Source: Maribacter sp.
GTDB lineage: Bacteria; Bacteroidota; Bacteroidia; Flavobacteriales; Flavobacteriaceae
Assembly (NCBI GenBank): GCA_011050675.1
Contig: DRFI01000020.1
Location: 558,001 to 622,000 of the forward strand
DNA length: 64,000 nt
Direction: 5' to 3'
Shown piece after piece: positions 1-64,000 of this stretch. A program made the position numbers and the translations under genes. The first letter of the stretch is position 1, and each line of letters begins with the position of its first letter. The notes under the pieces are model-generated. The model ran no database searches. It worked only from the letters and a program-made list of their open reading frames with translations, and had not been told where the DNA came from.

Positions 1-582
1 CGAGAAGGTAGCCTTTTAGATGAGGGCGAATTATTGACAACGTTGTCAGATAACTCTCAAATGTGGGTTTATTTTAATGTACCAGAAGCTGAATACTTAG
101 ATTATATCATTAGTACAGATAAAGACACCAAAAAAGAAGTTGGTCTATTAATGGCCAACAACAAACAATTTAATCAAGTAGGTATTGTTGAAACCATTGA
201 AGGTGAATTCAACAATGCAACAGGAAACATTGCGTTTAGAGCGACTTTCCCTAATCCTGATAAAATACTAAGACACGGTGAAACTGGTAGTATTCTAATG
301 ACGGTTCCTTACAAAGACGCATTGATAATTCCGCAAAAGGCAACTTTCGAAATTTTAGATAAAAAATTCGTCTTTGTTGTTGATCAAGACAATGTAGTAA
401 AACAACGTGAAATCTTCATTGGCGCAGAGCTGCCCAACTTATTTGTCGTAACCAAAGGTTTAACTGAAAAGGATAAAATTATTCTTGACGGTATACGTAT
501 GGTAAAGGAGAATCAAAAAATAGAATCTGAATTCGTTGCACCTAAAAAAGTGATATCAAGTTTAGACCTATACACTGAATAA
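1..582 (+). CDS. RND efflux membrane-fusion protein, C-terminal part (5'-truncated)
   Basis: The reading frame is open from the first base, so the N-terminus lies outside the window and about 193 residues remain. This part matches the beta-barrel and membrane-proximal domains of HlyD/AcrA-type periplasmic adaptors: a segment near MWVYFNVPE, then FPNPDKILRHGETGSILM and KDALIIPQKATFEI, which are typical of the AcrA C-terminal half. Adaptors of this kind link an inner-membrane RND pump to an outer-membrane channel. An RND pump starts 22 bases downstream and an outer-membrane factor follows, so this is the first gene seen of a tripartite efflux operon. Substrate is unknown. Confidence 0.9.
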   Translation, partial: REGSLLDEGELLTTLSDNSQMWVYFNVPEAEYLDYIISTDKDTKKEVGLLMANNKQFNQVGIVETIEGEFNNATGNIAFRATFPNPDKILRHGETGSILMTVPYKDALIIPQKATFEILDKKFVFVVDQDNVVKQREIFIGAELPNLFVVTKGLTEKDKIILDGIRMVKENQKIESEFVAPKKVISSLDLYTE

Positions 583-604
583 CACTATCTAAATACATTA
601 AAAT

Positions 605-3600
605 ATGTTCAAAAGATTTATACATAGACCAGTATTGGCTATTGTTATTTCGGTAATTATAGTTTTTACGGGGTTATTGGCTATCAAACAATTACCAATT
701 TCCCAGTTCCCTGAAATTGCCCCTACAACGGTGAATATTTTCATCGCTTACCCGGGCGCTAGTGCAGACGTGCTAATTAATTCTACCATTATCCCCTTAG
801 AAACCGCAATTAATGGGGTACAAGGAATGCGATATGTAGCTTCAGATGCCACAAGTGCCGGAGAAGGAACATTACGTATCATTTTTGAACCTGGTACAGA
901 TCCTGACCAGGCAGTTGTACGAGTTAAAACGAGAGTGGATCAAGTAATGCCCAACTTGCCAGAATTGGTACAGATGGAAGGTGTTGTTATTACTCCTGTA
1001 CAACCAAGTATGTTAATGTACGTAAACCTGTATAGTAATAATGAAGATGATAATGAACTTTTTCTATACAACTACGCATACACTAAAATCGTTCCTGAAA
1101 TTCAACGAATTGACGGTATTGCCAGTGCCCAGATATTAGGTAGTAGAAAATATGCCATGCGTGTTTGGTTAAAACCAGACCGTATGCGTGCCTACAATGT
1201 TTCTGCCGAAGAAGTGATGGAAGCTATGCAAGAACAAAGCATAATTGCCAGACCAGGTAGATTGGGTGGTAGTTCTGGTAAAAAATCGCAATCACTAGAA
1301 TATGTTCTTACCTACGAAGGTCGCTATAATGAACCTGAACAGTATGAGGACATTATCGTTAGAGCAAACGAAGAAGGTGAAATTTTAAAATTGAAAGATG
1401 TTGCGGATGTAGAATTAGGTAGTGAGTTTTTTGATATCTATTCCAATTTAGATGGGCACCCATCTGCCTCTATGATTCTTAAACAAACTGTAGGTAGTAA
1501 CGGTAAAGACGTTATTGATGCCGTTAAAGTTAAACTCGAAGAATTAAAAGTAGACCTCCCACCTGGTTTAGATTATCAAGTTAGTTATGATGTATCTAAC
1601 TTCTTAGATGCCTCTATTGAAAAGGTGTTGCATACGCTTAGAGATGCCTTTATTCTTGTGGCTATAGTTGTATTTCTCTTTTTAGGAGATTGGCGTTCTA
1701 CTTTAATACCGATTATAGCAGTACCTGTTTCCTTAATTGGATCATTCTTTGTTATGCAAATGTTCGGGTTATCAATTAACCTAATTACCCTATTCGCATT
1801 GGTATTGGCCATTGGTATTGTTGTGGATAACGCAATTGTGGTCGTGGAAGCCGTGCACGTAAAAATGGAAGAAGAAAACCTATCACCATACAAAGCCTCT
1901 TCTGAAGTTTTAGGTGAAATTGGTGGAGCCATTGTGGCCATAACTTTGGTAATGGTTTCGGTATTTATACCAATTTCCTTTATGTCCGGTCCTGTTGGGG
2001 TTTTCTACAGGCAATTTTCAATTACTATGGCGGGATCAATCGTAATATCAGCTATAGTTGCCTTGACACTTACTCCTGTTCTTTGTGCTATGTTGTTGAA
2101 AAACAATCATGGTAAACAAAAACGCAAATCTCCAGTAGATAAATTCATTGCTTGGTTTAACAGAGGCTTCGAACGTCTTACAGGAAGCTATGTAAAGCTT
2201 TTAAATAAGATTGTAGCTAGAAGAGTAGTAACCTTTGGTCTTCTTATAGCCTTTTGTGCTGCTATATTTTTCACTAATGAGTCATTGCCTGCAGGGTTTA
2301 TACCTAATGAAGATCAAGGTATGATTTATGCGATTATTCAAACACCACCAGGTGCAACTCTAGAGCGCACCAACGATGTTGCCAGAAAATTGCAGAAAAT
2401 ATGCGAAGAAATGGATGGTGTGGAATCAGTTTCTTCATTGGCAGGTTATGAAATTATGACAGAAGGTAGGGGCTCAAATGCCGGTACTTGTTTGATCAAC
2501 CTTAAACCATGGGGAGAACGTGAACATTCTGTACACGAAATCATGGAAGAACTTGAAGAGGAAACTAAAGATTTAGGAGCTGTAATAGAATATTTTGAGC
2601 CTCCTGCGGTACCTGGTTTTGGTTCTTCTGGTGGATTCTCTATGCGTTTATTGGATAAAACCGAAAACACCGATTATCATGTTTTTGAAAAAATCAATAA
2701 CGATTTCATGGAAGCACTAGGTGAGCGTGAAGAATTATCAGGTTTATTTACTTTTTACTCTGCGAACTACCCTCAATACCAATTGAAAATCAATAATAAA
2801 ATTGCCATGCAAAAGGGGGTTAGCATTGGTAAGGCTATGGAGAACCTAAACATCTTAATAGGTAGTACTTATGAGCAAGGTTTTATTCGTTTTGGTAGAT
2901 TCTTTAAAGTATATACACAGGCTGCACCTGAATATAGAGCATTACCTTCTGATTTAGAAAAATTGTTCGTAAAAAACGAAGAAGGAGAAATGGTACCGTA
3001 TTCTGCATTCATGTCTATGGAGAAGAAACTAGGACCTAATGAAATTACTAGGTATAACCTTTATAATTCTGCAGCTATCAACGGCTTGCCAGCAACTGGT
3101 TTCACAACTGGTGACGCCATTAATGCGATAAAAGAAGTTGCCAAAGAAACATTACCTAGAGGTTATGATATTGCTTGGGAGGGTTTATCCTATGACGAGG
3201 CCAATAGAGGTAACGAATCATTATATATTTTTATCGTGGTATTGATTTTCGTTTACTTCGTACTTGCTGCTCAATACGAAAGCTTCCTGCTTCCTTTTGC
3301 GGTAATTCTTTCATTACCTGCTGGTATATTTGGTTCATTCTTACTCTTAAAAATGACAGGATTGGCAAATGATGTTTACGCGCAAATTGGTGTAATTATG
3401 CTCGTAGGTCTTTTAGGTAAGAATGCCGTTTTAATTGTAGAGTTCGCAGTGCAAAAACAGAGACAAGGGGCAACCGTTTTAGAAGCTGCCATTGAAGGGT
3501 CTAGAGCAAGATTCAGACCAATTTTAATGACATCTTTTGCATTTATTGCAGGGTTAATTCCTTTAATAGTTGCCTCCGGTGCAGGTGCTATTGGTAATCG

Positions 3601-3847
3601 AACTATTGGTGGTTCTGCACTTGGTGGTATGCTTATAGGTACAATTTTCGGAGTTATTGTAATTCCCGGACTTTACTATGTATTCGCAAAACTTGCTGAA
3701 GGACGCAGTCTAATTAAAGATGAATCATTTGAGCCTATTTCTGAAGAACTTATGAGAGCTAGTGAAGGAGAAAGTAAGACTAAACAAGCAATCAAAGAAT
3801 TAAAATCAATGATTAAAAAACTAACCAAAAGAGAGAACAATGATTAA
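605..3847 (+). CDS. RND (HAE1/AcrB-like) multidrug efflux pump
   Basis: This 1080-residue inner-membrane proton/drug antiporter has full AcrB length. It starts MFKRFIHRPVLAIVISVII (first membrane helix), has two large periplasmic loops and two groups of hydrophobic helices. The TM4 proton-relay motif reads GIVVDNAIVVVE, with Asp408 followed by Asn409 where AcrB has two aspartates. The TM10 lysine is present in GLLGKNAVLIVEF (Lys939). The adaptor gene precedes it by 22 bases and the outer-membrane factor gene overlaps its end by 8 bases, so co-transcription is likely. Family assignment is firm; the exported compounds cannot be told. Confidence 0.95.
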   Translation: MFKRFIHRPVLAIVISVIIVFTGLLAIKQLPISQFPEIAPTTVNIFIAYPGASADVLINSTIIPLETAINGVQGMRYVASDATSAGEGTLRIIFEPGTDPDQAVVRVKTRVDQVMPNLPELVQMEGVVITPVQPSMLMYVNLYSNNEDDNELFLYNYAYTKIVPEIQRIDGIASAQILGSRKYAMRVWLKPDRMRAYNVSAEEVMEAMQEQSIIARPGRLGGSSGKKSQSLEYVLTYEGRYNEPEQYEDIIVRANEEGEILKLKDVADVELGSEFFDIYSNLDGHPSASMILKQTVGSNGKDVIDAVKVKLEELKVDLPPGLDYQVSYDVSNFLDASIEKVLHTLRDAFILVAIVVFLFLGDWRSTLIPIIAVPVSLIGSFFVMQMFGLSINLITLFALVLAIGIVVDNAIVVVEAVHVKMEEENLSPYKASSEVLGEIGGAIVAITLVMVSVFIPISFMSGPVGVFYRQFSITMAGSIVISAIVALTLTPVLCAMLLKNNHGKQKRKSPVDKFIAWFNRGFERLTGSYVKLLNKIVARRVVTFGLLIAFCAAIFFTNESLPAGFIPNEDQGMIYAIIQTPPGATLERTNDVARKLQKICEEMDGVESVSSLAGYEIMTEGRGSNAGTCLINLKPWGEREHSVHEIMEELEEETKDLGAVIEYFEPPAVPGFGSSGGFSMRLLDKTENTDYHVFEKINNDFMEALGEREELSGLFTFYSANYPQYQLKINNKIAMQKGVSIGKAMENLNILIGSTYEQGFIRFGRFFKVYTQAAPEYRALPSDLEKLFVKNEEGEMVPYSAFMSMEKKLGPNEITRYNLYNSAAINGLPATGFTTGDAINAIKEVAKETLPRGYDIAWEGLSYDEANRGNESLYIFIVVLIFVYFVLAAQYESFLLPFAVILSLPAGIFGSFLLLKMTGLANDVYAQIGVIMLVGLLGKNAVLIVEFAVQKQRQGATVLEAAIEGSRARFRPILMTSFAFIAGLIPLIVASGAGAIGNRTIGGSALGGMLIGTIFGVIVIPGLYYVFAKLAEGRSLIKDESFEPISEELMRASEGESKTKQAIKELKSMIKKLTKRENND

Positions 3848-5291
3848 CATTATAAAATTCTTTATGAAACGAAGCAAACTGCTTTTGGTGCTATTACTTG
3901 GGCTTAGTGTTTTCTATTCTTGTGTTCCCACAAAAGAACTTAAACAAGAAAATAAAAACCTACCGTCACAATATGCGCAACAATCGACAGATACGATCAA
4001 CAGTGCAATTATTCAATGGAAAGATTTTTTCAAAGATGATAATTTGATAAAACTTATTGACACTGCTTTGGTTAATAACCAAGAGTTGAACATAATGATG
4101 CAACAGATTAATGTTGCTCAAAATGAGGTAAAAGCTAGGAAAGGAGAATACTTACCGTTTATCAATTATGGCGTTGGTGCCGAAGTTGAAAAAGTTGGCG
4201 AGTATACCAGAAATGGTGCCGTTGAGAAAAATCTAGATGTAAGAGAAGGCGAAGAATTTCCTGAACCTTTAACAGATTACTCAGCCGGACTTTTCGCTAC
4301 TTGGGAGCTAGATGTGTGGAAAAAACTACGTAATTCTAAAAAAGCCGCAGCTCTTGAATACCTATCTACCATTGAAGGTAAAAACTTTATGGTCACTAGA
4401 TTAATTGCCGAAATAGCCGATTCTTATTACGAACTATTAGCCTTAGACAATCAACTGGCGTTTATCGAGCAAAACCTTGAACTGCAAGGCAATGCCCTTA
4501 AAATGGTTCGTTTGCAAAAGGAAGCTGCCCGTGCAACTGAGCTGGCTGTTAAAAGATTCGAGGCAGAAGTGTTAAAGAATCAAAGCCATAAGTTTGAAGT
4601 GCAACAAGAAATTGTTGAAATGGAAAATAAGCTTAACTTTTTAATAGGTAGACAACCACAGCCAATTGCTCTTAGTTCCGAGGGCTTTATTGATACTCCT
4701 ATGGATACTATTTATTCAGGGATACCTTCTCAATTACTCTTGAACCGACCAGATATTAGACAGGCTGAATATGAATTAGAAGCTGCTAAACTTAATATTA
4801 AAGTAGCAAGAGCCAACTTTTACCCATCAATTGGACTAAAAGCGGGAGTGGGACTTCAGGCATTCAACCCAAAGTATCTTACTGAAACCCCAGAGTCATT
4901 AATTTATAGCGCGGTTGGTGATATTGTAGGTCCATTAATTAACAGGAACGCAATTAAAGCAGGATATAATACTGCTAACTCTAAACAAATACAAGCCGTT
5001 TATGAGTATGAAAAAGCGATTTTAAGTGGATACATAGAGGTAGTCAATCAACTGTCTAAAATGGACAACCTTAAAAAGAGTTATGACTTAAAGGAAAATC
5101 AAGTAAAGGCATTGACAGAGTCTATAGATTTATCTACACGATTATTTCAATCTGCAAGAATTGAATATATAGAAGTTCTTCTTACACAACGTGAGGCTTT
5201 AGAATCTAAAATGGAATTGGTAGAAACCAAAAAAGACCAACTAATGGCAAGGGTAAATGTGTACCAAGCCTTAGGTGGTGGATGGAACTAG
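3840..5291 (+). CDS. TolC/NodT-family outer-membrane efflux lipoprotein
   Basis: This 483-residue outer-membrane channel subunit of the tripartite efflux system has a lipoprotein signal with lipobox VFYSC. The mature protein carries two repeated helical/strand segments typical of NodT-type factors, including LLLNRPDIRQAEYELEAAKLNIKVARANFYPSI and a matching N-terminal repeat. The ATG at 3840 overlaps the pump gene by 8 bases. An internal ATG at 3864 (MKRSKLL) would give a more usual signal peptide and is a credible alternative start. A strong terminator follows at 5328-5360, closing the operon. Confidence 0.93.
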   Translation: MINIIKFFMKRSKLLLVLLLGLSVFYSCVPTKELKQENKNLPSQYAQQSTDTINSAIIQWKDFFKDDNLIKLIDTALVNNQELNIMMQQINVAQNEVKARKGEYLPFINYGVGAEVEKVGEYTRNGAVEKNLDVREGEEFPEPLTDYSAGLFATWELDVWKKLRNSKKAAALEYLSTIEGKNFMVTRLIAEIADSYYELLALDNQLAFIEQNLELQGNALKMVRLQKEAARATELAVKRFEAEVLKNQSHKFEVQQEIVEMENKLNFLIGRQPQPIALSSEGFIDTPMDTIYSGIPSQLLLNRPDIRQAEYELEAAKLNIKVARANFYPSIGLKAGVGLQAFNPKYLTETPESLIYSAVGDIVGPLINRNAIKAGYNTANSKQIQAVYEYEKAILSGYIEVVNQLSKMDNLKKSYDLKENQVKALTESIDLSTRLFQSARIEYIEVLLTQREALESKMELVETKKDQLMARVNVYQALGGGWN

Positions 5292-5327
5292 TAACGGTAT
5301 TCTAACTAAAATAGAACCAAGCATTAA

Positions 5328-5361
5328 ACCCTAATAGGAACATTTTCTATTAGGGTTTTTT
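5328..5361 (+). terminator. Intrinsic terminator of the efflux operon
   Basis: A 10-bp perfect stem ACCCTAATAG (5328-5337) / CTATTAGGGT (5347-5356) has a 9-base loop and is followed by a run of T. It lies 37 bases after the outer-membrane factor stop. The remaining bases up to 5558 are AT-rich and hold no gene I can support. Confidence 0.85.
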
Positions 5362-5558
5362 ATTGTTTTGTTGGTTTTATATGATAATGTACTCACTTTA
5401 TGTTCAACCTTTTAAATACATTTTAATCTATAAGTATAGATTATTTAAACATTTCTACTAATCATCTCTTAAAATTACAACTGTCAAACGTAATTTTTTA
5501 GCTTTATCGCAAATTGCTGTGAAAAAGAAATTTTTATTGCCACGCTAAACTGTATAGA

Positions 5559-6083
5559 ATGACAAATTTAAAAGATTACGACAACGCCGTAATCAAGTTT
5601 AGAAAAAATTTAAAATTAACCATGTTACCTGTTTTATCATGGGATTTTTATGCTTCTAATTATGAAAATATAAAACGAACAGAAGAAGATACCGTTTCAC
5701 TTTTAAATTTAGTTTCTGCTAATTCTTGGAATATTGATACCGATATTTTAGATGTGAAGCTAAAAGCTGAGAAGAATGTTGTGGTGGTTACCGACACGAA
5801 ATTAAATATCGTTTTTGCCACTAAAAATATGTGGAATATGAGTCAATATCATCCTGAAGAAATTATAGGTAAAAGTCCTAAAATGTTTCAAGGTAACCTG
5901 ACATCAAAATCTACTTTGAAAATAGTCTCTGATGCAGTCAAACAAAAGAAACCTTTTGAAGTTACAGTTGTTAATTATAGAAAAGATGGATCTACCTACA
6001 ACTGTTGGATTCAAGGGCAACCTGTTTTTGATCATAAAGGTGATGTAGTTAACTTTATTGCCTTTGAAAAAGAAGTAGCTTAA
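5559..6083 (+). CDS. PAS-domain protein
   Basis: This 174-residue soluble protein has a PAS domain in the C-terminal two thirds: VVVTDTKLNIVFATKNMW, then YHPEEIIGKSPKMFQG and a PAC-like end, VVNYRKDGSTYNCWIQGQPV. The GKSPKMFQG helix resembles the LOV-type GRNCRFLQG motif but lacks the photoactive cysteine, so a flavin photocycle is not supported. No kinase, GGDEF or HTH output domain is attached. It is a single gene facing pyk, with a shared bidirectional terminator between them. The signal sensed and the partner are unknown. Confidence 0.75.
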   Translation: MTNLKDYDNAVIKFRKNLKLTMLPVLSWDFYASNYENIKRTEEDTVSLLNLVSANSWNIDTDILDVKLKAEKNVVVVTDTKLNIVFATKNMWNMSQYHPEEIIGKSPKMFQGNLTSKSTLKIVSDAVKQKKPFEVTVVNYRKDGSTYNCWIQGQPVFDHKGDVVNFIAFEKEVA

Positions 6084-6102
6084 TTATTAAAGTTTAAAAC
6101 AT

Positions 6103-6134
6103 AAAAAAGGGCCGCTAATTAGCGGCCCTTTTTT
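6103..6134. terminator. Bidirectional intrinsic terminator between the PAS gene and pyk
   Basis: A GC-rich perfect hairpin GGGCCGCT (6109-6116), AATT, AGCGGCCC (6121-6128) has A-runs before it and T-runs after it, so it can end transcripts from both converging genes. Confidence 0.92.
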
Positions 6135-6155
6135 TATAGATTATTGTTGATCCGA

Positions 6156-7598
6156 TTAAATATCCTCAGATTCAATTTCACTAACTCTTAATGTATTTAC
6201 CATCCCTTTATCCTTAATAGGCATAGCCGCAAGACTAACTAGCATGTCACCTACCTGTAGGTATCCTTTATTAAAAGCGATACGGTTTACATCATCAATA
6301 GTATCATCTGTAGATACATACTTATCGTAGTAAAAAGCTTTAACTCCCCATAAAAGATTCAACTGTGTAAGAATTCTTTTATTCGAAGTAAATACCAAAA
6401 TATGTGCACTTGGTCTCCATGCCGAAATTTGAAAAGCGGTATAACCACTATTTGTCAGAGTAGATATCGCCTTAGCTTTAATCTCATTTGCCATTAAGGC
6501 TGCATGGTAACAGATAGATTTTGTAATAAATCTCTTTGTACGTATATGTGGTGGATCATGAGGAACATGAATTAAATCTGAACCTTCAACACTCTGTAAT
6601 ATACTTGTCATCTTTTCGATAACCTGTACCGGGTAATTACCAACAGAAGTTTCTCCTGATAACATTACTGCATCTGCACCATCCATAACAGAATTCGCAA
6701 CATCGTTAACCTCTGCTCTCGTAGGAGTAAGGCTAGTAATCATTGTTTCCATCATTTGGGTAGCAATGATTACAGGAATTCTAGCTTTCTTAGCACGTAA
6801 TACTAGTTGCTTTTGAATCAATGGAACCTCATGTGCAGGAACTTCTACACCTAAATCTCCACGAGCAACCATTAAACCGTCACAATAAGCAACAATTTTA
6901 TCGATATTTTCAACAGCTTCAGGCTTCTCAATTTTAGCTATAATTGGAATTTTATGAGCTGAATGTTTGCTTATAATATTTTGTAGGTCAATTAAATCTT
7001 GACTGAAACGTACAAAAGAAAGTGCGATCCAATCTACTTCTAAAGAAATAGCAAATTCAGCATCTTGAATATCCTTCTTTGTAAGCGCAGGTAAAGAAAT
7101 ATTAGTGTTAGGTAAATTTACCCCCTTTTTAGATTTTAGTGGTCCACCTTGAATAACTTTGGCTTTCACCTCATTATCACCATTGGTTTCAACTACTTCG
7201 AACATTAATTTACCATCATCCAAAAGAATACGCTCCCCAGCTTTTACATCTCTAGGGAATTCTTTATAATTCATGTAAACGCGTTCTGCAGTACCTTCAA
7301 ATGGCTCACCAGTAACGAACGTTATTTCATCACCTGGGCTAACCACAACATCACCAGCCATTACGCCTACACGTAATTTAGGTCCTTGTAAATCTGCTAA
7401 AATGGATGTGTTAATATCCATTTCTTTATTTAATTCACGTATCATTGCTACACGCTCTTTTACATCATCGTAATCGGCATGGGAAAAGTTTATTCTGAAT
7501 ACGTCGACTCCTGCACTAATCATGCTCCTGAGTACCTCTTTCTTGCTAGTTGCAGGTCCTAATGTGGCTACAATTTTCGTCTTTTTTACAGTTGGCAT
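6156..7598 (-). CDS. pyk: Pyruvate kinase
   Basis: This 480-residue cytosolic glycolytic enzyme converts phosphoenolpyruvate and ADP to pyruvate and ATP. It begins with the standard KKTKIVATLGPATS and RINFSHADY. The active-site lysine region is IIAKIEKPEAVENI, metal-binding MVARGDLGVEVP follows, and TQMMETMI plus TPTRAEVNDVANSVMDGADA complete the barrel signature. The C-terminal domain is shortened compared with allosteric E. coli PykF but within the family range. It lies 2 bases downstream of the IPExxxVDY gene and is probably co-transcribed with it. Confidence 0.97.
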   Translation of the reverse strand: MPTVKKTKIVATLGPATSKKEVLRSMISAGVDVFRINFSHADYDDVKERVAMIRELNKEMDINTSILADLQGPKLRVGVMAGDVVVSPGDEITFVTGEPFEGTAERVYMNYKEFPRDVKAGERILLDDGKLMFEVVETNGDNEVKAKVIQGGPLKSKKGVNLPNTNISLPALTKKDIQDAEFAISLEVDWIALSFVRFSQDLIDLQNIISKHSAHKIPIIAKIEKPEAVENIDKIVAYCDGLMVARGDLGVEVPAHEVPLIQKQLVLRAKKARIPVIIATQMMETMITSLTPTRAEVNDVANSVMDGADAVMLSGETSVGNYPVQVIEKMTSILQSVEGSDLIHVPHDPPHIRTKRFITKSICYHAALMANEIKAKAISTLTNSGYTAFQISAWRPSAHILVFTSNKRILTQLNLLWGVKAFYYDKYVSTDDTIDDVNRIAFNKGYLQVGDMLVSLAAMPIKDKGMVNTLRVSEIESEDI

Positions 7599-7600
7599 AT

Positions 7601-8065
7601 TTAAAAAATTAGATTGTTCTTTGATTTTAGTTTTTCTGTACTTATTTCATATGCTGCCATAACTCTAGGCAACATTAATATGTTCTTAATTAAGGAATTT
7701 GTGTCAAAATCCTTCTCTGTTTCTATTTTCAATAGATAATCAACATCTTTATACTCAGGTATTAACCTAGGTATTTTATATGTTGTTTCGTTCTTAAATA
7801 AATCATCATGTGTTATGAGTTCTTTTTCACTGCTATGATTGGCTACTAAAACCCAATACATGTCATTAAACTCATCTTCCCATTCAAAAATGGGAAACGA
7901 TTTATTTTCAGCAAGATTAAAATTCTTTTTTGCTCTTACAAATTTTGCCTTAAGACTTTGGTTTAAACCGTAGGCTAAAGCAAAATCTTCTAAGGTAGTG
8001 TGTAAAGCAATAAGGCTAAAGGATTCATCGTAAAAATCATCATTTATTTTATAAGTAGTAGCCAT
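7601..8065 (-). CDS. IPExxxVDY family protein
   Basis: This 154-residue protein contains RLIPEYKDVDYLLKIE, the motif that names this Bacteroidota-restricted family. The function is not known. It has no signal peptide or membrane segment and is rich in charged residues, so a cytosolic location is likely. It sits between rnc and pyk, and the 2-base gap to pyk makes translational coupling likely. This pyk-IPExxxVDY-rnc-fabF-acpP order seems characteristic of the group (my recollection, not tested here). Confidence 0.85.
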   Translation of the reverse strand: MATTYKINDDFYDESFSLIALHTTLEDFALAYGLNQSLKAKFVRAKKNFNLAENKSFPIFEWEDEFNDMYWVLVANHSSEKELITHDDLFKNETTYKIPRLIPEYKDVDYLLKIETEKDFDTNSLIKNILMLPRVMAAYEISTEKLKSKNNLIF

Positions 8066-8180
8066 ACCTCAACAAAAAGGTAAATATAGAACTTCTAAGC
8101 TGTAATGCCTAGTTACAAAAATTGATAAAATCACTTTATAAGTTATTAAAATGTTAGCATTTTATCATTTTGATAAATGA

Positions 8181-8915
8181 TCAATTACCCATCTTATCCT
8201 GAAGCGCAAAAAAAGCTCTTTTAGATGCTCTCTCTTCTGCTTTTTTCTTTGAAGTTGCCCTAGCTTTTGCAACCACAATACCTCCAATTGAAAGTTTAAC
8301 CGCAAAATGTTTTAAGGTATCATTGCCAGTATCTTCATATACATCAAAGTCAAAAGATTTCTTTTGCTTTTGACACCATTCGATGACTAAACTCTTGTAA
8401 CTAATAACCCTACCTTCTAATTGTTCAATATCTACATAGGGTTCTATAACTCTCTTTTTAATAAATTTTTCGCAGTATTTATATCCACGGTCAAGGTAAA
8501 CTGCCCCTACCAAAGCTTCAAACACATTACCATGGATGTTTTGACCAAAATGCGATTTAGGAATTCTGCTTTCTACAAAATTAATTAACCCTAAATCTTT
8601 GCCCAATTCATTCAAATGCTCTCTACTAACAATTTTAGAGCGCATTTTTGTAAGATAACCTTCATCTCCTTCTGGCACTTCAAGGTAAAGATGTTTAGAA
8701 ATAATAGTGCCCAGCATTGAATCTCCTAAAAATTCTAAACGCTCGTAGTTCATAGCATTACCTTCATCATCCTTTTTATTCATTGACCTATGAAGAAAGG
8801 CCTTTTTATAGAATGATAATGTTTTAGGCTTAAAACTAAGGATTTTGGTTATTCCCAAAAAAAAATCCCCATCCTCTTTTGGATGGGAATTAAATAAGTT
8901 TGTGGGAAATGACAT
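8181..8915 (-). CDS. rnc: Ribonuclease III
   Basis: This 244-residue endonuclease cleaves double-stranded RNA and processes rRNA precursors and structured RNAs. The signature ERLEFLGDSML is at residues 58-68. The second acidic cluster is NVFEALVGAVYLDRG, and a C-terminal double-stranded RNA-binding domain ends with ATSKKKAEERASKRAFFAL. It starts 8 bases after the fabF stop, so acpP, fabF and rnc probably form one minus-strand unit. It would be a natural processing enzyme for any sense-antisense RNA pairs made by this cell (inference). Confidence 0.96.
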   Translation of the reverse strand: MSFPTNLFNSHPKEDGDFFLGITKILSFKPKTLSFYKKAFLHRSMNKKDDEGNAMNYERLEFLGDSMLGTIISKHLYLEVPEGDEGYLTKMRSKIVSREHLNELGKDLGLINFVESRIPKSHFGQNIHGNVFEALVGAVYLDRGYKYCEKFIKKRVIEPYVDIEQLEGRVISYKSLVIEWCQKQKKSFDFDVYEDTGNDTLKHFAVKLSIGGIVVAKARATSKKKAEERASKRAFFALQDKMGN

Positions 8916-8923
8916 AAAACTAA

Positions 8924-10174
8924 TTAATCAATTTTTTTAAAAACCACACATGCATTGTGACCGCCGAAACCAAATGTGTTGCTCATGGCAACTTTTACAT
9001 CTCGTTTTTGTGCCTTATTCAATGTAAGGTTTAAACTAGGATCAATATTCTCATCTACCGTAGTATGATTTATAGTTGGCGGAACAATACCGTGCTCCAT
9101 TGCCAAAATTGAGGCAATTGCTTCTATAGCTCCTGCCGCGCCTAATAAATGACCGGTCATTGACTTTGTAGAATTAATATTTATTTTCTTCGCATGTTCA
9201 CCAAATACTTTGGTAATTGCCTTAAGTTCTGCAACATCTCCTAAAGGGGTTGAAGTACCATGTGTATTAATGGCATCAACATCTTCTATAGATAAACCTG
9301 CATCTCTTAAACAGTTCTCCATAACTCTTACCACTCCTATTCCATCAGGGTGTGGTGCCGTCATATGATAAGCATCACTTGACATACCGCCACCTGCTAC
9401 TTCTGCATATATTTTTGCTCCTCTTGCAATTGCGTGTTCATATTCTTCTAGAACCAATGCCCCCGCTCCTTCACCTAATACGAAACCATCTCTAGTTGCA
9501 TCAAAAGGTCTTGAAGCCGTTTCTGGACTTTCATTTCTAGTAGATAATGCATGCATTGCTCCAAAACCACCCATACCTGCAATAGTTACTGCTGCTTCAC
9601 TACCTCCTGTTACTATGACATCACAATGTCCTAAACGAATATAGTTTAAGGCATCTATCATTGCATTGGCCGAAGAGGCACAAGCAGAAACAGTTGTATA
9701 GTTAGGTCCCATGAAGCCATGTTTTATGGATATGTTACCCGGTGCTATATCAGCAATCATTTTTGGTATAAAGAATGGATTGAATCTAGGCGTACCATCA
9801 CCATTAGCAAAATTCATTACTTCATTCTGGAAAGTTTCCAACCCTCCAATTCCTGCTCCCCAAATAACTCCAACACGAAATTTATCGACTTTATCTAAAT
9901 CTAATTTAGAATCAAGAATAGCCTCATCAGAAGATACAAGTGCATATTGTGCAAATCTATCCAGCTTACGGCCTTCTTTTCTTTCGAAGTGATCTTCGGT
10001 CTTGTAGTTCTTTAGCTCACAAGCGAATTTAACTTTGAATTTTTCTGTATCGTAATAAGTTATTGGCGCTGACCCACTTTTACCGTTGATCAATGCGTCC
10101 CAATACTCTTCAATATTATTACCTATTGGGGTTAGTGCCCCCAAACCTGTAACTACAACTCGCTTTAACTGCAT
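8924..10174 (-). CDS. fabF: Beta-ketoacyl-ACP synthase II
   Basis: This 416-residue cytosolic condensing enzyme elongates acyl-ACP with malonyl-ACP in type II fatty-acid synthesis. The catalytic cysteine is Cys165 in VSACASSANAMIDA. The two histidines are in NTHGTSTPLGD and SMTGHLLGAAGAIEA, giving the Cys-His-His triad. It lies directly downstream of acpP on the same strand, the usual arrangement for FabF, with rnc after it. Confidence 0.97.
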   Translation of the reverse strand: MQLKRVVVTGLGALTPIGNNIEEYWDALINGKSGSAPITYYDTEKFKVKFACELKNYKTEDHFERKEGRKLDRFAQYALVSSDEAILDSKLDLDKVDKFRVGVIWGAGIGGLETFQNEVMNFANGDGTPRFNPFFIPKMIADIAPGNISIKHGFMGPNYTTVSACASSANAMIDALNYIRLGHCDVIVTGGSEAAVTIAGMGGFGAMHALSTRNESPETASRPFDATRDGFVLGEGAGALVLEEYEHAIARGAKIYAEVAGGGMSSDAYHMTAPHPDGIGVVRVMENCLRDAGLSIEDVDAINTHGTSTPLGDVAELKAITKVFGEHAKKININSTKSMTGHLLGAAGAIEAIASILAMEHGIVPPTINHTTVDENIDPSLNLTLNKAQKRDVKVAMSNTFGFGGHNACVVFKKID

Positions 10175-10210
10175 TTAACTTCTTATTTGTTTAAATCTAA
10201 ACCAAGCGTA

Positions 10211-10256
10211 AATTAAAAAAAATTATCCATGCGGAGCATTTACCACATGGATAATT
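10211..10256 (-). terminator. Hairpin between acpP and fabF, possible attenuating terminator
   Basis: Read on the minus strand, a perfect stem ATTATCCATG / CATGGATAAT is followed by a run of T. It lies after the acpP stop and before the fabF start. Since both genes are in one direction, partial termination here would raise ACP transcript over fabF transcript. That effect is inference; the hairpin and T-run are visible. Confidence 0.65.
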
Positions 10257-10281
10257 TGAATTCTATTCAAGAAAACATGTT

Positions 10282-10515
10282 TTACTTCGCTTCTTCTATA
10301 TAGCTGATGGCTTGACCAACAGTTGCGATATTCTCAGCTTGATCGTCTGGAATTTGGATATCAAATTCTTTTTCGAACTCCATTATCAACTCTACCGTGT
10401 CTAATGAATCTGCGCCTAAATCGTTAGTAAAGCTAGCCTCGGTTACCACTTCGTTTTCATCAACTCCTAATTTATCAACGATGATAGCTTTAACTCTTGA
10501 TGCAATGTCTGACAT
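10282..10515 (-). CDS. acpP: Acyl carrier protein
   Basis: This 77-residue acidic carrier holds growing fatty-acyl chains on a phosphopantetheine arm. The attachment serine is Ser37 in the canonical [15 protein letters not shown] motif. Length and charge match AcpP. It is the first gene of the acpP-fabF-rnc unit. Confidence 0.97.
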
Positions 10516-10805
10516 AATAATATTTGTTTTAAAAATTTAAATTGAAGGCAAAAATAAAAAACTTTGGTTTAATTACACTAATTGTCGTTAAAATGTATTG
10601 TAATTTAATAAAATTAAAGACATGTGCAGTAATTTTACCATATTAAATATTTTGTTTCGGTAACGTTTTAAAAAGGTATTGAAAAGAAGTGAGGTAATAG
10701 AACTATAAATGATAATCGTTTTTTTCTAAATACTGACAAGCTTTTTATTTGCTTTTTTTACCGAATTTAATTTCATTGTTCGCTCTCTTAAAAAGACCAC
10801 TTCTA

Positions 10806-11381
10806 TTGAAAACCAAAAAAATTATTCTTTTTGCCTCAGGTTCTGGATCTAATGTTGAAAACATTGCCAACTATTTTAAACTCCGCAAAGATGTTACTAT
10901 ATGCTGTGTATTAACTAACAAAAGCGATGCCAAAGTCATCGAACGGTGCAACAGACTTGAAATAAATGCCCTGTTTTTTAATAGACAGGCCTTCTCTAAA
11001 AGCGATTTTATTCTAAATATGCTGAAGTCATTGGAACCCGACCTTATAATTTTAGCTGGCTTTTTATGGAAAGTTCCTGAAGCTATTACCCTTGCCTTTC
11101 CAGCAAAAATTGTAAACATACACCCCGCACTACTACCTAAATATGGCGGTAAAGGCATGTACGGTATGCATGTTCATAATGCTATAAAGGAGAATAAAGA
11201 AACAGAAACGGGTATTACTATACATTATGTAAATGCGCATTATGACGAAGGAGCTATAATTAAGCAAGCGAAAGCAACTGTTCTACCTAATGACACCGCT
11301 GAAGACATAGCGTCAAAAGTGCATCAATTAGAATATGAGTATTTCCCTAAAGTTATTGACGAAATATTATTGAAACAGTAA
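10806..11381 (+). CDS. purN: Phosphoribosylglycinamide formyltransferase
   Basis: This enzyme transfers formyl from 10-formyl-tetrahydrofolate to GAR in purine synthesis. Visible motifs are FASGSGSNVENI (phosphate binding), NIHPALLPKYGGKGMYG with the catalytic His/Asn region, and ETGITIHYVNAHYDEG. The frame is open further upstream to a TTG at 10749, but the extra 19 residues are hydrophobic and not expected in PurN. I chose the in-frame TTG at 10806, which gives MKTKKIILFASGSGSN. Its TAA overlaps the ATG of the RNase H gene by one base. With purF at 13103 there are two purine genes close together. Confidence 0.92.
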   Translation: MKTKKIILFASGSGSNVENIANYFKLRKDVTICCVLTNKSDAKVIERCNRLEINALFFNRQAFSKSDFILNMLKSLEPDLIILAGFLWKVPEAITLAFPAKIVNIHPALLPKYGGKGMYGMHVHNAIKENKETETGITIHYVNAHYDEGAIIKQAKATVLPNDTAEDIASKVHQLEYEYFPKVIDEILLKQ

Positions 11382-12016
11382 TGGCAAAAAAAGGAAAGTT
11401 CTATGTCGTCTGGAAAGGAAAAAAGCCAGGTATTTTTGATTCTTGGAAAGAGTGTAAAAAATCTATTGCCAATTATGCCGGTGCCGAATACAAATCTTTT
11501 GAATCTTTTGACACCGCAAAAAAAGCCTACAATGGTAATTATGCCGATTTCAAAGGAAAGAAAAAAATAGCACCTTCATTATCAAAAGAAGAACTCATAC
11601 GAATAGGGCTACCTAATTATAATTCTATTTCTGTTGATGCTGCTTCTAGCGGAAATCCTGGAATAATGGAATACCAAGGTGTAGATACTAAAACGGGTAA
11701 AAAATTATTTAAACAAGGTCCTTTTCCACAAGGCACCAATAATATTGGGGAGTTTTTAGCGCTGGTTCACGGACTAGCATTTTTGAAAGAGCGTAATAGT
11801 GACCGTATTATCTACACAGATTCTAGAACCGCCATGAGTTGGGTGCGCAAAAAAAAATGCAACACAAAACTAACAGTATCTGCTAAAAACAAGAATCTTT
11901 TTGAACTTGTAGATAGGGCTGTTGAATGGTTAAAGAAAAACCCATATAGTACTGTTATCGTAAAATGGGAAACGAAAGCTTGGGGAGAAATTCCTGCCGA
12001 TTTTGGCAGGAAATAG
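11381..12016 (+). CDS. Viroplasmin-RNase H family ribonuclease
   Basis: In this 211-residue protein, residues 5-50 form a caulimovirus-viroplasmin-like domain (FYVVWKGKKPGIFDSWKEC, then AEYKSFESFDTAKKAY), which in this family helps bind RNA/DNA hybrids. The C-terminal RNase HI domain shows the acidic residues in SVDAASSGNPG, GEFLALVHGL and IYTDSRTAMSWV, and ends with a conserved aspartate in ADFGRK. It degrades RNA in RNA-DNA hybrids. Translation is probably coupled to purN by the one-base stop/start overlap. Confidence 0.93.
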   Translation: MAKKGKFYVVWKGKKPGIFDSWKECKKSIANYAGAEYKSFESFDTAKKAYNGNYADFKGKKKIAPSLSKEELIRIGLPNYNSISVDAASSGNPGIMEYQGVDTKTGKKLFKQGPFPQGTNNIGEFLALVHGLAFLKERNSDRIIYTDSRTAMSWVRKKKCNTKLTVSAKNKNLFELVDRAVEWLKKNPYSTVIVKWETKAWGEIPADFGRK

Positions 12017-12100
12017 CCGACATTTTACATCAACAATTCGCCTTTAATAATTATTCCTATTTGTATTTGAAAAACCATTTTAATTAGCCCTTCAAAATCG

Positions 12101-12108
12101 TATATTTG
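12101..12108 (+). promoter_or_regulatory. Probable promoter of the PfkB gene (-7 box)
   Basis: TATATTTG matches the Bacteroidota -7 consensus TAnnTTTG exactly and lies 22 bases before the ATG at 12131. A TTTT at 12078-12081 is at the right distance for a weak -33 element. Confidence 0.65.
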
Positions 12109-12130
12109 CAGCTTAAATTTTTACAATTTT

Positions 12131-13057
12131 ATGGGCAAGCTTTTAATAGTAGGTACTGTCGCTTTTGATGCCATCGAAACTCCTTTTGGAAAAACAGATA
12201 AAATATTGGGCGGCGCAGCTACCTATATTGGCTTAGCAGCATCTCAATTCGATGTAGATTCAGCTATTATTTCCATTGTAGGTGATGATTTACCGCAAGA
12301 ATATTTAGACCTTTTAACTGACAGAGGTATTGACATTTCTGGCTTAGAAATCGTAAAAGGTGGTAAAACTTTCTTCTGGAAAGGTAAATACCATAACGAT
12401 TTAAATTCAAGAGATACTCTTGTTACAGAATTGAACACCTTAGAAGACTTTAATCCTGTAGTTCCTGAAGATTATAATGATGCCGATGTAGTAATGCTAG
12501 GTAATCTTCACCCAATTGTTCAGTTAGGTGTAATTAATCAGATGAAAAAACGACCAAAATTAATCATATTGGACACCATGAATTTTTGGATGGACAATGC
12601 TTTGAATGATTTAATGGAAGTCATTAAACATATAGACGTATTAACTATTAATGATGAGGAAGCTAGACAATTAACTGGCGAATACTCTTTAGTTAAAGCA
12701 GCACAAAAGATTTTTACCATGGGCCCTAAATATGTAGTGATTAAAAAAGGAGAACATGGCGCTTTGTTATTCAACGAAGACCAAATATTCTTTGCACCAG
12801 CATTACCTTTAGAAGAAGTGTTTGATCCAACAGGTGCTGGTGATACATTTGCCGGAGGATTTTCGGGATACTTGGCAGCAAGCGATGATAGTTCTTTTGA
12901 GAATATGAAAAAAGCTATTATTCACGGATCTAACTTAGCTTCGTTTAGCGTAGAAAAATTCGGAACAGAAAGAATGATTCATTTAGATCGTAAAGAAATT
13001 AGAGAAAGACTGCATCAGTTTAAAAAACTGACCCAGTTTGACATAGAATTACAATAA
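12131..13057 (+). CDS. PfkB family carbohydrate/nucleoside kinase
   Basis: This 308-residue cytosolic kinase of the ribokinase fold has a glycine-rich start, LGGAATYIGLAASQF. The C-terminal PfkB signature DPTGAGDTFAGGFSGYLA contains the catalytic aspartate and anion hole. Family members phosphorylate sugars, adenosine or similar substrates, and the sequence alone does not settle which. It has its own promoter and terminator, so it is probably a single-gene transcript between the purN pair and purF. Confidence 0.88.
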   Translation: MGKLLIVGTVAFDAIETPFGKTDKILGGAATYIGLAASQFDVDSAIISIVGDDLPQEYLDLLTDRGIDISGLEIVKGGKTFFWKGKYHNDLNSRDTLVTELNTLEDFNPVVPEDYNDADVVMLGNLHPIVQLGVINQMKKRPKLIILDTMNFWMDNALNDLMEVIKHIDVLTINDEEARQLTGEYSLVKAAQKIFTMGPKYVVIKKGEHGALLFNEDQIFFAPALPLEEVFDPTGAGDTFAGGFSGYLAASDDSSFENMKKAIIHGSNLASFSVEKFGTERMIHLDRKEIRERLHQFKKLTQFDIELQ

Positions 13058-13065
13058 TCCCCTAG

Positions 13066-13089
13066 CCCCAAAATTTTTGGGGTTTTTTT
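13066..13089 (+). terminator. Intrinsic terminator after the PfkB gene
   Basis: The stem CCCCAAA / TTTGGGG is followed by seven T. It lies 8 bases after the PfkB stop and just before the purF start at 13103. Confidence 0.82.
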
Positions 13090-13102
13090 AATACCAAAAA
13101 CA

Positions 13103-15001
13103 ATGAGTGACGCAATTAAGCATGAGTGTGGTATATCTGTAATACGGTTATTGAAACCGCTAGAGTATTACAAGGAAAAATACGGAACAGCATTTTATGG
13201 TGTAAATAAAATGTATTTAATGATGGAAAAGCAGCACAATCGCGGACAAGATGGTGCAGGTTTTGCCAGTATTAAATTAGATGTAAAAGCAGGGGAACGT
13301 TACATGAGCCGTGTTCGATCTTGTCAACAGCAGCCCATACAGGATATTTTTGCTCAAATTAATGATCGCATTAATACAGAGTTAAAAGAACATCCAGAAT
13401 ATGAAGATGATGTTGCGTTGCAAAAAAAGCACATACCTTATATAGGCGAGCTACTTTTAGGACACGTGCGTTATGGTACTTTTGGCAAAAACAGTATTGA
13501 GAGTGTTCACCCTTTTATAAGACAGAACAACTGGATGCACCGTAACCTTATTGTTGCAGGTAACTTCAACATGACCAATGTTCATGAACTGTTCGATAAT
13601 TTAATTCAGTTAGGACAGCACCCTAAAGAAATGGCAGATACAGTTACTGTCATGGAAAAAATAGGTCATTTTCTTGACGATGCGGTAGCAAAACTATACA
13701 AGCAGATAAAAAAAGAAGGTTTTACAAAACAGCAAGCTTCACCATTAATCGCCGACCGTTTAAAAGTTTCTAAAATCTTAAGAAGAGCCGCAAAGAATTT
13801 TGACGGTGGTTATGCAATGGCTGGTCTATTAGGTCATGGTGATGCTTTCGTTTTAAGAGACCCTAGCGGAATTAGACCTGCATACTATTATAGAGATGAT
13901 GAAGTTGTCGTAGTAGCGTCAGAAAGACCTGCAATACAAACAGTATTCAATGTACCTTATGACGAGGTAAAAGAATTAGACCCAGGCGCCGCAATCATTA
14001 TTAAAAAGAATGGTACAAGCGCCATAAAGCAAATACAAGAACCTAAGGAGCGTAAAGCCTGTTCTTTTGAACGTATTTATTTCTCAAGAGGTAGTGATAA
14101 AGAAATTTACCAAGAAAGAAAAGCATTAGGTAAACTTGTATTCCCACAAATATTGGAATCTATTAATGAGGATATCAAGAATACGGTCTTCTCTTATATT
14201 CCAAATACGGCAGAAACTTCTTTCTACGGAATGGTTAAGGAAGCTCAAAACTATTTGAACAAGAAAAAGGAAGAGCAGATATTAGCTATAGGTACTGGAA
14301 TTACTGGTGAACAATTACATGAAATATTAGACGTAAGACCAAGAATTGAGAAAGTAGCCATCAAAGACGCTAAGCTTAGAACATTTATTACTCAAGATAG
14401 CAGCAGAGATGATTTAGTAGCTCATGTTTATGACATTTCTTACGGTTCTGTAAAAGAAGGTGACAATCTTGTAATTATAGATGATAGTATTGTTCGCGGT
14501 ACTACCCTTAAAAAGAGTATTCTTAGAATATTGGATAGATTATCTCCAAAGAAAATTATAGTTGTTTCATCTGCACCTCAAATTAGGTATCCAGATTGTT
14601 ATGGTATCGATATGGCCAAGCTAGAAGACTTCATAGCCTTCAAAGCAACTTTAGCATTACATGAAGACAATAATTCTATGCATATCGTAGAAGAAATCTA
14701 TAAGAAGTGCTTAACACAGGTTAATAGCCATGATAATGATGTTATCAACTATGTAAAAGAATTCTACGCTCCATTTACTGCGAAAGAGATTTCAAAGAAA
14801 ACAGGAGAGCTTTTAAGTCCAGAAGGGATTAGGGCTGAAGTTTCTATTATATACCAAACGATTGAAAGCTTACACGAGGCTTGTCCTAAAAACTTAGGAG
14901 ATTGGTATTTTACCGGTAATTACCCAACACCAGGTGGAAACAGAGTTGTAAATAGAGCGTTCATCAACTTTTACGAAGGAAACAATGAACGTGCTTATTA
15001 A
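13103..15001 (+). CDS. purF: Amidophosphoribosyltransferase (long Bacteroidota form)
   Basis: This 632-residue enzyme is longer than E. coli PurF (about 505 residues). The N-terminal Ntn glutaminase has its likely nucleophile at Cys9 (HECGI), with RGQDGAGFASI and HVRYGTFG following. The C-terminal phosphoribosyltransferase domain has the PRPP loop VIIDDSIVRGTTLKKS. The reaction makes 5-phosphoribosylamine from PRPP and glutamine, the first step of purine synthesis. The extra length includes insertions in both domains. Whether this form is catalytic or a diverged paralogue cannot be settled here. Four small-RNA-like units follow in the same direction. Confidence 0.88.
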   Translation: MSDAIKHECGISVIRLLKPLEYYKEKYGTAFYGVNKMYLMMEKQHNRGQDGAGFASIKLDVKAGERYMSRVRSCQQQPIQDIFAQINDRINTELKEHPEYEDDVALQKKHIPYIGELLLGHVRYGTFGKNSIESVHPFIRQNNWMHRNLIVAGNFNMTNVHELFDNLIQLGQHPKEMADTVTVMEKIGHFLDDAVAKLYKQIKKEGFTKQQASPLIADRLKVSKILRRAAKNFDGGYAMAGLLGHGDAFVLRDPSGIRPAYYYRDDEVVVVASERPAIQTVFNVPYDEVKELDPGAAIIIKKNGTSAIKQIQEPKERKACSFERIYFSRGSDKEIYQERKALGKLVFPQILESINEDIKNTVFSYIPNTAETSFYGMVKEAQNYLNKKKEEQILAIGTGITGEQLHEILDVRPRIEKVAIKDAKLRTFITQDSSRDDLVAHVYDISYGSVKEGDNLVIIDDSIVRGTTLKKSILRILDRLSPKKIIVVSSAPQIRYPDCYGIDMAKLEDFIAFKATLALHEDNNSMHIVEEIYKKCLTQVNSHDNDVINYVKEFYAPFTAKEISKKTGELLSPEGIRAEVSIIYQTIESLHEACPKNLGDWYFTGNYPTPGGNRVVNRAFINFYEGNNERAY

Positions 15002-15009
15002 ATAATATC

Positions 15010-15044
15010 TCGATGAAATGCATGCTTTTTATGCATTTCATCGA
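15010..15044 (+). repeat. Perfect 14-bp inverted repeat after purF
   Basis: TCGATGAAATGCAT (15010-15023) is followed by 7 bases and its exact complement (15031-15044), starting 9 bases after the purF stop. No T-run follows, so it is more likely a 3'-end-protecting or factor-dependent end structure than a classical terminator. A smaller hairpin, TCGACT/AGTCGA, follows at 15060-15075. Confidence 0.6.
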
Positions 15045-15107
15045 TGAATAGCGTATTTTATCGACTGAATAGTCGAATTGACTTAACCCTCTTTACTTTT
15101 AAAGCTA

Positions 15108-15182
15108 CCATAGCATAAGTAGGTTAAGTTCATGGTAAGATTTGGGGCAAAAAAGGTGGAGACTTCTCCGCCTTTTTTATTT
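15108..15182 (+). ncRNA. Small RNA-like unit RNA1, copy 1
   Basis: The core occupies 15108-15147, starting CCATAGCATAAGTAGG and ending TAAGATTTGGGG. CCAT can pair with ATGG 20 bases later, leaving AAGATTTGGGG single-stranded. The terminator stem GGTGGAG-ACTT-CTCCGCC lies at 15155-15172, followed by six T. A -7-like box, TACTTTTA, lies at 15094-15101. Predicted transcript is about 70-75 bases. No reading frame of note. Confidence 0.75.
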
Positions 15183-15303
15183 TCATAACTCAAGGTTTCC
15201 ACAATTTGTAAACCTTTTCTGCCTAATGCTCCCTTTAACGTTATTTCGAGAAGTTCAGCCAATACCTTTCCTATTCTTTATTAAGGCGATTACATTTACA
15301 GAA

Positions 15304-15373
15304 CCATAGCATAAGTAGGTTAAGTTCATGGTAAGATTTGGGGAAAAAGACGGAGCAATGCTCCGTCTTTTTA
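15304..15373 (+). ncRNA. Small RNA-like unit RNA1, copy 2
   Basis: The 40-base core at 15304-15343 is identical to copy 1. It is preceded by TACATTTA (15291-15298), a one-mismatch match to TAnnTTTG, 13 bases upstream of the core. The terminator stem GACGGAGC-AAT-GCTCCGTC lies at 15349-15367, followed by a T-run. The terminator stem differs in sequence from copy 1 but keeps full pairing. Confidence 0.77.
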
Positions 15374-15503
15374 TTTTGCACCAATTTTTAATTTCTCTTC
15401 CATAAATTATCATCCAAAATTCACCTTTTGCATTACAACCTAAGTTTGAGACTTACAACGAATAGCTTTTTTATAAACGCCCTATCGCTATATATTTACA
15501 GAA

Positions 15504-15573
15504 CCATAGCATAAGTAGGTTAAGTTCATGGTAAGATTTGGGGAAAAGACGGAGCAATGCTCCGTCTTTTTAT
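15504..15573 (+). ncRNA. Small RNA-like unit RNA1, copy 3
   Basis: The core at 15504-15543 is identical to copies 1 and 2. The -7-like box TATATTTA (15491-15498) is 13 bases before it. The terminator has the same GACGGAGC/GCTCCGTC stem as copy 2, followed by TTTTT. Bases flanking the core on both sides (CAGAA before, TATTTT after) are shared with copy 2, suggesting copies 2 and 3 arose by recent duplication. Confidence 0.77.
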
Positions 15574-15710
15574 TTTATACCAATTGGCTTATCTTTTAGA
15601 CAGTTACCCACTCCCATTAACTCCTTATAAAAGTACTTCCGTAAAATAAAAGTGTAATTTTTTCTTAAAATTCCTTTTTTTATTTACTCAATACCAGTAA
15701 TTTAGTCTTG

Positions 15711-15785
15711 CCATAGCATAAGTAGGTTAAGTTTATGGTAAGATTTGGGACGAAAAGGGTGGAGACTTCTCCGCCCTTTTCTATT
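15711..15785 (+). ncRNA. Small RNA-like unit RNA1, copy 4
   Basis: The core at 15711-15749 has one C-to-T change relative to the others. The change extends the CCAT/ATGG helix to CCATA/TATGG, so pairing is kept or improved. The -7-like box is TAATTTAG (15698-15705). The terminator stem GGGTGGAG-ACTT-CTCCGCCC lies at 15757-15776 and resembles copy 1 rather than copies 2 and 3. Confidence 0.73.
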
Positions 15786-15796
15786 TTTAAAAACGA

Positions 15797-15830
15797 AAAA
15801 ACCACCCATGAAATTTTCATAAGTGGTTTC
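15797..15830 (-). terminator. Terminator of sodA
   Basis: A hairpin AACCAC-N2-ATGAAA / TTTTCAT-N2-GTGGTT lies 34 bases past the sodA stop, with A-runs on the plus strand that read as T-runs in the sodA direction. It can act in both directions, so it may also back up RNA1 copy 4. Confidence 0.75.
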
Positions 15831-15863
15831 CTACAAAGCAGTTAAGAATATTTCTACTCTTTT

Positions 15864-16472
15864 TTACTTGTTACTTGCATAAAGTTTTGAAACTTCCTCC
15901 CAGTTAATTAGGTTGAAAAATGCTTCAATATAATCTGGTCTCTTATTTTGGTAATTTAGGTAATATGCATGTTCCCAAACGTCTAATCCTAAAATTGGGT
16001 GACCTCCACAGCCAACTCCTGGCATTAAAGAATTATCTTGGTTTGGAGTAGAACATACTTCTACCTTACCACCTTTATGAACACATAACCATGCCCAACC
16101 AGAACCAAATCTTGTACCTGCAGCAGTTGTAAATTTATTTTTAAATTCTTCGAAAGAACCAAAAGCACTAACAATAGCTTCTGCCAATTCGCCGCTAGGT
16201 TTTCCACCACCGTTTGGTGATAAGATTGTCCAGAATAATGAGTGGTTGTAAAAACCTCCACCGTTATTTCTAACAGCACCATTGTTCATATCCAAACCAG
16301 TTAAAATATCTTCTATTGATTTACCTTCAAGATTGGTACCTTCAATAGCAGCATTTAATTTCGTTGTATATCCGTTATGGTGTTTTGTATGATGTATTTC
16401 CATTGTCCTCGCATCTATATGTGGCTCAAGAGCATCATAAGCGTAAGGCAGTTTCGGTAATTGAAAAGCCAT
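15864..16472 (-). CDS. sodA: Superoxide dismutase (Mn/Fe)
   Basis: This 202-residue cytosolic enzyme converts superoxide to hydrogen peroxide and oxygen. Metal ligands are visible: His in [11 protein letters not shown], His in FYNHSLFW, and Asp and His in [18 protein letters not shown]. No signal peptide. Choice between Mn and Fe cannot be made safely from sequence. It is a single gene; a perfect -7 box TAGTTTTG lies on the minus strand at 16509-16516, about 36 bases before the ATG. Confidence 0.96.
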
Positions 16473-16591
16473 AATTTATTTGTTTTAAGATTAATATTAA
16501 TAGTCACTCAAAACTACGAATTTTAACATTTATATTCACCAAATAATTTGTTAAGAACCGTATAGGAATCCTTAATTTGCAGTAAAAACTA

Positions 16592-19500
16592 GTGTCAAGT
16601 AATTCATTTACCATATATAATGCTTCTGCAGGATCCGGCAAGACCTATGCCCTTGCTAAAGTATACCTCAAAATTATACTGGCATCTCCTCAAAATTTTA
16701 GAAAAATATTAGCTATCACATTTACCAACAAAGCGGTAAATGAAATGAAGCACCGAATATTAAATAGCCTATTCGAGTTTTCTAAAACCAATTCTATTGA
16801 AGATGCCTCACCTTTATTTAAGGATATACTAAATGAAACCAATTACACTTTTGAAGAACTACCCGCACTAGGCAAACTTCGTTTAAAGCAAATTTTGCAC
16901 AATTACGCTTTTTTTGATATTTCTACTATAGATAAGTTTACCCACAGACTCATAAGAACATTTGCTAAGGATTTAAAAATCCCGCAAAATTTTGAAGTTG
17001 TTCTAGATGTAGATCTTCTTTTGCAAGAAGCTGTTGAACGAGTTATTAGCAAAGCTGGCGAAGACCCTGTATTTACAAAAGTCCTTTTAGATTTTGCACT
17101 AGAAAAAATTGAAGATGATAGAAGTTGGGATATTGCATTCGACCTCTTGAAAATCGGTAAACTTATATTCGATGAAAATAATGCCGATCATCTAAAACAC
17201 TTAAAACAAGTAGAACTTGGAGATTTTTTAAAGCTTCAAACCCATCTTAAAAAAGAAACACGACAGCTAGAGGAACGAATTATTGAACTCGCTTCTAAGG
17301 CTCTTGAGATAATTGTTACCAGCGGATTGGATTATAAAGATTTTCCAAGGGAAACATTACCCAATCATTTTAAAAAAATACAGGCTGGTAATTTTACTCC
17401 TACCCAACTTTACAACAACAAGCTAGAAGATAATCTAATTGAAGGTAAAATAGTAAAAGCGACTATAAAAGACGCTCCACAAGATTTAGCACCACAATTA
17501 CTTGCCAATTATCAAGCTATTAAAGAGGTTATCTATAAAAGAGGTCTGTACGCAAACATCAATAGAAATATTATTCCTTTTGCTCTTCTTAATGCTATTC
17601 AAAAAGAATTAAAAATTATTCAGGAAGAAAAAGACCAGCTTTCCATTTCTGAATTCAATACTCTAATTGCAAAAGAAATTAAAGATCAACCTGCGCCTTT
17701 TATTTACGAGCGTCTAGGAGAAAAATATCGTCATTATTTCATTGACGAATTTCAAGATACGTCACAAATGCAATGGGAAAACCTTATACCATTAATAGGT
17801 AACGCCATGGAAGGCGAAGATGAGCTTGGTAACACGGGATCACTTTTTTTAGTAGGCGATCCAAAGCAAGCAATTTACAGATGGCGTGGTGGAAAAGCAG
17901 AACAGTTTCTTGAATTGGCAACGCACCAATCGCATCCATTTACTATAAAATCTGAATTGATAACTTTACCTAAGAATTATAGAAGTTATGCCGAAGTCAT
18001 AACTTTCAATAATAACTTTTTTCAAAGCATTAGTCCGTTTTTAGAAAACGAAGTCTATCAAGAGTTCTTTAAGCTTGGTAATACCCAAGAAACTAATCAG
18101 AAAGAAGGTGGCTATGTTCATATTTCATTATTAGAAGAAGATTCTGACGAGGAATATGTGACGAATACATTAGACATCATCAATAAATGTTTGGAGCAGG
18201 GGTATACCTATAGCGATATCTGTATTATTATACGTAAAAAGAAACATGGTCTTATATTGGCAGATTTCTTAATGCAACATAGTATACCCGTTGTATCATC
18301 AGATTCCTTATTACTTAGTGAGAGTGCCAAAACCATATTCTTGGTTCAACTTATTAAGTATATGGTTCAACCTACGGAACTAGAAATTCAATATGAAATT
18401 CTAAATTTTCTATCCGAAGGAAAAAAAGATAAGCATGCTTATATCTATGAAAATTTAGGCAACTTAGATACTCACTTATTAACTGTATACGGTTTTGACG
18501 CTTCTCAACTTAGACAGGCTTCGGTTTTTGATGGCTTAGCTTATGCCATTAAAACTTTTGACCTTATACCTTCTTCAGATGCCCACCTTTCTGCATTTAT
18601 GGATTTGGTTTTTGATGTGGAGCAGAAATATGGTTCGGACATGCAGTCCTTTTTAGATTATTGGGATAGGAAAGGTAATTCTGCCAGTATCAGTACTCCA
18701 GAAAATATAGAATCGGTACAGATTATGACCATTCATAAGTCTAAAGGCTTAGAATTTCCGGTGGTTATATTTCCATATGCAAATTCGAATGTATTTGAAG
18801 AAATAGATCCTAAACTATGGCTGCCGGTTAACAAAGATGAATTTCTTGGCTTTTCAGAAGTACTAATCAATAAAAAACAAGAGGTACAGGAATACGGCGA
18901 AATTGAATCACTTCTATATACTATTGATCACCAAAAGCTACAATTAGACGCCTTCAACCTATTATATGTTGTTCTTACTAGAGCCGTAAATGCCCTGTTT
19001 ATTATAAGCGCTAACAATCTTGACAAAAAAGGAGACCATAACCCTAATTACTATTCCGGACTATTTATCCATTTTCTAAAAAGTATAGGCGCTTACCAAC
19101 AAGATAAGCTAACTTATGATTTTGGTGATTTCTCTTTAAATGAAGTCAAAAAACATACTACTACAGACCAACTTACTATACCTTATATATATACCAACAA
19201 AAATAGAGCAGACTTTAAGATACTTGCTTTGGCAGGTACACTTTGGGATGAAGGTTTAGATGTCGCTATTAACCAAGGGAATGTTATACATTATATTTTA
19301 GGTGCTATTTACACCACTATCGATTTAGATAGGGCTATACAAATGGCACTACAAAAGGGATTGATTAAAGAACAGGAAGTAAAAGAGATAAAGGAAATTG
19401 TAAAAAAGGTAATCCTTCATAAAGATTTGACCCAATTTTACAAAAAAGGCATAGAAGTTTTAAACGAGCGCGATCTATTAATGGCAGATGGTACAATACA

Positions 19501-19687
19501 AAGACCAGATAGGGTTGTTATTAAAGACAATCATGCTACCATAATAGATTATAAAACAGGAGAACAAAACCCTAAATACCACCATCAATTGAATACTTAT
19601 GCAGAGAGTTTTTTAAATATGGGATATACTATTGATCACAAAATCATTGTGTATATTAATACAGAAATAGAATTAGATTATATATAA
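16592..19687 (+). CDS. AddA-like UvrD-family helicase with C-terminal nuclease domain
   Basis: This 1031-residue ATP-dependent DNA helicase-nuclease starts at a GTG, right before NASAGSGKTYALAK (Walker A, residues 10-23). Further superfamily 1A motifs are AITFTNKAVNEMK, YFIDEFQDTSQMQW, VGDPKQAIYRWRGG, LPKNYRS, IMTIHKSKGLEFPVV and LYVVLTRA. The C-terminus has a RecB-type PD-(D/E)XK nuclease core (RPDRVVI, then IIDYKTGEQN). Such proteins work with an AddB-type partner to process double-strand breaks and degrade foreign linear DNA. The likely partner is at 22418, two genes away. Confidence 0.9.
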   Translation: MSSNSFTIYNASAGSGKTYALAKVYLKIILASPQNFRKILAITFTNKAVNEMKHRILNSLFEFSKTNSIEDASPLFKDILNETNYTFEELPALGKLRLKQILHNYAFFDISTIDKFTHRLIRTFAKDLKIPQNFEVVLDVDLLLQEAVERVISKAGEDPVFTKVLLDFALEKIEDDRSWDIAFDLLKIGKLIFDENNADHLKHLKQVELGDFLKLQTHLKKETRQLEERIIELASKALEIIVTSGLDYKDFPRETLPNHFKKIQAGNFTPTQLYNNKLEDNLIEGKIVKATIKDAPQDLAPQLLANYQAIKEVIYKRGLYANINRNIIPFALLNAIQKELKIIQEEKDQLSISEFNTLIAKEIKDQPAPFIYERLGEKYRHYFIDEFQDTSQMQWENLIPLIGNAMEGEDELGNTGSLFLVGDPKQAIYRWRGGKAEQFLELATHQSHPFTIKSELITLPKNYRSYAEVITFNNNFFQSISPFLENEVYQEFFKLGNTQETNQKEGGYVHISLLEEDSDEEYVTNTLDIINKCLEQGYTYSDICIIIRKKKHGLILADFLMQHSIPVVSSDSLLLSESAKTIFLVQLIKYMVQPTELEIQYEILNFLSEGKKDKHAYIYENLGNLDTHLLTVYGFDASQLRQASVFDGLAYAIKTFDLIPSSDAHLSAFMDLVFDVEQKYGSDMQSFLDYWDRKGNSASISTPENIESVQIMTIHKSKGLEFPVVIFPYANSNVFEEIDPKLWLPVNKDEFLGFSEVLINKKQEVQEYGEIESLLYTIDHQKLQLDAFNLLYVVLTRAVNALFIISANNLDKKGDHNPNYYSGLFIHFLKSIGAYQQDKLTYDFGDFSLNEVKKHTTTDQLTIPYIYTNKNRADFKILALAGTLWDEGLDVAINQGNVIHYILGAIYTTIDLDRAIQMALQKGLIKEQEVKEIKEIVKKVILHKDLTQFYKKGIEVLNERDLLMADGTIQRPDRVVIKDNHATIIDYKTGEQNPKYHHQLNTYAESFLNMGYTIDHKIIVYINTEIELDYI

Positions 19688-19693
19688 AGGAAT

Positions 19694-20887
19694 ATGTACG
19701 GAAAAATAAAAGAGCATTTACAGCAAGAAATTGAAAACATTAAGAACGACGGACTCTTTAAAGAGGAAAGAATTATTGTTTCTCCTCAAGATGCGGTCAT
19801 AAAAATAGATACGGGTCAAGAAGTAATAAATTTCTGTGCCAACAACTATTTAGGACTATCATCTCACCCAGATGTTATTCAAGCAGCGAAAGATGCAATG
19901 GATACACATGGTTTTGGTATGTCTTCAGTCCGGTTTATTTGTGGCACCCAAGATATACACAAAGAGCTTGAGAAGAAAATAGCACATTTCTATGGTACCG
20001 AAGATACCATTTTATATGCTGCTGCCTTTGACGCCAACGGCGGAGTATTTGAACCACTACTATCTAAAGAAGATGCCATAATTTCAGATTCTTTAAATCA
20101 TGCCTCTATAATTGACGGTGTTCGCTTGTGTAAAGCTATGCGTTACCGTTATGCTAATAGCGATATGCAAGATTTGGAAGCACAGCTTATTAAAGCCAAC
20201 AAAGATGGTGCACGTTTTAAGATCATAGTTACCGACGGGGTATTTTCTATGGATGGTATTGTAGCACCTTTAGACAAAATATGCGACCTGGCAGATAAGT
20301 ATGATGCTTTGGTTATGATAGATGAATGCCATGCAACCGGTTTTATTGGTGAAAAAGGTAAAGGCACCTTGGAAGAAAAAGGTGTTATGGGTAGAATTGA
20401 TATTATTACCGGTACGCTAGGTAAAGCTTTAGGTGGTGCCATGGGTGGTTACACTACAGGTAAAAAAGAAATCATCACTTTGCTAAGACAACGCTCAAGA
20501 CCCTATTTGTTTTCTAACTCGTTAGCACCTGCAATTGTTGGTGCATCTATTAAGGTATTTGATATGTTAGAAAACGATACTTCTTTACGAGATAAATTGC
20601 AGGAAAATACTGCATACTTTAAAAAAGGCATCAAAGCTGCTGGTTTTGATATAGTTGACGGCGATTCTGCCATAGTACCCGTAATGTTATACGATGCAAA
20701 ATTATCACAAGACATGGCCAATAAGTTATTGGAAAAAGGCATTTATGTAATCGGGTTTTTCTATCCAGTAGTACCAAAAGGGAAGGCACGAATTAGAGTT
20801 CAACTGTCTGCAGCGCACTCAAAGGAACATCTAGATGCTGCCATTAAAGCTTTCACAGAAGTAGGGAAAGAATTAAAAATCGTTTAA
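19694..20887 (+). CDS. kbl: Glycine C-acetyltransferase (2-amino-3-ketobutyrate CoA ligase)
   Basis: This 397-residue PLP enzyme of the alpha-oxoamine synthase family interconverts 2-amino-3-ketobutyrate plus CoA with glycine plus acetyl-CoA in threonine breakdown. Motifs include [39 protein letters not shown] and the PLP lysine in [15 protein letters not shown]. It begins 7 bases after the AddA-like gene and may be co-transcribed with it. No threonine dehydrogenase gene is in the window. Confidence 0.94.
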
Positions 20888-20935
20888 ATGCATTATTTAA
20901 TCTATTAAATGCATTAAAAAAAATAGGAAATTGAT

Positions 20936-20966
20936 TTTGTTAATAATATTTAACAAGTTACATTTG
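20936..20966 (+). promoter_or_regulatory. Strong Bacteroidota-type promoter of the OmpA gene
   Basis: TTTG at 20936-20939, exactly 19 bases, then TACATTTG at 20959-20966. Both elements match the -33/-7 consensus perfectly, in keeping with high expression of an abundant outer-membrane protein starting at 21001. Confidence 0.85.
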
Positions 20967-21000
20967 CAGCTAATAAACACTTAAACTTAAAATTTAATAC

Positions 21001-22344
21001 ATGAAACATCTTAGCAAATTATTGGCGGTTGCCCTACTTGTAGTAGGTATCAACAGCATACAAGCGCAAGACGAGAATAACCCTTGGCAAGTGCAATTTG
21101 GGGTTAATGCCATTGACGTATATCCTACTTCGGATGTAAGTTCTTTCGGTAACGAATTCTTCAATGTGAACGATCACTGGAACATTTTACCTTCTATTTC
21201 TTATGTAGGAGTATCTAAGTCAATCGGAGATGGTTTCTCTGTTGGTGCTAGAGGTTCTCTTAACAAAATCAGCAAATTTGGTGACGTTAGCGTTGACGAT
21301 CTTTCTCACTACGCTATAGATGGTACAATTAAATATGATATCATAAAAAGACAAACTGTTATCGATCCTTTTATTGAAATCGGTGGTGGTTATACTTGGA
21401 TCGACGAAATCGGTGCTGGTACTGCAAATGGTGGTATTGGTGTAAATATCTGGTTTTCTGAAAACTTAGGTCTTACTTTACAATCTTCTTATAAGCATGC
21501 TTTCGAAGATTACCTTGCTCCACACATGCAACATTTAGCTGGTATTTCAGTTAAATTTGGTGGAACTGATACTGACGGTGATGGTATCTACGATAAAGAT
21601 GATGCTTGTCCAGAAGTTGCTGGTCTTGAAGCATTCAACGGTTGTCCTGATTCTGACGGCGATGGTATCGAAGACAGCAAAGATGCTTGTCCTAACGAAG
21701 CTGGTTCTAAAGAAATGAATGGATGTCCTGATGCTGACGGTGACGGTGTTGCTGATAAAGATGACGCTTGTCCAAACGAAGCTGGTCTTCCTGCTTTAGC
21801 TGGTTGTCCTGATGCTGATGGTGATGGTGTTGCTGATAAAGATGACGCTTGTCCTTCTGAAGCTGGTCCTGCTGAAAACAAAGGTTGTCCTTGGGCTGAT
21901 AAAGACGGTGACGGAGTATTAGACAAAGATGATCAATGTCCTGATGTTGCTGGTACAGTAGCTAACGCTGGTTGTCCTGAAGTAACTGCTGAAGTACAAA
22001 AGCAATTGAACGATTATGCTAGAACTATCTTATTTGACACTGGTAAATCTTCTATCAAAGCTGAGTCTACTTCTGTAATGGTTGACATTATCACAATCCT
22101 TAAAGAATACCCTAACGCTAAGTTTACTGTTGAAGGTCATACTGACAGCGTAGGTAGCGAAAAATTAAACCAAAGCCTTTCTGAGTCAAGAGCTCTTTCT
22201 GTAAAAGAATTCTTAGTTGACAAAGGAATTGAAGAGTTTAGATTATCAGCAGTTGGTTACGGTGAGGCTAAGCCTATCGCAACAAACAACACTAGAACTG
22301 GTAGAACTCAAAACAGAAGGGTAGAAATTAACTTAGTAAAATAA
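21001..22344 (+). CDS. OmpA family outer-membrane protein with TSP3 calcium repeats
   Basis: This 447-residue protein has a signal peptide ([23 protein letters not shown]). About 170 residues of an 8-strand-type beta-barrel follow, then five thrombospondin type-3 repeats with DxDGDGxxD calcium sites and CP motifs (about residues 190-330). A C-terminal OmpA peptidoglycan-binding domain has [16 protein letters not shown] and the NRRVEI end. It anchors the outer membrane to the cell wall. Between repeats the DNA is nearly repetitive (GATGCTGATGGTGATGG types). It sits between the two halves of the AddAB pair. Confidence 0.94.
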
Positions 22345-22376
22345 GTTTAAAACAAACCTTAAGTGTTTTAATAAAT

Positions 22377-22407
22377 AAAAGCTCCGCTATATTGCGGAGC
22401 TTTTTTA
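22377..22407 (+). terminator. Terminator of the OmpA gene
   Basis: The stem AAAGCTCCGC / GCGGAGCTTT is followed by T. It lies just ahead of the AddB-like ATG at 22418, so that gene probably depends on read-through or a promoter inside this short gap. Confidence 0.85.
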
Positions 22408-22417
22408 TTTTTACACC

Positions 22418-25159
22418 ATGCAGAGCTTTATAAAAGATGTAGTACAAGACGTATTAAGAAATAACCAAGACACTGGTAAGGTAATTTTTATATTACCCAG
22501 TAAACGTGCAGGTGTATTTCTAAAAAAAATACTGTCCAAATCACTTACTAAAACAGTACTTGCTCCTGAGATCTATAGTATAGAAGATTTCATTGAGAAG
22601 GTATCTAACCTAGTAACAGCAAATACGACCACCCAACTATTTGAACTTTATAATGCCTATCTAAAAGTGGGCGATTATGAAAAGGAATCTTTTGATTCAT
22701 TTTTAAAATGGGGACAAATACTTCTTCAAGATTTCAATGAAGTAGATCGCTATCTAGTAGATGCTTCTACCTTATACCAAAATGTTGCCGCCATACAAGA
22801 GGTCAACCATTGGTCATTGAATCCTGATAATTCTGAGATGATTGAGAATTATCTTCATTTTTGGAGATATTTAGAAGACATCTACAATCAATTCAATAAC
22901 CGATTATTAGAACAAGGTCTTGGTCACCAAGGACTTATTTATAAAACGTCGGTATCAGAATTACCCAATTACCTTAAAACAACCAGTAAGAAGCATATTT
23001 TCTTAGGCTTTAATGCCTTGAATACTGCCGAAAGTATTCTTATACAAACCATTCTTGAAAAGACAGAGGCTTCTATCTATTGGGATATTGATCCCTACTT
23101 CTTAAAAGATAACATACATGATGCCGGTTATTTTATAAGAAACTATCAAAATACCTGGAACATCCTTAAAGGAAAACCCCTTGCCGGTTTAACCGATTAC
23201 TACAATACCGAAAAGAATATTGAAATCATTGGGGTGCCTAAAAACATATCTCAAGTAAACTATGTGGGCGAATTACTGTACAACATACAGAATGAATCTC
23301 CTGAGGCTTTACGTAATGCTGCTATTGTCTTAGGAAATGAAGAGTTATTAAATCCTTTACTAAATTCTATACCAGATAATATACCTGCTACCAATATTAC
23401 TATGGGGCAAAAGTTAGCATCTACTACCCTTGCTAGCTTTTTTACAAATCTTATAGAGTTTCATGAACAAAAGACCGATAAAGGTTGGTTCTATAAGCAT
23501 TTATTAAATCTATTAACACACTCCTATGCAGTATTACTGTTTGATGCTAATGAGGTATCTGCAGATACTTTGATATCAAAAATCAAAACCAATAATTGGT
23601 CTTATATAACCAATGAACAAATCACTGCTTTATTACCAGAGAATGCGGCTATACAGTTATTGTTTGAAGACGTTAAAAACAATCCAAATAGATTAATAGA
23701 TAACTTCTTATCGCTTATTCAATCTATTCGGGTTATTGAGGTTGTAAAACAGAATTCTCTGCTCTTAGAACAGCTATACAAGTTTTACACGCTATTCAAT
23801 CAACTGAAAGATTTGTGTAATAATTTTACCTATATCAATAATCTAAAAAGTTTAAAACACCTGTTTAAACAACTGCTGAGTTCAGAAACCTTAGATTTTC
23901 AAGGGAACCCTATAGAGGGTATTCAGATTATGGGTATGCTAGAAAGTAGGTTGTTAGATTTTGAAACCATTATTATCACTTCGGTGAACGAAGGCGTACT
24001 ACCTTCTGGGAAATCTAATAACTCGTTTATTCCGTTCGATTTAAAAATCAAAAACGGATTACCTACTTATAAGGAGAAAGATGCCGTATATACTTATCAC
24101 TTTTATCGTTTGTTACAACGCGCAAAAAATGTATACATACTTTACAATACAGAACCAGATGCATTAGAAGGCGGAGAAAGAAGCCGTTTAATTACACAAT
24201 TGCTTACCGACGATAACAGATCTGATATCAAGTCCTTTATTGCAACACCAACAATACAACCCGTTACCAAAGAAATTGAACAGGTAGAAAAAACAAAATC
24301 GTTAATTGATCTTATTCAAGACAAAGCTAGAAAAGGATTTTCGCCTAGTTCACTAAGTAACTATATTAGAAACCCGATAGATTTCTATAAACAGAATCTA
24401 TTGAACATAAACGAAGTTCTTCAGGTAGAAGAAACTTTGGCACCCAATACTTTTGGAACCATTGTTCACGATAGTTTAGAGGAATTGTACACTCCGTTAA
24501 TCAACAAAGAACTAACGCCCGATTTACTAAACGGGGTTCGAAAGCACATACCTAATATCGTTGCCAAGAATTTTGAAAAGACTTACAAGGAAGGAAATAT
24601 CAGTTCTGGTAAAAACTATATTTCTTTTCACGTTATTCTAAAATATATACAAACCTTCATTGATGCAGAAGTAACATCTTTGGCAGATCATACTATTAAA
24701 ATAATAGCCTTAGAGCAATCTTTATCTGTACCACTAACGGTGAAAGGACTAGATTTTCCTATCATCCTAAAGGGGAAATTAGATCGTGTAGATGAATATG
24801 ATGGTATCACCCGTATTATAGATTACAAAACCGGAAAAGTAGAACGCCGTAATGTAGAAATTATGGATTGGGATATTCTAACGGAGGAATACCAATACAG
24901 TAAAGCTTTTCAATTGCTTTGCTACGCATTAATGTATTTTAAAACCAACCCAAAAGAAAACTTATCTATTCAAGCAGGGATTATTTCGTTAAAGAATTTT
25001 GCAGAGGGTACTTTACTTTTTGCACAAAAAGAATCTGCCCGAGGAGCCAAAAATCACATCATAAATAACGAGGTGATTTCTGATTTCGAGCAGATACTTG
25101 GTCAGCTTATTACAGAAATCTGTAATGCTGACATTCCGTTTACAGAAAAAGAAGTGTAA
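22418..25159 (+). CDS. AddB-like PD-(D/E)XK nuclease subunit
   Basis: In this 913-residue protein the N-terminus, KVIFILPSKRAGVFLKKIL, resembles the degenerate helicase start of AddB proteins. The C-terminus is a RecB-type nuclease: FGTIVHDSLEELY, GKLDRVDEYDGITRIIDYKTGKVE and a Gln/Tyr helix, YQYSKAFQLLCYALMY. The iron-sulphur cysteine cluster of Firmicutes AddB is not visible. It is predicted to work with the 1031-residue helicase at 16592 in recombination repair and in degrading linear foreign DNA. Its distance from that partner is unusual. Confidence 0.85.
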   Translation: MQSFIKDVVQDVLRNNQDTGKVIFILPSKRAGVFLKKILSKSLTKTVLAPEIYSIEDFIEKVSNLVTANTTTQLFELYNAYLKVGDYEKESFDSFLKWGQILLQDFNEVDRYLVDASTLYQNVAAIQEVNHWSLNPDNSEMIENYLHFWRYLEDIYNQFNNRLLEQGLGHQGLIYKTSVSELPNYLKTTSKKHIFLGFNALNTAESILIQTILEKTEASIYWDIDPYFLKDNIHDAGYFIRNYQNTWNILKGKPLAGLTDYYNTEKNIEIIGVPKNISQVNYVGELLYNIQNESPEALRNAAIVLGNEELLNPLLNSIPDNIPATNITMGQKLASTTLASFFTNLIEFHEQKTDKGWFYKHLLNLLTHSYAVLLFDANEVSADTLISKIKTNNWSYITNEQITALLPENAAIQLLFEDVKNNPNRLIDNFLSLIQSIRVIEVVKQNSLLLEQLYKFYTLFNQLKDLCNNFTYINNLKSLKHLFKQLLSSETLDFQGNPIEGIQIMGMLESRLLDFETIIITSVNEGVLPSGKSNNSFIPFDLKIKNGLPTYKEKDAVYTYHFYRLLQRAKNVYILYNTEPDALEGGERSRLITQLLTDDNRSDIKSFIATPTIQPVTKEIEQVEKTKSLIDLIQDKARKGFSPSSLSNYIRNPIDFYKQNLLNINEVLQVEETLAPNTFGTIVHDSLEELYTPLINKELTPDLLNGVRKHIPNIVAKNFEKTYKEGNISSGKNYISFHVILKYIQTFIDAEVTSLADHTIKIIALEQSLSVPLTVKGLDFPIILKGKLDRVDEYDGITRIIDYKTGKVERRNVEIMDWDILTEEYQYSKAFQLLCYALMYFKTNPKENLSIQAGIISLKNFAEGTLLFAQKESARGAKNHIINNEVISDFEQILGQLITEICNADIPFTEKEV

Positions 25160-25161
25160 GC

Positions 25162-25872
25162 TTACTTCTTATCTGGTCTTGTAGGCCTTACCTCTATTTT
25201 ACTAGGTAAGGTTCTTTCGTTCATTTGTAAAAGATCCAACACCAATTCACCAATATCTTCTGGCTGAATTTTCCATGCATCTTTTTCATCTGGTTCGTTA
25301 TGGTTAAAGTGTGTTGCCACAGAACCTGGCATAATAGTAGAAACCTTAATACCGTACTGTCTTAAATCTAACATTGCTGCTTGTGTAAAACCAACTACAC
25401 CAAATTTAGAAGCATTGTACCCTGCACCTTGTGCAAAGAAATTAGTACCTGCTAAACTAGCTAACGTAATATAATAACCTTCTGTTTTCTTTAAACCTTC
25501 TACAGATGCCTTTAGTGTATGAAAAACACCACTTAAGTTAATATCTATCATTTGGTGCCACTCCTCTTCTGTCATCTGATCAATTGGCGCAAAATTACCT
25601 ACACCGGCATTTGCCAAAACAACATCTAACTGACCCCATTTGTCCATAATTTTAGAAACGGCATTTTTCTCATCTACCATTTTGGCAACATCAGAAACAA
25701 TTCCTAAAACTGCATCATTATTAAAATCTTTAAGTGCCTTGTCTACACTTTCCTGAGATCTACCGCTTATAGCAACTCTCATACCTTGGTTTAACAATGT
25801 TTGTGCTACCGCAAAACCAATTCCTTTAGTACCTCCAGTAATGTAGGCTACTTTATTTTTCAAATCTTTCAT
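25162..25872 (-). CDS. Short-chain dehydrogenase/reductase
   Basis: This 236-residue NAD(P)-dependent oxidoreductase has the cofactor motif TGGTKGIGFAVAQ, NAG in LANAGVGNF, catalytic Ser in LASLAGTN and YNASK (Tyr-x-x-x-Lys). The substrate is unknown. It converges tail to tail with the AddB-like gene with only 2 bases between the stop codons and no terminator in the gap. Confidence 0.9.
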   Translation of the reverse strand: MKDLKNKVAYITGGTKGIGFAVAQTLLNQGMRVAISGRSQESVDKALKDFNNDAVLGIVSDVAKMVDEKNAVSKIMDKWGQLDVVLANAGVGNFAPIDQMTEEEWHQMIDINLSGVFHTLKASVEGLKKTEGYYITLASLAGTNFFAQGAGYNASKFGVVGFTQAAMLDLRQYGIKVSTIMPGSVATHFNHNEPDEKDAWKIQPEDIGELVLDLLQMNERTLPSKIEVRPTRPDKK

Positions 25873-25988
25873 CGTTCAATTTTTAAAATTATCACAAGTT
25901 ACCAATTCTTTGATTTTTATGTTGTCGTTATGCATTAAGAATTAACGGTTTCGATTCGTTATATTTAACAGTTACTTAATCAACCACC

Positions 25989-27329
25989 ATGAACAGAATA
26001 ATAATTTGGTCTATAACCGTTGCGCTTGCTGGGTTTTTATTTGGATTTGACACCGTAGTTATCAGCGGGGCAAACGAACCTATAAAACAACTTTGGGATA
26101 CTTCTCCGTTATTTCACGGAACATTCATTATGAGTATGGCACTCTGGGGTACAGTAGTAGGCTCGCTTTTTGGCGGTATACCCACCAATAATTGGGGGCG
26201 TAAAAAAACATTACTATGGGTAGGAATTCTATTTTTAGTTTCTGCATTAGGTTCTGCATTGGCTCAAGACCCTTACTCTTTCTCGGCATTTCGTTTTATT
26301 GGTGGCGTTGGAGTAGGTATTTCTTCTGTTGCAGCCCCTATCTATATTTCTGAAATTACATCAAAAGAGAATCGTGGAAAATTAGGCGGATTGTATCAAT
26401 TCTGGTTAGTGTTCGGTATTTTACTTGCCTTTGTATCTAACTGGCTACTAAAAGGTTTTGATGGTGCAAATGATTGGCGTTGGATGCTAGGTGTTGAAGC
26501 TATACCTGCATTTATTTATACTCTAATGGTATTTACAGTTCCAGAAAGTCCAAGATGGTTGGCACTACACAAAAAAGATGATGCTGCCGCATTAAAAATA
26601 TTAGAGATCATACATCCAAAAGAAGGTGCCGCAAAACAGCTAGAGGAGATTAAAACAGACCTAAAGCATACTTCTAAAAGTGAAAGCCTTTTTCAAAAGA
26701 AATATTCTAGAGTTCTTTGGCTTGGTTTTTTTATTGCCTTTTTCAATCAACTTTCGGGTATCAACTTTGTATTGTACTATGCCCCAGAAATTTTGGAACA
26801 AGCAGGTCTTGGAGGTAAAGAATCGCTATTCAATTCTATTGCTATTGGTATCGTAAACCTTGTATTTACGTTTATAGGAATTCGATTATTAGATAAACTG
26901 GGGAGACGACAGCTTATAATTGTAGGATCTATAGGGTATATTATCAGTTTAATTATGGTTGGGCTATGTTTTCAAATGGACCTAGGCTCTACGTTAACAA
27001 TTATATTCATCTGTACTTTTGTTGCATCACACGCTATTGGGCAAGGTGCCGTAATCTGGGTGTTTATCTCAGAAATATATCCGAACAGTGTTCGTGCATA
27101 CGGGCAATCTTGGGGCGTAAGTGTTCATTGGGTATTTGCAGCGATCATAACTTTGATTACTCCGTTTTTCTTAGATGCAAACCAAGGTGTATTAAAAGAT
27201 CATGTATGGTATATCTACTACTTCTTCTGTGCTATGATGGTGCTACAGCTTATTTGGGCTATTACCAAAATGCCGGAAACTAAAGGGGTTTCTTTAGAAG
27301 AATTAAGCAAGGAACTGGTAAAGGAGTAG
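25989..27329 (+). CDS. Sugar porter family MFS transporter
   Basis: This 446-residue inner-membrane protein has 12 predicted helices of the XylE/GLUT sugar porter family. Signatures are GFLFGFDTVVISG, NWGRKKTL, GVGISSVAAPIYISEI, PESPRWLALHKK, NQLSGINFVLYYAPEIL and the C-terminal PETKGVSLEEL. It is predicted to bring a hexose or pentose in with protons. It is divergent from the SDR gene and single, closed by its own terminator, which overlaps the stop codon. Confidence 0.92.
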   Translation: MNRIIIWSITVALAGFLFGFDTVVISGANEPIKQLWDTSPLFHGTFIMSMALWGTVVGSLFGGIPTNNWGRKKTLLWVGILFLVSALGSALAQDPYSFSAFRFIGGVGVGISSVAAPIYISEITSKENRGKLGGLYQFWLVFGILLAFVSNWLLKGFDGANDWRWMLGVEAIPAFIYTLMVFTVPESPRWLALHKKDDAAALKILEIIHPKEGAAKQLEEIKTDLKHTSKSESLFQKKYSRVLWLGFFIAFFNQLSGINFVLYYAPEILEQAGLGGKESLFNSIAIGIVNLVFTFIGIRLLDKLGRRQLIIVGSIGYIISLIMVGLCFQMDLGSTLTIIFICTFVASHAIGQGAVIWVFISEIYPNSVRAYGQSWGVSVHWVFAAIITLITPFFLDANQGVLKDHVWYIYYFFCAMMVLQLIWAITKMPETKGVSLEELSKELVKE

Positions 27330-27347
27330 CGTAACGCTACTCTTTAT
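27324..27347 (+). terminator. Terminator overlapping the sugar-porter stop codon
   Basis: The perfect stem GAGTAGCG (27324-27331), TAA, CGCTACTC (27335-27342) is followed by TTTATT. The TAG stop (27327-27329) lies inside the 5' arm, so a terminating ribosome would cover the stem; an unusually compact gene end. Confidence 0.7.
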
Positions 27348-27632
27348 TGCAGAATAGAATTGTAATTATGATTCTAAATTAGATTTGAAAACTTGCTTTG
27401 CAAAAAGAATTGCAACAGTTAAGAACACTATAATTAGTAGAACTTTACCTACTAGGGAGCAAAACCATTAATAACCGTCTATTTAAAAGGGGTAGATACG
27501 TTTTTAGAGAAATATTGTCCGGTAAAGTTTAGTGATTGATGCTTAATGGGTTGGATGAAAAATTAGTTTTTAATTTCGGAAAGGTAAAATCTGTCAAATT
27601 CATTTGCAGTGTATTATTCTAGTAGGCTAGTA
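27348..27632. other. Gene-free stretch between sugar porter and lipoyl-like gene
   Basis: AT-rich with stops in all frames. I see no reading frame, RNA gene, strong promoter or repeat that I can support. Confidence 0.6.
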
Positions 27633-27968
27633 CTATATGCCTTCAATTTTACAAAGGGTATCTCCTGGAACTAAGTCTTTTTTATGTTCACAAATCCAAA
27701 TGATTTTACCATTATAGAAACTTTCGTATTCCATGGTAATAGCTTTATTACTAATTTCACATAGTACATTCCCAGATTTTACCCTGTCGCCAATTTTGAC
27801 TTTCCATTTATTTAAAACCAAATCTTTCTGGTTGCCTAAATCTGGTGACACAATGGTTTGTATTTCTCCTGTTTTCAGTTCAAAAGTGAGCATCTCATTA
27901 GACCTCTTATCGTCTCTCTCCATTTCTTTCGTAGACCGAAAGTGAGGATTAGCTTTAAGGTCTTCCAT
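27633..27968 (-). CDS. Orphan lipoyl/biotinyl-like domain protein
   Basis: The C-terminal 75 of its 111 residues read like a lipoyl/biotinyl carrier fold: KVKIGDRVKSGNVLCEIS, then NKAITMEYESFYNGKI, and DLVPGDTLCKIEGI. NKAITMEYES resembles the lipoyl-lysine turn (DKATMEVES) with a lysine in the right place. I chose the ATG at 27968; the frame is open further to a TTG at 28088 but that part looks non-coding. No dehydrogenase, carboxylase or ligase partner is nearby, so attachment of a cofactor is uncertain. Confidence 0.65.
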   Translation of the reverse strand: MEDLKANPHFRSTKEMERDDKRSNEMLTFELKTGEIQTIVSPDLGNQKDLVLNKWKVKIGDRVKSGNVLCEISNKAITMEYESFYNGKIIWICEHKKDLVPGDTLCKIEGI

Positions 27969-28112
27969 ATGTTCAGACCTTTTCTTAATCGTATTGAAAA
28001 GCTTAGTTAAATATACTTCGATTATTTTTCTCAAATTGTGAATGGTTTTGATGCTAACGGTTAGTATATGAAGCGTTGCATCCCGCAAGGTGCAATGATT
28101 TCATATATAGTG

Positions 28113-30077
28113 TTAACTGCTTTTTTTAATAAATTCCTCAATCTTTTGTATCCAACTTGGAACTTCTTCTTTGTCAAGCAAACAATACACTTTACAAATT
28201 TTCTTTTTATTCAAATCAATAAATTGATTTATAATTTCTTTGTTTTCTCTTGTAGATTTTTCGTTTTGTGTCTTTTGAAAAATTATTGAATTATCCCCTT
28301 TAATAAAACTAGTTTTTACACCTGAATCGAATTCGAAAAGTTGCCAAGTCTTAAAAATTTCACTTTCAACATCTTCAATTGCTATTATACTATCCAAAGT
28401 TTTATAAAATCTAATTGGATTTAAAACTTCTTCAATTTCAGTCGGATAACTGGTATTATCATTAATTCTAACTAAATCTACTGCACCTGTTGTGTTTACT
28501 TGTAATCGCCTAATTTTTAAAATGCCATTTTTTGATTCTTCGGGAATATCCATTTTGATCCCTTGCATGTCTGTATCCGTAAGACAGAAAATTCGACCTG
28601 AAAGGTCTTTACTATCTGATTTTTGCGAGATAGGTAAGTATAAATATTCATAGAGTAATTTCACAATTGTACATCCACCTACAGGCAATATTTTGATATT
28701 TGTAGTATCCTTTAAATATTCATTTAAGTAATTTTTATCCTCCTCACTTTCAACTATTATCCAATTATTTGAATTTGAACGCATTGAGCTAATTATAGCT
28801 GAGGCTAAGTCAAAAAAGCTTTTAAATTGAATATCCTCTGGATGTTCACCTCTTTCCTCAAAGTAATTTCTAAATGAGAATTCTTTTATGCTAGGAGCCA
28901 AATTTTGAATTGGCTCGATATGATAAAGGTTTCCGTTTTCTAAAATCGGCAATGAACCATACCAATGAGTAGTAATTAAGAGTTGATGATTATAAATCTC
29001 ACTCAATCTCTGGAGTCTTTCAAACTGGTCATAACACATTGAAATATGTAAAGATGCTTCAGGCTCGTCAATGGCAAGAATTATATCATTTTTACTTTCT
29101 TCCTCTTGCGAAAGGAAAGAATATGCAATATCAATCAAAGCTTTTTTTCTCTCGCCTGCGGAAAGATTACTAATTACTTTTTCACTTTTCCTTAATCTCC
29201 TTTTTGAGAAAAAAGAATCAATTATAACATCTGTTAAGTGATTTGCTGTAAGTTTCTTTTTTGATTTGAATTCAAGTTGAAAATCATACTCTGAGTCAAT
29301 ATTCTGAATAGTTTTCTCAACTTTTTCAATGAAATTTTCTAGGTCGTCATTAATGATATCAAGAGCACTCAGTTTTCTTGTTCTTACTGATGAACCTGAT
29401 TTCGTATCAATTTTTTTATTTAATGTTTCTTCAATCTTATTTCTAATACTTTGACTCATCAAGTCTTGCATACCTCTAGCCTCAAGTCTCAAAAAATCTT
29501 GAATTGAAGTTTCAACTGGAATGTAAATGTAAGTATGATGATAAAGAAGGTCTTGTTTTAAAGTGTTTAATGCGGTTTGAGATTTAAATTCTTCACCTAA
29601 TCTATTCGTTATCTTCTTCTCAATTAAGTTTGAAAAGGTTATCAGGAAATTGTCATTTTGATTGTAATATGATTTACCCGCCAAAATCAGAAAATGAGTG
29701 TCTTGATATTTTATAAGACCGTTTCTTTGCTCAAAGAAATGCTCATAATTTTTGTAGTTTGAGTGAGTTGAGTTGAATTCAAAGAAGAAGTCACTTATAA
29801 TTGGCATAACCTCCTGTGAACTTTTTGAATATTTTCCTAGATCCTCTTTTTTTATTAAAAATAAAGGAGCTACAAAGCATTCATCTCTTTTTTCTCCGTT
29901 ATTAACGGTAAATTCTCTCCCGTTAAAAAAAGTATCTAATGCTTCGAGAATTGAACTTTTACCTGCACCATTATGACCAATGAAGAGATTGAAATTTTCA
30001 ATATTTTTCAAGCCAAAAGGGATGTATTTTGCCCCTTTGTAAACTTTATAGTGTCTTGTAAATATCCCTATTATCAT
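28113..30077 (-). CDS. OLD-like protein: ABC-type ATPase with C-terminal TOPRIM domain
   Basis: This 654-residue protein has Walker A GHNGAGKSS at residues 34-42, the ABC signature NLSAGERKKALIDI, Walker B ILAIDEPEASLH and a His switch in LLITTHWYG. After about residue 435 a TOPRIM-like region follows, with glutamate in WIIVESEEDKNYL, ILPVGGCTIV and the DxD of FCLTDTDMQG. This order is that of OLD-family nucleases and of ATPase/TOPRIM anti-phage proteins such as GajA or fused PARIS-type proteins. No helicase or second defence gene lies next to it. Function as a phage-defence nuclease is inference; it could be a solitary OLD nuclease. Confidence 0.78.
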   Translation of the reverse strand: MIIGIFTRHYKVYKGAKYIPFGLKNIENFNLFIGHNGAGKSSILEALDTFFNGREFTVNNGEKRDECFVAPLFLIKKEDLGKYSKSSQEVMPIISDFFFEFNSTHSNYKNYEHFFEQRNGLIKYQDTHFLILAGKSYYNQNDNFLITFSNLIEKKITNRLGEEFKSQTALNTLKQDLLYHHTYIYIPVETSIQDFLRLEARGMQDLMSQSIRNKIEETLNKKIDTKSGSSVRTRKLSALDIINDDLENFIEKVEKTIQNIDSEYDFQLEFKSKKKLTANHLTDVIIDSFFSKRRLRKSEKVISNLSAGERKKALIDIAYSFLSQEEESKNDIILAIDEPEASLHISMCYDQFERLQRLSEIYNHQLLITTHWYGSLPILENGNLYHIEPIQNLAPSIKEFSFRNYFEERGEHPEDIQFKSFFDLASAIISSMRSNSNNWIIVESEEDKNYLNEYLKDTTNIKILPVGGCTIVKLLYEYLYLPISQKSDSKDLSGRIFCLTDTDMQGIKMDIPEESKNGILKIRRLQVNTTGAVDLVRINDNTSYPTEIEEVLNPIRFYKTLDSIIAIEDVESEIFKTWQLFEFDSGVKTSFIKGDNSIIFQKTQNEKSTRENKEIINQFIDLNKKKICKVYCLLDKEEVPSWIQKIEEFIKKSS

Positions 30078-30272
30078 TTAGTTCTTTTAATTGCAGTTAA
30101 CAATTGTATAAAGCAACAAGTTACTTTACACTTAAATATTAAATAATATAATAACATTCTAAAATGGTAGGGGGAAGTAGTGTTTTAGAACCGACTAGTA
30201 AGGTAGTATTTTTCTTCAATGTAGAATTACGGGAAAGCGTAATTCGTAAAAAACAATTACACTTTATTCTTA

Positions 30273-30962
30273 TCAGCTTGCTACGCTAAAGTTAGTTTCT
30301 AACCATTCCGTATTCAATCCCTTTACCAACAACCACAGCGGTAAAATCAATTGAATTAGACCCATAGGTAACAACATATTCATACTAATGCCTTCGCCTA
30401 AAATGGAAGCCAGTATCTCTATAAACATAAGTAGTACGGCTAGCATACCAAAGCCAGAAAATATTCTGGGTATCAATTTTGTTCTGTAGAATGCGAAATA
30501 TAGAACAAACACAGAAAAGCAAGATGTCAATAAACTCAAATAATGTGTCCACCAATGTTTTTGAAAGTATATGGGAGCCATAGCCTCAAGCATATTAGCG
30601 TTAGCCTCCACAGTATTCATGTATTCTTTACTCAACTCTAGCATAGCCAAAACACTGGTATTATCTATACTTATTGCAACAAAGTCTAGAATACTAAATG
30701 CTAAGTACAGAACGGCTAGTGTAATGCTATATTTTTTAAAAATGGGAAACAGCATTGCCGCAATACCAATAGAGAATAGCCCACTTAAACTTCCAAGTAA
30801 TACAGAGGTAATTAACTTTGACGTGTTCGGTGTTGCTCTAATTAAAAAGTCATCTGAAAATAAAATGGGTCCTTGTAAAAATTGATACACAAGAATCCCC
30901 ATTGTAAAAATTAGCAGAAATAATAACCCTATTCCCCTACCTGTATTGTTAGTTGATATCAT
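30273..30962 (-). CDS. DUF4386 family membrane protein
   Basis: This protein of about 229 residues starts at the ATG at 30962 (MISTNNTGRGIG); upstream in-frame codons are probably leader. Six or so hydrophobic segments are seen (LLFLLIFTMGILVYQF, LITSVLLGSLSGLFSIGIA, LAVLYLAFSILDFVAI, and others). The pattern fits the DUF4386 family of unknown function. Its leader shares a motif with that of the serine hydrolase gene at 33776. Confidence 0.75.
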   Translation of the reverse strand: MISTNNTGRGIGLLFLLIFTMGILVYQFLQGPILFSDDFLIRATPNTSKLITSVLLGSLSGLFSIGIAAMLFPIFKKYSITLAVLYLAFSILDFVAISIDNTSVLAMLELSKEYMNTVEANANMLEAMAPIYFQKHWWTHYLSLLTSCFSVFVLYFAFYRTKLIPRIFSGFGMLAVLLMFIEILASILGEGISMNMLLPMGLIQLILPLWLLVKGLNTEWLETNFSVAS

Positions 30963-31020
30963 GATTGTGGTTTTTGATTGATTGATTGTAAGACGTTTAC
31001 AATTTACAAATGTTACAAAA
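30963..31020 (-). promoter_or_regulatory. Leader with a motif shared with the serine hydrolase gene
   Basis: On the minus strand ATCAATCAATCAAA (30973-30986) lies 10 bases before the ATG. Upstream is a TTGTAA-rich stretch with ATTTGTAA and ATTGTAA. The same 14-mer lies 12 bases before the hydrolase ATG at 33776, also below a TTACA/TGTAA pair. I infer a common regulator or common translational control. Confidence 0.45.
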
Positions 31021-31082
31021 ATCACCAGAAAATCAGTTTAAAAAATCCTACGAAAGTTACACCTGCAATGAAATAGTAATGT

Positions 31083-31964
31083 CTAGTTCAACGTTATTTC
31101 TATTTGCCTAGTCAACATCCCTTTACCACCTGCCATTAAACTAGTAACCCTTTTATTCTCTAGTTGAAGGCGCACATGAATGGCACTCGATGATGGTGGC
31201 ACCATATACTTCCCTTGTTGTATTTGAAAATTTGTTTTCTTTAGTTGTAGCATATCATACAAATAAGAAGCTAACGGACCGGCAGCCATACCCGTACCTG
31301 CCTCTTCTAAAATACCATAACGCGGTGCAAACATTCTTGTAGTTACATCGTTTTTAAGTTCTGTATCGGTCGTAAATACATAATAGCCTATTAGATCAAA
31401 AGCATCGCTTACACTTTGTATCGCTTTAAAATCTGGAGTTATTTGTTGTAGTACTTAAGCATTTTTTACTGGTATCAATAAAAAAGAATTCCCTGTATTC
31501 ACCACTTTTATTGGAGCGTTCGGCAGCAAATCTGCTTTGGTTAATCCTAATGATTTTAGAATCTCGTTTTCTTCTTTAGATGGGTCTACATAACTGGGTG
31601 CTAATTGTTCCATAAACGCCAAATCTCCCTGTATTTCTATTCTTCTATTTCCGTCTATCGTTTCTTTTGAAGATGTTTTGCCTTTTAATAACCCCATTTG
31701 TTTCAAATAAGAAAACGTGGCAATAGTGGCATGCCCACAATGTGCTATTTGCTTTGTTGGTGTGTAGAAATCTAATTTAAAATCTGCCGTATTGGAACTG
31801 GATACAAATGCGGTTTCGGAAAGCCCTACTTTCTTAGCAATCTCTAATTTGTTTTCATGGGACAATGCATCTGCATTCAATACAACACCTGCAGGGTTGC
31901 CGCCTTTATCATTTTCAGTGAAGGCATTTAGTATTTGTACGGTTACTTTTTTTAATTCGTCCAT
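31083..31964 (-). pseudogene. PhzF family isomerase gene broken by one in-frame stop
   Basis: One frame of 294 codons runs from the ATG at 31964 to the stop at 31083 and encodes a full-length PhzF-like epimerase/isomerase: QILNAFTENDKGGNPAGVVL, AKKVGLSETAFV, AHCGHATIATF, then FAPRYGILEEAGTGMAAGPLA. A single TAA at 31455-31457 (codon 170) interrupts it in PVKNA-stop-VLQQITPDF. Homology continues without a frame change on both sides. The first part would give 169 residues lacking the second half of the active site. Either a recent nonsense mutation, a sequencing error or read-through. Confidence 0.82.
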
Positions 31965-32019
31965 CGTTGTTTTTTAAGGTTTATACCAGATAGACGGCGA
32001 TGATTAGAAAAAGACGTAG

Positions 32020-32556
32020 TTAGAGGTCATTATTATCAAAATCGAGCAATTTACCTGTTTGGTCAGACGATACATTAGGGCAATTAAGTAACTGTACTTT
32101 TAATATATCTCGTGCTTTTTGAACTCTAGATTTTGTACCCGAATACGAAATATTCAAATGCTTAGAGAGTTCTTTTTGCGAGTACTCTTGAAAAGTGGTC
32201 AACACAATGGCTTCTTTATGCTGAGCGGATAACTGTTCTATTTTCTGGTTGATGCAATTGGTCAGTTTTGAATAGTCAAAATCGCCAGACTGTTCTTCTG
32301 GCATATCAAAATCAGTAATGGCAACGGTGTTAGAATTTGGCTTGCGAAAATGGTCAATTATACTATTTCTAGTAATCTGGTACACCCAAGAGGTTAACTT
32401 AGAAGTATGTTGCAGCTGATGGATCTTGGTCTGTATTTTCAAGAATACTTCTTGGTGAATATCTTTTGCCACCTGCTCGTCTTTTATCTTCCCTAGAATA
32501 AAATGATATAATTCTTCATTGAGGTCTAACCAAATGGTATGTATTTCATTTTTCAT
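32020..32556 (-). CDS. ECF-type sigma factor, SigZ-like
   Basis: This 178-residue protein has region 2 in NEELYHFILGKIKDEQVAKDIHQEVFLKI and LTSWVYQITRNSIIDHFRK. Region 4 is QKELSKHLNISYSGTKSRVQKARDILK. It resembles B. subtilis SigZ. A short C-terminal extension with a Cys-Pro (LNCPN) follows region 4, as in SigZ proteins. It begins 14 bases after the serine hydrolase stop, so the two are likely one operon. No anti-sigma factor gene is adjacent. Confidence 0.85.
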   Translation of the reverse strand: MKNEIHTIWLDLNEELYHFILGKIKDEQVAKDIHQEVFLKIQTKIHQLQHTSKLTSWVYQITRNSIIDHFRKPNSNTVAITDFDMPEEQSGDFDYSKLTNCINQKIEQLSAQHKEAIVLTTFQEYSQKELSKHLNISYSGTKSRVQKARDILKVQLLNCPNVSSDQTGKLLDFDNNDL

Positions 32557-32570
32557 AACACCTCTTTTTG

Positions 32571-33776
32571 TTATAACTCGTTTTCATGAGCAATTAAAGC
32601 CCGCCAGATAGCAATGAATTCTTGTACACTTTGTTTGTCCAGTTCTGTATTTACCAATAACAACTTTCCTATTTTGGTCTTTTCATTAAAAAACATGTGC
32701 GTAACCACACTTGGGTCTCCGCCTGTATGCCCAATTTGCCCTTTAGAAGACATACCCATAAAAACCCCCATATTATATTCATCGTTATATTCACTATCAC
32801 TTCGGTCTTTATGGTTTTCGTCTGTTAACTGAGGTGTAAATAAAGCCCTATAGCTTTCTGCGGATAACATAGCTCCCTTCCCTGCATAGCCTTTAATAAT
32901 CTCAGATAGGTATTTTGCTAAATCATGGGCAGAGGAAATGAGTCCGCCATCTGGGTAATTCACCAATTTATAAAATGCCAGTTCCGTGTCTTGATCAGCA
33001 TATAATTTTGAATGCATTGAGAAATCTATGGTATCAAAAGACCATCCAGAACTTGTCATTTCTAAAGGATCAAAAATATACTTCTGGGTAAATTCTGGAA
33101 ATGATTCTCCTGTTGCTTGTTCTAAAACATACGCCGCTAACCCTGCTCCAATATTGGAGTAATTGAACATGCCGCCTGGGGAATATTTTGAAAATGTTTT
33201 CTTTTTATACCACTTGCCATCTTCGCTCAATATAGCTTCAAGATAATCGCCCAAAGACATCATTTCATCTGGACTGCGGAAATTACCGTTTACTTTAGCA
33301 TCTCCGTTTTCCGCCTCTTTAAGAACATAACCCTTGCTCTCATATTCTGCCGGGTCTTTTATACCTGAGGTATGACTTGCCAATTGACGAATGGTAATAG
33401 GTGTATTCTTAAATTTAGGATGCATCACTTTAAAAGGTAGGTAGTCGTTTATATCATCATCTAAATTTAGCTTACCCAATTCTTGCGCTTTCAACAATGC
33501 GACACCAATAAAGGTTTTGGAAATGGACCCTATATTTTGAAGAGCCTTTTCGGTGTATTTGATATTTGCTTTTTTGTCTGCAAATCCAAATCCGCTTTCA
33601 TACAACGTTCCTTCTTCATTAACGATAGCTACGGAAAAACCAACTAATGAGCCATCTGCAGAAATCTTTTTTAATTCACTGGTAAGTTGTTCAGCGTTGG
33701 AATCATTGGTCTGTGCGCAGGTTGTACCTACGAGCATTGCAAACAGAATAAATTGACTGATTTTTTTTACTATCAT
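32571..33776 (-). CDS. Beta-lactamase/DD-peptidase-like serine hydrolase
   Basis: This 401-residue exported protein has a signal peptide ending near GTTCAQ; the cysteine suggests possible lipidation. The class C-type catalytic serine is in IGSISKTFIGVALLK (SxxK), with YSN in FNYSNIGAGLAAYVLEQ and the third motif HTGG in GQIGHTGGDPSV. Proteins of this fold hydrolyse peptides, esters or beta-lactams; drug resistance is not implied. It is the first gene ahead of sigZ in an apparent two-gene unit. Confidence 0.88.
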   Translation of the reverse strand: MIVKKISQFILFAMLVGTTCAQTNDSNAEQLTSELKKISADGSLVGFSVAIVNEEGTLYESGFGFADKKANIKYTEKALQNIGSISKTFIGVALLKAQELGKLNLDDDINDYLPFKVMHPKFKNTPITIRQLASHTSGIKDPAEYESKGYVLKEAENGDAKVNGNFRSPDEMMSLGDYLEAILSEDGKWYKKKTFSKYSPGGMFNYSNIGAGLAAYVLEQATGESFPEFTQKYIFDPLEMTSSGWSFDTIDFSMHSKLYADQDTELAFYKLVNYPDGGLISSAHDLAKYLSEIIKGYAGKGAMLSAESYRALFTPQLTDENHKDRSDSEYNDEYNMGVFMGMSSKGQIGHTGGDPSVVTHMFFNEKTKIGKLLLVNTELDKQSVQEFIAIWRALIAHENEL

Positions 33777-33830
33777 GATTGTAAACGATTTGATTGATTG
33801 ATGAATAATGACTTACAATGTAACCATTAT
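33777..33830 (-). promoter_or_regulatory. Leader of the serine hydrolase/sigZ unit, shared motif
   Basis: On the minus strand the 14-mer ATCAATCAATCAAA lies at 33789-33802, 12 bases before the ATG, with a TTACATTGTAA palindrome-like element upstream. It matches the leader of the DUF4386 gene in both parts. The rest of 33831-33900 holds nothing I can name. Confidence 0.45.
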
Positions 33831-33900
33831 AAATCAGATACTTAGTTTTGAGAATCAAGCGATAGCTTTCATTTCATACAACATGACCAATTGTGTAGAA

Positions 33901-33966
33901 ACAAAAAAGGCTCCCATAACCGGGAACCTTCTTACGTGGAGAATACCGGATTCGAACCGGTGACCT
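33901..33966. repeat. Left 66-base direct repeat (attL-like) with tRNA-Ala 3' fragment
   Basis: This segment matches 39908-39973 over 66 bases with three mismatches. Bases 33937-33966 are a perfect copy of the last 30 bases of tRNA-Ala (acceptor 3' strand and T arm), and 33901-33936 copy the tRNA terminator. Beyond 33966 similarity stops, so the rest of the tRNA is absent. This is the usual footprint of an element that integrated at a tRNA 3' end. Confidence 0.8.
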
Positions 33967-34176
33967 TCCCGAAAGCTTTCCCTTAACACCTTTAATTTTA
34001 AATGATATAAGCTACCTGACGTTTTCAGTCTATGAGTTTTAATTTGACACCCTTTCTATTTATCTGTTTTAGACCTATAATTGCGTGAATAAACTAAAGG
34101 TATTTAGTACCTATTTTCTCCCTTAATTTTGATTTCAATCTAAATGTGATGAAAACAAAAGGTTAATAATTGGTCA

Positions 34177-34210
34177 TATTTTTGTAGGAATTTAATTTTT
34201 CCTACAAAAA
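34177..34210 (+). promoter_or_regulatory. Perfect 12-bp inverted repeat overlapping a -7-like box
   Basis: TTTTTGTAGGAA (34179-34190), eight bases, then TTCCTACAAAAA (34199-34210). TATTTTTG at 34177-34184, a perfect TAnnTTTG match, overlaps the left arm, so this may be an operator on a promoter of the downstream secretion cluster, or a terminator. It is 289 bases before the first cluster gene. The rest of 33967-34498 is AT-rich without a gene. Confidence 0.5.
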
Positions 34211-34498
34211 ACTTCTTTTTTTTATGTAGTAAAATATTAAATAATTCAATTTATTTACAACACTTCAAACCCCTAAAACCCTTTTGTTTACAGTACTTTA
34301 CAACGCTTTGTAATTAATATTACAGAAATAAGCTATAAATTATGTACGAATAATACTACTGTAGTCGTTATGATTTTATAGTTTTAGTATTAGCTTAATA
34401 ATTATCGCTTGTTCATATTTTAGTTACTTGTGTATAGTCATGAAAGTTATTTACTTAAATAGAATTATAAAATATTAATTAATCTAAATTTTCGTAAA

Positions 34499-35137
34499 AT
34501 GCATTTGACTAAATTATTACCTACTGTTGTATTATGTGCTGTTGCCCATATGGGATTCTCTCAAGATAACAATGACACCAATGTTGCAACCCATCCATTA
34601 AATGTAACTATCCCAGAAGTAGCACTATTAGATGTCTATGATGCCAATACCGGGTTTGAAGCAACCGACATCAATTTTAACATGGCAGATGCTACTACAA
34701 GTGGAACAAATTCTGAAGCAGGTCTTTATGATTTTGGAGCACTAGGCTATACAGACCTATGGATCAATTACACTAGTGTTACCGGTGCCGGTGGCTCCGG
34801 TTTTGACGTTACAAGGCAAATTGATGTACAAATGGAAACAGGTAGTACGTTTCCAACAAGTTTTGATTTAAGAATCACCCCAGAAGCTCCTGTTGTAGTT
34901 GCAAATGGCGGTACTGTAGATTCTGCAGGAACCGTTACCGCTGGCGGTGTAGCTTTAGGTGCTACCACTGCAATTGGCACAAACGCCACTTTAGTAAGTA
35001 GTATTGAAAGTGTATACACTGGTGACGAAGCTCAAGGTGTTAGAATAACCTATGCTTTAGAACAAAACGGAAATTTCGCAGATTATCAAGCTGGGCTTTA
35101 TCAGGCTACATTAAGATATACTTTATCTGATTTATAA
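34499..35137 (+). CDS. Secreted pilin-like surface protein (major subunit candidate)
   Basis: This 212-residue protein has a signal peptide (MHLTKLLPTVVLCAVAHMGFSQ). The mature part is almost all beta-strand and low in charge. It has an N-terminal strand, HPLNVTIPEVALLDV, a central LWINYTSVTG and a final alternating strand, ATLRYTLSDL. The same layout recurs in the protein at 38740 (LWLNITS, ending VVYELVLN), so they are likely paralogues. No named family is recognised. It is first in a five-gene same-strand cluster with a chaperone-like and an usher-like gene, which suggests a fibre or surface subunit. Confidence 0.6.
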   Translation: MHLTKLLPTVVLCAVAHMGFSQDNNDTNVATHPLNVTIPEVALLDVYDANTGFEATDINFNMADATTSGTNSEAGLYDFGALGYTDLWINYTSVTGAGGSGFDVTRQIDVQMETGSTFPTSFDLRITPEAPVVVANGGTVDSAGTVTAGGVALGATTAIGTNATLVSSIESVYTGDEAQGVRITYALEQNGNFADYQAGLYQATLRYTLSDL

Positions 35138-35203
35138 TAATAACATATTAGGGTTGGGGAATACTAAATCCATAGTGTCCCCCACCTTTTTTAAATACAC
35201 ATC

Positions 35204-35983
35204 ATGAAATCCACCAAACTAGTTTTAGTTTTTCTACTTACTTCATTTTATTCTTTTGCAAATGTTGCAGTAGTAAATGGCTTAACTCATGTTTTTTCAG
35301 GTGTCTCTGGAGATGTTATATCGGGCGAGGTAATACTCATCAATTATTCATCATCACAACAACGCGTTATTTTTGAATTACAAGAAGCAATTTATTCTTG
35401 TACTGAAGAAAGAACCTTTACAACCTTAGGAAAACATACTTTTTCTTCTTCATCTTGGGTTACCAACAATGTCAATGAACATATATTAGAACCAAAAGAA
35501 GAATACGTATTAAAATTTTCTATTGAAATACCACCAGACACAAAACTTAAAGGATCATTTTGGTCCGTTTTAATGGTCTCAGTAGATAGTCCAATTAAAG
35601 AAGAAGTGGTCCATGAAAATATTGGGATAGGCTCTAAAATTCAATATGCAGTTGGACTCATTACCAATGTAAATTCATTAGATGAAGTAAATATCGATTT
35701 CAAAGATGTTGATTCTCTAGAAGAAGATAACCGAAACTTACAGGTTAAAATTGAAAATAAGGGTGTGTTTGCCGAAGCCACCGCACTATCATTAGAAGTG
35801 TACAACGAAAATGGCGACATGGTAAAAGAATACAAAAGCAAAAGATTACTTGTATTCCCAAATTTATGCAGGGACTATATTTTAAACCTATCAGATTTAC
35901 CAAAGGGAATTTATGATTGTGTTCTGTTAGCCGAGTCAAGAGAAACATTCATTGGCACCAATATGCAACTTAACATAGATTAA
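35204..35983 (+). CDS. Periplasmic chaperone-like / DUF916-like protein
   Basis: This 259-residue protein has a signal peptide (MKSTKLVLVFLLTSFYSFA). Two Ig-like beta domains can be inferred. The first has VFSGVSGDVISGEVILINYSSSQQRVIFEL and LEPKEEYVLKFSIEIPPDTKLKG, a pattern like pilus chaperones and Gram-positive DUF916 domains. The second has NLQVKIENKGVFAEATALSLEVYN and ends in DCVLLAES. I do not see the strict FGS chaperone signature, so the role is inferred from fold pattern and position between the subunit and usher-like genes. Confidence 0.55.
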   Translation: MKSTKLVLVFLLTSFYSFANVAVVNGLTHVFSGVSGDVISGEVILINYSSSQQRVIFELQEAIYSCTEERTFTTLGKHTFSSSSWVTNNVNEHILEPKEEYVLKFSIEIPPDTKLKGSFWSVLMVSVDSPIKEEVVHENIGIGSKIQYAVGLITNVNSLDEVNIDFKDVDSLEEDNRNLQVKIENKGVFAEATALSLEVYNENGDMVKEYKSKRLLVFPNLCRDYILNLSDLPKGIYDCVLLAESRETFIGTNMQLNID

Positions 35984-36016
35984 GTACTATCTATAGATTT
36001 ACATCTAACCCAACCA

Positions 36017-38737
36017 ATGTTTAAAGAAATATTATTTTATGCATTTTTTTTATTGTTTTCATGCGGTCTTCTAGCTCAAGTAGAAATTCGTATTAAAAAT
36101 GATAATGCATTGCGTAATATGACGCCAGCTTCTAAACATACTATTGTTGCAGAGGTAGAGAATACATCGAACAAAACACATTATATAAGAACCATATTAG
36201 ACTTAGAAGACAACTGGGAAATTATTTCAGGTGGTACCGTAGGCAACTTACTACCTTATCAAAAAAAATCCATATTCATAACTATTTATGTACCCAGCAA
36301 CGTCAGTCCTGGAAAACGTAAGGCACAACTACATTTGGTTACTGCAGAAAAAGCCATTCTACAATCCATTTCTTTAGATATTATCGTTCCTGAATATCAT
36401 CGCCTAGTCATAAACAAACTATCATCGCCAGAACTTGTTATTGCCGGAGAAACAATTGAAAATAAATTCGAAATTCTAAACAAAGGAAACGTTGATGAGA
36501 ATATTATACTTTACACAGGAAACGACCTAAAAGAAGGTACTACAAGAGAGGTTTTAGCAGATTCTTCATTAGTCATAACAATTACCAAGGAAACAGATAA
36601 AAACTTCGGTAAAATACGAACTGAAAATATTCATTTAAATATTGTTAGAGTAGGTGACACAAAAGAAACGATAAGAGGATATGCAACAACCAAAGTTTAT
36701 CCTATTAAAATGGATAAGGAAGATGATTTCTTCAGATTTCCTATAGAAGCCAGCGTTTATTACAATACCATTTATTCTCAAGACAACAAGTTTTCATCCT
36801 TTTTAGTAGAGGCTCGCGGAGATGGATATTTTGACCAGGATAAAATTCACTTTTTTGATTTTATAATTAGAACCCCAAACCAAAATACAATTAACCGCTT
36901 TGGTATGAACGACCAATATAGTTTTGAATATGATTACAACAATGAATTCAATGTTATTCTTGGAGATTATAGTTACCGACCGAATAGGTTGGGTTTTATA
37001 AGCAGATATGGCTTTGGACTTAAATTAGATTACAAGTTTAAAAACACAACGATAACAGGGTTCTATTCAAAACCAAGGTTAGCTTTTTCATATAGCGAAT
37101 CTTTGGTAGGATTTAAAATTCAGAACCAAGTATCAACTACTTTTAATATTGCCGCCTCGCTATCACAATCTAAAGAGAATGTTTTAATTGATAGGCGAAT
37201 ATCGCCCGAGGTAGAAATGCAAACTGGTCAAATTCTTGTTTTAGAGTCCAATTATAAAACCGACCAAACAATTATAAACCATGAATCATCTATTAGTCTT
37301 TCAGATTCCAAAGTAGGCACGGCACATGATTTAAGAGTAAATCAAAAATATGGCGATTTCAATTATAACGGAAATTTGACCATAGCAGGTAAAAATTATT
37401 TTGGCGGTCTAGGTAATAGTTTTAGGTATTCTAACAGTTTAAATTATTTTCAAAAAAAGTGGGGACTAAGTGCAGGTCAGGCATTATCGAGAATTAACGA
37501 ACGATATAATCCCATATACTCCCTTCCCGAACCTTTTTATGAAAACTACTTCATATCCGGTAATTATAAAATAAACCAACAAAACCATACCAATATAAGG
37601 TTTAGTAATGTTCTGCGTGAAGACAAGCAGCTAGAAAAGAGTTATCATTACAAAGAGTATGGTTTCGATTACACTTATAGATATTTAAATCAAGGGTTAA
37701 GCTTATCTTTTAATGGTAGGGTGTCAAAAACAAGAAACCTATTAGGCTTCGATACATCTTACAAAAGTACTTATGGTCATAATCTTAGTGGATCATACCA
37801 AATATCCCCCACCTTTGGTTTACGTGCCAATTTAAATCATAACTACACAAATAGGTATGGAGCTTCTGGTAATGTTACCAATTTTTATAACTACGGATTA
37901 GGTTTTAATCTAAACCTTAGAGGTAGATTAAATTTATCTGCTATGTATAATAGTGGATTTAGCCCAGAGCAAGACTATTTACAGAGAGATTTCATAAACC
38001 TCAACTTTAGTACCAAAATAAATAAGGTACACAGGCTATCTGCAAGACTAAATTATTTTGAAAATGTATTGGCGTCAAACAATAAAGAAGTATTCAGTTA
38101 CTTAAAATACACCTATTCTTTTGGAGCCCCTCTAAAAAGAGTAAATTGGAGAGGTTCAATGACAGGTACCATTAGCGCAAAAGATACTAGTATTAATATC
38201 AATAAAATTAAACTAAACGCAACAGGTAAAGATTCCTATACAGACGCATTTGGCAATTTTGAAATTAAAAACCTTCCACTAGGTAATAATTTTATAATGT
38301 TAGATGAATCTACACTACCGTTCGGCGTTGTTGCCACCCAAAAAATTCCGTTGGCTGTTGAAATTGAAAAAGACGAAATAGCACAATTAAAAATAGAACT
38401 TGTAAGAGCCGCCACTTTGAATGGAAAATTGAAAATAGACGATTTAATAAATGTAAACACTAGCATCGATTTACATGGGTACATAAAGCTTGAAGGAGTA
38501 AGTCATACTTATTATACAGAGTCTAAAAAAGACGGATCTTTCTCTATAAAATTAATTGTGCCAGGAAACTACAAGATTGAAATTATGAGATTAAAAAACG
38601 ACCATGATTTAAAACCAATTAATAAAATACAACATGTTATAATAAAAGAGGGCGAAACATTGATTACTGATATTACTTTAAAAAAGAAAAAGAGAGTCGT
38701 TAAGTTTAAACAATCTCAATTTTCAATAAAAATGTAA
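36017..38737 (+). CDS. Usher-like outer-membrane beta-barrel protein
   Basis: This 906-residue protein has a signal peptide ending LLAQ. Residues about 25-240 are Ig-like strands (VEIRIKNDNALRNM, ATTKVYPIKMD). About 245-720 show a long series of aromatic-ended alternating strands typical of a large outer-membrane barrel (GDYSYRPNRLGF, GFDYTYRYLNQGLSLSFNGRV). About 725-890 are carboxypeptidase-regulatory or Ig-like repeats (TDAFGNFEIKNLPLGNNFIML). The order of N domain, barrel and C-terminal Ig domains resembles fimbrial ushers, but no PapC-type motif is certain. It probably exports the neighbouring subunits. Confidence 0.58.
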   Translation: MFKEILFYAFFLLFSCGLLAQVEIRIKNDNALRNMTPASKHTIVAEVENTSNKTHYIRTILDLEDNWEIISGGTVGNLLPYQKKSIFITIYVPSNVSPGKRKAQLHLVTAEKAILQSISLDIIVPEYHRLVINKLSSPELVIAGETIENKFEILNKGNVDENIILYTGNDLKEGTTREVLADSSLVITITKETDKNFGKIRTENIHLNIVRVGDTKETIRGYATTKVYPIKMDKEDDFFRFPIEASVYYNTIYSQDNKFSSFLVEARGDGYFDQDKIHFFDFIIRTPNQNTINRFGMNDQYSFEYDYNNEFNVILGDYSYRPNRLGFISRYGFGLKLDYKFKNTTITGFYSKPRLAFSYSESLVGFKIQNQVSTTFNIAASLSQSKENVLIDRRISPEVEMQTGQILVLESNYKTDQTIINHESSISLSDSKVGTAHDLRVNQKYGDFNYNGNLTIAGKNYFGGLGNSFRYSNSLNYFQKKWGLSAGQALSRINERYNPIYSLPEPFYENYFISGNYKINQQNHTNIRFSNVLREDKQLEKSYHYKEYGFDYTYRYLNQGLSLSFNGRVSKTRNLLGFDTSYKSTYGHNLSGSYQISPTFGLRANLNHNYTNRYGASGNVTNFYNYGLGFNLNLRGRLNLSAMYNSGFSPEQDYLQRDFINLNFSTKINKVHRLSARLNYFENVLASNNKEVFSYLKYTYSFGAPLKRVNWRGSMTGTISAKDTSININKIKLNATGKDSYTDAFGNFEIKNLPLGNNFIMLDESTLPFGVVATQKIPLAVEIEKDEIAQLKIELVRAATLNGKLKIDDLINVNTSIDLHGYIKLEGVSHTYYTESKKDGSFSIKLIVPGNYKIEIMRLKNDHDLKPINKIQHVIIKEGETLITDITLKKKKRVVKFKQSQFSIKM

Positions 38738-38739
38738 GT

Positions 38740-39330
38740 ATGGTGAAAATTATATGTACTTTATTTTTGTTCTTGTGCACTGGTTCTCTCATTGCTCAAG
38801 AAACCCTGGACGCCAGTGATCCAAGCAATTTTGTTATTGGAGGTGCACAAGGTTTCCAAACCTTTAGCATGAACCTTTTAGAAGTCCAAATAATAGACGT
38901 TGAACCTGAAATTAACAACACCATTTCTTTTACTGTTGACCCAAGTACTCTTGAGGCAGGCTTACCCGTATTTGCGGGAGCAGGTGGTGCGGAAAATGAA
39001 GATCTATGGCTAAATATAACCTCTAGATCTGCTAATTTAAATACATACAATGCACAAGTTTACAGTAATCAACCCGTACCAGCGGGTTTCGAAATTAAAA
39101 TTGAGATTTTAAATAACCTAAGTGTAGATGGTACAGGTGATACTGGTATTGCCAGTACAAGTGAATTTACATTAAGTGAGGTTCCATCAATCATTATAAC
39201 AGATATTGCTAGAGGGTTTACAAACGATGGGATAAATAAAGGATTTCAATTACGCTACACTATAACAAACTCTAGTGGTGGTTCTTTACCTGTTGGCTTT
39301 GAAGTTGTTTATGAACTCGTATTAAATTAA
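38740..39330 (+). CDS. Secreted pilin-like protein, second subunit candidate
   Basis: This 196-residue protein has a signal peptide (MVKIICTLFLFLCTGSLIAQ) and starts 2 bases after the usher-like stop. It shows all-beta character, with FSMNLLEVQIIDVEPEINNTISF, LWLNITSRSANLN and a final strand, GFEVVYELVLN, resembling the protein at 34499. The alternating C-terminal strand could serve in strand exchange between subunits (inference). It is tightly coupled to both neighbours, with 2-base gaps. Confidence 0.58.
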   Translation: MVKIICTLFLFLCTGSLIAQETLDASDPSNFVIGGAQGFQTFSMNLLEVQIIDVEPEINNTISFTVDPSTLEAGLPVFAGAGGAENEDLWLNITSRSANLNTYNAQVYSNQPVPAGFEIKIEILNNLSVDGTGDTGIASTSEFTLSEVPSIIITDIARGFTNDGINKGFQLRYTITNSSGGSLPVGFEVVYELVLN

Positions 39331-39332
39331 TT

Positions 39333-39908
39333 ATGAAAATATTTTTAAAATACATCCTCATTTTTTGTTGTACGTATAGTTGCTTGGGTCAATTATTACC
39401 TGGCACCTTATATGGCACGGCGGGTCCAACCTATTCGCAAACATTAGGTGACCTAGTAAGTGAAGCTGGTGAAGACGATGGCACGGTAGCCTACGAAACT
39501 GGCGCTAGTGAAGTTCAAATAACTTATAGGTTAGACCCAGGCACCCTTACCAGTTCTGCCTATAACTGTTCTGCTAATGTTTACAAATATAAAGTGTTCA
39601 TGCATTTACAAAATGCGCCTGTAGGTTTGGTTTTAGAGGCAAGAACCTTTGCCAACGCAGGTACACGTTACCCATTAAGTATTAGCTATGATAGTTTTCC
39701 ACTAATTGGACCAAGAAATCTTTATCCTGAAAACGGGGGTGATTATATTATTTTACCAGAAGACAATACAGCTGCTATAAAAGTTTTTGAATTTATTGGT
39801 TGCCGCGATAATATTCCTATTCAATTTAGAGTCGCAGCAAGTGTTCTAAGCGAACCAGGCGTATCAAATACTGAAATATATTACACAATTACAGGTAGTC
39901 TTAATTAA
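39333..39908 (+). CDS. Secreted protein, possible tip or adhesin subunit
   Basis: This 191-residue protein has a signal peptide (MKIFLKYILIFCCTYSCLG). The mature part is beta-rich with two cysteines, in YNCSANVYKYKVF and FIGCRDNIPIQF, that could form a disulphide. It ends in the alternating strand TEIYYTITGSLN like the other subunit candidates. The last base of its stop overlaps the start of the right direct repeat at 39908, so the island boundary falls right at this gene. No enzyme motif is seen. Confidence 0.55.
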   Translation: MKIFLKYILIFCCTYSCLGQLLPGTLYGTAGPTYSQTLGDLVSEAGEDDGTVAYETGASEVQITYRLDPGTLTSSAYNCSANVYKYKVFMHLQNAPVGLVLEARTFANAGTRYPLSISYDSFPLIGPRNLYPENGGDYIILPEDNTAAIKVFEFIGCRDNIPIQFRVAASVLSEPGVSNTEIYYTITGSLN

Positions 39909-39973
39909 CAAAAAAGGCTCCCATAACTGGAAACCTTTTTACGTGGAGAATACCGGATTCGAACCGGTGACCT
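39908..39973. repeat. Right 66-base direct repeat (attR-like) within the tRNA-Ala locus
   Basis: This matches 33901-33966 in the same orientation with three mismatches, all in the terminator part. It covers the tRNA terminator (39908-39943) and the last 30 bases of the tRNA gene. The intact tRNA lies on this side, so this is the reconstructed gene end after integration. Confidence 0.8.
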
Positions 39974-40017
39974 CTTGCCTGCCAGGCAAGCGCTCTAGCC
40001 AACTGAGCTAATCCCCC
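39944..40017 (-). tRNA. tRNA-Ala (anticodon GGC)
   Basis: The 74-base cloverleaf on the minus strand has acceptor GGGGGAT paired with ATTCTCC, including the G3-U70 pair that marks alanine tRNAs. Its D arm is GCTCAGTTGGCTAGAGC, the anticodon loop CTGGCAG lies in a GCTTGC/GCAAG-type stem, and the T arm is CCGGTTCGAATCCGG. CCA is not encoded; CG follows the discriminator A. A terminator hairpin with T-run follows within 39909-39940. It is the target of the island to its left. Confidence 0.95.
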
Positions 40018-40070
40018 AATTTTCAAGAGAATCAAAGGAAATACATTTTAACAACGTATCAAAGTACTAC

Positions 40071-40868
40071 CTAATCTTTCTTTACACTAAGCACCAATAC
40101 CGGTACTGGAGCATAAAATTCTGATTTTGAAATGGTACTTTTCTCCCATAATTTTTTGAAAAAACCACGTTTTCTTCTAAAAACACAAAGCAAATCTGGG
40201 TGAGCTGCTTGAAAATGCTCTAATACACCATGGTATGTGGTTGAATTATCAGTAAACGTCATTTGAGAACTGATATCCATTAAAGCAGTGTTTATTTTTA
40301 AATCGTCATCTGTATACCCTGGTGTTTTCACCATCAATAAATTCACACATGCATTATGCTTATTCTTAATCTCTATTAACGGATCAAGAATTCTCTTTCT
40401 TTTTAGAATACCAGATTTAAAAGCAACCAAAATGCTCTTAAACTCTTTATAAGAAGTTCCTTTTGGCACTATCAATGTAGGAATGTTAGTTCTTTTTATA
40501 ATGGCTCCAGAGGTTTGCCCTAAATAGTTCTCTTCTTGAATATCGTTACTTCTAGGAGCTAAAATGATAAGGTCTATACCTATTCCCTTATCAATTTCTT
40601 TTAGTCCGTCTTTTAGCTCACCATTAAAGCTTGCTATTTTTATAGAAACCTTTTTGGTATCTACTCTTCCAATAACTTCCTTTAATCTTTCTTTAGAATT
40701 TTCGGCTATTTTTTGTGTAACGTTTGTAAGTGTTCCTGTTTTTCCGGTTACGTTGAAAACGTCCATTACATATATTTCTGCCCCAAAAGCTTCTGCAAAA
40801 TCCACTGCATATTGTAAAGTTTCGTTAGCATTTGTAGAGGTCCCAATAGGAACAAGAATATTCATCAT
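40071..40868 (-). CDS. Universal stress protein (UspA) family protein
   Basis: This 265-residue cytosolic protein has an N-terminal Usp fold: MNILVPIGTSTNANETLQYAVDFAEAFGAEIYVMDVF and IIKRTNIPTLIVPKGTSY near residue 140. The second half resembles a degenerate Usp domain and ends YAPVPVLVLSVKKD. The classic ATP-binding G-2x-G-9x-G pattern is not clear. Its role in the stress response is known only in general terms for the family. Confidence 0.85.
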   Translation of the reverse strand: MMNILVPIGTSTNANETLQYAVDFAEAFGAEIYVMDVFNVTGKTGTLTNVTQKIAENSKERLKEVIGRVDTKKVSIKIASFNGELKDGLKEIDKGIGIDLIILAPRSNDIQEENYLGQTSGAIIKRTNIPTLIVPKGTSYKEFKSILVAFKSGILKRKRILDPLIEIKNKHNACVNLLMVKTPGYTDDDLKINTALMDISSQMTFTDNSTTYHGVLEHFQAAHPDLLCVFRRKRGFFKKLWEKSTISKSEFYAPVPVLVLSVKKD

Positions 40869-40921
40869 GATAAAAAGTGTTGATTATAACTCTAAATTTA
40901 CAATTTAATTAAATTGCTTCA

Positions 40922-41422
40922 ATGATAGAACCCGCAAAGATATCGCAAATACCCAAAATTTTATCCATGACCGATGCCTGTAGAATTGCAATGGAAGCAA
41001 ATGGCATTTATCAATGGACAACAGCATACCCATCTAAGCAAGCATTTGAAAAGGATATAGAACGCAATGAACTTTATGTTTTATTACAGGATAATGAAAT
41101 AGTAGGTTGCGTTGTTATTTCATTATTTATGGATGAAGAATACCGATCGGTAAACTGGTTGACAGAAAACACCAATAATTATTACATTCATCGTTTAGGG
41201 GTGCACCCTAAATATCAAGGCAAAGGTTTTGCCCAGCAATTAATGGCTTTCGCAGAAAACTTTGCTAGAGAAAATAATGCCCTATCGGTTAGGTTAGATA
41301 CCTTTAGCCAAAATAAGAGAAATCAGAAATTTTACGAGCAACGTGGCTATGCCAAATTAGGGGATATCTTTTTTCCGAAGCAAAGCCAACATCCTTTTCA
41401 TTGCTACGAACTCGTATTATAG
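40922..41422 (+). CDS. GNAT family N-acetyltransferase
   Basis: This 166-residue protein has acetyl-CoA-binding motif A, LGVHPKYQGKGFAQQLMAFAENFA, and a late strand/Tyr region, NQKFYEQRGYAKLGDI, typical of GNAT enzymes that acetylate small amines or proteins. Substrate unknown. It is followed 13 bases later by the MATE gene, likely in the same transcript. Confidence 0.88.
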   Translation: MIEPAKISQIPKILSMTDACRIAMEANGIYQWTTAYPSKQAFEKDIERNELYVLLQDNEIVGCVVISLFMDEEYRSVNWLTENTNNYYIHRLGVHPKYQGKGFAQQLMAFAENFARENNALSVRLDTFSQNKRNQKFYEQRGYAKLGDIFFPKQSQHPFHCYELVL

Positions 41423-41434
41423 AAACTATATTTT

Positions 41435-42769
41435 TTGAAAACGTCCGTTAACTTTAAATCTATAAATGCCTTAGCCATTCCTGCTACTATTGCCGGTATA
41501 GCCGAACCTTTATTGTCCATAACAGATACGGCCATTGTAGGGAATATTCCCGTTGACGGATTAGAATCTTTAGCTGCCGCTGGTATTGTAGGTTCTTTTC
41601 TTTCTATGCTCATCTGGATTCTTGGGCAAACCAGAAGTGCTATTTCAGCAATTATTTCTCAGTATTTAGGCGCTGGTAGATTAGAAGAAGTTAAAACATT
41701 ACCCGCACAAGCCATTTACCTCAACATTGCTTTGAGCATACTTGTTTTACTCTCTACCATATTTGTAATTCAAGAAATATTCGAGCTTTTAAATGCTAAA
41801 GGAAAAATACTTCAATACTGTATTAGTTACTATTCTATTCGCGTTTGGGGATTTCCATTAACCTTGTTTGTATTTGCCGTAATGGGTATATTTAGGGGAC
41901 TACAGAATACGTACTGGCCAATGGTCATTGCCATAACAGGAGCCGTATTAAATGTAATTCTTGATTTTGCCTTTGTATATGGTATTGAAGGGTTCATACC
42001 CGCCATGTATTTAGATGGTGCTGCTTATGCAAGTTTGCTGGCACAAGGAATAATGGCGATCATGGCATTTTATTTACTTTGGACAAAGACAGATATTAGC
42101 CTAAAACTAAAATTACCAATGCATCCAGAATTAGGTCGGTTAATCATCATGAGCCTAAATCTATTCGTACGTGCCATTGCCCTCAATACCGCTCTTATAC
42201 TTGCTGTACGAGAGGCAACTGCTCTTGGTGATAAATACATTGGTGCGCATACCATTGCTATAAATCTTTGGCTATTTTCTGCCTTTTTTATAGATGGTTA
42301 CGGTGCGGCCGGCAATATTATGGGCGGCAGGTTATTGGGAGAAAAGAACTATGATGAACTTTGGGTTCTCGTCAAAAAAATAACAAGATACGGTCTCTTA
42401 GTAAGTGTAGTTATCATGGCACTAGCGACAATTTTCTACAAACCCTTGGGAAGCCTATTTTCTAACGAGAGTATAGTGCTATCTGCTTTTTACGGCGTCT
42501 TTTATATTATTATTCTAGGGCTTCCTGTAAATACAATTGCCTTTGTTCTTGATGGCGTTTTTAAAGGTCTAGGTGAAATGAAATATTTACGAAACACCTT
42601 ACTCATAGCTACATTCTTAGGTTTTGTACCAATGCTATTTTTAGGAAAATATCTTAACTGGGGGTTAACGGGAATTTGGCTTGCCTTTACCGTTTGGATG
42701 TTTATACGGGGCGCTGCTTTGGTGTGGAAGTTTAGAAACAAGTTTAAACCTTTATTGCAAAATCCGTAA
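41435..42769 (+). CDS. MATE family efflux transporter
   Basis: This 444-residue inner-membrane protein has 12 hydrophobic helices. It resembles the DinF-like branch of MATE cation/drug antiporters: INALAIPATIAGIAEPLLSITDTAIVG at the N-terminus and FGVMGIFRGLQNTYWP-like VMGIFRGLQNTYWPM centrally. The start is a TTG, 13 bases after the GNAT stop; no ATG is available before the first conserved helix. Exported compounds are unknown. Confidence 0.9.
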   Translation: MKTSVNFKSINALAIPATIAGIAEPLLSITDTAIVGNIPVDGLESLAAAGIVGSFLSMLIWILGQTRSAISAIISQYLGAGRLEEVKTLPAQAIYLNIALSILVLLSTIFVIQEIFELLNAKGKILQYCISYYSIRVWGFPLTLFVFAVMGIFRGLQNTYWPMVIAITGAVLNVILDFAFVYGIEGFIPAMYLDGAAYASLLAQGIMAIMAFYLLWTKTDISLKLKLPMHPELGRLIIMSLNLFVRAIALNTALILAVREATALGDKYIGAHTIAINLWLFSAFFIDGYGAAGNIMGGRLLGEKNYDELWVLVKKITRYGLLVSVVIMALATIFYKPLGSLFSNESIVLSAFYGVFYIIILGLPVNTIAFVLDGVFKGLGEMKYLRNTLLIATFLGFVPMLFLGKYLNWGLTGIWLAFTVWMFIRGAALVWKFRNKFKPLLQNP

Positions 42770-42850
42770 TTTTGCGTGAACAACCTCAGGTCAATCCCAC
42801 GAGGTATTTGTAATACGATTACCTTAATATTTCGAGTCAAATAAAATACT

Positions 42851-43618
42851 ATGGTTACTACAAGAAAGAATGGAAGTTTATATACCCGAATAGATGGTAA
42901 AGTTGCCCATGTAGAATTTGGACACCCTGCCAGTAATTCGTTTGTTTCTGAATTGTTACAACGCCTTACCGACACTATCAATGAACTTTCTGACAACGAA
43001 GCAATAACTGTTATCCTTCTAAAATCTGAAGGAGAAAAAGCATTTTGTGCCGGCGCTTCTTTTGATGAACTTTTAGAGGTCTCTAACCTAGAGGAAGGCA
43101 AAGCATTCTTTAGTGGTTTTGCTCATGTGATCAATGCCATGAGAAAATGTAAAAAAGTAATTGTAGGTCGTGTACATGGTAAAACCGTTGGTGGTGGTGT
43201 TGGTCTTGCCGCTGCTTGTGATTATGTGTACTCTAATGTTAACGCATCAATAAAACTATCGGAACTTAGTATAGGTATTGCTCCTTTAGTTATTGCACCT
43301 GCTGTAGCACGTAAAATAGGAACTGCTGCCTTAGGTGAAATGTCACTAGCTCCTACCGAATGGAAGAGTGCCTATTGGGCTCAAGAAAAAGGACTGTTCT
43401 CTAAAGTATATGACTCTGCACAAGAAATGGATAAAGAACTTGACTTCTTTATACACAAATTAGCGAGCTACAATCCTGATGCTTTAGCCGAATGGAAGAA
43501 AGTTTTATGGGAAGGTACCGACCATTGGGATACCTTATTGACAGACCGCGCTTCTATTACCGGAAAATTAGCACTTTCCGATTTTACTAGAAATGCACTG
43601 TCTAAATTTAAAAAATAA
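42851..43618 (+). CDS. Enoyl-CoA hydratase/isomerase family protein
   Basis: This 255-residue crotonase-fold enzyme has an oxyanion-hole region AFCAGASFDELL and GKTVGGGVGLAAACDYV, with SELSIGIAPLVIAP following. Family members hydrate or isomerise acyl-CoA esters in fatty-acid or amino-acid breakdown. Which reaction this member performs is not clear; the two glutamates of classical hydratases are not both obvious. Confidence 0.88.
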   Translation: MVTTRKNGSLYTRIDGKVAHVEFGHPASNSFVSELLQRLTDTINELSDNEAITVILLKSEGEKAFCAGASFDELLEVSNLEEGKAFFSGFAHVINAMRKCKKVIVGRVHGKTVGGGVGLAAACDYVYSNVNASIKLSELSIGIAPLVIAPAVARKIGTAALGEMSLAPTEWKSAYWAQEKGLFSKVYDSAQEMDKELDFFIHKLASYNPDALAEWKKVLWEGTDHWDTLLTDRASITGKLALSDFTRNALSKFKK

Positions 43619-43662
43619 ACAATAACTGAAACAGCGGTTCGTTCTGTTTCTAAATAATTATT

Positions 43663-43776
43663 ATGGAATTCTTTCAATTTTTAAACGGAAACCTTGTTTT
43701 TCCAGTGCTAGCACTGTCTGTATTGATCATCTATTTTGTAAATAAAGTACGCGCAAAAAGAAAATACAAAAGGTAA
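43663..43776 (+). CDS. Small single-pass membrane protein, 37 residues
   Basis: A 38-codon frame starts at an ATG 45 bases after the enoyl-CoA hydratase stop. The product starts MEFFQFLNGNLVFP, has a hydrophobic segment VLALSVLIIYFV and a basic tail KVRAKRKYKR, the layout of an inner-membrane microprotein with a cytosolic positive tail. No homologue comes to mind. It may be expressed with the upstream gene. Confidence 0.5.
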   Translation: MEFFQFLNGNLVFPVLALSVLIIYFVNKVRAKRKYKR

Positions 43777-43832
43777 TCTAATACCCTACGCAACTATTTT
43801 GCACTTGCACATCTTTTAATAAAGCTGTCTTT

Positions 43833-44258
43833 ATGTACGCAAAACTCTTTCTAGTATTTCTATCCCTATTTCTTGTTGCCTGTAACGACAAAAACGATAC
43901 CGAACTACAAGATTGTTCTATGACCGCTTGCACTCTTAATTTTGTTATTATTACCGTTAGTGTCAAAGACACTTCAGACAATGTGGTGGTGTTAGGTGGT
44001 TACGAGATTATTGAAGAAGTAACTGGAGAAGACATATCGGTAGATTTTAATAATGAAGAATACCAATATTTTAAAGAACAAGGTATTTACCCTGTTCTTA
44101 GTGATGCTTACCGCACTCGATACCAGAATTCTACTGCAACACTTACTTTCAAAGGTTATGTTGCTAATGAAGAAGTTATTAACGAAGCCTATGAAGTTGG
44201 TGCAGACTGCTGCCATATTAGCTTAATCTCTGGAAATACAGAGATTGTTTTAGAATGA
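43833..44258 (+). CDS. Hypothetical lipoprotein
   Basis: This 141-residue protein has a lipoprotein signal (MYAKLFLVFLSLFLVAC). The mature part has four further cysteines (DCSMTACT and ADCCH) and beta-rich character (VVVLGGYEIIEEV, ATLTFKGYV). I do not recognise a family. It is probably anchored to a membrane facing the periplasm. Confidence 0.7.
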   Translation: MYAKLFLVFLSLFLVACNDKNDTELQDCSMTACTLNFVIITVSVKDTSDNVVVLGGYEIIEEVTGEDISVDFNNEEYQYFKEQGIYPVLSDAYRTRYQNSTATLTFKGYVANEEVINEAYEVGADCCHISLISGNTEIVLE

Positions 44259-44314
44259 TTTCTAAGCTATAAATCCTTTCAAAGTTCCCTACCTTTACCA
44301 TATAATAATAGGCT

Positions 44315-44764
44315 ATGAGCAATATTCGTATTACCAAACAATTCAATTTTGAAACCGGTCATGCACTTTACGGTTACGACGGTAAATGTAGAAATGTACA
44401 CGGTCATAGCTATAAATTATCAGTAACTGTTATTGGTCGTCCTATTACCGATACCAGCCATGTAAAATTAGGAATGGTAATAGATTTTAGCGATTTAAAA
44501 AAGATTGTGAAAGAAGATATCGTTGACATCTTTGATCATGCTACTGTTTTCAATAAGAATACACCACACGTAGAACTTGCAAAAGAATTGACAGATAGAG
44601 GGCACAATGTAATTCTAGCCGATTACCAACCTACCAGCGAAAATATGGTTATCGATTTTGCTGCAAAAATACAGTCTAGACTTCCTAAGAACATTTCATT
44701 ATTCTCTCTTAAACTTCAAGAAACCGATACCTCTTTTGCAGAGTGGTATGCCAGCGATAATTAA
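44315..44764 (+). CDS. queD: 6-carboxytetrahydropterin synthase
   Basis: This 149-residue enzyme of the 6-pyruvoyltetrahydropterin synthase/QueD family acts in queuosine precursor synthesis. Visible are the zinc histidines in NFETGHALYGYDGKCRNVHGHSY, with the catalytic cysteine between them, GMVIDFSDLK, FDHATVFN and the C-terminal LQETDTSFAEW. It is a single gene with a TACCTTTA -7-like element shortly upstream. Confidence 0.92.
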   Translation: MSNIRITKQFNFETGHALYGYDGKCRNVHGHSYKLSVTVIGRPITDTSHVKLGMVIDFSDLKKIVKEDIVDIFDHATVFNKNTPHVELAKELTDRGHNVILADYQPTSENMVIDFAAKIQSRLPKNISLFSLKLQETDTSFAEWYASDN

Positions 44765-44847
44765 GTTCAACTAAACTTAACCGTTTACTTTCTTTACATC
44801 GATTAAAATTGTTTTATTTTAAGGGTAATCTCTTAATATGAAATAAC

Positions 44848-45834
44848 ATGGTAAAGCATCACATTTATTGGTGGAATCTTGAAAACCTATTCGATATTGA
44901 AAATTCCCCTAGAAGAAGTGAGTTTTTAAATAAACATTTAGGCAAAGAACTTGACGGATGGAGTGTTACCGTTCTAGAGCAGAAAATTACCAACCTCACT
45001 TCAATTATATCAAAATTTAACAACAACGAAGGACCGGATATCTTAGGCGTTTGCGAGGTTGAAAATGAATATGTTATTGAATTGCTCATTGCCTCTATGA
45101 GCGCTGCGCTTAATAAAAACTACGCATTTGTAATTTCTGAAGGTGATGACAAACGAGGCATTGACACCGCTCTTATATATGATAAGGACAAATACGGTCC
45201 AGAACAGTCCACGTTTAGTTTAAGAATCATTAAAAGAAATACTACTAGAGATTTATTCCAAGTTCATATTAATACTACAAATGGCAACAAGCTTGTTTGC
45301 ATACTTAACCATTGGCCTTCTAGATCAGGAGGAGAATTAGAAAGTGAACCTTTTAGAATTATGGTAGCGGAGAATTTATCGTATTGGATTGAAAGAATTT
45401 ACGAGGAACAGGGTAAAGATGCCAATATTTTACTGATGGGCGATTTTAACGACAATCCGTATAACAAGAGTATTACCTCGTATTTAATGGCAATCAATAA
45501 TAAAGCTTTAGTAAAAAGTAATCGAGCACGGTTAAAGTATTTCTATAATGTAATGCATAAGTTTTTAGATGCTCAAATTGGAACATTCGTCTTTGGTAAC
45601 GAATATAATATGCTAGACCAGTTTATGATTTCTAAAAGTATCTTATCTGAAAAATCTGAATTACCTTTTAAATTAAGTTCGGTAGCTATTATTGACTACC
45701 CAGAGTTAACTTCTGGTTCTTATCAAAAACCGGTAAAATTCGGCAGACCTAATTCATCCACATTTAATACAAACGGATACAGTGATCACCTCCCAATAAA
45801 AATAGTTCTTAACGAAAAAGATGCATCCGTGTAA
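44848..45834 (+). CDS. Endonuclease/exonuclease/phosphatase family protein
   Basis: This 328-residue protein of the EEP fold has an Asn/Glu start in YWWNLENLFDIE, the metal-binding glutamate in ILGVCEVENEYV, catalytic His in ILNHWPSRSGGE, Asp and Asn in LLMGDFNDNPYN, and the terminal SDHLPIKI motif. It has no clear signal peptide. Substrates in the family range from DNA to phospholipids and this cannot be settled. Confidence 0.9.
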   Translation: MVKHHIYWWNLENLFDIENSPRRSEFLNKHLGKELDGWSVTVLEQKITNLTSIISKFNNNEGPDILGVCEVENEYVIELLIASMSAALNKNYAFVISEGDDKRGIDTALIYDKDKYGPEQSTFSLRIIKRNTTRDLFQVHINTTNGNKLVCILNHWPSRSGGELESEPFRIMVAENLSYWIERIYEEQGKDANILLMGDFNDNPYNKSITSYLMAINNKALVKSNRARLKYFYNVMHKFLDAQIGTFVFGNEYNMLDQFMISKSILSEKSELPFKLSSVAIIDYPELTSGSYQKPVKFGRPNSSTFNTNGYSDHLPIKIVLNEKDASV

Positions 45835-45917
45835 GTTAGAGTGGTTATTTAAACCATTTCTTATTTTGACCCTCGTATTCACGTGATACGCAAAACAGTT
45901 ATTATCTTTACATTCTG

Positions 45918-46682
45918 ATGACAAACATTGAACTTCCTGCAGGGAAAAAAGTATATTTTGCTAGCGACAATCACCTAGGTGCACCTACTATGAAAGAAAG
46001 TAGGCAGAGAGAACTCAAATTTGTTCGTTGGTTAGACACGATTAAATCTGATGCAGCAGCTATTTTCTTAATGGGCGATTTGTTCGATTTTTGGTTTGAA
46101 TACAAAACCGTAATTCCAAAAGGATTTACCAGAACCTTAGGAAAACTTGCAGAACTGTCTGATGCCGGTATAAAAATTTACTATTTCGTAGGTAATCATG
46201 ATCTATGGATGAACGGTTACTTTGAAGAAGAGTTAAACATACCTGTATATCATAAACCTCAACAATATTCCATAAACGGTGTTTCTTTTTTTATAGGCCA
46301 TGGTGACGGATTAGGACCAGATGATAAGGGTTTTAAAAGAATGAAGAAGGTTTTCACGAATCCCCTAGCTAAATGGTTCTTTAAATGGCTGCATCCAGAT
46401 ATTGGAGTTCGGTTGGCTAAACATTTATCTGTTAGCAATAAATTGATCAGCGGTGACGATGATGCCAAATTCTTAGGTAATGATAAAGAATGGCTTGTGC
46501 TATATGCACACAGAAAATTAGAACAACAACATTACGACCATTTTATATTTGGTCACAGACATTTGCCGTTGGAGATAAAACTGAAGGAAAATTCAAAATA
46601 CACCAATCTTGGTGACTGGATTAATTATTACACCTATGCCGAATTTGATGGCAAGGGACTTTCTTTGAAAGAATTTAGCTAA
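45918..46682 (+). CDS. lpxH: UDP-2,3-diacylglucosamine diphosphatase-like metallophosphoesterase
   Basis: This 254-residue calcineurin-type phosphoesterase has metal motifs ASDNHLG, MGDLFDFWFEY, VGNHDLWM, IGHGDG and FGHRHLP. The spacing and the FDFWFEY block fit the LpxH family, which cleaves UDP-2,3-diacylglucosamine in lipid A synthesis at the inner membrane. The exact substrate is inferred from family resemblance. Confidence 0.85.
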   Translation: MTNIELPAGKKVYFASDNHLGAPTMKESRQRELKFVRWLDTIKSDAAAIFLMGDLFDFWFEYKTVIPKGFTRTLGKLAELSDAGIKIYYFVGNHDLWMNGYFEEELNIPVYHKPQQYSINGVSFFIGHGDGLGPDDKGFKRMKKVFTNPLAKWFFKWLHPDIGVRLAKHLSVSNKLISGDDDAKFLGNDKEWLVLYAHRKLEQQHYDHFIFGHRHLPLEIKLKENSKYTNLGDWINYYTYAEFDGKGLSLKEFS

Positions 46683-46802
46683 ATATCAGCAAAAACATCG
46701 ACGAACTACACATTTTTATTTGTAATCCTTTTCTTACAACAAGAATTAAGGTGTTCACAACAATAGTTTTATAAAACTAGCTCTTGGTTATATCTTTACA
46801 GT

Positions 46803-46925
46803 GTTATTAAGTTTGAGTGTTGATCCCAAATCTTCACATTACCTACAAGTTTACCCTCTTAATGACCCAAATCTTAAGCATACCTACCTTAAAGAACAGC
46901 CCCTATTTTAGGGGCTTTTTCGTTG
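46803..46925 (+). ncRNA. Small RNA-like unit RNA2, copy A
   Basis: A -7-like box TATCTTTA (46791-46798) precedes about 120 bases with no reading frame, ended by the stem AGCCCCT-ATTTT-AGGGGCT (46898-46916) and TTTTT. Two internal modules share one pattern: CCCAAATCTT at 46825-46834 with ACCTAC at 46841-46846, and CCCAAATCTT at 46866-46875 with ACCTAC at 46882-46887. The second CCCAAAT lies in the loop of a CTTAA/TTAAG hairpin. Both modules are complementary to the RNA1 core (15108-15749 array). Confidence 0.72.
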
Positions 46926-47167
46926 TTTAGAATTATCTTCACTCGAAAATTTAAAAATAATTTACTTAATATATCATTGATTCATTATCGACCAATATTT
47001 AGCTATTATAAATTAATATAAGTTAAAACAACGAGTATTCTTTTTCTTAAACCTCAAAAATGGCGCTTAACAAGAAAAAATAATTCAAGGAAGTAATCGG
47101 ATATAAATCTATGTTCTATTCAGACTATCAAAAAAATGCTAATTATAGTATGTGGCAGGAATTGAAT

Positions 47168-47200
47168 ACTAAAGTTAGCTTTATGCAGACTTTAGTTAGC
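47168..47200 (+). promoter_or_regulatory. Controller-protein operator/promoter of the R-M operon
   Basis: ACTAAAGT (47168-47175) and its exact reverse complement ACTTTAGT (47189-47196) are separated by 13 bases; both are followed by TAGC. TAGCTTTA at 47177-47184 resembles a -7 box and sits between the arms. The right arm ends 5 bases before the controller ATG (47202), so the mRNA would have almost no leader. The half-site ACTAAAGTTA recurs before the methylase gene. Confidence 0.65.
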
Positions 47201-47201
47201 A

Positions 47202-47435
47202 ATGGAATCTAAACACGAAATACTAAATTTATTCGGAAAAAACGTCAGAAAATACAGACGCTTACTCAATATTTCACAAGAAGAATTAGCACATAGAGCT
47301 GACCTTCACAGAACTTATATTGGAATGATTGAAAGAGCTGAAAAAAATATTACTCTCGTAAACATTGAAAAAATTGCTAATGCTTTAGAAGTCAAAATTG
47401 ATGATTTATTAAGACAAAGCAATGGCAAAGAATAA
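47202..47435 (+). CDS. R-M controller (C) protein, XRE family
   Basis: This 77-residue HTH protein, NVRKYRRLLNISQEELAHRADLHRTYIGMIERAEKNITL, is typical in size and sequence of type II restriction-modification controller proteins. These bind paired operators and time restriction enzyme expression after methylase. It overlaps the nuclease gene by 14 bases, so the two are one operon. Putative binding sites lie just upstream and before the methylase. Confidence 0.88.
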   Translation: MESKHEILNLFGKNVRKYRRLLNISQEELAHRADLHRTYIGMIERAEKNITLVNIEKIANALEVKIDDLLRQSNGKE

Positions 47436-48324
47436 AAAGTACAAATTAGCAGAAGAGTTTTTTATAGCAGAAAAGACAAGTGACGTATTCATGGAAGTTG
47501 AATTTGAATACGAAACACAAAAATGGAAAGGGTTACTACCTAAATTTTTAAAGTTTCAAGGCTTAGACTTAACAGAAGAAGATTTTTATAATTCTATAGA
47601 GGAATCATACAACATTCTAAATCCTAAAAATCGTCTGAAATGGATTACTGAAAGTGATTTACTTTGGTTAGCTTCTCAAAAAGAAACTCAAACCTATAAA
47701 GTTCTTCGAGCATTACACTCAGGAAATTGGGAATGTAGAGTTTGTGGTCCAGTACCAGCTGAAAATCCACAGCCAGCAGCTCGTTTAGGAGCTTTAAAAA
47801 AGCAAGGTTATATAATTGGTTCAAAAAGGAAACAATGTACTTCATGTTCTAAAAAAACCATGCATGATATTTTAGTTATGCTTCCAAAAATCCAATCAAA
47901 ATTTGAAGATGGAAACGAATTACGAGCTTCAATGTCTGAAAAGCTTAAAGAACGAATCAAAAAAATGTTAGGTAAAAAAGAAGTTTGCTTCAATGTAAAA
48001 AGAACTTCGGTCGAACTTATTGTTGACCACAAATTTCCTTCTCAAAGATGGATAACAAAAGAATCTGCTAATCCAGATGATATGCCTGAAACTCAAATTC
48101 GTAAAAAATTTCAGTTATTGAGCAATCAAACCAATATGTGGAAATCAAGGTTTTGTGACAGTTGTGTAAAAACGGGAAAACGAGGAGACTTTATGGGTAC
48201 AAAATGGTATTATCAAGGAGATGAAAATTGGAATGGTAAGACTGAAAATGATGAAAATGGTTGTGTTGGTTGTCCGTGGTACGATTTGGAATTTTGGAAA
48301 GAAAAATTAAATGAAAAACTATAA
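47422..48324 (+). CDS. Type II restriction endonuclease, HNH type with zinc-binding cysteines
   Basis: In this 300-residue protein Cys105-x2-Cys108 and Cys139-x2-Cys142 enclose a winged-helix-like zinc segment. Asp202-His203 in ELIVDHKFPSQRW starts a beta-beta-alpha-metal HNH motif, continued by FQLLSNQTNMWKSRFC with likely catalytic Asn. Cys245-x2-Cys248 and Cys281-x2-Cys284 fit a structural zinc site around it. Placement between a C protein and a m5C methylase supports its being the restriction enzyme of the pair. The recognition sequence cannot be deduced. Confidence 0.82.
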   Translation: MAKNKKYKLAEEFFIAEKTSDVFMEVEFEYETQKWKGLLPKFLKFQGLDLTEEDFYNSIEESYNILNPKNRLKWITESDLLWLASQKETQTYKVLRALHSGNWECRVCGPVPAENPQPAARLGALKKQGYIIGSKRKQCTSCSKKTMHDILVMLPKIQSKFEDGNELRASMSEKLKERIKKMLGKKEVCFNVKRTSVELIVDHKFPSQRWITKESANPDDMPETQIRKKFQLLSNQTNMWKSRFCDSCVKTGKRGDFMGTKWYYQGDENWNGKTENDENGCVGCPWYDLEFWKEKLNEKL

Positions 48325-48335
48325 ATTTTTTGCAT

Positions 48336-48365
48336 ACTAAAGTTATCATTGTTTTTATAAATTTG
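48336..48365 (+). promoter_or_regulatory. Methylase promoter with a controller half-site
   Basis: ACTAAAGTTA (about 48336-48345), the same half-site as before the controller gene, lies upstream of a perfect -7 box, TAAATTTG (48358-48365), 19 bases before the methylase ATG. The controller could therefore repress or activate the methylase as well as its own operon. Confidence 0.6.
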
Positions 48366-48384
48366 CGGTAGAATATAAAATATT

Positions 48385-49749
48385 ATGAATAAAAATTTAA
48401 CATTTGGTAGTGTATGTTCAGGAATTGAAGCTTCTCAATTGGCGTTCTCACCATTTGGTTTTGAGCAACTTTGGAGTTCAGAAATTGCAGAATTCCCATC
48501 AAAAGTACTTGAACACCATTTCCCTGACATTCCAAATGTTGGAGACATGATTAATATTCCTAATTCAATTCTAAATCGTGAATATGAAGCACCTGACCTA
48601 TTTTGTGGAGGAACACCTTGCCAAGCTTTTTCATTAGCAGGTTGGAAAAATGGTCTTGCTGACGAAAGAGGACAATTAACAATGACTTTTATTGAAATTG
48701 CAAACGCAATAGATAAAATTCGACTGGAAGACGGTAAAGACAAAAGTATTGTTCTTTGGGAGAATGTAGAAGGAGCATTAAACGACAAAACAAATGCTTT
48801 TGGAAATTTTATTGCAGGTTTAGCAGGTTTTGAGGAAGAAATTAAAGTAAGTAAATGGACTAAATCAGGTTATTTAGAAGGTAAAGAAAGAAATGTTGCT
48901 TGGAGAGTAATTGACGCAAAGTATTTTGGACTTCCACAACAAAGAAAAAGGCTATATGTTCTTGCAGGCGGCAAAGACTTTAAACCAGACCAAGTACTTT
49001 TTGAATTCAACAACAAAGACATTGTAAAAGAACTTAAATTAAAAGCTAAAAAGAGTTCTTCAAATAGCCCTAATTTATTCTTAACAAAGAGCACAGAAAA
49101 AGAAAAGGAATTGGTTTTTAACAACCAAGGAGTGAAATTGGAAGTCTTTAGAGAGTATACCGATTGTTTATATGCAGCTTACGGGACAAAATGGAACGGA
49201 AACGCAGCAGCTTACAACGGTTCATTATACGTATCTGAAAACGATAAGATTAGACGACTTACACCTTTAGAATGTGAACGACTAATGGGTTTTCCTGACA
49301 ACTACACAAAAGTTAACGGAAATAGTCATACAAATAGATTTCAAGCAGTAGGTAATTCTTGGGCAGTTCCTGTCGTTAAATGGATTGGTAGTCAGATTAA
49401 TGCGTTTACAGACAAAAAAACTGAAAATGAATTTAACGAGTGGAAAAAAGCTATTCAACCAAAAAAGAACAAACTAAACGCATTATTATATTTACTTGAT
49501 GGAACAAATCAAATAAGTAAATTTGAATATCTAAATTCTTCAAACATTCCAAACAATCCAATTTTTGGAGATTTAAAAAACGTTATTGAACCAAATCACG
49601 CATTAGATAAATTCTATTTGAGTTCTAAAGCATGTGCAGGAATATTAAGACGTAAAAATGAACGCAATATGAATATGAATGCGGAATTGGAAATATTAAT
49701 GGCAAGAATTAGTAAAGGCGATAAATTACAGACTGAAAAGAAAAGCTAG
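48385..49749 (+). CDS. DNA (cytosine-5-)-methyltransferase
   Basis: This 454-residue methylase of the R-M pair has motif I GSVCSGIEASQLAF, motif IV FCGGTPCQAFSLAGW with the catalytic Cys79, motif VI ENVEGAL, motif VIII region RRKRLYVLAG-like QQRKRLYVLAGG, motif IX RRLTPLECERLMGFPDNY and motif X NRFQAVGNSWAVPVVKWIG. The target recognition region lies about residues 210-285. A C-terminal extension of about 100 residues follows motif X. It has its own promoter. Confidence 0.95.
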   Translation: MNKNLTFGSVCSGIEASQLAFSPFGFEQLWSSEIAEFPSKVLEHHFPDIPNVGDMINIPNSILNREYEAPDLFCGGTPCQAFSLAGWKNGLADERGQLTMTFIEIANAIDKIRLEDGKDKSIVLWENVEGALNDKTNAFGNFIAGLAGFEEEIKVSKWTKSGYLEGKERNVAWRVIDAKYFGLPQQRKRLYVLAGGKDFKPDQVLFEFNNKDIVKELKLKAKKSSSNSPNLFLTKSTEKEKELVFNNQGVKLEVFREYTDCLYAAYGTKWNGNAAAYNGSLYVSENDKIRRLTPLECERLMGFPDNYTKVNGNSHTNRFQAVGNSWAVPVVKWIGSQINAFTDKKTENEFNEWKKAIQPKKNKLNALLYLLDGTNQISKFEYLNSSNIPNNPIFGDLKNVIEPNHALDKFYLSSKACAGILRRKNERNMNMNAELEILMARISKGDKLQTEKKS

Positions 49750-49887
49750 CAAAAAATAATGGCTATAACTAATGATAGTTTTACCGTAGAGTAAAAATTA
49801 TCGCAAGTAATGAAGTATAGTTAAATCTGAAAGTTATTTCTTCCAAAATCCTTAATAACTATAACCTAAACGGTATCGTTTATATTA

Positions 49888-49993
49888 AGTGTTGATTCCC
49901 AAATCTACAGTTACCTAAAAGTTCCCCCACTTAAGACCCAAATCTTAAGTACCACCTACAATAAAAAAAGCTCCTGAATTAGGGGCTTTTTTT
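49888..49993 (+). ncRNA. Small RNA-like unit RNA2, copy B
   Basis: The layout is as in copy A: TATCGTTTA (49874-49882) as a possible -7 box, then a first module CCCAAATCT (49898-49906) with ACCTA (49913-49917), and a second module CCCAAATCTT (49937-49946) with ACCTAC (49954-49959). The second module forms a perfect hairpin ACTTAAG/CTTAAGT whose 8-base loop is ACCCAAAT. The terminator stem AGCTCCT/AGGGGCT (49969-49987) is followed by seven T. Sequence between conserved blocks differs from copy A. Confidence 0.72.
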
Positions 49994-50013
49994 ATGTTCT
50001 ATTTTTAAAGAAA

Positions 50014-51276
50014 TTAGCTTTCATGTTCTTCAACATCTTTCTGTAAATCTAACCTACGGAAACCAGGAGAAACAATTGCAGTAAGTCCAACCGTTAATAG
50101 CGTCATAGTACCGCCAAAGACAACTGCTGCTACCGTTCCCATTAATTTTGCGGTTACGCCACTTTCAAAAGCACCCAGCTCATTAGATGACCCTACAAAC
50201 ATAGAATTTACCGAAGCTACACGACCACGCATATTGTCGGGAGTTTTTAATTGTAATATGGTTTGTCTTATAATCATTGAAACCCCGTCTACTGCTCCAC
50301 TTAAGAATAATGCTATAACAGAAAGCCAGAAATAAGTAGATAGGCCGAAAACAATCATACATAATCCAAAACCGAACACTGCAATCAATAATTTCTTACC
50401 TGCCTTTTTATGTAACGGAAACCTTGTTGACCCTAGCATAGTTATTGCCGCGCCAACTGCTGGTGCCGCTCTTAGAACACCAAAACCTTCTGAGCCTACA
50501 TGCAATATATCTTGCGCAAAAATGGGTAATAATGCCACGGCACCACCGAACAAGACTGCAATCATATCTAAGGTCAAAGCACCTAACACGGCTCTAGTCT
50601 TAAATACAAAATTTAGCCCTTCTTTTAAACTTTGAAAAATAGGCTCTCCTATCTTAGGATTAAGTATTGGCTTCTTTGAAATATTAAAAAGTGCTGTCAA
50701 CGCAAGTAATGAAAACCCGAATATGACACACATAGACCAATGTACGCCTATTAAGCTAATGGAAAACCCAGCTAATGCCGGACCAAGTACAGATGCCATT
50801 TGCCATGTAGTACTGCTCCAAGTTGCAGCATTTGGATATATTTTTTTAGGAACAATTAAAGCGATAAGAGAAAAAATAGTTGGTCCTAAAAATGCTCGTA
50901 CCAGTCCGCCAAAAAATACAAGCGTATAGATACCATATAGAATTACTTTGGTTTCATAGGTTTCTAAAACCGAAGGCAGAGACAACATAAACAACCCAAA
51001 ACTTATAACGGAAAACCCAAAAATACACTTGATTAAGAGATTCCGCTTTTCTTTCTGATCCACTATATGACCAGCAAAAAGTGCCATACCCACAGCAGGT
51101 ATTACTTCCATTAATCCAATAATACCCAATGATAACGGGTCTTTGGTCATGGTATACACTTGCCATTCTATTACAATAAATTGCATAGACCAGGCAAAAA
51201 CCATAGCAAAGCGAACTAAAAGAAAAATATTGAATTCCTTGTATCTTAAGGCAGCATAGGGATCATTTACGCTCAT
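50014..51276 (-). CDS. MFS transporter (EntS-like)
   Basis: This 420-residue inner-membrane protein has 12 predicted helices. It begins MSVNDPYAALRYKEFNIFLLVRFAMVFAWSMQFIVIEWQVY, the typical start of the MFS branch that includes enterobactin exporter-type proteins, and has motif A in AGHIVDQKEKRNLL. Its substrate is unknown. It ends just after the RNA2 copy B terminator, which can serve as its terminator on the opposite strand. Confidence 0.88.
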   Translation of the reverse strand: MSVNDPYAALRYKEFNIFLLVRFAMVFAWSMQFIVIEWQVYTMTKDPLSLGIIGLMEVIPAVGMALFAGHIVDQKEKRNLLIKCIFGFSVISFGLFMLSLPSVLETYETKVILYGIYTLVFFGGLVRAFLGPTIFSLIALIVPKKIYPNAATWSSTTWQMASVLGPALAGFSISLIGVHWSMCVIFGFSLLALTALFNISKKPILNPKIGEPIFQSLKEGLNFVFKTRAVLGALTLDMIAVLFGGAVALLPIFAQDILHVGSEGFGVLRAAPAVGAAITMLGSTRFPLHKKAGKKLLIAVFGFGLCMIVFGLSTYFWLSVIALFLSGAVDGVSMIIRQTILQLKTPDNMRGRVASVNSMFVGSSNELGAFESGVTAKLMGTVAAVVFGGTMTLLTVGLTAIVSPGFRRLDLQKDVEEHES

Positions 51277-51381
51277 AGGGCAATCGCTAAATAGAGCCCA
51301 AAGATATTTAATATATCACAGGGCATATGAAGATTTATCAACTAATTATTGCACAAAACCAAGCAGTTTTGTCAACGTTAA

Positions 51382-51744
51382 CTAGTCTATACCCAGTTCT
51401 CCAAAAAAGGAATCTAATTCTAATTTAAAAAGTGTACCACTTATTAAATCTCTTATCTCGATAGCTTCTTGAAAACTTACTGCAAAAGTTATTTGGTGGG
51501 CAGGACTATTCAACAAAAGAGATCTACACGTTTCTTTTGTTTTACAATCGCCACACAAATTCCCTTTTCCATTCTCTATGGTGTCCGTAATACATTTAGA
51601 AAAATAGCGCAATTCACTTTGCGTAAGCAGTAAACCAATGTCCCTGAAAATTACTTGAACCTTCTTTGATTGACTAGGCTTGTCTTTTTTCCACTGAAAG
51701 GCTATTCCAAAATCATTTTGGTATATAGGATTGATATCGTTCAT
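51382..51744 (-). CDS. Hypothetical protein with a Cys motif
   Basis: This 120-residue soluble protein contains CGDCKTKETC around residue 60, which may bind metal or be redox active. DIGLLLTQSELRYFSKCI and FAVSFQEAIEIRDLISGTLF suggest an alpha-beta fold. I do not recognise the family. It lies upstream of the MFS gene on the same strand with a 105-base gap. Confidence 0.65.
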   Translation of the reverse strand: MNDINPIYQNDFGIAFQWKKDKPSQSKKVQVIFRDIGLLLTQSELRYFSKCITDTIENGKGNLCGDCKTKETCRSLLLNSPAHQITFAVSFQEAIEIRDLISGTLFKLELDSFFGELGID

Positions 51745-51806
51745 AAGAATCTACATATTTAATATAAATATATGAATCTTATTTAGAATAATTATAAATA
51801 GTAATG

Positions 51807-52193
51807 TTAAATGGTGATTTCTATCTGACTACCTTCTGGGTCTAAAACAACACTTTCGTAATAACCATCTCCCGTAGTCCTAGGCTCACCGGCAATTGTA
51901 TACCCATCTGCACGTAATTCATCGGTCAGGGAATTTACTTTCTCTTTTGACCCTACAGACATTGCAAAATGTATAAACCCCGTATGTATCGTATCAATAT
52001 TAGACGATTTACCAATACTTGGTTTATGCATGATTTCTAACCTTGCACCATCCGTAAAACTTACAAAATAAGATGAAAACTCCTTGGTAGGGTTATAATA
52101 CTTCTCACCAGATACAGCATTAAAATATCGTTCATAAAATGTTCGCATCATTTCTAAGTCAGTGACCCAAATGGCAATGTGCTCTATTCTCAT
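51807..52193 (-). CDS. VOC/glyoxalase family protein
   Basis: This 128-residue single-module protein starts MRIEHIAIWVTDLEMMRTFYERYF, with a metal-site His near the start, a second in HTGFIHFAMSVGS and a glutamate in YESVVLDPEGSQIEI. It is a glyoxalase/dioxygenase superfamily member, and the length fits a lactoylglutathione lyase-like protein. Its ATG overlaps the recJ stop by 4 bases, so it is translated together with recJ. Confidence 0.88.
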   Translation of the reverse strand: MRIEHIAIWVTDLEMMRTFYERYFNAVSGEKYYNPTKEFSSYFVSFTDGARLEIMHKPSIGKSSNIDTIHTGFIHFAMSVGSKEKVNSLTDELRADGYTIAGEPRTTGDGYYESVVLDPEGSQIEITI

Positions 52194-53878
52194 TTTATAT
52201 CTTTTAGCTTCAATTGAATACTAATGTTGCCTTGCCATTCATTTTCATCCAACGAAAAAACAGCATCAAAAGGTTTTCTGCCAGTAACTAACGATAACTT
52301 GTCTCCCATATTAAAACCAATACCGTCAATTCTATGACTGTCTTGTTGAACTACCGCAATTTTTAAATGTGCCTCTTCTTTCCCAACACCCTTAGCATAT
52401 CCTGTATCGTGTACATTTTCTGCCATAAAAGTTGGAGACATATTACCTGGACCAAATGGAGCAAACTGCTTTAAAATTCGCATTAATTTCGGATTAATAT
52501 CCTTTAGCTCTATAACCCCGTCAATCGTAATTTCAGGAATCAACATTTGCGGATCAATGGTTTCCTTGACCACTTTCTCAAACTGATGCTTAAAGTTATT
52601 GTATTGATCCTCTAATAAGGTTAACCCAGCAGCGTATTTATGACCTCCAAATTGTTCTATATAATCTGCACATCCTTCTAGGGCATTGTATACATCAAAA
52701 CCTTTTACAGATCGTGCCGAAGCCGCCAATTTATCCCCACTTTTAGTAAACACCAATGTTGGTCTATAATAAGTTTCCGTCAATCTAGAAGCTACAATAC
52801 CTATAACTCCTTTGTGCCAAGACTCTTTATAGACTACAGAAGTAAACCCTTCTTCTTCCCCATTTTCTAGAATTTGCACTAAAGCTTCCTGGGTGATTTC
52901 TTGATCCAATCCTCTTCTATCCGTATTGAATTTTTCAATTTCAGAAGCGAATTTTATAGCTTCATCCATGTTGGTTTCTGTCAATAGATTTACTGCATGC
53001 TGACCATGTTTCATTCTACCGGCAGCATTTATTCTGGGTGCAATTATAAACACTACATCTGTAATGGTAAGAACGCTTTTATTGATTTGATCGATAATTG
53101 CTTTAAAACCTATTCTAGGTTGCTGATTGATAACTTGTAATCCATAAAAAGCTAATATTCGATTCTCCCCAGTAATTGGTACAATATCTGCTCCAATTGC
53201 AGTTGCTACTAAATCAAGACAATAGATAACATCATCGATAGTTTCTCCTCTATGAGCACCTAATGCCTGAATTAATTTAAAACCGACACCGCAACCACAT
53301 AATTCATCATAAGGATAATTACAATCATCCCTTTTTGGGTCTAAAATTGCAACAGCATCCGGCAAGTCTTTACCTGGTCTGTGGTGATCACAGATAATAA
53401 AATCGATATCCTTTTCTTTCGCGTATGCTACCTTATCAATAGCCTTTACTCCACAGTCCAAAGCAATAATTAATGTGAACCCGTTATCCTCGGCAAAATC
53501 AATTCCTTTAAAAGACACTCCATAACCCTCTCCATACCGATCCGGAATATAGGTTGCTACATTTGGGTAATAACTTAATAGGTAAGATGACATTAAAGCG
53601 ACGGCAGTAGTACCATCAACATCATAATCTCCATAAACCAAAATATTTTCACCATCTGCAATTGCCTTTTCAATTCTGGCAACGGCTATATCCATGTCCT
53701 TCATTAAAAAGGGATCATGCAGGTCACTTAACTGTGGGCGGAAAAAATTCTTTGCTTGTTCGAACGTAGAAATGTCTCTTTGCAACAACAGTTGCGCTAC
53801 CAAATCATCTACCTGAAGCGCACTTGCCAAGGCATCAATGTCTTCTTGTTTCGGTTTCGGTTTAATGGTCCAGCGCAT
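52190..53878 (-). CDS. recJ: Single-stranded-DNA-specific exonuclease RecJ
   Basis: This 562-residue enzyme is a 5'-3' exonuclease in recombination and mismatch repair. DHH-family motifs are YGDYDVDGTTAVALM, ALDCGVKAID, IICDHHRPGKDLPDA and IIAPRINAAGRMKHG. A DHHA1 domain (GGHKYAAGLTL) and OB-type C-terminus follow. It is normal length for Bacteroidota RecJ. The start ATG is followed upstream by a CAAGTT-repeat array that belongs to a four-helix-bundle module. Confidence 0.95.
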   Translation of the reverse strand: MRWTIKPKPKQEDIDALASALQVDDLVAQLLLQRDISTFEQAKNFFRPQLSDLHDPFLMKDMDIAVARIEKAIADGENILVYGDYDVDGTTAVALMSSYLLSYYPNVATYIPDRYGEGYGVSFKGIDFAEDNGFTLIIALDCGVKAIDKVAYAKEKDIDFIICDHHRPGKDLPDAVAILDPKRDDCNYPYDELCGCGVGFKLIQALGAHRGETIDDVIYCLDLVATAIGADIVPITGENRILAFYGLQVINQQPRIGFKAIIDQINKSVLTITDVVFIIAPRINAAGRMKHGQHAVNLLTETNMDEAIKFASEIEKFNTDRRGLDQEITQEALVQILENGEEEGFTSVVYKESWHKGVIGIVASRLTETYYRPTLVFTKSGDKLAASARSVKGFDVYNALEGCADYIEQFGGHKYAAGLTLLEDQYNNFKHQFEKVVKETIDPQMLIPEITIDGVIELKDINPKLMRILKQFAPFGPGNMSPTFMAENVHDTGYAKGVGKEEAHLKIAVVQQDSHRIDGIGFNMGDKLSLVTGRKPFDAVFSLDENEWQGNISIQLKLKDIK

Positions 53879-53881
53879 TTT

Positions 53882-53924
53882 ACAAGTTCAAGTTCAAAAA
53901 TCAAGTTCAAGTTCAAGAAAGAAC
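53882..53924. repeat. CAAGTT-rich iterated repeat, left end of a four-helix-bundle module
   Basis: Two copies of CAAGTTCAAGTTCAA separated by a few bases lie between recJ and the broken four-helix-bundle gene. A diverged array in inverted orientation (GAACTTGAGCTTGAAACTTG) is at 54298-54327, on the other side of that gene. Confidence 0.65.
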
Positions 53925-53938
53925 TTAACCTAACCCCT

Positions 53939-54286
53939 TTACTTTTTGTTTTTAATAATTGTTGCTATAATTCTAATTAATTGTTCCAATTCATCTAGGA
54001 GTTCAACCCTTCTTGCAGCATTACCATAATCAACTTTGGATAGTATTTTAAGATTGACTCTTGACTCCTTCAACTCCTTTAAAGAGATGGGAGCTTTATT
54101 GATATAATCCCTATCTGTATTTGTTCCTTGTGCTTCGCCAACATTTAGAGCTGAGCTACCGGCAGAACATAATAATTGATTTCCGTAATATTAACCCGTT
54201 AAATCTGAAGGCAAGTCTTTACAGAAAAGAACAACAGTGCCAGCAAAATCGACTAATCTATCTTCTAAATCAAATTTCTTGTCCAT
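53939..54286 (-). pseudogene. Four-helix-bundle (23S rRNA intervening-sequence type) gene with internal stop
   Basis: From the ATG at 54286 a frame of 115 codons reads as a full four-helix-bundle protein: MDKKFDLEDRLVDFAG, then GNQLLCSAGSSALNVGEAQGT, SLKELKESRVNLKIL and a C-terminal helix ending IIKNKK. A TAA at codon 32 (54191-54193) breaks it after DLPSDLTG. No frame shift is needed. Family members occur in rRNA intervening sequences and in diversity-generating cassettes, with unclear function. It is flanked by inverted CAAGTT arrays. Confidence 0.78.
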
Positions 54287-54297
54287 TGGTTAATCTT

Positions 54298-54327
54298 TGA
54301 ACTTGAGCTTGAAACTTGTAGTTGAAC
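54298..54327. repeat. CAAGTT-rich array, right end, inverted relative to the left one
   Basis: GAACTTGAGCTTGAAACTTG followed by TAGTTGAACT; its complement resembles the array at 53882-53924. The array ends just before the osmC stop, so the module fits tightly between recJ and osmC. Confidence 0.6.
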
Positions 54328-54328
54328 T

Positions 54329-54757
54329 TTATTTCTTATGAAAAATAGTCTTGATATCCAGTTCTGCAAATTGTCTGAACATTTCCATTACACCGCAATA
54401 TTTTTCAATAGATAAATCTACCGCTCTTTGAAGTTTCTTTTCATTCAAGTTTTCACCATGAAAATGATATTCTACAACTACTTTATCATAAAACTTAGGA
54501 TGCTCATCTGTTAGATTGGCAATCGTTTCAATATGAAACTCCTCTACTTCAAGTTTCATCTTTTTAATCAATGCAGCTACATCTAAACCAGAACAACCTG
54601 CTAACGAAGAAAGCATTAATGCCTTTGGTCTAAAACCACTACCATCACCACCATCTTCCTTGGCAATATCTATTCTTAATGAATGTCCTGAAGGATTATT
54701 ACTTTCGAAGGACATGTTGCCCAACCATTTTGTGCTAATATGATTTGTTGTGCTCAT
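54329..54757 (-). CDS. OsmC family protein
   Basis: This 142-residue cytosolic protein contains the two family cysteines, in LSSLAGCSGLDVAALIKK and KYCGVMEMFRQFAEL, which in OsmC/Ohr proteins form a peroxidatic pair. PSGHSLRIDIAKEDGG resembles the YfcZ/YhfA-type branch more than Ohr. It is likely involved in hydroperoxide defence. On the minus strand a perfect -7 box TATTTTTG (54781-54788) lies 23 bases before the ATG. Confidence 0.88.
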   Translation of the reverse strand: MSTTNHISTKWLGNMSFESNNPSGHSLRIDIAKEDGGDGSGFRPKALMLSSLAGCSGLDVAALIKKMKLEVEEFHIETIANLTDEHPKFYDKVVVEYHFHGENLNEKKLQRAVDLSIEKYCGVMEMFRQFAELDIKTIFHKK

Positions 54758-54879
54758 AATTTTTTGTTTCTTGTAGAATACAAAAATACAACAATATAGG
54801 CTGTAATATTATCCAACAAACAGATCAAAGCAGCCAATACTTAGTTAACTCATCTTAAATAAATACTTAAAAAACACGT

Positions 54880-55482
54880 ATGGCATTAGTAACACCGCTT
54901 GACCCAAACCATGACCCAGAAACTAAAGAACTAGCAGCGTTTTTCAATGAAACCCTTGGTTTTTGCCCAAATTCTGTTTTGACTATGCAGCACAGACCTG
55001 CCATATCTAAAGCATTTATAAACCTCAACAAAGCCGTTATGGCTAATGAAGGTCGCGTAACTTCTGCCCTTAAAAGAATGATTGCTTGGGTAAGCAGTAA
55101 CGCTACAGGTTGTAGGTATTGCCAAGCTCATGCTATTAGGGCTGCAGAACGTTATGGTGCAGAACAAGAGCAATTAGATAACATTTGGGAATATAGAACT
55201 CATTCAGCATTTTCAGATGCAGAACGTGCTGCTTTAGATTTTTCTCTACAGGCTTCTCAAGTGCCTAACGGAGTAGATGCAGAAATAAAAGAACGCCTTT
55301 ACCAACACTGGAACGAAGGTGAAATTGTTGAAATGTTAGGCGTAATTTCTCTCTTTGGATACCTTAACCGATGGAACGATTCTATGGGAACATCTATTGA
55401 AACCGGAGCCGTAGACAGTGCAGACCAATACTTAGGAAAACATGGTTGGGAAAAAGGAAAGCATGATGGATCGGTTTATTAG
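54880..55482 (+). CDS. Carboxymuconolactone decarboxylase/AhpD-like protein
   Basis: This 200-residue protein has the AhpD-type redox motif CRYCQAH with preceding MIAWVSSNATG, and VEMLGVISLFGYLNRWND later. Members are peroxidase-related reductants or decarboxylases. It is divergently placed from osmC, another peroxide-related gene, which fits an antioxidant role (inference). Confidence 0.88.
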   Translation: MALVTPLDPNHDPETKELAAFFNETLGFCPNSVLTMQHRPAISKAFINLNKAVMANEGRVTSALKRMIAWVSSNATGCRYCQAHAIRAAERYGAEQEQLDNIWEYRTHSAFSDAERAALDFSLQASQVPNGVDAEIKERLYQHWNEGEIVEMLGVISLFGYLNRWNDSMGTSIETGAVDSADQYLGKHGWEKGKHDGSVY

Positions 55483-55652
55483 AAAATAGCAATTAGTTAA
55501 ATTACTACCATAATATGTCCGAGAATCACTTATTAATACAAGTAAAATTATTCTTCATTTGAATTTCAGCTTATACATTTAAAGGAATAAAAACTATTAT
55601 ATTTGTCATAATGTAAAGTATTATTTACTTTTAGTGCTTAATACTTTACATT

Positions 55653-56069
55653 ATGAATTTTCAAATTTTGCCAAATAGATTTAAGACCATTGGATTAATA
55701 CTCTTTATAATTGGTTTTGTAATACCTTTAATATTAGCATTTACCAGCGGTTTCTCTGAACCCTATACTTCTAATGAAACATCACGTTTATCAGAAAAAG
55801 TAATTGATTCTTCTTTATCGAAATGGTTAGATATTCTTACTATCGTGGGGATGTTGATTTACATGTTATCAAAAGAAAAAGTTGAGGATGACTATATCAT
55901 CAAACTTAGATTAGAATCTTATCAAATAGCTACAATATTATGTCTAATTGTAATAATTATACTTCATATTATCAACAATGAAATGATGTTTAATGTCTCT
56001 GATTTTATTTATGCATTCATAATATTATATCTTATTACATTTTATCTTAAAAAGAAGGTTATAGTATGA
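55653..56069 (+). CDS. Hypothetical membrane protein paired with an HTH regulator
   Basis: This 138-residue protein has about four hydrophobic segments (IGLILFIIGFVIPLILAFTSG, LDILTIVGMLIYMLS, IATILCLIVIIILHII, FIYAFIILYLITFYLK). No family is recognised. Its stop overlaps the next ATG by 4 bases, the standard arrangement of a small membrane protein with a YozG-type regulator. Confidence 0.72.
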   Translation: MNFQILPNRFKTIGLILFIIGFVIPLILAFTSGFSEPYTSNETSRLSEKVIDSSLSKWLDILTIVGMLIYMLSKEKVEDDYIIKLRLESYQIATILCLIVIIILHIINNEMMFNVSDFIYAFIILYLITFYLKKKVIV

Positions 56070-56263
56070 AAAATCTAGTCAAAGTAGAAAGAGCAAGACT
56101 AGATTGGACACAAGCACAACTAGCAGAAGAATTAGGAGTTTCAAGACAAACTATTCATGCAATTGAGAAAAATAAGTTTAATCCTTCGGTAATTCTAGCA
56201 ATTAAAATGGCAAAATTGTTCAACGTAACAGTAGAAGAATTATTTATCATAGAAGAAGAATAA
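56066..56263 (+). CDS. XRE/Cro-type HTH regulator (YozG-like)
   Basis: This 65-residue DNA-binding protein, KNLVKVERARLDWTQAQLAEELGVSRQTIHAIEKNKFNPSVILAIKMAKLFNVTVEELF, is a close match to the short YozG/YgzD-type family. It is translationally coupled to the membrane protein upstream (ATGA overlap) and probably controls that pair. Confidence 0.9.
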   Translation: MKNLVKVERARLDWTQAQLAEELGVSRQTIHAIEKNKFNPSVILAIKMAKLFNVTVEELFIIEEE

Positions 56264-56284
56264 AACCTGTTAATTATCAAAGAA

Positions 56285-56857
56285 CTAGTCGAAAATCTTA
56301 GCAACCAACTCCTGCAACTCCTCAACAACATCTTCCTCGAACCAAGGATTTTTACTTCGCCAAAAACGATTTACAGGCGATGGATGTGGTAGAAGAAAAT
56401 ACTTTGGCAAGTATTCTTTGTAGTGCAATACATTTTCGGTTAGGTTTTTTTTGGACTGTTTAGCTAGGTATTGATCTTGAGAATATTTACCGATTAAAAG
56501 AATCAGTTTTACATTAGAAAACTGTTCCCACACACGTGAATGCCACAAAGGAGCACATTCTTTTCTAGGTGGTAAATCGCCCGTTTTCCCTTTACCGGGA
56601 TAACAGAAACCCATGGGTAAAACTGCAAAATTATCGGGATTATAGAATACCTCGTCGCTAACACCAAGCCACTCTCTTAATTTTCTTCCACTAGGGTCGT
56701 CCCAAGCCTTATTTTCTACATGTGCCTTTCTACCTGGTGCCTGACTAACCAAAATGATTTTAGAATTACTATTACCCGCAACAATAGGTCTTGGTTCTAA
56801 AGGCAAATGTGCCTTACAAACCTCGCATCCTCTTATTTCAGATAATAAATCTTCCAT
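56285..56857 (-). CDS. Uracil-DNA glycosylase superfamily protein
   Basis: This 190-residue protein has CEVCKAHLPLEPRPIV at the N-terminus, SQAPGRKAH in place of the family 4 GEAPG motif, DPSGRKLREWLG and HPSPVNRFWRS near the C-terminus. This combination fits the family-4-like branch with uncertain uracil specificity. It excises damaged bases from DNA or has a related role. Confidence 0.85.
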   Translation of the reverse strand: MEDLLSEIRGCEVCKAHLPLEPRPIVAGNSNSKIILVSQAPGRKAHVENKAWDDPSGRKLREWLGVSDEVFYNPDNFAVLPMGFCYPGKGKTGDLPPRKECAPLWHSRVWEQFSNVKLILLIGKYSQDQYLAKQSKKNLTENVLHYKEYLPKYFLLPHPSPVNRFWRSKNPWFEEDVVEELQELVAKIFD

Positions 56858-56932
56858 CTTATTTATTTATGATCATAACAGCCCTAATTATGGTAGACGG
56901 AAATAATTCGTTCTAATTTAACAAACCTAGGT

Positions 56933-57283
56933 TTACCCTTCAATCACTTTTAATGCATCACCATCAAAACTTAAACCTTCAAACCCCGTATTCATAAAAC
57001 TTCTAATATTTTGGTGCGAACTTCCTTTTAAATCAAGAAGCACTTCATCAAAATAATATGCTCCAAAACAAGCCAAGGTTTCCTCTTTTGTAAGTCCTTC
57101 TTTTACTGCAAAAGAAAATAATTTGCAGGAGCCCGAATTTTGACCCGCATCATTACTTACTGTTCCGTTTGTATATGCCGTAGGAGTAAAAATGTACTTA
57201 GAATCTATAGCAACCATAGTTTCTGAAAAGGAAATATCCTTTGGACTAGCAGCTAGTTTTTTCTTAAAATCATCTAATGTCAT
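56933..57283 (-). CDS. HopJ type III effector family protein
   Basis: This 116-residue protein resembles the HopJ family: FSETMVAIDSKYIFTPTAYTNG, AGQNSGSCKLFSFAVKEGLTKEETLACFGAYYFDEV and HQNIRSFMNTGFEGLSFDG. Despite the name these small proteins are common in free-living bacteria without type III secretion, and their role is unknown. It starts 5 bases from the rsmI stop, so the two are likely co-transcribed. Confidence 0.88.
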   Translation of the reverse strand: MTLDDFKKKLAASPKDISFSETMVAIDSKYIFTPTAYTNGTVSNDAGQNSGSCKLFSFAVKEGLTKEETLACFGAYYFDEVLLDLKGSSHQNIRSFMNTGFEGLSFDGDALKVIEG

Positions 57284-57288
57284 ATTAT

Positions 57289-57960
57289 TTATTTATTTCC
57301 TCCAACTACGATTACTATTTCTCCTTTGGGTGGTTTTTCTGTGTAGTGTTTTAGAACTTCTTCTGCAGTACCCCTAACTGTTTCTTCATATAACTTGGTC
57401 AATTCCCTTGAAACGGAAACAGGTCTTTCAGCTCCGAAATATTCTACAAAATGAGCTAACGTCTTCAATAATTTGTGCGGTGATTCGTAAAATATAATGG
57501 TACGTGTTTCTTCTGCCAAGAATTTTAAACGGGTTTGCCTTCCTTTTTTAACGGGTAAGAATCCTTCGAAAACAAATTTATCATTCGGCAAACCACTGTT
57601 GACCAAAGCTGGAACAAAAGCTGTTGCCCCTGGTAGACATTCTACCTCAACCCCTGCTTCTACACAGGCACGTGTCAACAAAAAGCCTGGATCTGATATT
57701 GCGGGCGTACCTGCATCTGATATCAAAGCAATGTTCTCGCCTCCCTTTAATTTGCCCACCAAATAGTCTACCATATTGTGCTCATTGTGCATATGATGAC
57801 TTTTCATTTGAGTACCAATTTCAAAATGATGTAATAATTTACCACTTGTACGGGTATCTTCAGCAAGAATAAGATCTACCTCTTTAAGAATTCTAATCGC
57901 TCTTAAAGTCATATCCTCTAAATTCCCTATTGGTGTTGGCACTAAATATAGCTTTCCCAT
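57289..57960 (-). CDS. rsmI: 16S rRNA (cytidine(1402)-2'-O)-methyltransferase
   Basis: This 223-residue SAM-dependent enzyme has the tetrapyrrole-methylase-like fold. Motifs are LYLVPTPIGNLEDMTLRAI, AEDTRTSGKLLHHF, LISDAGTPAISDPG and ESPHKLLKTL. It methylates the ribose of C1402 in 16S rRNA. It is slightly shorter than E. coli RsmI, lacking the C-terminal extension. Confidence 0.95.
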   Translation of the reverse strand: MGKLYLVPTPIGNLEDMTLRAIRILKEVDLILAEDTRTSGKLLHHFEIGTQMKSHHMHNEHNMVDYLVGKLKGGENIALISDAGTPAISDPGFLLTRACVEAGVEVECLPGATAFVPALVNSGLPNDKFVFEGFLPVKKGRQTRLKFLAEETRTIIFYESPHKLLKTLAHFVEYFGAERPVSVSRELTKLYEETVRGTAEEVLKHYTEKPPKGEIVIVVGGNK

Positions 57961-57971
57961 TTATTTTAAAG

Positions 57972-58004
57972 TAAAAAACCCAACACAAGTGCTGGGTTTG
58001 TGAT
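57972..58004 (-). terminator. Terminator between the 229-residue hypothetical gene and rsmI
   Basis: On the minus strand a hairpin of ACCCA...TGGGT type (plus strand AACCCAACACAAGTGCTGGG) is followed by a T-run. It ends the upstream hypothetical gene just before the rsmI start at 57960. Confidence 0.72.
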
Positions 58005-58021
58005 ACACAAAATTATAATTA

Positions 58022-58711
58022 TTAAGAGAATCTACGAGATACTAACTCAATAAATCGTTCTTCAAATGGTTCTTTTCCTGCCCAGTTATTGTAATCTGGT
58101 TTTACCATATTCTTTATAAACGATATAGAACGTTCTTCTGAATCTATCGTATTCAATTGAGATAATACACGGTTGTAATCTTCCATGCTATTATTAAACA
58201 AATGTTTTACAAATGCCAAACGGTCATTTAAATCAACCTTTACATTGCTTTTTGCCAAACGATCATTCAACGATTTGGGTGCTGCATCAGTTTGTTTTAA
58301 ATCTTCTTTTGATGGCATAAAGAGTTCCTTGTCATTTTTCATTAAATCTGGCTTTGACATAAATTCAGTCAAAACATCCTCTAAATCATCATTATTGGGC
58401 ATTTCAGAAATGAAACCTTTTATCGTTTCCATACCAGGAATAATAATATCCTCTTCATGTGGATTACTCTCTGGCACTCCTTTGTTTCCTTTTAATACCG
58501 CATTTGCCATTTCTTCAAACTTGGCAGCAATTGCATTTTTTGAAACATCAACTTCCATATCATTGAGTTCCACCTCAATAAACTTAAGTACAGCTAATTT
58601 CTCGAACAGGTTTTTAGAAACCTCATACAGATTAGTAATATCATCCAAGTTATCTGCAGTCAAAATTTCTGTAGATAACTTCCTCAATTCCAGTTTTAAC
58701 TTATTTTTCAT
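58022..58711 (-). CDS. Conserved hypothetical protein, Bacteroidota type
   Basis: This 229-residue acidic, mostly helical protein lacks signal peptide and membrane segments. It has an N-terminal LKLELRKLSTEILTADNLDDITNLYEVSKNLFEKL, a central acidic linker (DVLTEFMSK, PSKEDLKQ) and a conserved-looking C-terminus, LNDRLAFVKHLFNNSMEDYNRVLSQLN and WAGKEPFEERFIELVSRRF. The function is unknown; it resembles proteins seen next to rsmI/tdk in flavobacteria (recollection only). Confidence 0.75.
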   Translation of the reverse strand: MKNKLKLELRKLSTEILTADNLDDITNLYEVSKNLFEKLAVLKFIEVELNDMEVDVSKNAIAAKFEEMANAVLKGNKGVPESNPHEEDIIIPGMETIKGFISEMPNNDDLEDVLTEFMSKPDLMKNDKELFMPSKEDLKQTDAAPKSLNDRLAKSNVKVDLNDRLAFVKHLFNNSMEDYNRVLSQLNTIDSEERSISFIKNMVKPDYNNWAGKEPFEERFIELVSRRFS

Positions 58712-58815
58712 CTAACAAATTTTAAGGTCAAGACCTAAATAGCAGGTTTTTTAAATACCTTTATCATTCTTAAATAATAAACGAAAAACCCTTTATTTTC
58801 GTCTAAAATTACAAA

Positions 58816-59460
58816 ATGTTTCTTGAAAACACAGTTAATCCTAAAGAACAATTCGGCTGGATAGAAGTCATTGCCGGGTCGATGTTTTCTGGAAAGACAG
58901 AAGAGTTGATTCGTAGACTTAAAAGAGCGCAGTTTGCCAAATTAAAGGTTGAAATCTTTAAGCCTATGGTAGATACACGCTATGACGATGAAATGGTTGT
59001 CTCTCATGATGCCAATGAAATACGTTCTACTCCCGTGCCCGCTGCTGCCAACATTCGAATTTTGGGTGACACATGCGATGTTATAGGTATAGACGAAGCA
59101 CAATTCTTTGATGATGAAATAGTTACCGTTTGTAATGATTTAGCCAATAAAGGTGTTAGAGTCATCGTAGCCGGGTTGGATATGGACTTTAAAGGCAAGC
59201 CTTTTGGACCTATGCCCGCTCTTATGGCTACGGCAGAATACGTTACTAAAGTACATGCTATTTGTACCCGTACTGGTAATTTAGCTAATTATAGTTTCAG
59301 AAAATCTAATAACGACAAATTGGTAATGCTTGGTGAGGTAAATGAGTATGAACCTTTAAGCCGTGGTGCATATTATAAAGCTATGCTTAAAGAAAAAGTA
59401 AAAATGATGGATGTAGAATCTGAGAAGATTGATGCAATCAAAAAGAATACAAATGGCTAA
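58816..59460 (+). CDS. tdk: Thymidine kinase
   Basis: This 214-residue type II thymidine kinase for nucleotide salvage has Walker A in AGSMFSGKTEELIRRL, Walker B/lasso start in IGIDEAQFFDDEIV, and the C-terminal region HAICTRTGNLANYSF and YEPLSRGAYYKAM. The zinc-lobe cysteines typical of this enzyme are mostly absent (CTRT instead of CxxC, and no pair in the last block). Its end overlaps the start of alr by 8 bases. Confidence 0.94.
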   Translation: MFLENTVNPKEQFGWIEVIAGSMFSGKTEELIRRLKRAQFAKLKVEIFKPMVDTRYDDEMVVSHDANEIRSTPVPAAANIRILGDTCDVIGIDEAQFFDDEIVTVCNDLANKGVRVIVAGLDMDFKGKPFGPMPALMATAEYVTKVHAICTRTGNLANYSFRKSNNDKLVMLGEVNEYEPLSRGAYYKAMLKEKVKMMDVESEKIDAIKKNTNG

Positions 59461-60559
59461 GGCAGAAGAGACCGTTTTAGAGATTGACCTAAAGGCACTT
59501 GGTCATAACTACAGGTATTTACGCTCTAAAATAAAGCCAGAAACTAAGTTTATGGCAGTAGTAAAGGCTTATGCCTATGGTAGCGATTCGGTAGCCATTG
59601 CCAAACATCTTCAAGGTTTAGGTGTTGATTATTTCGCTGTTGCTTATGTAAATGAAGGCATTACCTTAAGAGATGGTGGCATTACTACACCTATTTTAGT
59701 ACTTCACCCACAAAAAATTCATTTTAAGACTTTAATTGAACATCGTCTAGAGCCAAGCATTTACTCTAAAGCTATATTGGCAGATTTTATAGCGACAGCT
59801 CAAGAAATGAATACTTTAGATTATCCAATTCATTTAAAATTTAATACGGGGCTTAATAGGTTAGGTTTCTCTGCGGATGAACTTCCAGAAATTTCAACGC
59901 TTATCCAACAACAAAAGGTGGTAAAAGTTATTGCAATGTTATCGCATTTAGCTGCAACCGAGGATAGTAATGAAACCGATTTTACCAATCTTCAATTACA
60001 TCGTTTTGATGCTATTTGCCAGAAGGCGGATGCTTTATTTAAAATCAAAATTTTAAAACACGTCTTAAATACTTCTGGCATCATCAATTACCCAAATGCT
60101 CAATATGATATGGTAAGAAGTGGTATAGGACTTTACGGTTACGGTAATGAACCTCATGTTGATGAAGCATTACGACCAGTAATGACTCTAAAGACTATCA
60201 TTTCGCAAAAACACAGTATCCCTTCAGGAGAATCTGTAGGTTACAATCGTAAATACAAATCTAACTTAGAGACCATCACCGCAACCTTACCATTGGGTCA
60301 TGCAGATGGTATTGGAAGACAGTACGGTCAAGGCAAAACCTTTGTAAGTATCAATGGCAATATGGTCCCTATAATCGGAAATGTTTGCATGGATATGATT
60401 ATGGTAGACGTAACAAATATAGAGTGTCAAGAAGGTGATGAAGTAATTATTTTTGGTAAAGAATTACCGGCGAATAAGTTCTCCCAAACTGCCGAAACAA
60501 TATCGTATGAACTCCTTACGGGACTCTCTCAACGAATTAAGCGGGTGTTAATAAACTGA
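59453..60559 (+). CDS. alr: Alanine racemase
   Basis: This PLP enzyme makes D-alanine for the cell wall. The PLP lysine is in AVVKAYAYGSDSVAIAKH, NTGLNRLGFS and SGIGLYGYG form the barrel, the second catalytic tyrosine is in SVGYNRKYK, and MIMVDVTN and DEVIIFG are in the C-terminal domain. I chose the ATG at 59453 (MAKAEETVLEIDLKALGHNYRYL), which overlaps tdk by 8 bases; codons upstream to 59429 are in frame but not conserved in type. Confidence 0.94.
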   Translation: MAKAEETVLEIDLKALGHNYRYLRSKIKPETKFMAVVKAYAYGSDSVAIAKHLQGLGVDYFAVAYVNEGITLRDGGITTPILVLHPQKIHFKTLIEHRLEPSIYSKAILADFIATAQEMNTLDYPIHLKFNTGLNRLGFSADELPEISTLIQQQKVVKVIAMLSHLAATEDSNETDFTNLQLHRFDAICQKADALFKIKILKHVLNTSGIINYPNAQYDMVRSGIGLYGYGNEPHVDEALRPVMTLKTIISQKHSIPSGESVGYNRKYKSNLETITATLPLGHADGIGRQYGQGKTFVSINGNMVPIIGNVCMDMIMVDVTNIECQEGDEVIIFGKELPANKFSQTAETISYELLTGLSQRIKRVLIN

Positions 60560-60580
60560 TTTATTAACATTTTTTTAAGG

Positions 60581-60613
60581 TTTGTTTTTTTTTAGTAAAT
60601 TGCGATACTTTTA
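60581..60613 (+). promoter_or_regulatory. Promoter of mscL
   Basis: TTTG at 60581-60584, 21 bases, then TACTTTTA at 60606-60613. This is close to the -33/-7 consensus and lies 29 bases before the mscL ATG. Confidence 0.6.
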
Positions 60614-60641
60614 AATAACCATTAATAATAAACACAAAAAC

Positions 60642-61049
60642 ATGTTAAAAGAATTTAAGGATTTCATCATGACAGGTAATGTCATAGATTTAGCCGTAGC
60701 CGTATTACTTGCCGGTGCTATGGGATTAGTAGTTAGCGGTTTTGTTGGCGACATTATGATGCCAATAGTAGGACACTTTGCAGGAGGTGTAGATTTCGCT
60801 GATTTGAAAGTTGTATTAGATGAAGCTGTTGTTGCCGCCGATGGTGCAGTAACTAAGCCTGAAAATGCAATTCTATATGGTAAATGGATCAATGCTATTA
60901 TCAATTTAATTATCGTTGGTTTTGTATTGTTCATTATAGTTAAAGCTTACAACAAAACAAAAACTCCACCAGCTCCAGTTAAAGAAGCTCCAAAAGGACC
61001 TACTGCAGAAGAATTATTGGTAGAGATTAGAGATGCTTTAAAAAAGTAA
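60642..61049 (+). CDS. mscL: Large-conductance mechanosensitive channel
   Basis: This 135-residue inner-membrane channel opens on membrane tension to release solutes in osmotic downshock. N-terminal MLKEFKDFIMTGNVIDLAVAVLLAGAMGLVVSGFVGDIMMPIVG is the amphipathic helix and TM1 of MscL. TM2 is KWINAIINLIIVGFVLFIIVKAYN, with a cytosolic helix, AEELLVEIRDALKK, at the end. It is a single gene with promoter and terminator. Confidence 0.97.
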   Translation: MLKEFKDFIMTGNVIDLAVAVLLAGAMGLVVSGFVGDIMMPIVGHFAGGVDFADLKVVLDEAVVAADGAVTKPENAILYGKWINAIINLIIVGFVLFIIVKAYNKTKTPPAPVKEAPKGPTAEELLVEIRDALKK

Positions 61050-61105
61050 TTTATAATACTCCCTAATTAAAAGGGAACCGTTGCACTGCAACTAACAATA
61101 ACTAA

Positions 61106-61150
61106 AACCGTCAACTTTGTTTCGCTAACATTGTTGACGGTTCTTTTTTT
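61106..61150 (+). terminator. Terminator of mscL
   Basis: A 10-bp perfect stem AACCGTCAAC (61106-61115) / GTTGACGGTT (61133-61142) is followed by CTTTTTTT, 57 bases after the mscL stop. Confidence 0.85.
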
Positions 61151-61224
61151 ATTCAATACTCAAATTAACTTAAAGTTATAAATTAAACATTTTGTTATAT
61201 TTTGATTATTCTTTTCTTTTTTAC

Positions 61225-61254
61225 TTGCGTAAGTATCAGTATTACCTATTTTTG
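61225..61254 (+). promoter_or_regulatory. Promoter of asd
   Basis: TTG at 61225-61227, exactly 19 bases, then TATTTTTG at 61247-61254; a full match to the Bacteroidota consensus, 24 bases before the asd ATG. Confidence 0.82.
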
Positions 61255-61278
61255 CCGCTTAATATAATTGTTTGACAA

Positions 61279-62268
61279 ATGAAAGTAGCTGTAATTGGTG
61301 CCACAGGCATGGTTGGCGAAGTAATGTTGAAAGTATTGGCTGAACGTAATTTTCCATTAACGGAATTGTTACTAGTTGCCTCTGAACGTTCTGTAGGTAA
61401 GAAAATGACCTTTAAAGGAAAAGAGCATACGGTTATAGGCTTAGCAGATGCTGTAGCCGCAAGACCTAATATTGCTATATTTTCGGCAGGTGGCGATACC
61501 TCTTTAGAATGGGCTCCAAAATTTGCGGAAGTTGGTACTACTGTAGTAGATAACTCTTCTGCTTGGAGAATGGATCCTACTAAAAAATTAGTAGTTCCTG
61601 AAATTAATGCACACGAACTTACTGCTGAAGATAAAATCATTGCAAACCCTAATTGCTCTACAATTCAGTTGGTTATGGCATTATACCCATTACATAAAAA
61701 ATACAAAATGAAACGTGTTGTGGTTTCTACATACCAATCTGTTTCAGGTACTGGTGTAAAAGCTGTTCAGCAACTTGAAAATGAAATTGCTGGCGTAAAA
61801 GGCGAAATGGCATATCCTTATCCAATAGGTAGAAATGCATTACCTCATTGCGATGTTTTCATGGAAAATGGATACACTAAAGAAGAGATGAAACTGGCTC
61901 GCGAACCTCAAAAAATATTAGATGATCGTACATTTTCAATAAGCGCTACCGCAGTAAGAATACCTACCGCTGGTGGACATTCTGAATCTGTAAACGTTGA
62001 ATTTGAAAATGATTTTGAGTTAAACGAGGTTAGAAGATTATTAAATGACATGCCTGGTGTTACCGTACAAGATAATCCTGATACAAACACCTACCCAATG
62101 CCAATATATGCACACGATAAAGATGAAGTTTTTGTTGGTCGTTTGCGTAGAGATGAAACCCAAAGGAATACTTTAAACATGTGGATTGTTGCCGATAACC
62201 TTAGAAAAGGAGCGGCTACAAATGCTGTGCAAATTTCAGAATATTTAGTTGAGAAAGGTTTAGTATAA
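61279..62268 (+). CDS. asd: Aspartate-semialdehyde dehydrogenase
   Basis: This 329-residue NADP-dependent enzyme reduces aspartyl phosphate in lysine, threonine, methionine and diaminopimelate synthesis. NADP motif VAVIGATGMVGEVML starts the protein. The active-site cysteine is in NPNCSTIQLVMALYP, the catalytic histidine is in TAGGHSESVNVEF, and VDNSSAWRMD lies between. It is transcribed alone between the mscL and asd terminators. Confidence 0.96.
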   Translation: MKVAVIGATGMVGEVMLKVLAERNFPLTELLLVASERSVGKKMTFKGKEHTVIGLADAVAARPNIAIFSAGGDTSLEWAPKFAEVGTTVVDNSSAWRMDPTKKLVVPEINAHELTAEDKIIANPNCSTIQLVMALYPLHKKYKMKRVVVSTYQSVSGTGVKAVQQLENEIAGVKGEMAYPYPIGRNALPHCDVFMENGYTKEEMKLAREPQKILDDRTFSISATAVRIPTAGGHSESVNVEFENDFELNEVRRLLNDMPGVTVQDNPDTNTYPMPIYAHDKDEVFVGRLRRDETQRNTLNMWIVADNLRKGAATNAVQISEYLVEKGLV

Positions 62269-62289
62269 ATTACCCTTTTAACAACGTTA

Positions 62290-62324
62290 AAACCTTCAAA
62301 ACAACTCTGTTTTGAAGGTTTTTT
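62290..62324 (+). terminator. Terminator of asd
   Basis: The stem AACCTTCAAAACA / TGTTTTGAAGGTT has a 4-base loop and is followed by seven T, 22 bases after the asd stop. Confidence 0.88.
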
Positions 62325-62354
62325 TATGGTATTTTAGTGAACACTGAAGTATTA

Positions 62355-64000
62355 ATGAAAAATATATTACGAGCGCTATTCGTCATAACACTTCTTTTTT
62401 CTTGTAATAATAAATCTAAATCTGAACATATTATCGTGAATTATCCTATTACCGCAAAAGCTGATACCATAGATACTTATTTTGGAAACGATGTTAAAGA
62501 CCCTTATCGTTGGTTAGAAGATGATCGAAGTCCAGAAACCGAAGCTTGGGTCAAAGAACAAAATAAAACTACATTCGGCTATTTAGAGAAAATTCCTTTT
62601 AGAAATGATTTAAAAAACCGACTTGAAAAACTTTGGAACTATGAAAAGTTAGGATCGCCTTTTAAAAAAGGTGATTATACCTATTTCATGAAAAATGATG
62701 GACTCCAAAATCAATATGTTGTTTATAGAACTAAGGGCGATGAAAAACCAGAGATTTTCTTAGACCCGAATACGTTCTCTGAAGACGGCACAACTTCATT
62801 GGCCGGACTAAGTTTTACAAAAGATGGTTCCTTAGCAGCCTACCTAATTTCTGAAGGAGGTAGCGATTGGCGTAAAGCAATAATCTTAGATACGGAAACA
62901 AAAGAAATTGTAGAAGATACATTGATAGATATTAAATTCAGTGGTATCTCTTGGAAAGGAAAAGAAGGTTTTTATTACTCTAGCTACGACAAACCTAAAG
63001 GAAGTGAGCTTTCTGCTAAAACAGATCAACATAAGGTATACTATCACAAATTAAGAACGCCTCAAAAAAGCGATGAGCTTATCTATGGTGGTGCCGTATT
63101 AGAAAAACATCGGTACGTTAGTGCTAATGTTACAGAAGACAATAAGTACTTACTTATAACTGCCTCTATTTCTACGTCTGGCAACAAACTATTCATAAAA
63201 AATTTAGAGGACCCCAACGGGTTGCTAGTTCCTGTAGTTGAAGACACCGATTCTGATAATTATGTTATAGACAATGTAGATTCTAAACTCTATATCGTAA
63301 CCAATAGAAATGCACCAAACAAGAAAATAATTACCGTAGATGCCAATAACCCGAAGGTAGAAAATTGGGTGGATTTTATTCTGGAAACGGAAAATGTTTT
63401 AAGCCCAAATATTGGAGGTGGTTACTTCTTTACCGAATATATGGTCGATGCCATTTCAAAAGTATATCAGTATAATTACGATGGTAAACTTATTCGTGAA
63501 GTAAATCTACCAGGCATAGGTGCTGCTAGTGGTTTTGGTGGTAAGAAAGAGGACAAAGAATTTTACTTCTCTTTTACAAATTACAACACACCCGGTTCCA
63601 CTTATAAATTTAATGCGGAAAGCGGCGAATACGAACTATACTGGAAACCTGAAATAGATTTCAACCCTGAGGATTACACTTCTGAACAAGTTTTTTATAC
63701 CTCTAAAGACGGTGCCAAAATACCTATGATCATTACCTACAAAAAAGGGACTGAATTAGATGGCAAAAACCCAACAATTATATATGCCTACGGCGGATTC
63801 AATATTAGCTTAATACCCTCTTTTAGTATTGCCAATGCAGTTTGGATGGAACAAGGCGGAATCTATGCCGTGCCTAATTTACGTGGTGGTGGTGAATATG
63901 GTAAGAAATGGCATGATGCAGGAATAAAAACCAAAAAACAAAATGTGTTCGATGATTTTATAGCGGCAGCAGAATTTTTAGTTGATAAAAAGTATACATC
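62355..64000 (+). CDS. Prolyl oligopeptidase family protein (3'-truncated)
   Basis: The frame is open from ATG 62355 to the window end; 548 codons are seen. A lipoprotein-type signal (MKNILRALFVITLLFSC) is followed by the propeller-domain start, YFGNDVKDPYRWLEDDRSPETEAWV, and the beta-propeller. The catalytic domain begins near IIYAYGGFNISLIPSFS and GIYAVPNLRGGGEYGKKWHDAG. The nucleophile serine motif lies beyond the window. Such enzymes cleave short peptides after proline; this one is predicted to act in the periplasm or at the outer membrane. Confidence 0.93.
   Translation, partial: MKNILRALFVITLLFSCNNKSKSEHIIVNYPITAKADTIDTYFGNDVKDPYRWLEDDRSPETEAWVKEQNKTTFGYLEKIPFRNDLKNRLEKLWNYEKLGSPFKKGDYTYFMKNDGLQNQYVVYRTKGDEKPEIFLDPNTFSEDGTTSLAGLSFTKDGSLAAYLISEGGSDWRKAIILDTETKEIVEDTLIDIKFSGISWKGKEGFYYSSYDKPKGSELSAKTDQHKVYYHKLRTPQKSDELIYGGAVLEKHRYVSANVTEDNKYLLITASISTSGNKLFIKNLEDPNGLLVPVVEDTDSDNYVIDNVDSKLYIVTNRNAPNKKIITVDANNPKVENWVDFILETENVLSPNIGGGYFFTEYMVDAISKVYQYNYDGKLIREVNLPGIGAASGFGGKKEDKEFYFSFTNYNTPGSTYKFNAESGEYELYWKPEIDFNPEDYTSEQVFYTSKDGAKIPMIITYKKGTELDGKNPTIIYAYGGFNISLIPSFSIANAVWMEQGGIYAVPNLRGGGEYGKKWHDAGIKTKKQNVFDDFIAAAEFLVDKKYT

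Follow-up and report, generated by a model that had tools for sequence, protein, structure and literature searches.

A candidate sRNA-sponge circuit in Maribacter and relatives, with decoys predicted to copy the leader of a target mRNA

Two RNA families in the window and the source genome

The window, a 64,000-nucleotide stretch of a Maribacter sp. genome, carries four tandem sRNA-like units, named RNA1, at 15106-15786 on the plus strand. Unit a (15106-15182, +) contains a core hairpin with GTAGG in its loop, a single-stranded GATTTGGGG and a terminator, and is followed by units b (15302-15376, +), c (15502-15575, +) and d (15709-15786, +), the last copy, which has one C to T change in its hairpin and its own conserved upstream sequence, CAATACCAGTAaTTTAGT. 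As an earlier note on this DNA had described, GTAGGT, 12 nt and AAGATTTGGG succeed one another in RNA1, and we find this arrangement in all four units. The free stretch that it had placed between hairpin and terminator is also seen in the predicted fold of unit a, which leads from a hairpin through an unpaired stretch with GATTTGGGG to the terminator hairpin. AAGATTTGGG is present in seven copies in the window against 0.13 expected, with those of RNA1 at 15137, 15333, 15533, and 15740 (+) and complements in the second family, RNA2, at 46825, 46866, and 49937. An upstream repeat-like sequence is confined to the middle RNA1 copies, the offset scan was not clear, and we do not claim a shared regulator for RNA1. 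Just 5' of unit c there is a weak match to the RNA2 promoter model (15462-15500, E 0.045).

RNA2 is represented in the window by two units (46800-46924 and 49874-49998), which carry the reverse complements of both RNA1 blocks. The promoter of RNA2a (46733-46799, +) consists of CTTACAACA (46733-46741), 12 nt, TTCACAACA (46754-46762), and a -7 box, TATCTTTAC (46791-46799); the leader model matches at 46754-46823 (E 1.7e-16), this promoter being among the model's building sequences. RNA2a itself (46800-46924, +; E 1.4e-27 to an RNA2 model partly built from it) is a predicted decoy RNA with a terminator and two RNA1 sites, at 46825-46846 (+) and 46866-46887 (+), each an exact CCCAAATCTT, 6 nt, and ACCTAC. 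In RNA2b (49874-49998, +), homology to the second unit of relatives starts at 49878, the TTCACAACA promoter of relatives is not found, and the leader model gives no match. Its site 1 (49898-49917, +) is shortened to CCCAAATCT, 6 nt, and ACCTA, while site 2 (49937-49959, +), partly within an 8-bp stem, is again exact, with CCCAAATCTT, 7 nt, and ACCTAC. The earlier claim of two exact bipartite complements per RNA2, spaced by 6 to 7 nt, hence applies to RNA2a in full and to one site of RNA2b, or three of the four sites in the window.

The RNA2 family proves wider than the earlier note had seen. The source genome holds a third locus, RNA2c (L129, G000:C17:196027-196153), as well as a conserved single-site relative of approximately 60 nt (L001, G000:C4:87243), and the leader of a small-protein mRNA also matches RNA1. 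Among 20 of the 23 listed matches to the Maribacter 60-nt RNA-like unit, which bears one long RNA1 site, 19 exceed all 300 mononucleotide shuffles, L424 being the sole exception; L416 lies in an unrelated context. We keep L001 as a lead, a putative short decoy. Promoter and terminator are conserved in the RNA2 family, whose members would be stand-alone noncoding transcripts.

Complementarity and co-occurrence across Flavobacteriaceae

Within the window, the bipartite pattern CCCAAATCT-N2-14-ACCTA is found eight times (four RNA2 sites and four RNA1 complements) and in none of 60 whole-window shuffles. The duplex energy of the window pair is unexceptional and counts little for pairing, since it is equaled by shuffled RNA2 in 124/1000 (RNA2a) and 95/1000 (RNA2b) cases and by shuffled RNA1 in 87/1000 (RNA2a) and 54/1000 (RNA2b). 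The duplex prediction that the earlier note had asked to be compared with shuffles stands out at the level of the family instead: for 68 RNA2 loci against RNA1 we observe a median energy of -30.9 kcal/mol and a median z of -3.81, with 50 of them exceeding all 100 shuffles. This test covered 88 of 97 loci (68 RNA2, 13 RNA3, a third sRNA type, and 7 small-protein loci), nine with a short tail or a partial model match being omitted. Twenty shuffled RNA1s gave a mean of medians of -18.9 kcal/mol, and the 13 RNA3 units, which have the same promoter, a median z of +0.51 with 0 exceeding all shuffles. The reverse complement of RNA2 exceeded all shuffles in 0/68 cases and reversed RNA2 in 1/68. Some RNA2 loci came from a search with our first model, R1, which is biased toward sites; the 41 loci (L138 and up) obtained from or after a leader-only search, several of them also weak R1 matches, likewise have a median z of -3.8.

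Bipartite RNA1 sites average 2.06 per RNA2 and 0.225 in shuffles. At least one is present in 64 and at least two in 55 of the 68 RNA2 loci, compared with 0/13 for RNA3, and the strict site is absent from four. Some sites match the two RNA1 blocks jointly and in antiparallel orientation, as at the RNA2 locus L115 (-48.0 kcal/mol). Substitutions within RNA2 sites comprise 97 pair-keeping transitions at 1603 C/A cells (approximately 6.1%), and 23 pair-breaking transitions at 550 T/G cells (approximately 4.2%), to which 129 pair-breaking transversions are added; many fall on edge bases of the blocks, and the substitution test was weak. As to the covariation of the pairing blocks that the earlier note had proposed as a check, site 2 is degraded in RNA2 units of G011, G016, and G021, which are further Maribacter genomes, three in number, with RNA1 unchanged. 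Since RNA1 is nearly invariant, and its variants (G066, G293, G073, G299, G315, G124, and G200) occur only in single-copy genomes without a leader match, reciprocal covariation cannot be shown. Complementarity of RNA2 to the sRNA seed is conserved and above chance across the family and weak for the window pair alone, and taken together the predicted pairing of RNA1 with RNA2 is strongly supported.

The RNA1 core was found in 24 of 25 Maribacter genomes, after removal of off-type matches. When up to 3 mismatches are allowed, 111/299 Flavobacteriaceae genomes and 91/236 genera contain it; a reversed-pattern control gave 0 in every row. RNA1 is fixed over approximately 40 nt, and the RNA2 sequence between sites varies widely. 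The R1 model of RNA2 matched 178/299 genomes at E<=0.01, but 15 of 30 loci inspected looked unrelated, with a terminator-like hairpin and little else; because of this lack of specificity it was dropped and replaced by R2, a leader-only model of 70 promoter/leader positions with the pairing sites left out. At E<=1e-3, R2 matches 56/299 genomes, and the RNA2 promoter/leader is seen in 48/236 genera; some R2 matches mark the promoter of the small-protein gene or of RNA3 instead. At E<=1e-4, matches occur in 51 of the 65 genomes with at least two RNA1 copies, in 0/46 with one copy and in 0/188 with none. Co-occurrence of the families, which the earlier note had proposed as a check, is therefore seen for RNA2 and its sRNA (51/65 against 0/234). 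At the looser E<=1e-3, 12 of the 65 multi-copy genomes are without a match, and weak matches turn up in three genomes that lack RNA1. The RNA1 and leader counts were joined over the 299 genomes, taken as one set since their handles agree; the co-occurrence counts, the Fisher value included, ignore phylogeny and may stem from a single ancestral gain in one clade.

A small-protein mRNA and its shared promoter

A conserved protein of approximately 35 residues (pattern M..Q.N....IQVYRNDFFSG...LTKKLFML), with a basic and hydrophobic C-terminal half, is encoded at E<=2e-6 in 48/299 genomes, each of which belongs to the 65 with several RNA1 copies, and is found in 31/31 Maribacter genomes; it has no Pfam or NCBIfam match above cut-off. 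RNA1 matches the start region of its mRNA, and L166/L407 is such an mRNA, with an RNA2-type leader and an RNA1 site adjoining its ATG. For 29 small-protein leaders, drawn from the best 30 of 55 matches, median z against RNA1 is -2.99, with 20/29 below -2 and 9/29 beyond all 200 shuffles; the control of 250 ordinary gene starts (of 438 leaders) has a median z of +0.16 and 14/250 below -2. Maribacter small-protein leaders pair weakly, with a median z of -1.33 for 29 leaders, none of which falls below the full set of 200 shuffles. The small-protein mRNA shares its promoter and leader with RNA2, and through this and the RNA1 match RNA2 resembles a target mimic.

The promoter common to RNA2, the small-protein gene and RNA3 carries 9-bp direct repeats (TTCACAACA, 21-bp period). 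In 71/85 promoters the repeat, with at least 7/9 matches, recurs after exactly 21 bp, and none of the other offsets between 9 and 31 accounts for more than 2/85. LytTR-type regulons are marked by 9-bp direct repeats 12 bp apart, a spacing seen in the same 71 promoters. To judge by these repeats, the regulator of the TTCACAACA promoters would be of the LytTR type; the source genome encodes 21 LytTR domains, none tied to these promoters.

A proposed circuit, its rivals and known sponges

We propose that RNA1 is a repressor sRNA and that RNA2 forms a family of decoys, or sponges, copying the leader of its target, a reading that we consider probable on sequence evidence. RNA1 would be a multi-copy base-pairing sRNA with two seeds, the hairpin loop side AGTAGGTTAAGTT and the free stretch GATTTGGGG, and would act as a translational repressor on one or more co-occurring mRNAs, among them that of the 35-residue protein, where it would pair just 5' of the start codon. 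Each RNA2 would be a stand-alone noncoding decoy that takes over promoter and leader from the target, stops at a terminator of its own and, in most cases, offers one to three RNA1 sites, titrating RNA1 and perhaps marking it for decay. Because the TTCACAACA promoter is common to both, one regulator would induce target and decoy together, freeing the target from RNA1. The dedicated RNA-RNA circuit suggested by the earlier note, a multi-copy sRNA with a multi-site partner, gains support from cross-genus conservation, co-occurrence and the controlled duplex statistics. A wider reading, which we put forward tentatively as quite possible, is a Flavobacteriaceae-wide, Hfq-independent module in which a signal-responsive LytTR-type regulator induces the small protein and leader-mimic decoys against an amplified, nearly invariant repressor sRNA. 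If true, the small protein and any other RNA1 target would have a sharp threshold fixed by the copy numbers of array and decoys and by their ratio.

Since both families are multi-copy with terminators and their complementarity is symmetric, the direction could be reversed, with RNA2 as regulators and the RNA1 array as a sponge titrating them. This we regard as quite unlikely: the 46 genomes with single-copy RNA1 and no RNA2 leader match indicate that RNA1 has a role without RNA2, it is RNA1 that is fixed and the RNA2 inter-site sequence that varies, the sites in RNA2 are repeats directed at a single partner, and an RNA1 site is also present in the small-protein mRNA. The leader and promoter common to RNA2 and that mRNA, the decay of some Maribacter RNA2 sites and the missing usual promoter at RNA2b would also suit RNA2 units that are no more than remnants of the small-protein mRNA or duplicates of its leader and that RNA1 binds as ordinary targets, without a meaningful sponge effect. 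We find this unlikely, as remnants would not be expected to have their own terminator and, in 55/68 loci of many genera, at least two spaced sites, several of the loci being tandem.

Base pairing could further be incidental if both sides were sites of one nucleic-acid-binding protein on opposite strands, and the blocks are indeed short and G- or C-rich, with RNA1 more invariant than pairing alone seems to require. The joint antiparallel match of both blocks at L115, the varying spacers and the lack of such a match for the RNA2 reverse complement (0/68) make this very improbable, and of the two kinds of protein searched for in the source genome, Hfq gave 0 matches to PF17209 (against matches in 5/14 control genomes, including E. 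coli and B. subtilis) and no RRM protein was detected. The short protein, with its basic and hydrophobic C-terminal half and an RNA1 site abutting its start codon, would also fit a toxin-antitoxin-like module, the peptide being the toxin and RNA1 its silencer. The trans location of RNA1, with several copies at a separate locus, speaks against it, as do the lack of a Pfam or NCBIfam match over cut-off for the peptide and its conservation throughout Maribacter. High conservation is unusual for small toxic peptides of such modules, and we hold this reading to be highly unlikely. The gene that the earlier note had named as RNase III does encode one (8181-8915, -; Pfam Ribonuclease_3 and dsrm), a possible processing enzyme.

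Among known sponges, QrrX of Vibrio cholerae, which the proposed circuit would resemble in its working, is, as far as the available part of its description goes, one sponge gene acting with Hfq and RNase E on four dispersed siblings, Qrr1-4, a stand-alone noncoding RNA with its own transcriptional activator that pairs with their conserved pairing region (PMC9732341). In our case, compared by description, the siblings are tandem, no Hfq is found, and the sponges are multi-copy, mostly with one to three sites and the promoter and leader of a small-protein mRNA. CrfA of Caulobacter crescentus likewise is one antagonist RNA that pairs with the common 10-nt core of four sibling sRNAs, SisA-D, and SisA, like RNA1, has predicted pairing 5' of a target's start codon; this alphaproteobacterial alphaR8 family was studied with Hfq, and the available part of the source describes neither a target-mimic leader nor a multi-copy sponge (PMC12559287). 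RosA of Bacillus subtilis is a stand-alone sponge with its own regulator that pairs through G-rich regions with C-rich stretches in RoxS and FsrA; it differs, according to the part of the paper available, in its Firmicute host, CcpA control and two partner sRNAs (PMC8216469), and in our pair it is the sponge that contributes the C-rich side. Within Bacteroidota, the FopS sRNAs of Bacteroides thetaiotaomicron are multi-copy paralogs that repress mRNAs near start codons, with the RNA-binding protein RbpB, rather than a sponge RNA, given as antagonist in the available text (PMC11697453). The Rfp sRNAs of Flavobacterium psychrophilum, from the same bacterial family as our genomes, are independent sRNAs, many expressed under specific conditions; Rfp18 is described as a protease regulator, and we set them apart by description only, the accessible part describing neither a tandem array nor a sponge (PMC9723704).

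In Rfam 15, neither RNA1 nor RNA2 reaches a gathering cut-off, RNA1 and L115 having sub-threshold matches; the whole window yields one tRNA only, and the best RNA1 score to the FopS family RF04319 is 17.7 bits against a cut-off of 56. A literature search, extending mostly to papers outside subscription, found no description of the RNA1-RNA2 pair. The circuit would be a new sRNA-sponge system in Maribacter and relatives, and would extend sponge RNAs, which in the compared cases belong to Hfq-containing Proteobacteria and to Bacillus, to Flavobacteriaceae. Its logic would be unusual in that promoter and leader of the target recur in its decoys. The model brings the small protein, a sister sRNA and a promoter motif together in a single circuit, and makes the role of an sRNA that Rfam does not cover, present in 111/299 sampled genomes, directly testable.

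We rejected phage copies, since the RNA1 core was found in 0 viral contigs and three matches to a 17-mer of RNA2 lack both the promoter and a second block in their surroundings. Outside RNA1 and RNA2, AAGATTTGGG occurs at 25 places in the source genome, and 20 of the 23 examined overlap an open reading frame of at least 60 codons on either strand. L007 and L022, with AAGATTTGGG at element ends, are kept as leads, and L002 as a possible RNA1 target, its site ending 9 nt 5' of an in-frame ATG that is maybe the true start.

RNA1 units and their distribution

RNA1 forms an array of four tandem sRNA-like units (15106-15786). The array is flanked by an amidotransferase-domain gene (13103-15001) and, on the minus strand, by the gene for an Fe/Mn superoxide dismutase (15864-16472). 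Every unit contains a 41-nt core, ACCATAGCATAAGTAGGTTAAGTTCATGGTAAGATTTGGGG, and a terminator, with slight changes in the last unit. The predicted fold places GTAGG in a hairpin loop and leaves GATTTGGGG unpaired, bearing out the claim of the earlier note that the second pairing block is single-stranded outside the hairpin. The last copy is preceded by a highly conserved sequence, CAATACCAGTAaTTTAGT (15660-15710), that differs from what precedes the other copies, and 81 related promoters occur among the loci analyzed.

With up to three mismatches allowed, RNA1 was recovered from 111 of 299 Flavobacteriaceae genomes, in one copy in 46 and in two to seven copies in 65. Among the matches listed, the core is present in Maribacter, Zobellia, Arenibacter, Flagellimonas/Allomuricauda, Cellulophaga, Robiginitalea, Eudoraea, Pricia, Kordia, and others. 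Within Maribacter, 24 of 25 genomes carry RNA1, and the sole match in genome G008 is off-type. The exact bipartite pattern had no matches in 15 genomes from other families of the order.

RNA2 as a predicted partner of RNA1

The window holds two units of the predicted decoy family, RNA2a (46800-46924) and RNA2b (49874-49998), separated by an inserted restriction-modification module (47205-49749; HTH control protein, ICEA-like nuclease, and C5 cytosine methylase). In relatives, ~380 bp separate the two RNA2 units, and the sequences on either side are homologous to the ends of the window's phosphoesterase and MFS genes. Homology of RNA2b to these relatives starts only at 49878, and the usual promoter is therefore absent from it. 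The exact complements to RNA1 proposed to occur twice per RNA2 are found as bipartite sites in three of four cases, the first site of RNA2b being shortened. The bipartite motif never occurred across 60 shuffles of the window; the duplex energies, however, were matched by shuffles of RNA2 in 12.4% and 9.5% of cases and by shuffles of RNA1 in 8.7% and 5.4%, so that the window by itself offers a motif and no striking duplex.

A first covariance model of RNA2 was used to find further genes of the family; the third one in the same genome (G000:C17:196027-196153) is flanked by genes for an HflX-like GTPase and a DUF3078 protein. The common plan begins with TTCACAACA, 28 to 29 nt, TAnnTTTAC, and the leader ATTGTAATTAAGTGATAGTGTTGA, followed by CCCCAAATC...TGAACTTAACC, CCCAAATC...AACCTAC, CCAAATTTTAC...ACCTACTTA, and a terminator. 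All three block pairs complement RNA1, the third with one G-U pair, and some members lack the full set.

Across loci, the shuffled controls favor the proposed pairing. For the 120 nt downstream of the leader in 68 RNA2 loci (100 shuffles each), the median duplex energy with RNA1 was -30.9 kcal/mol and the median z (energy relative to shuffled controls) -3.81, with 50 of 68 loci pairing beyond all shuffles; the single unit L115 reaches -48.0. Pairing beyond all shuffles was seen for 0/13 RNA3 controls, which share the RNA2 promoter, 0/68 reverse complements, and 1/68 reversed RNA2 sequences; with 20 shuffled RNA1s the medians averaged -18.9. Each RNA2 carries a mean of 2.06 strict bipartite sites, versus 0.225 in shuffles. 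Substitutions within the blocks lean only slightly toward pair-keeping changes.

A second model covers only the RNA2 promoter and leader, stopping short of the first site. At E<=1e-4 it matches 51/65 genomes with multicopy RNA1, 0/46 with a single copy, and 0/188 without RNA1, a statistic that ignores phylogeny. At E<=1e-3 it matches 56/299 genomes, including three weak matches in genomes without RNA1 (G072, G162, and G190), and none in 12 of the 65 multicopy genomes. Since the matches include promoters of other genes, this co-occurrence describes the whole promoter system.

A shared promoter and the putative circuit

The RNA2-type promoter also precedes RNA3 and the mRNA of a ~35-residue protein. 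Its TTCACAACA repeats are spaced exactly 21 bp apart in 71/85 cases, a 9-12-9 layout that we take to be that of LytTR regulators; 21 LytTR domains are encoded in the window's own genome. RNA3 resembles an sRNA, contains AATTTTTTCATTTTCATATAGTGTTCTCG and a terminator, and has no complementarity to RNA1. It adjoins a TPR histidine kinase gene in two genomes (L362 and L363; Pfam checked for L362). RNA3 units, with the highly conserved CATATAGTGTTCTC and the RNA2-type promoter, were observed at L167, L169-L171, L175, L177, L179, L180, L182-L184, L186, and L204.

The small protein was found in 31/31 Maribacter genomes searched and, as strong matches, in 48/299 family genomes, all with multicopy RNA1; in several it lies near a GNAT-like gene (translations read by eye). 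In the leader of this mRNA, an RNA1 site lies close to the ATG; z is below -2 in 20/29 such leaders, versus 14/250 ordinary gene starts. Leaders from Maribacter only give a weak signal (median z, -1.33; 0/29 beyond all 200 shuffles).

Most likely, RNA1 acts as a translational repressor of the small-protein mRNA, and the RNA2 family would supply decoys mimicking the leader of that mRNA. Decoy and target have a promoter in common, so on induction RNA1 would be overcome as soon as its molecules are outnumbered by decoy sites, presuming that these RNAs are expressed and turned over accordingly. In 46 genomes RNA1 occurs without an RNA2 leader match, which argues for RNA1 as the regulator and for RNA2 as a later antagonist. 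Such a pair, with expression and titration presumed here, would functionally resemble QrrX/Qrr1-4 (PMC9732341), CrfA/SisA-D (PMC12559287), and RosA/RoxS (PMC8216469), as far as the consulted portions of these reports describe them. Sponge RNAs are a known class, of which this would be a multisite, multicopy, target-mimicking, apparently Hfq-free form; searches of the window's own genome for Hfq and RRM proteins found none. The closest system found within the phylum, judging from part of its description, is the multicopy FopS family of Bacteroides (PMC11697453), and a test of RNA1 for membership in that family failed. The consulted part of a Flavobacterium psychrophilum transcriptome study (PMC9723704) makes no mention of such an RNA pair.

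Other loci with RNA1 matches

A conserved RNA-like unit of ~60 nt in Maribacter (L001/L430; G000:C4:87243) combines one long site for RNA1 with a terminator of its own, and the element TTGACAACT lies upstream of it. Its pattern is matched in 22/32 genomes, with locus identity established for only part of them, and 19 of the 20 matches read pair with RNA1 beyond all 300 mononucleotide shuffles. Two loci of the window's own genome (G000), L007 (C17) and L022 (C20), are copies of a possible mobilizable element; of its two ORFs, the first looks relaxase-like on inspection. Their homology stops just past 16 nt shared exactly with RNA1, ATGGTAAGATTTGGGG (position about 1496-1513), as if the element end had been derived from an RNA1 copy. 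Finally, at L002 (G000:C4:110577), the end of CCCAAATCTT lies 9 nt upstream of an in-frame ATG; this ATG may be where the gene truly starts, and the locus is a possible further RNA1 target.
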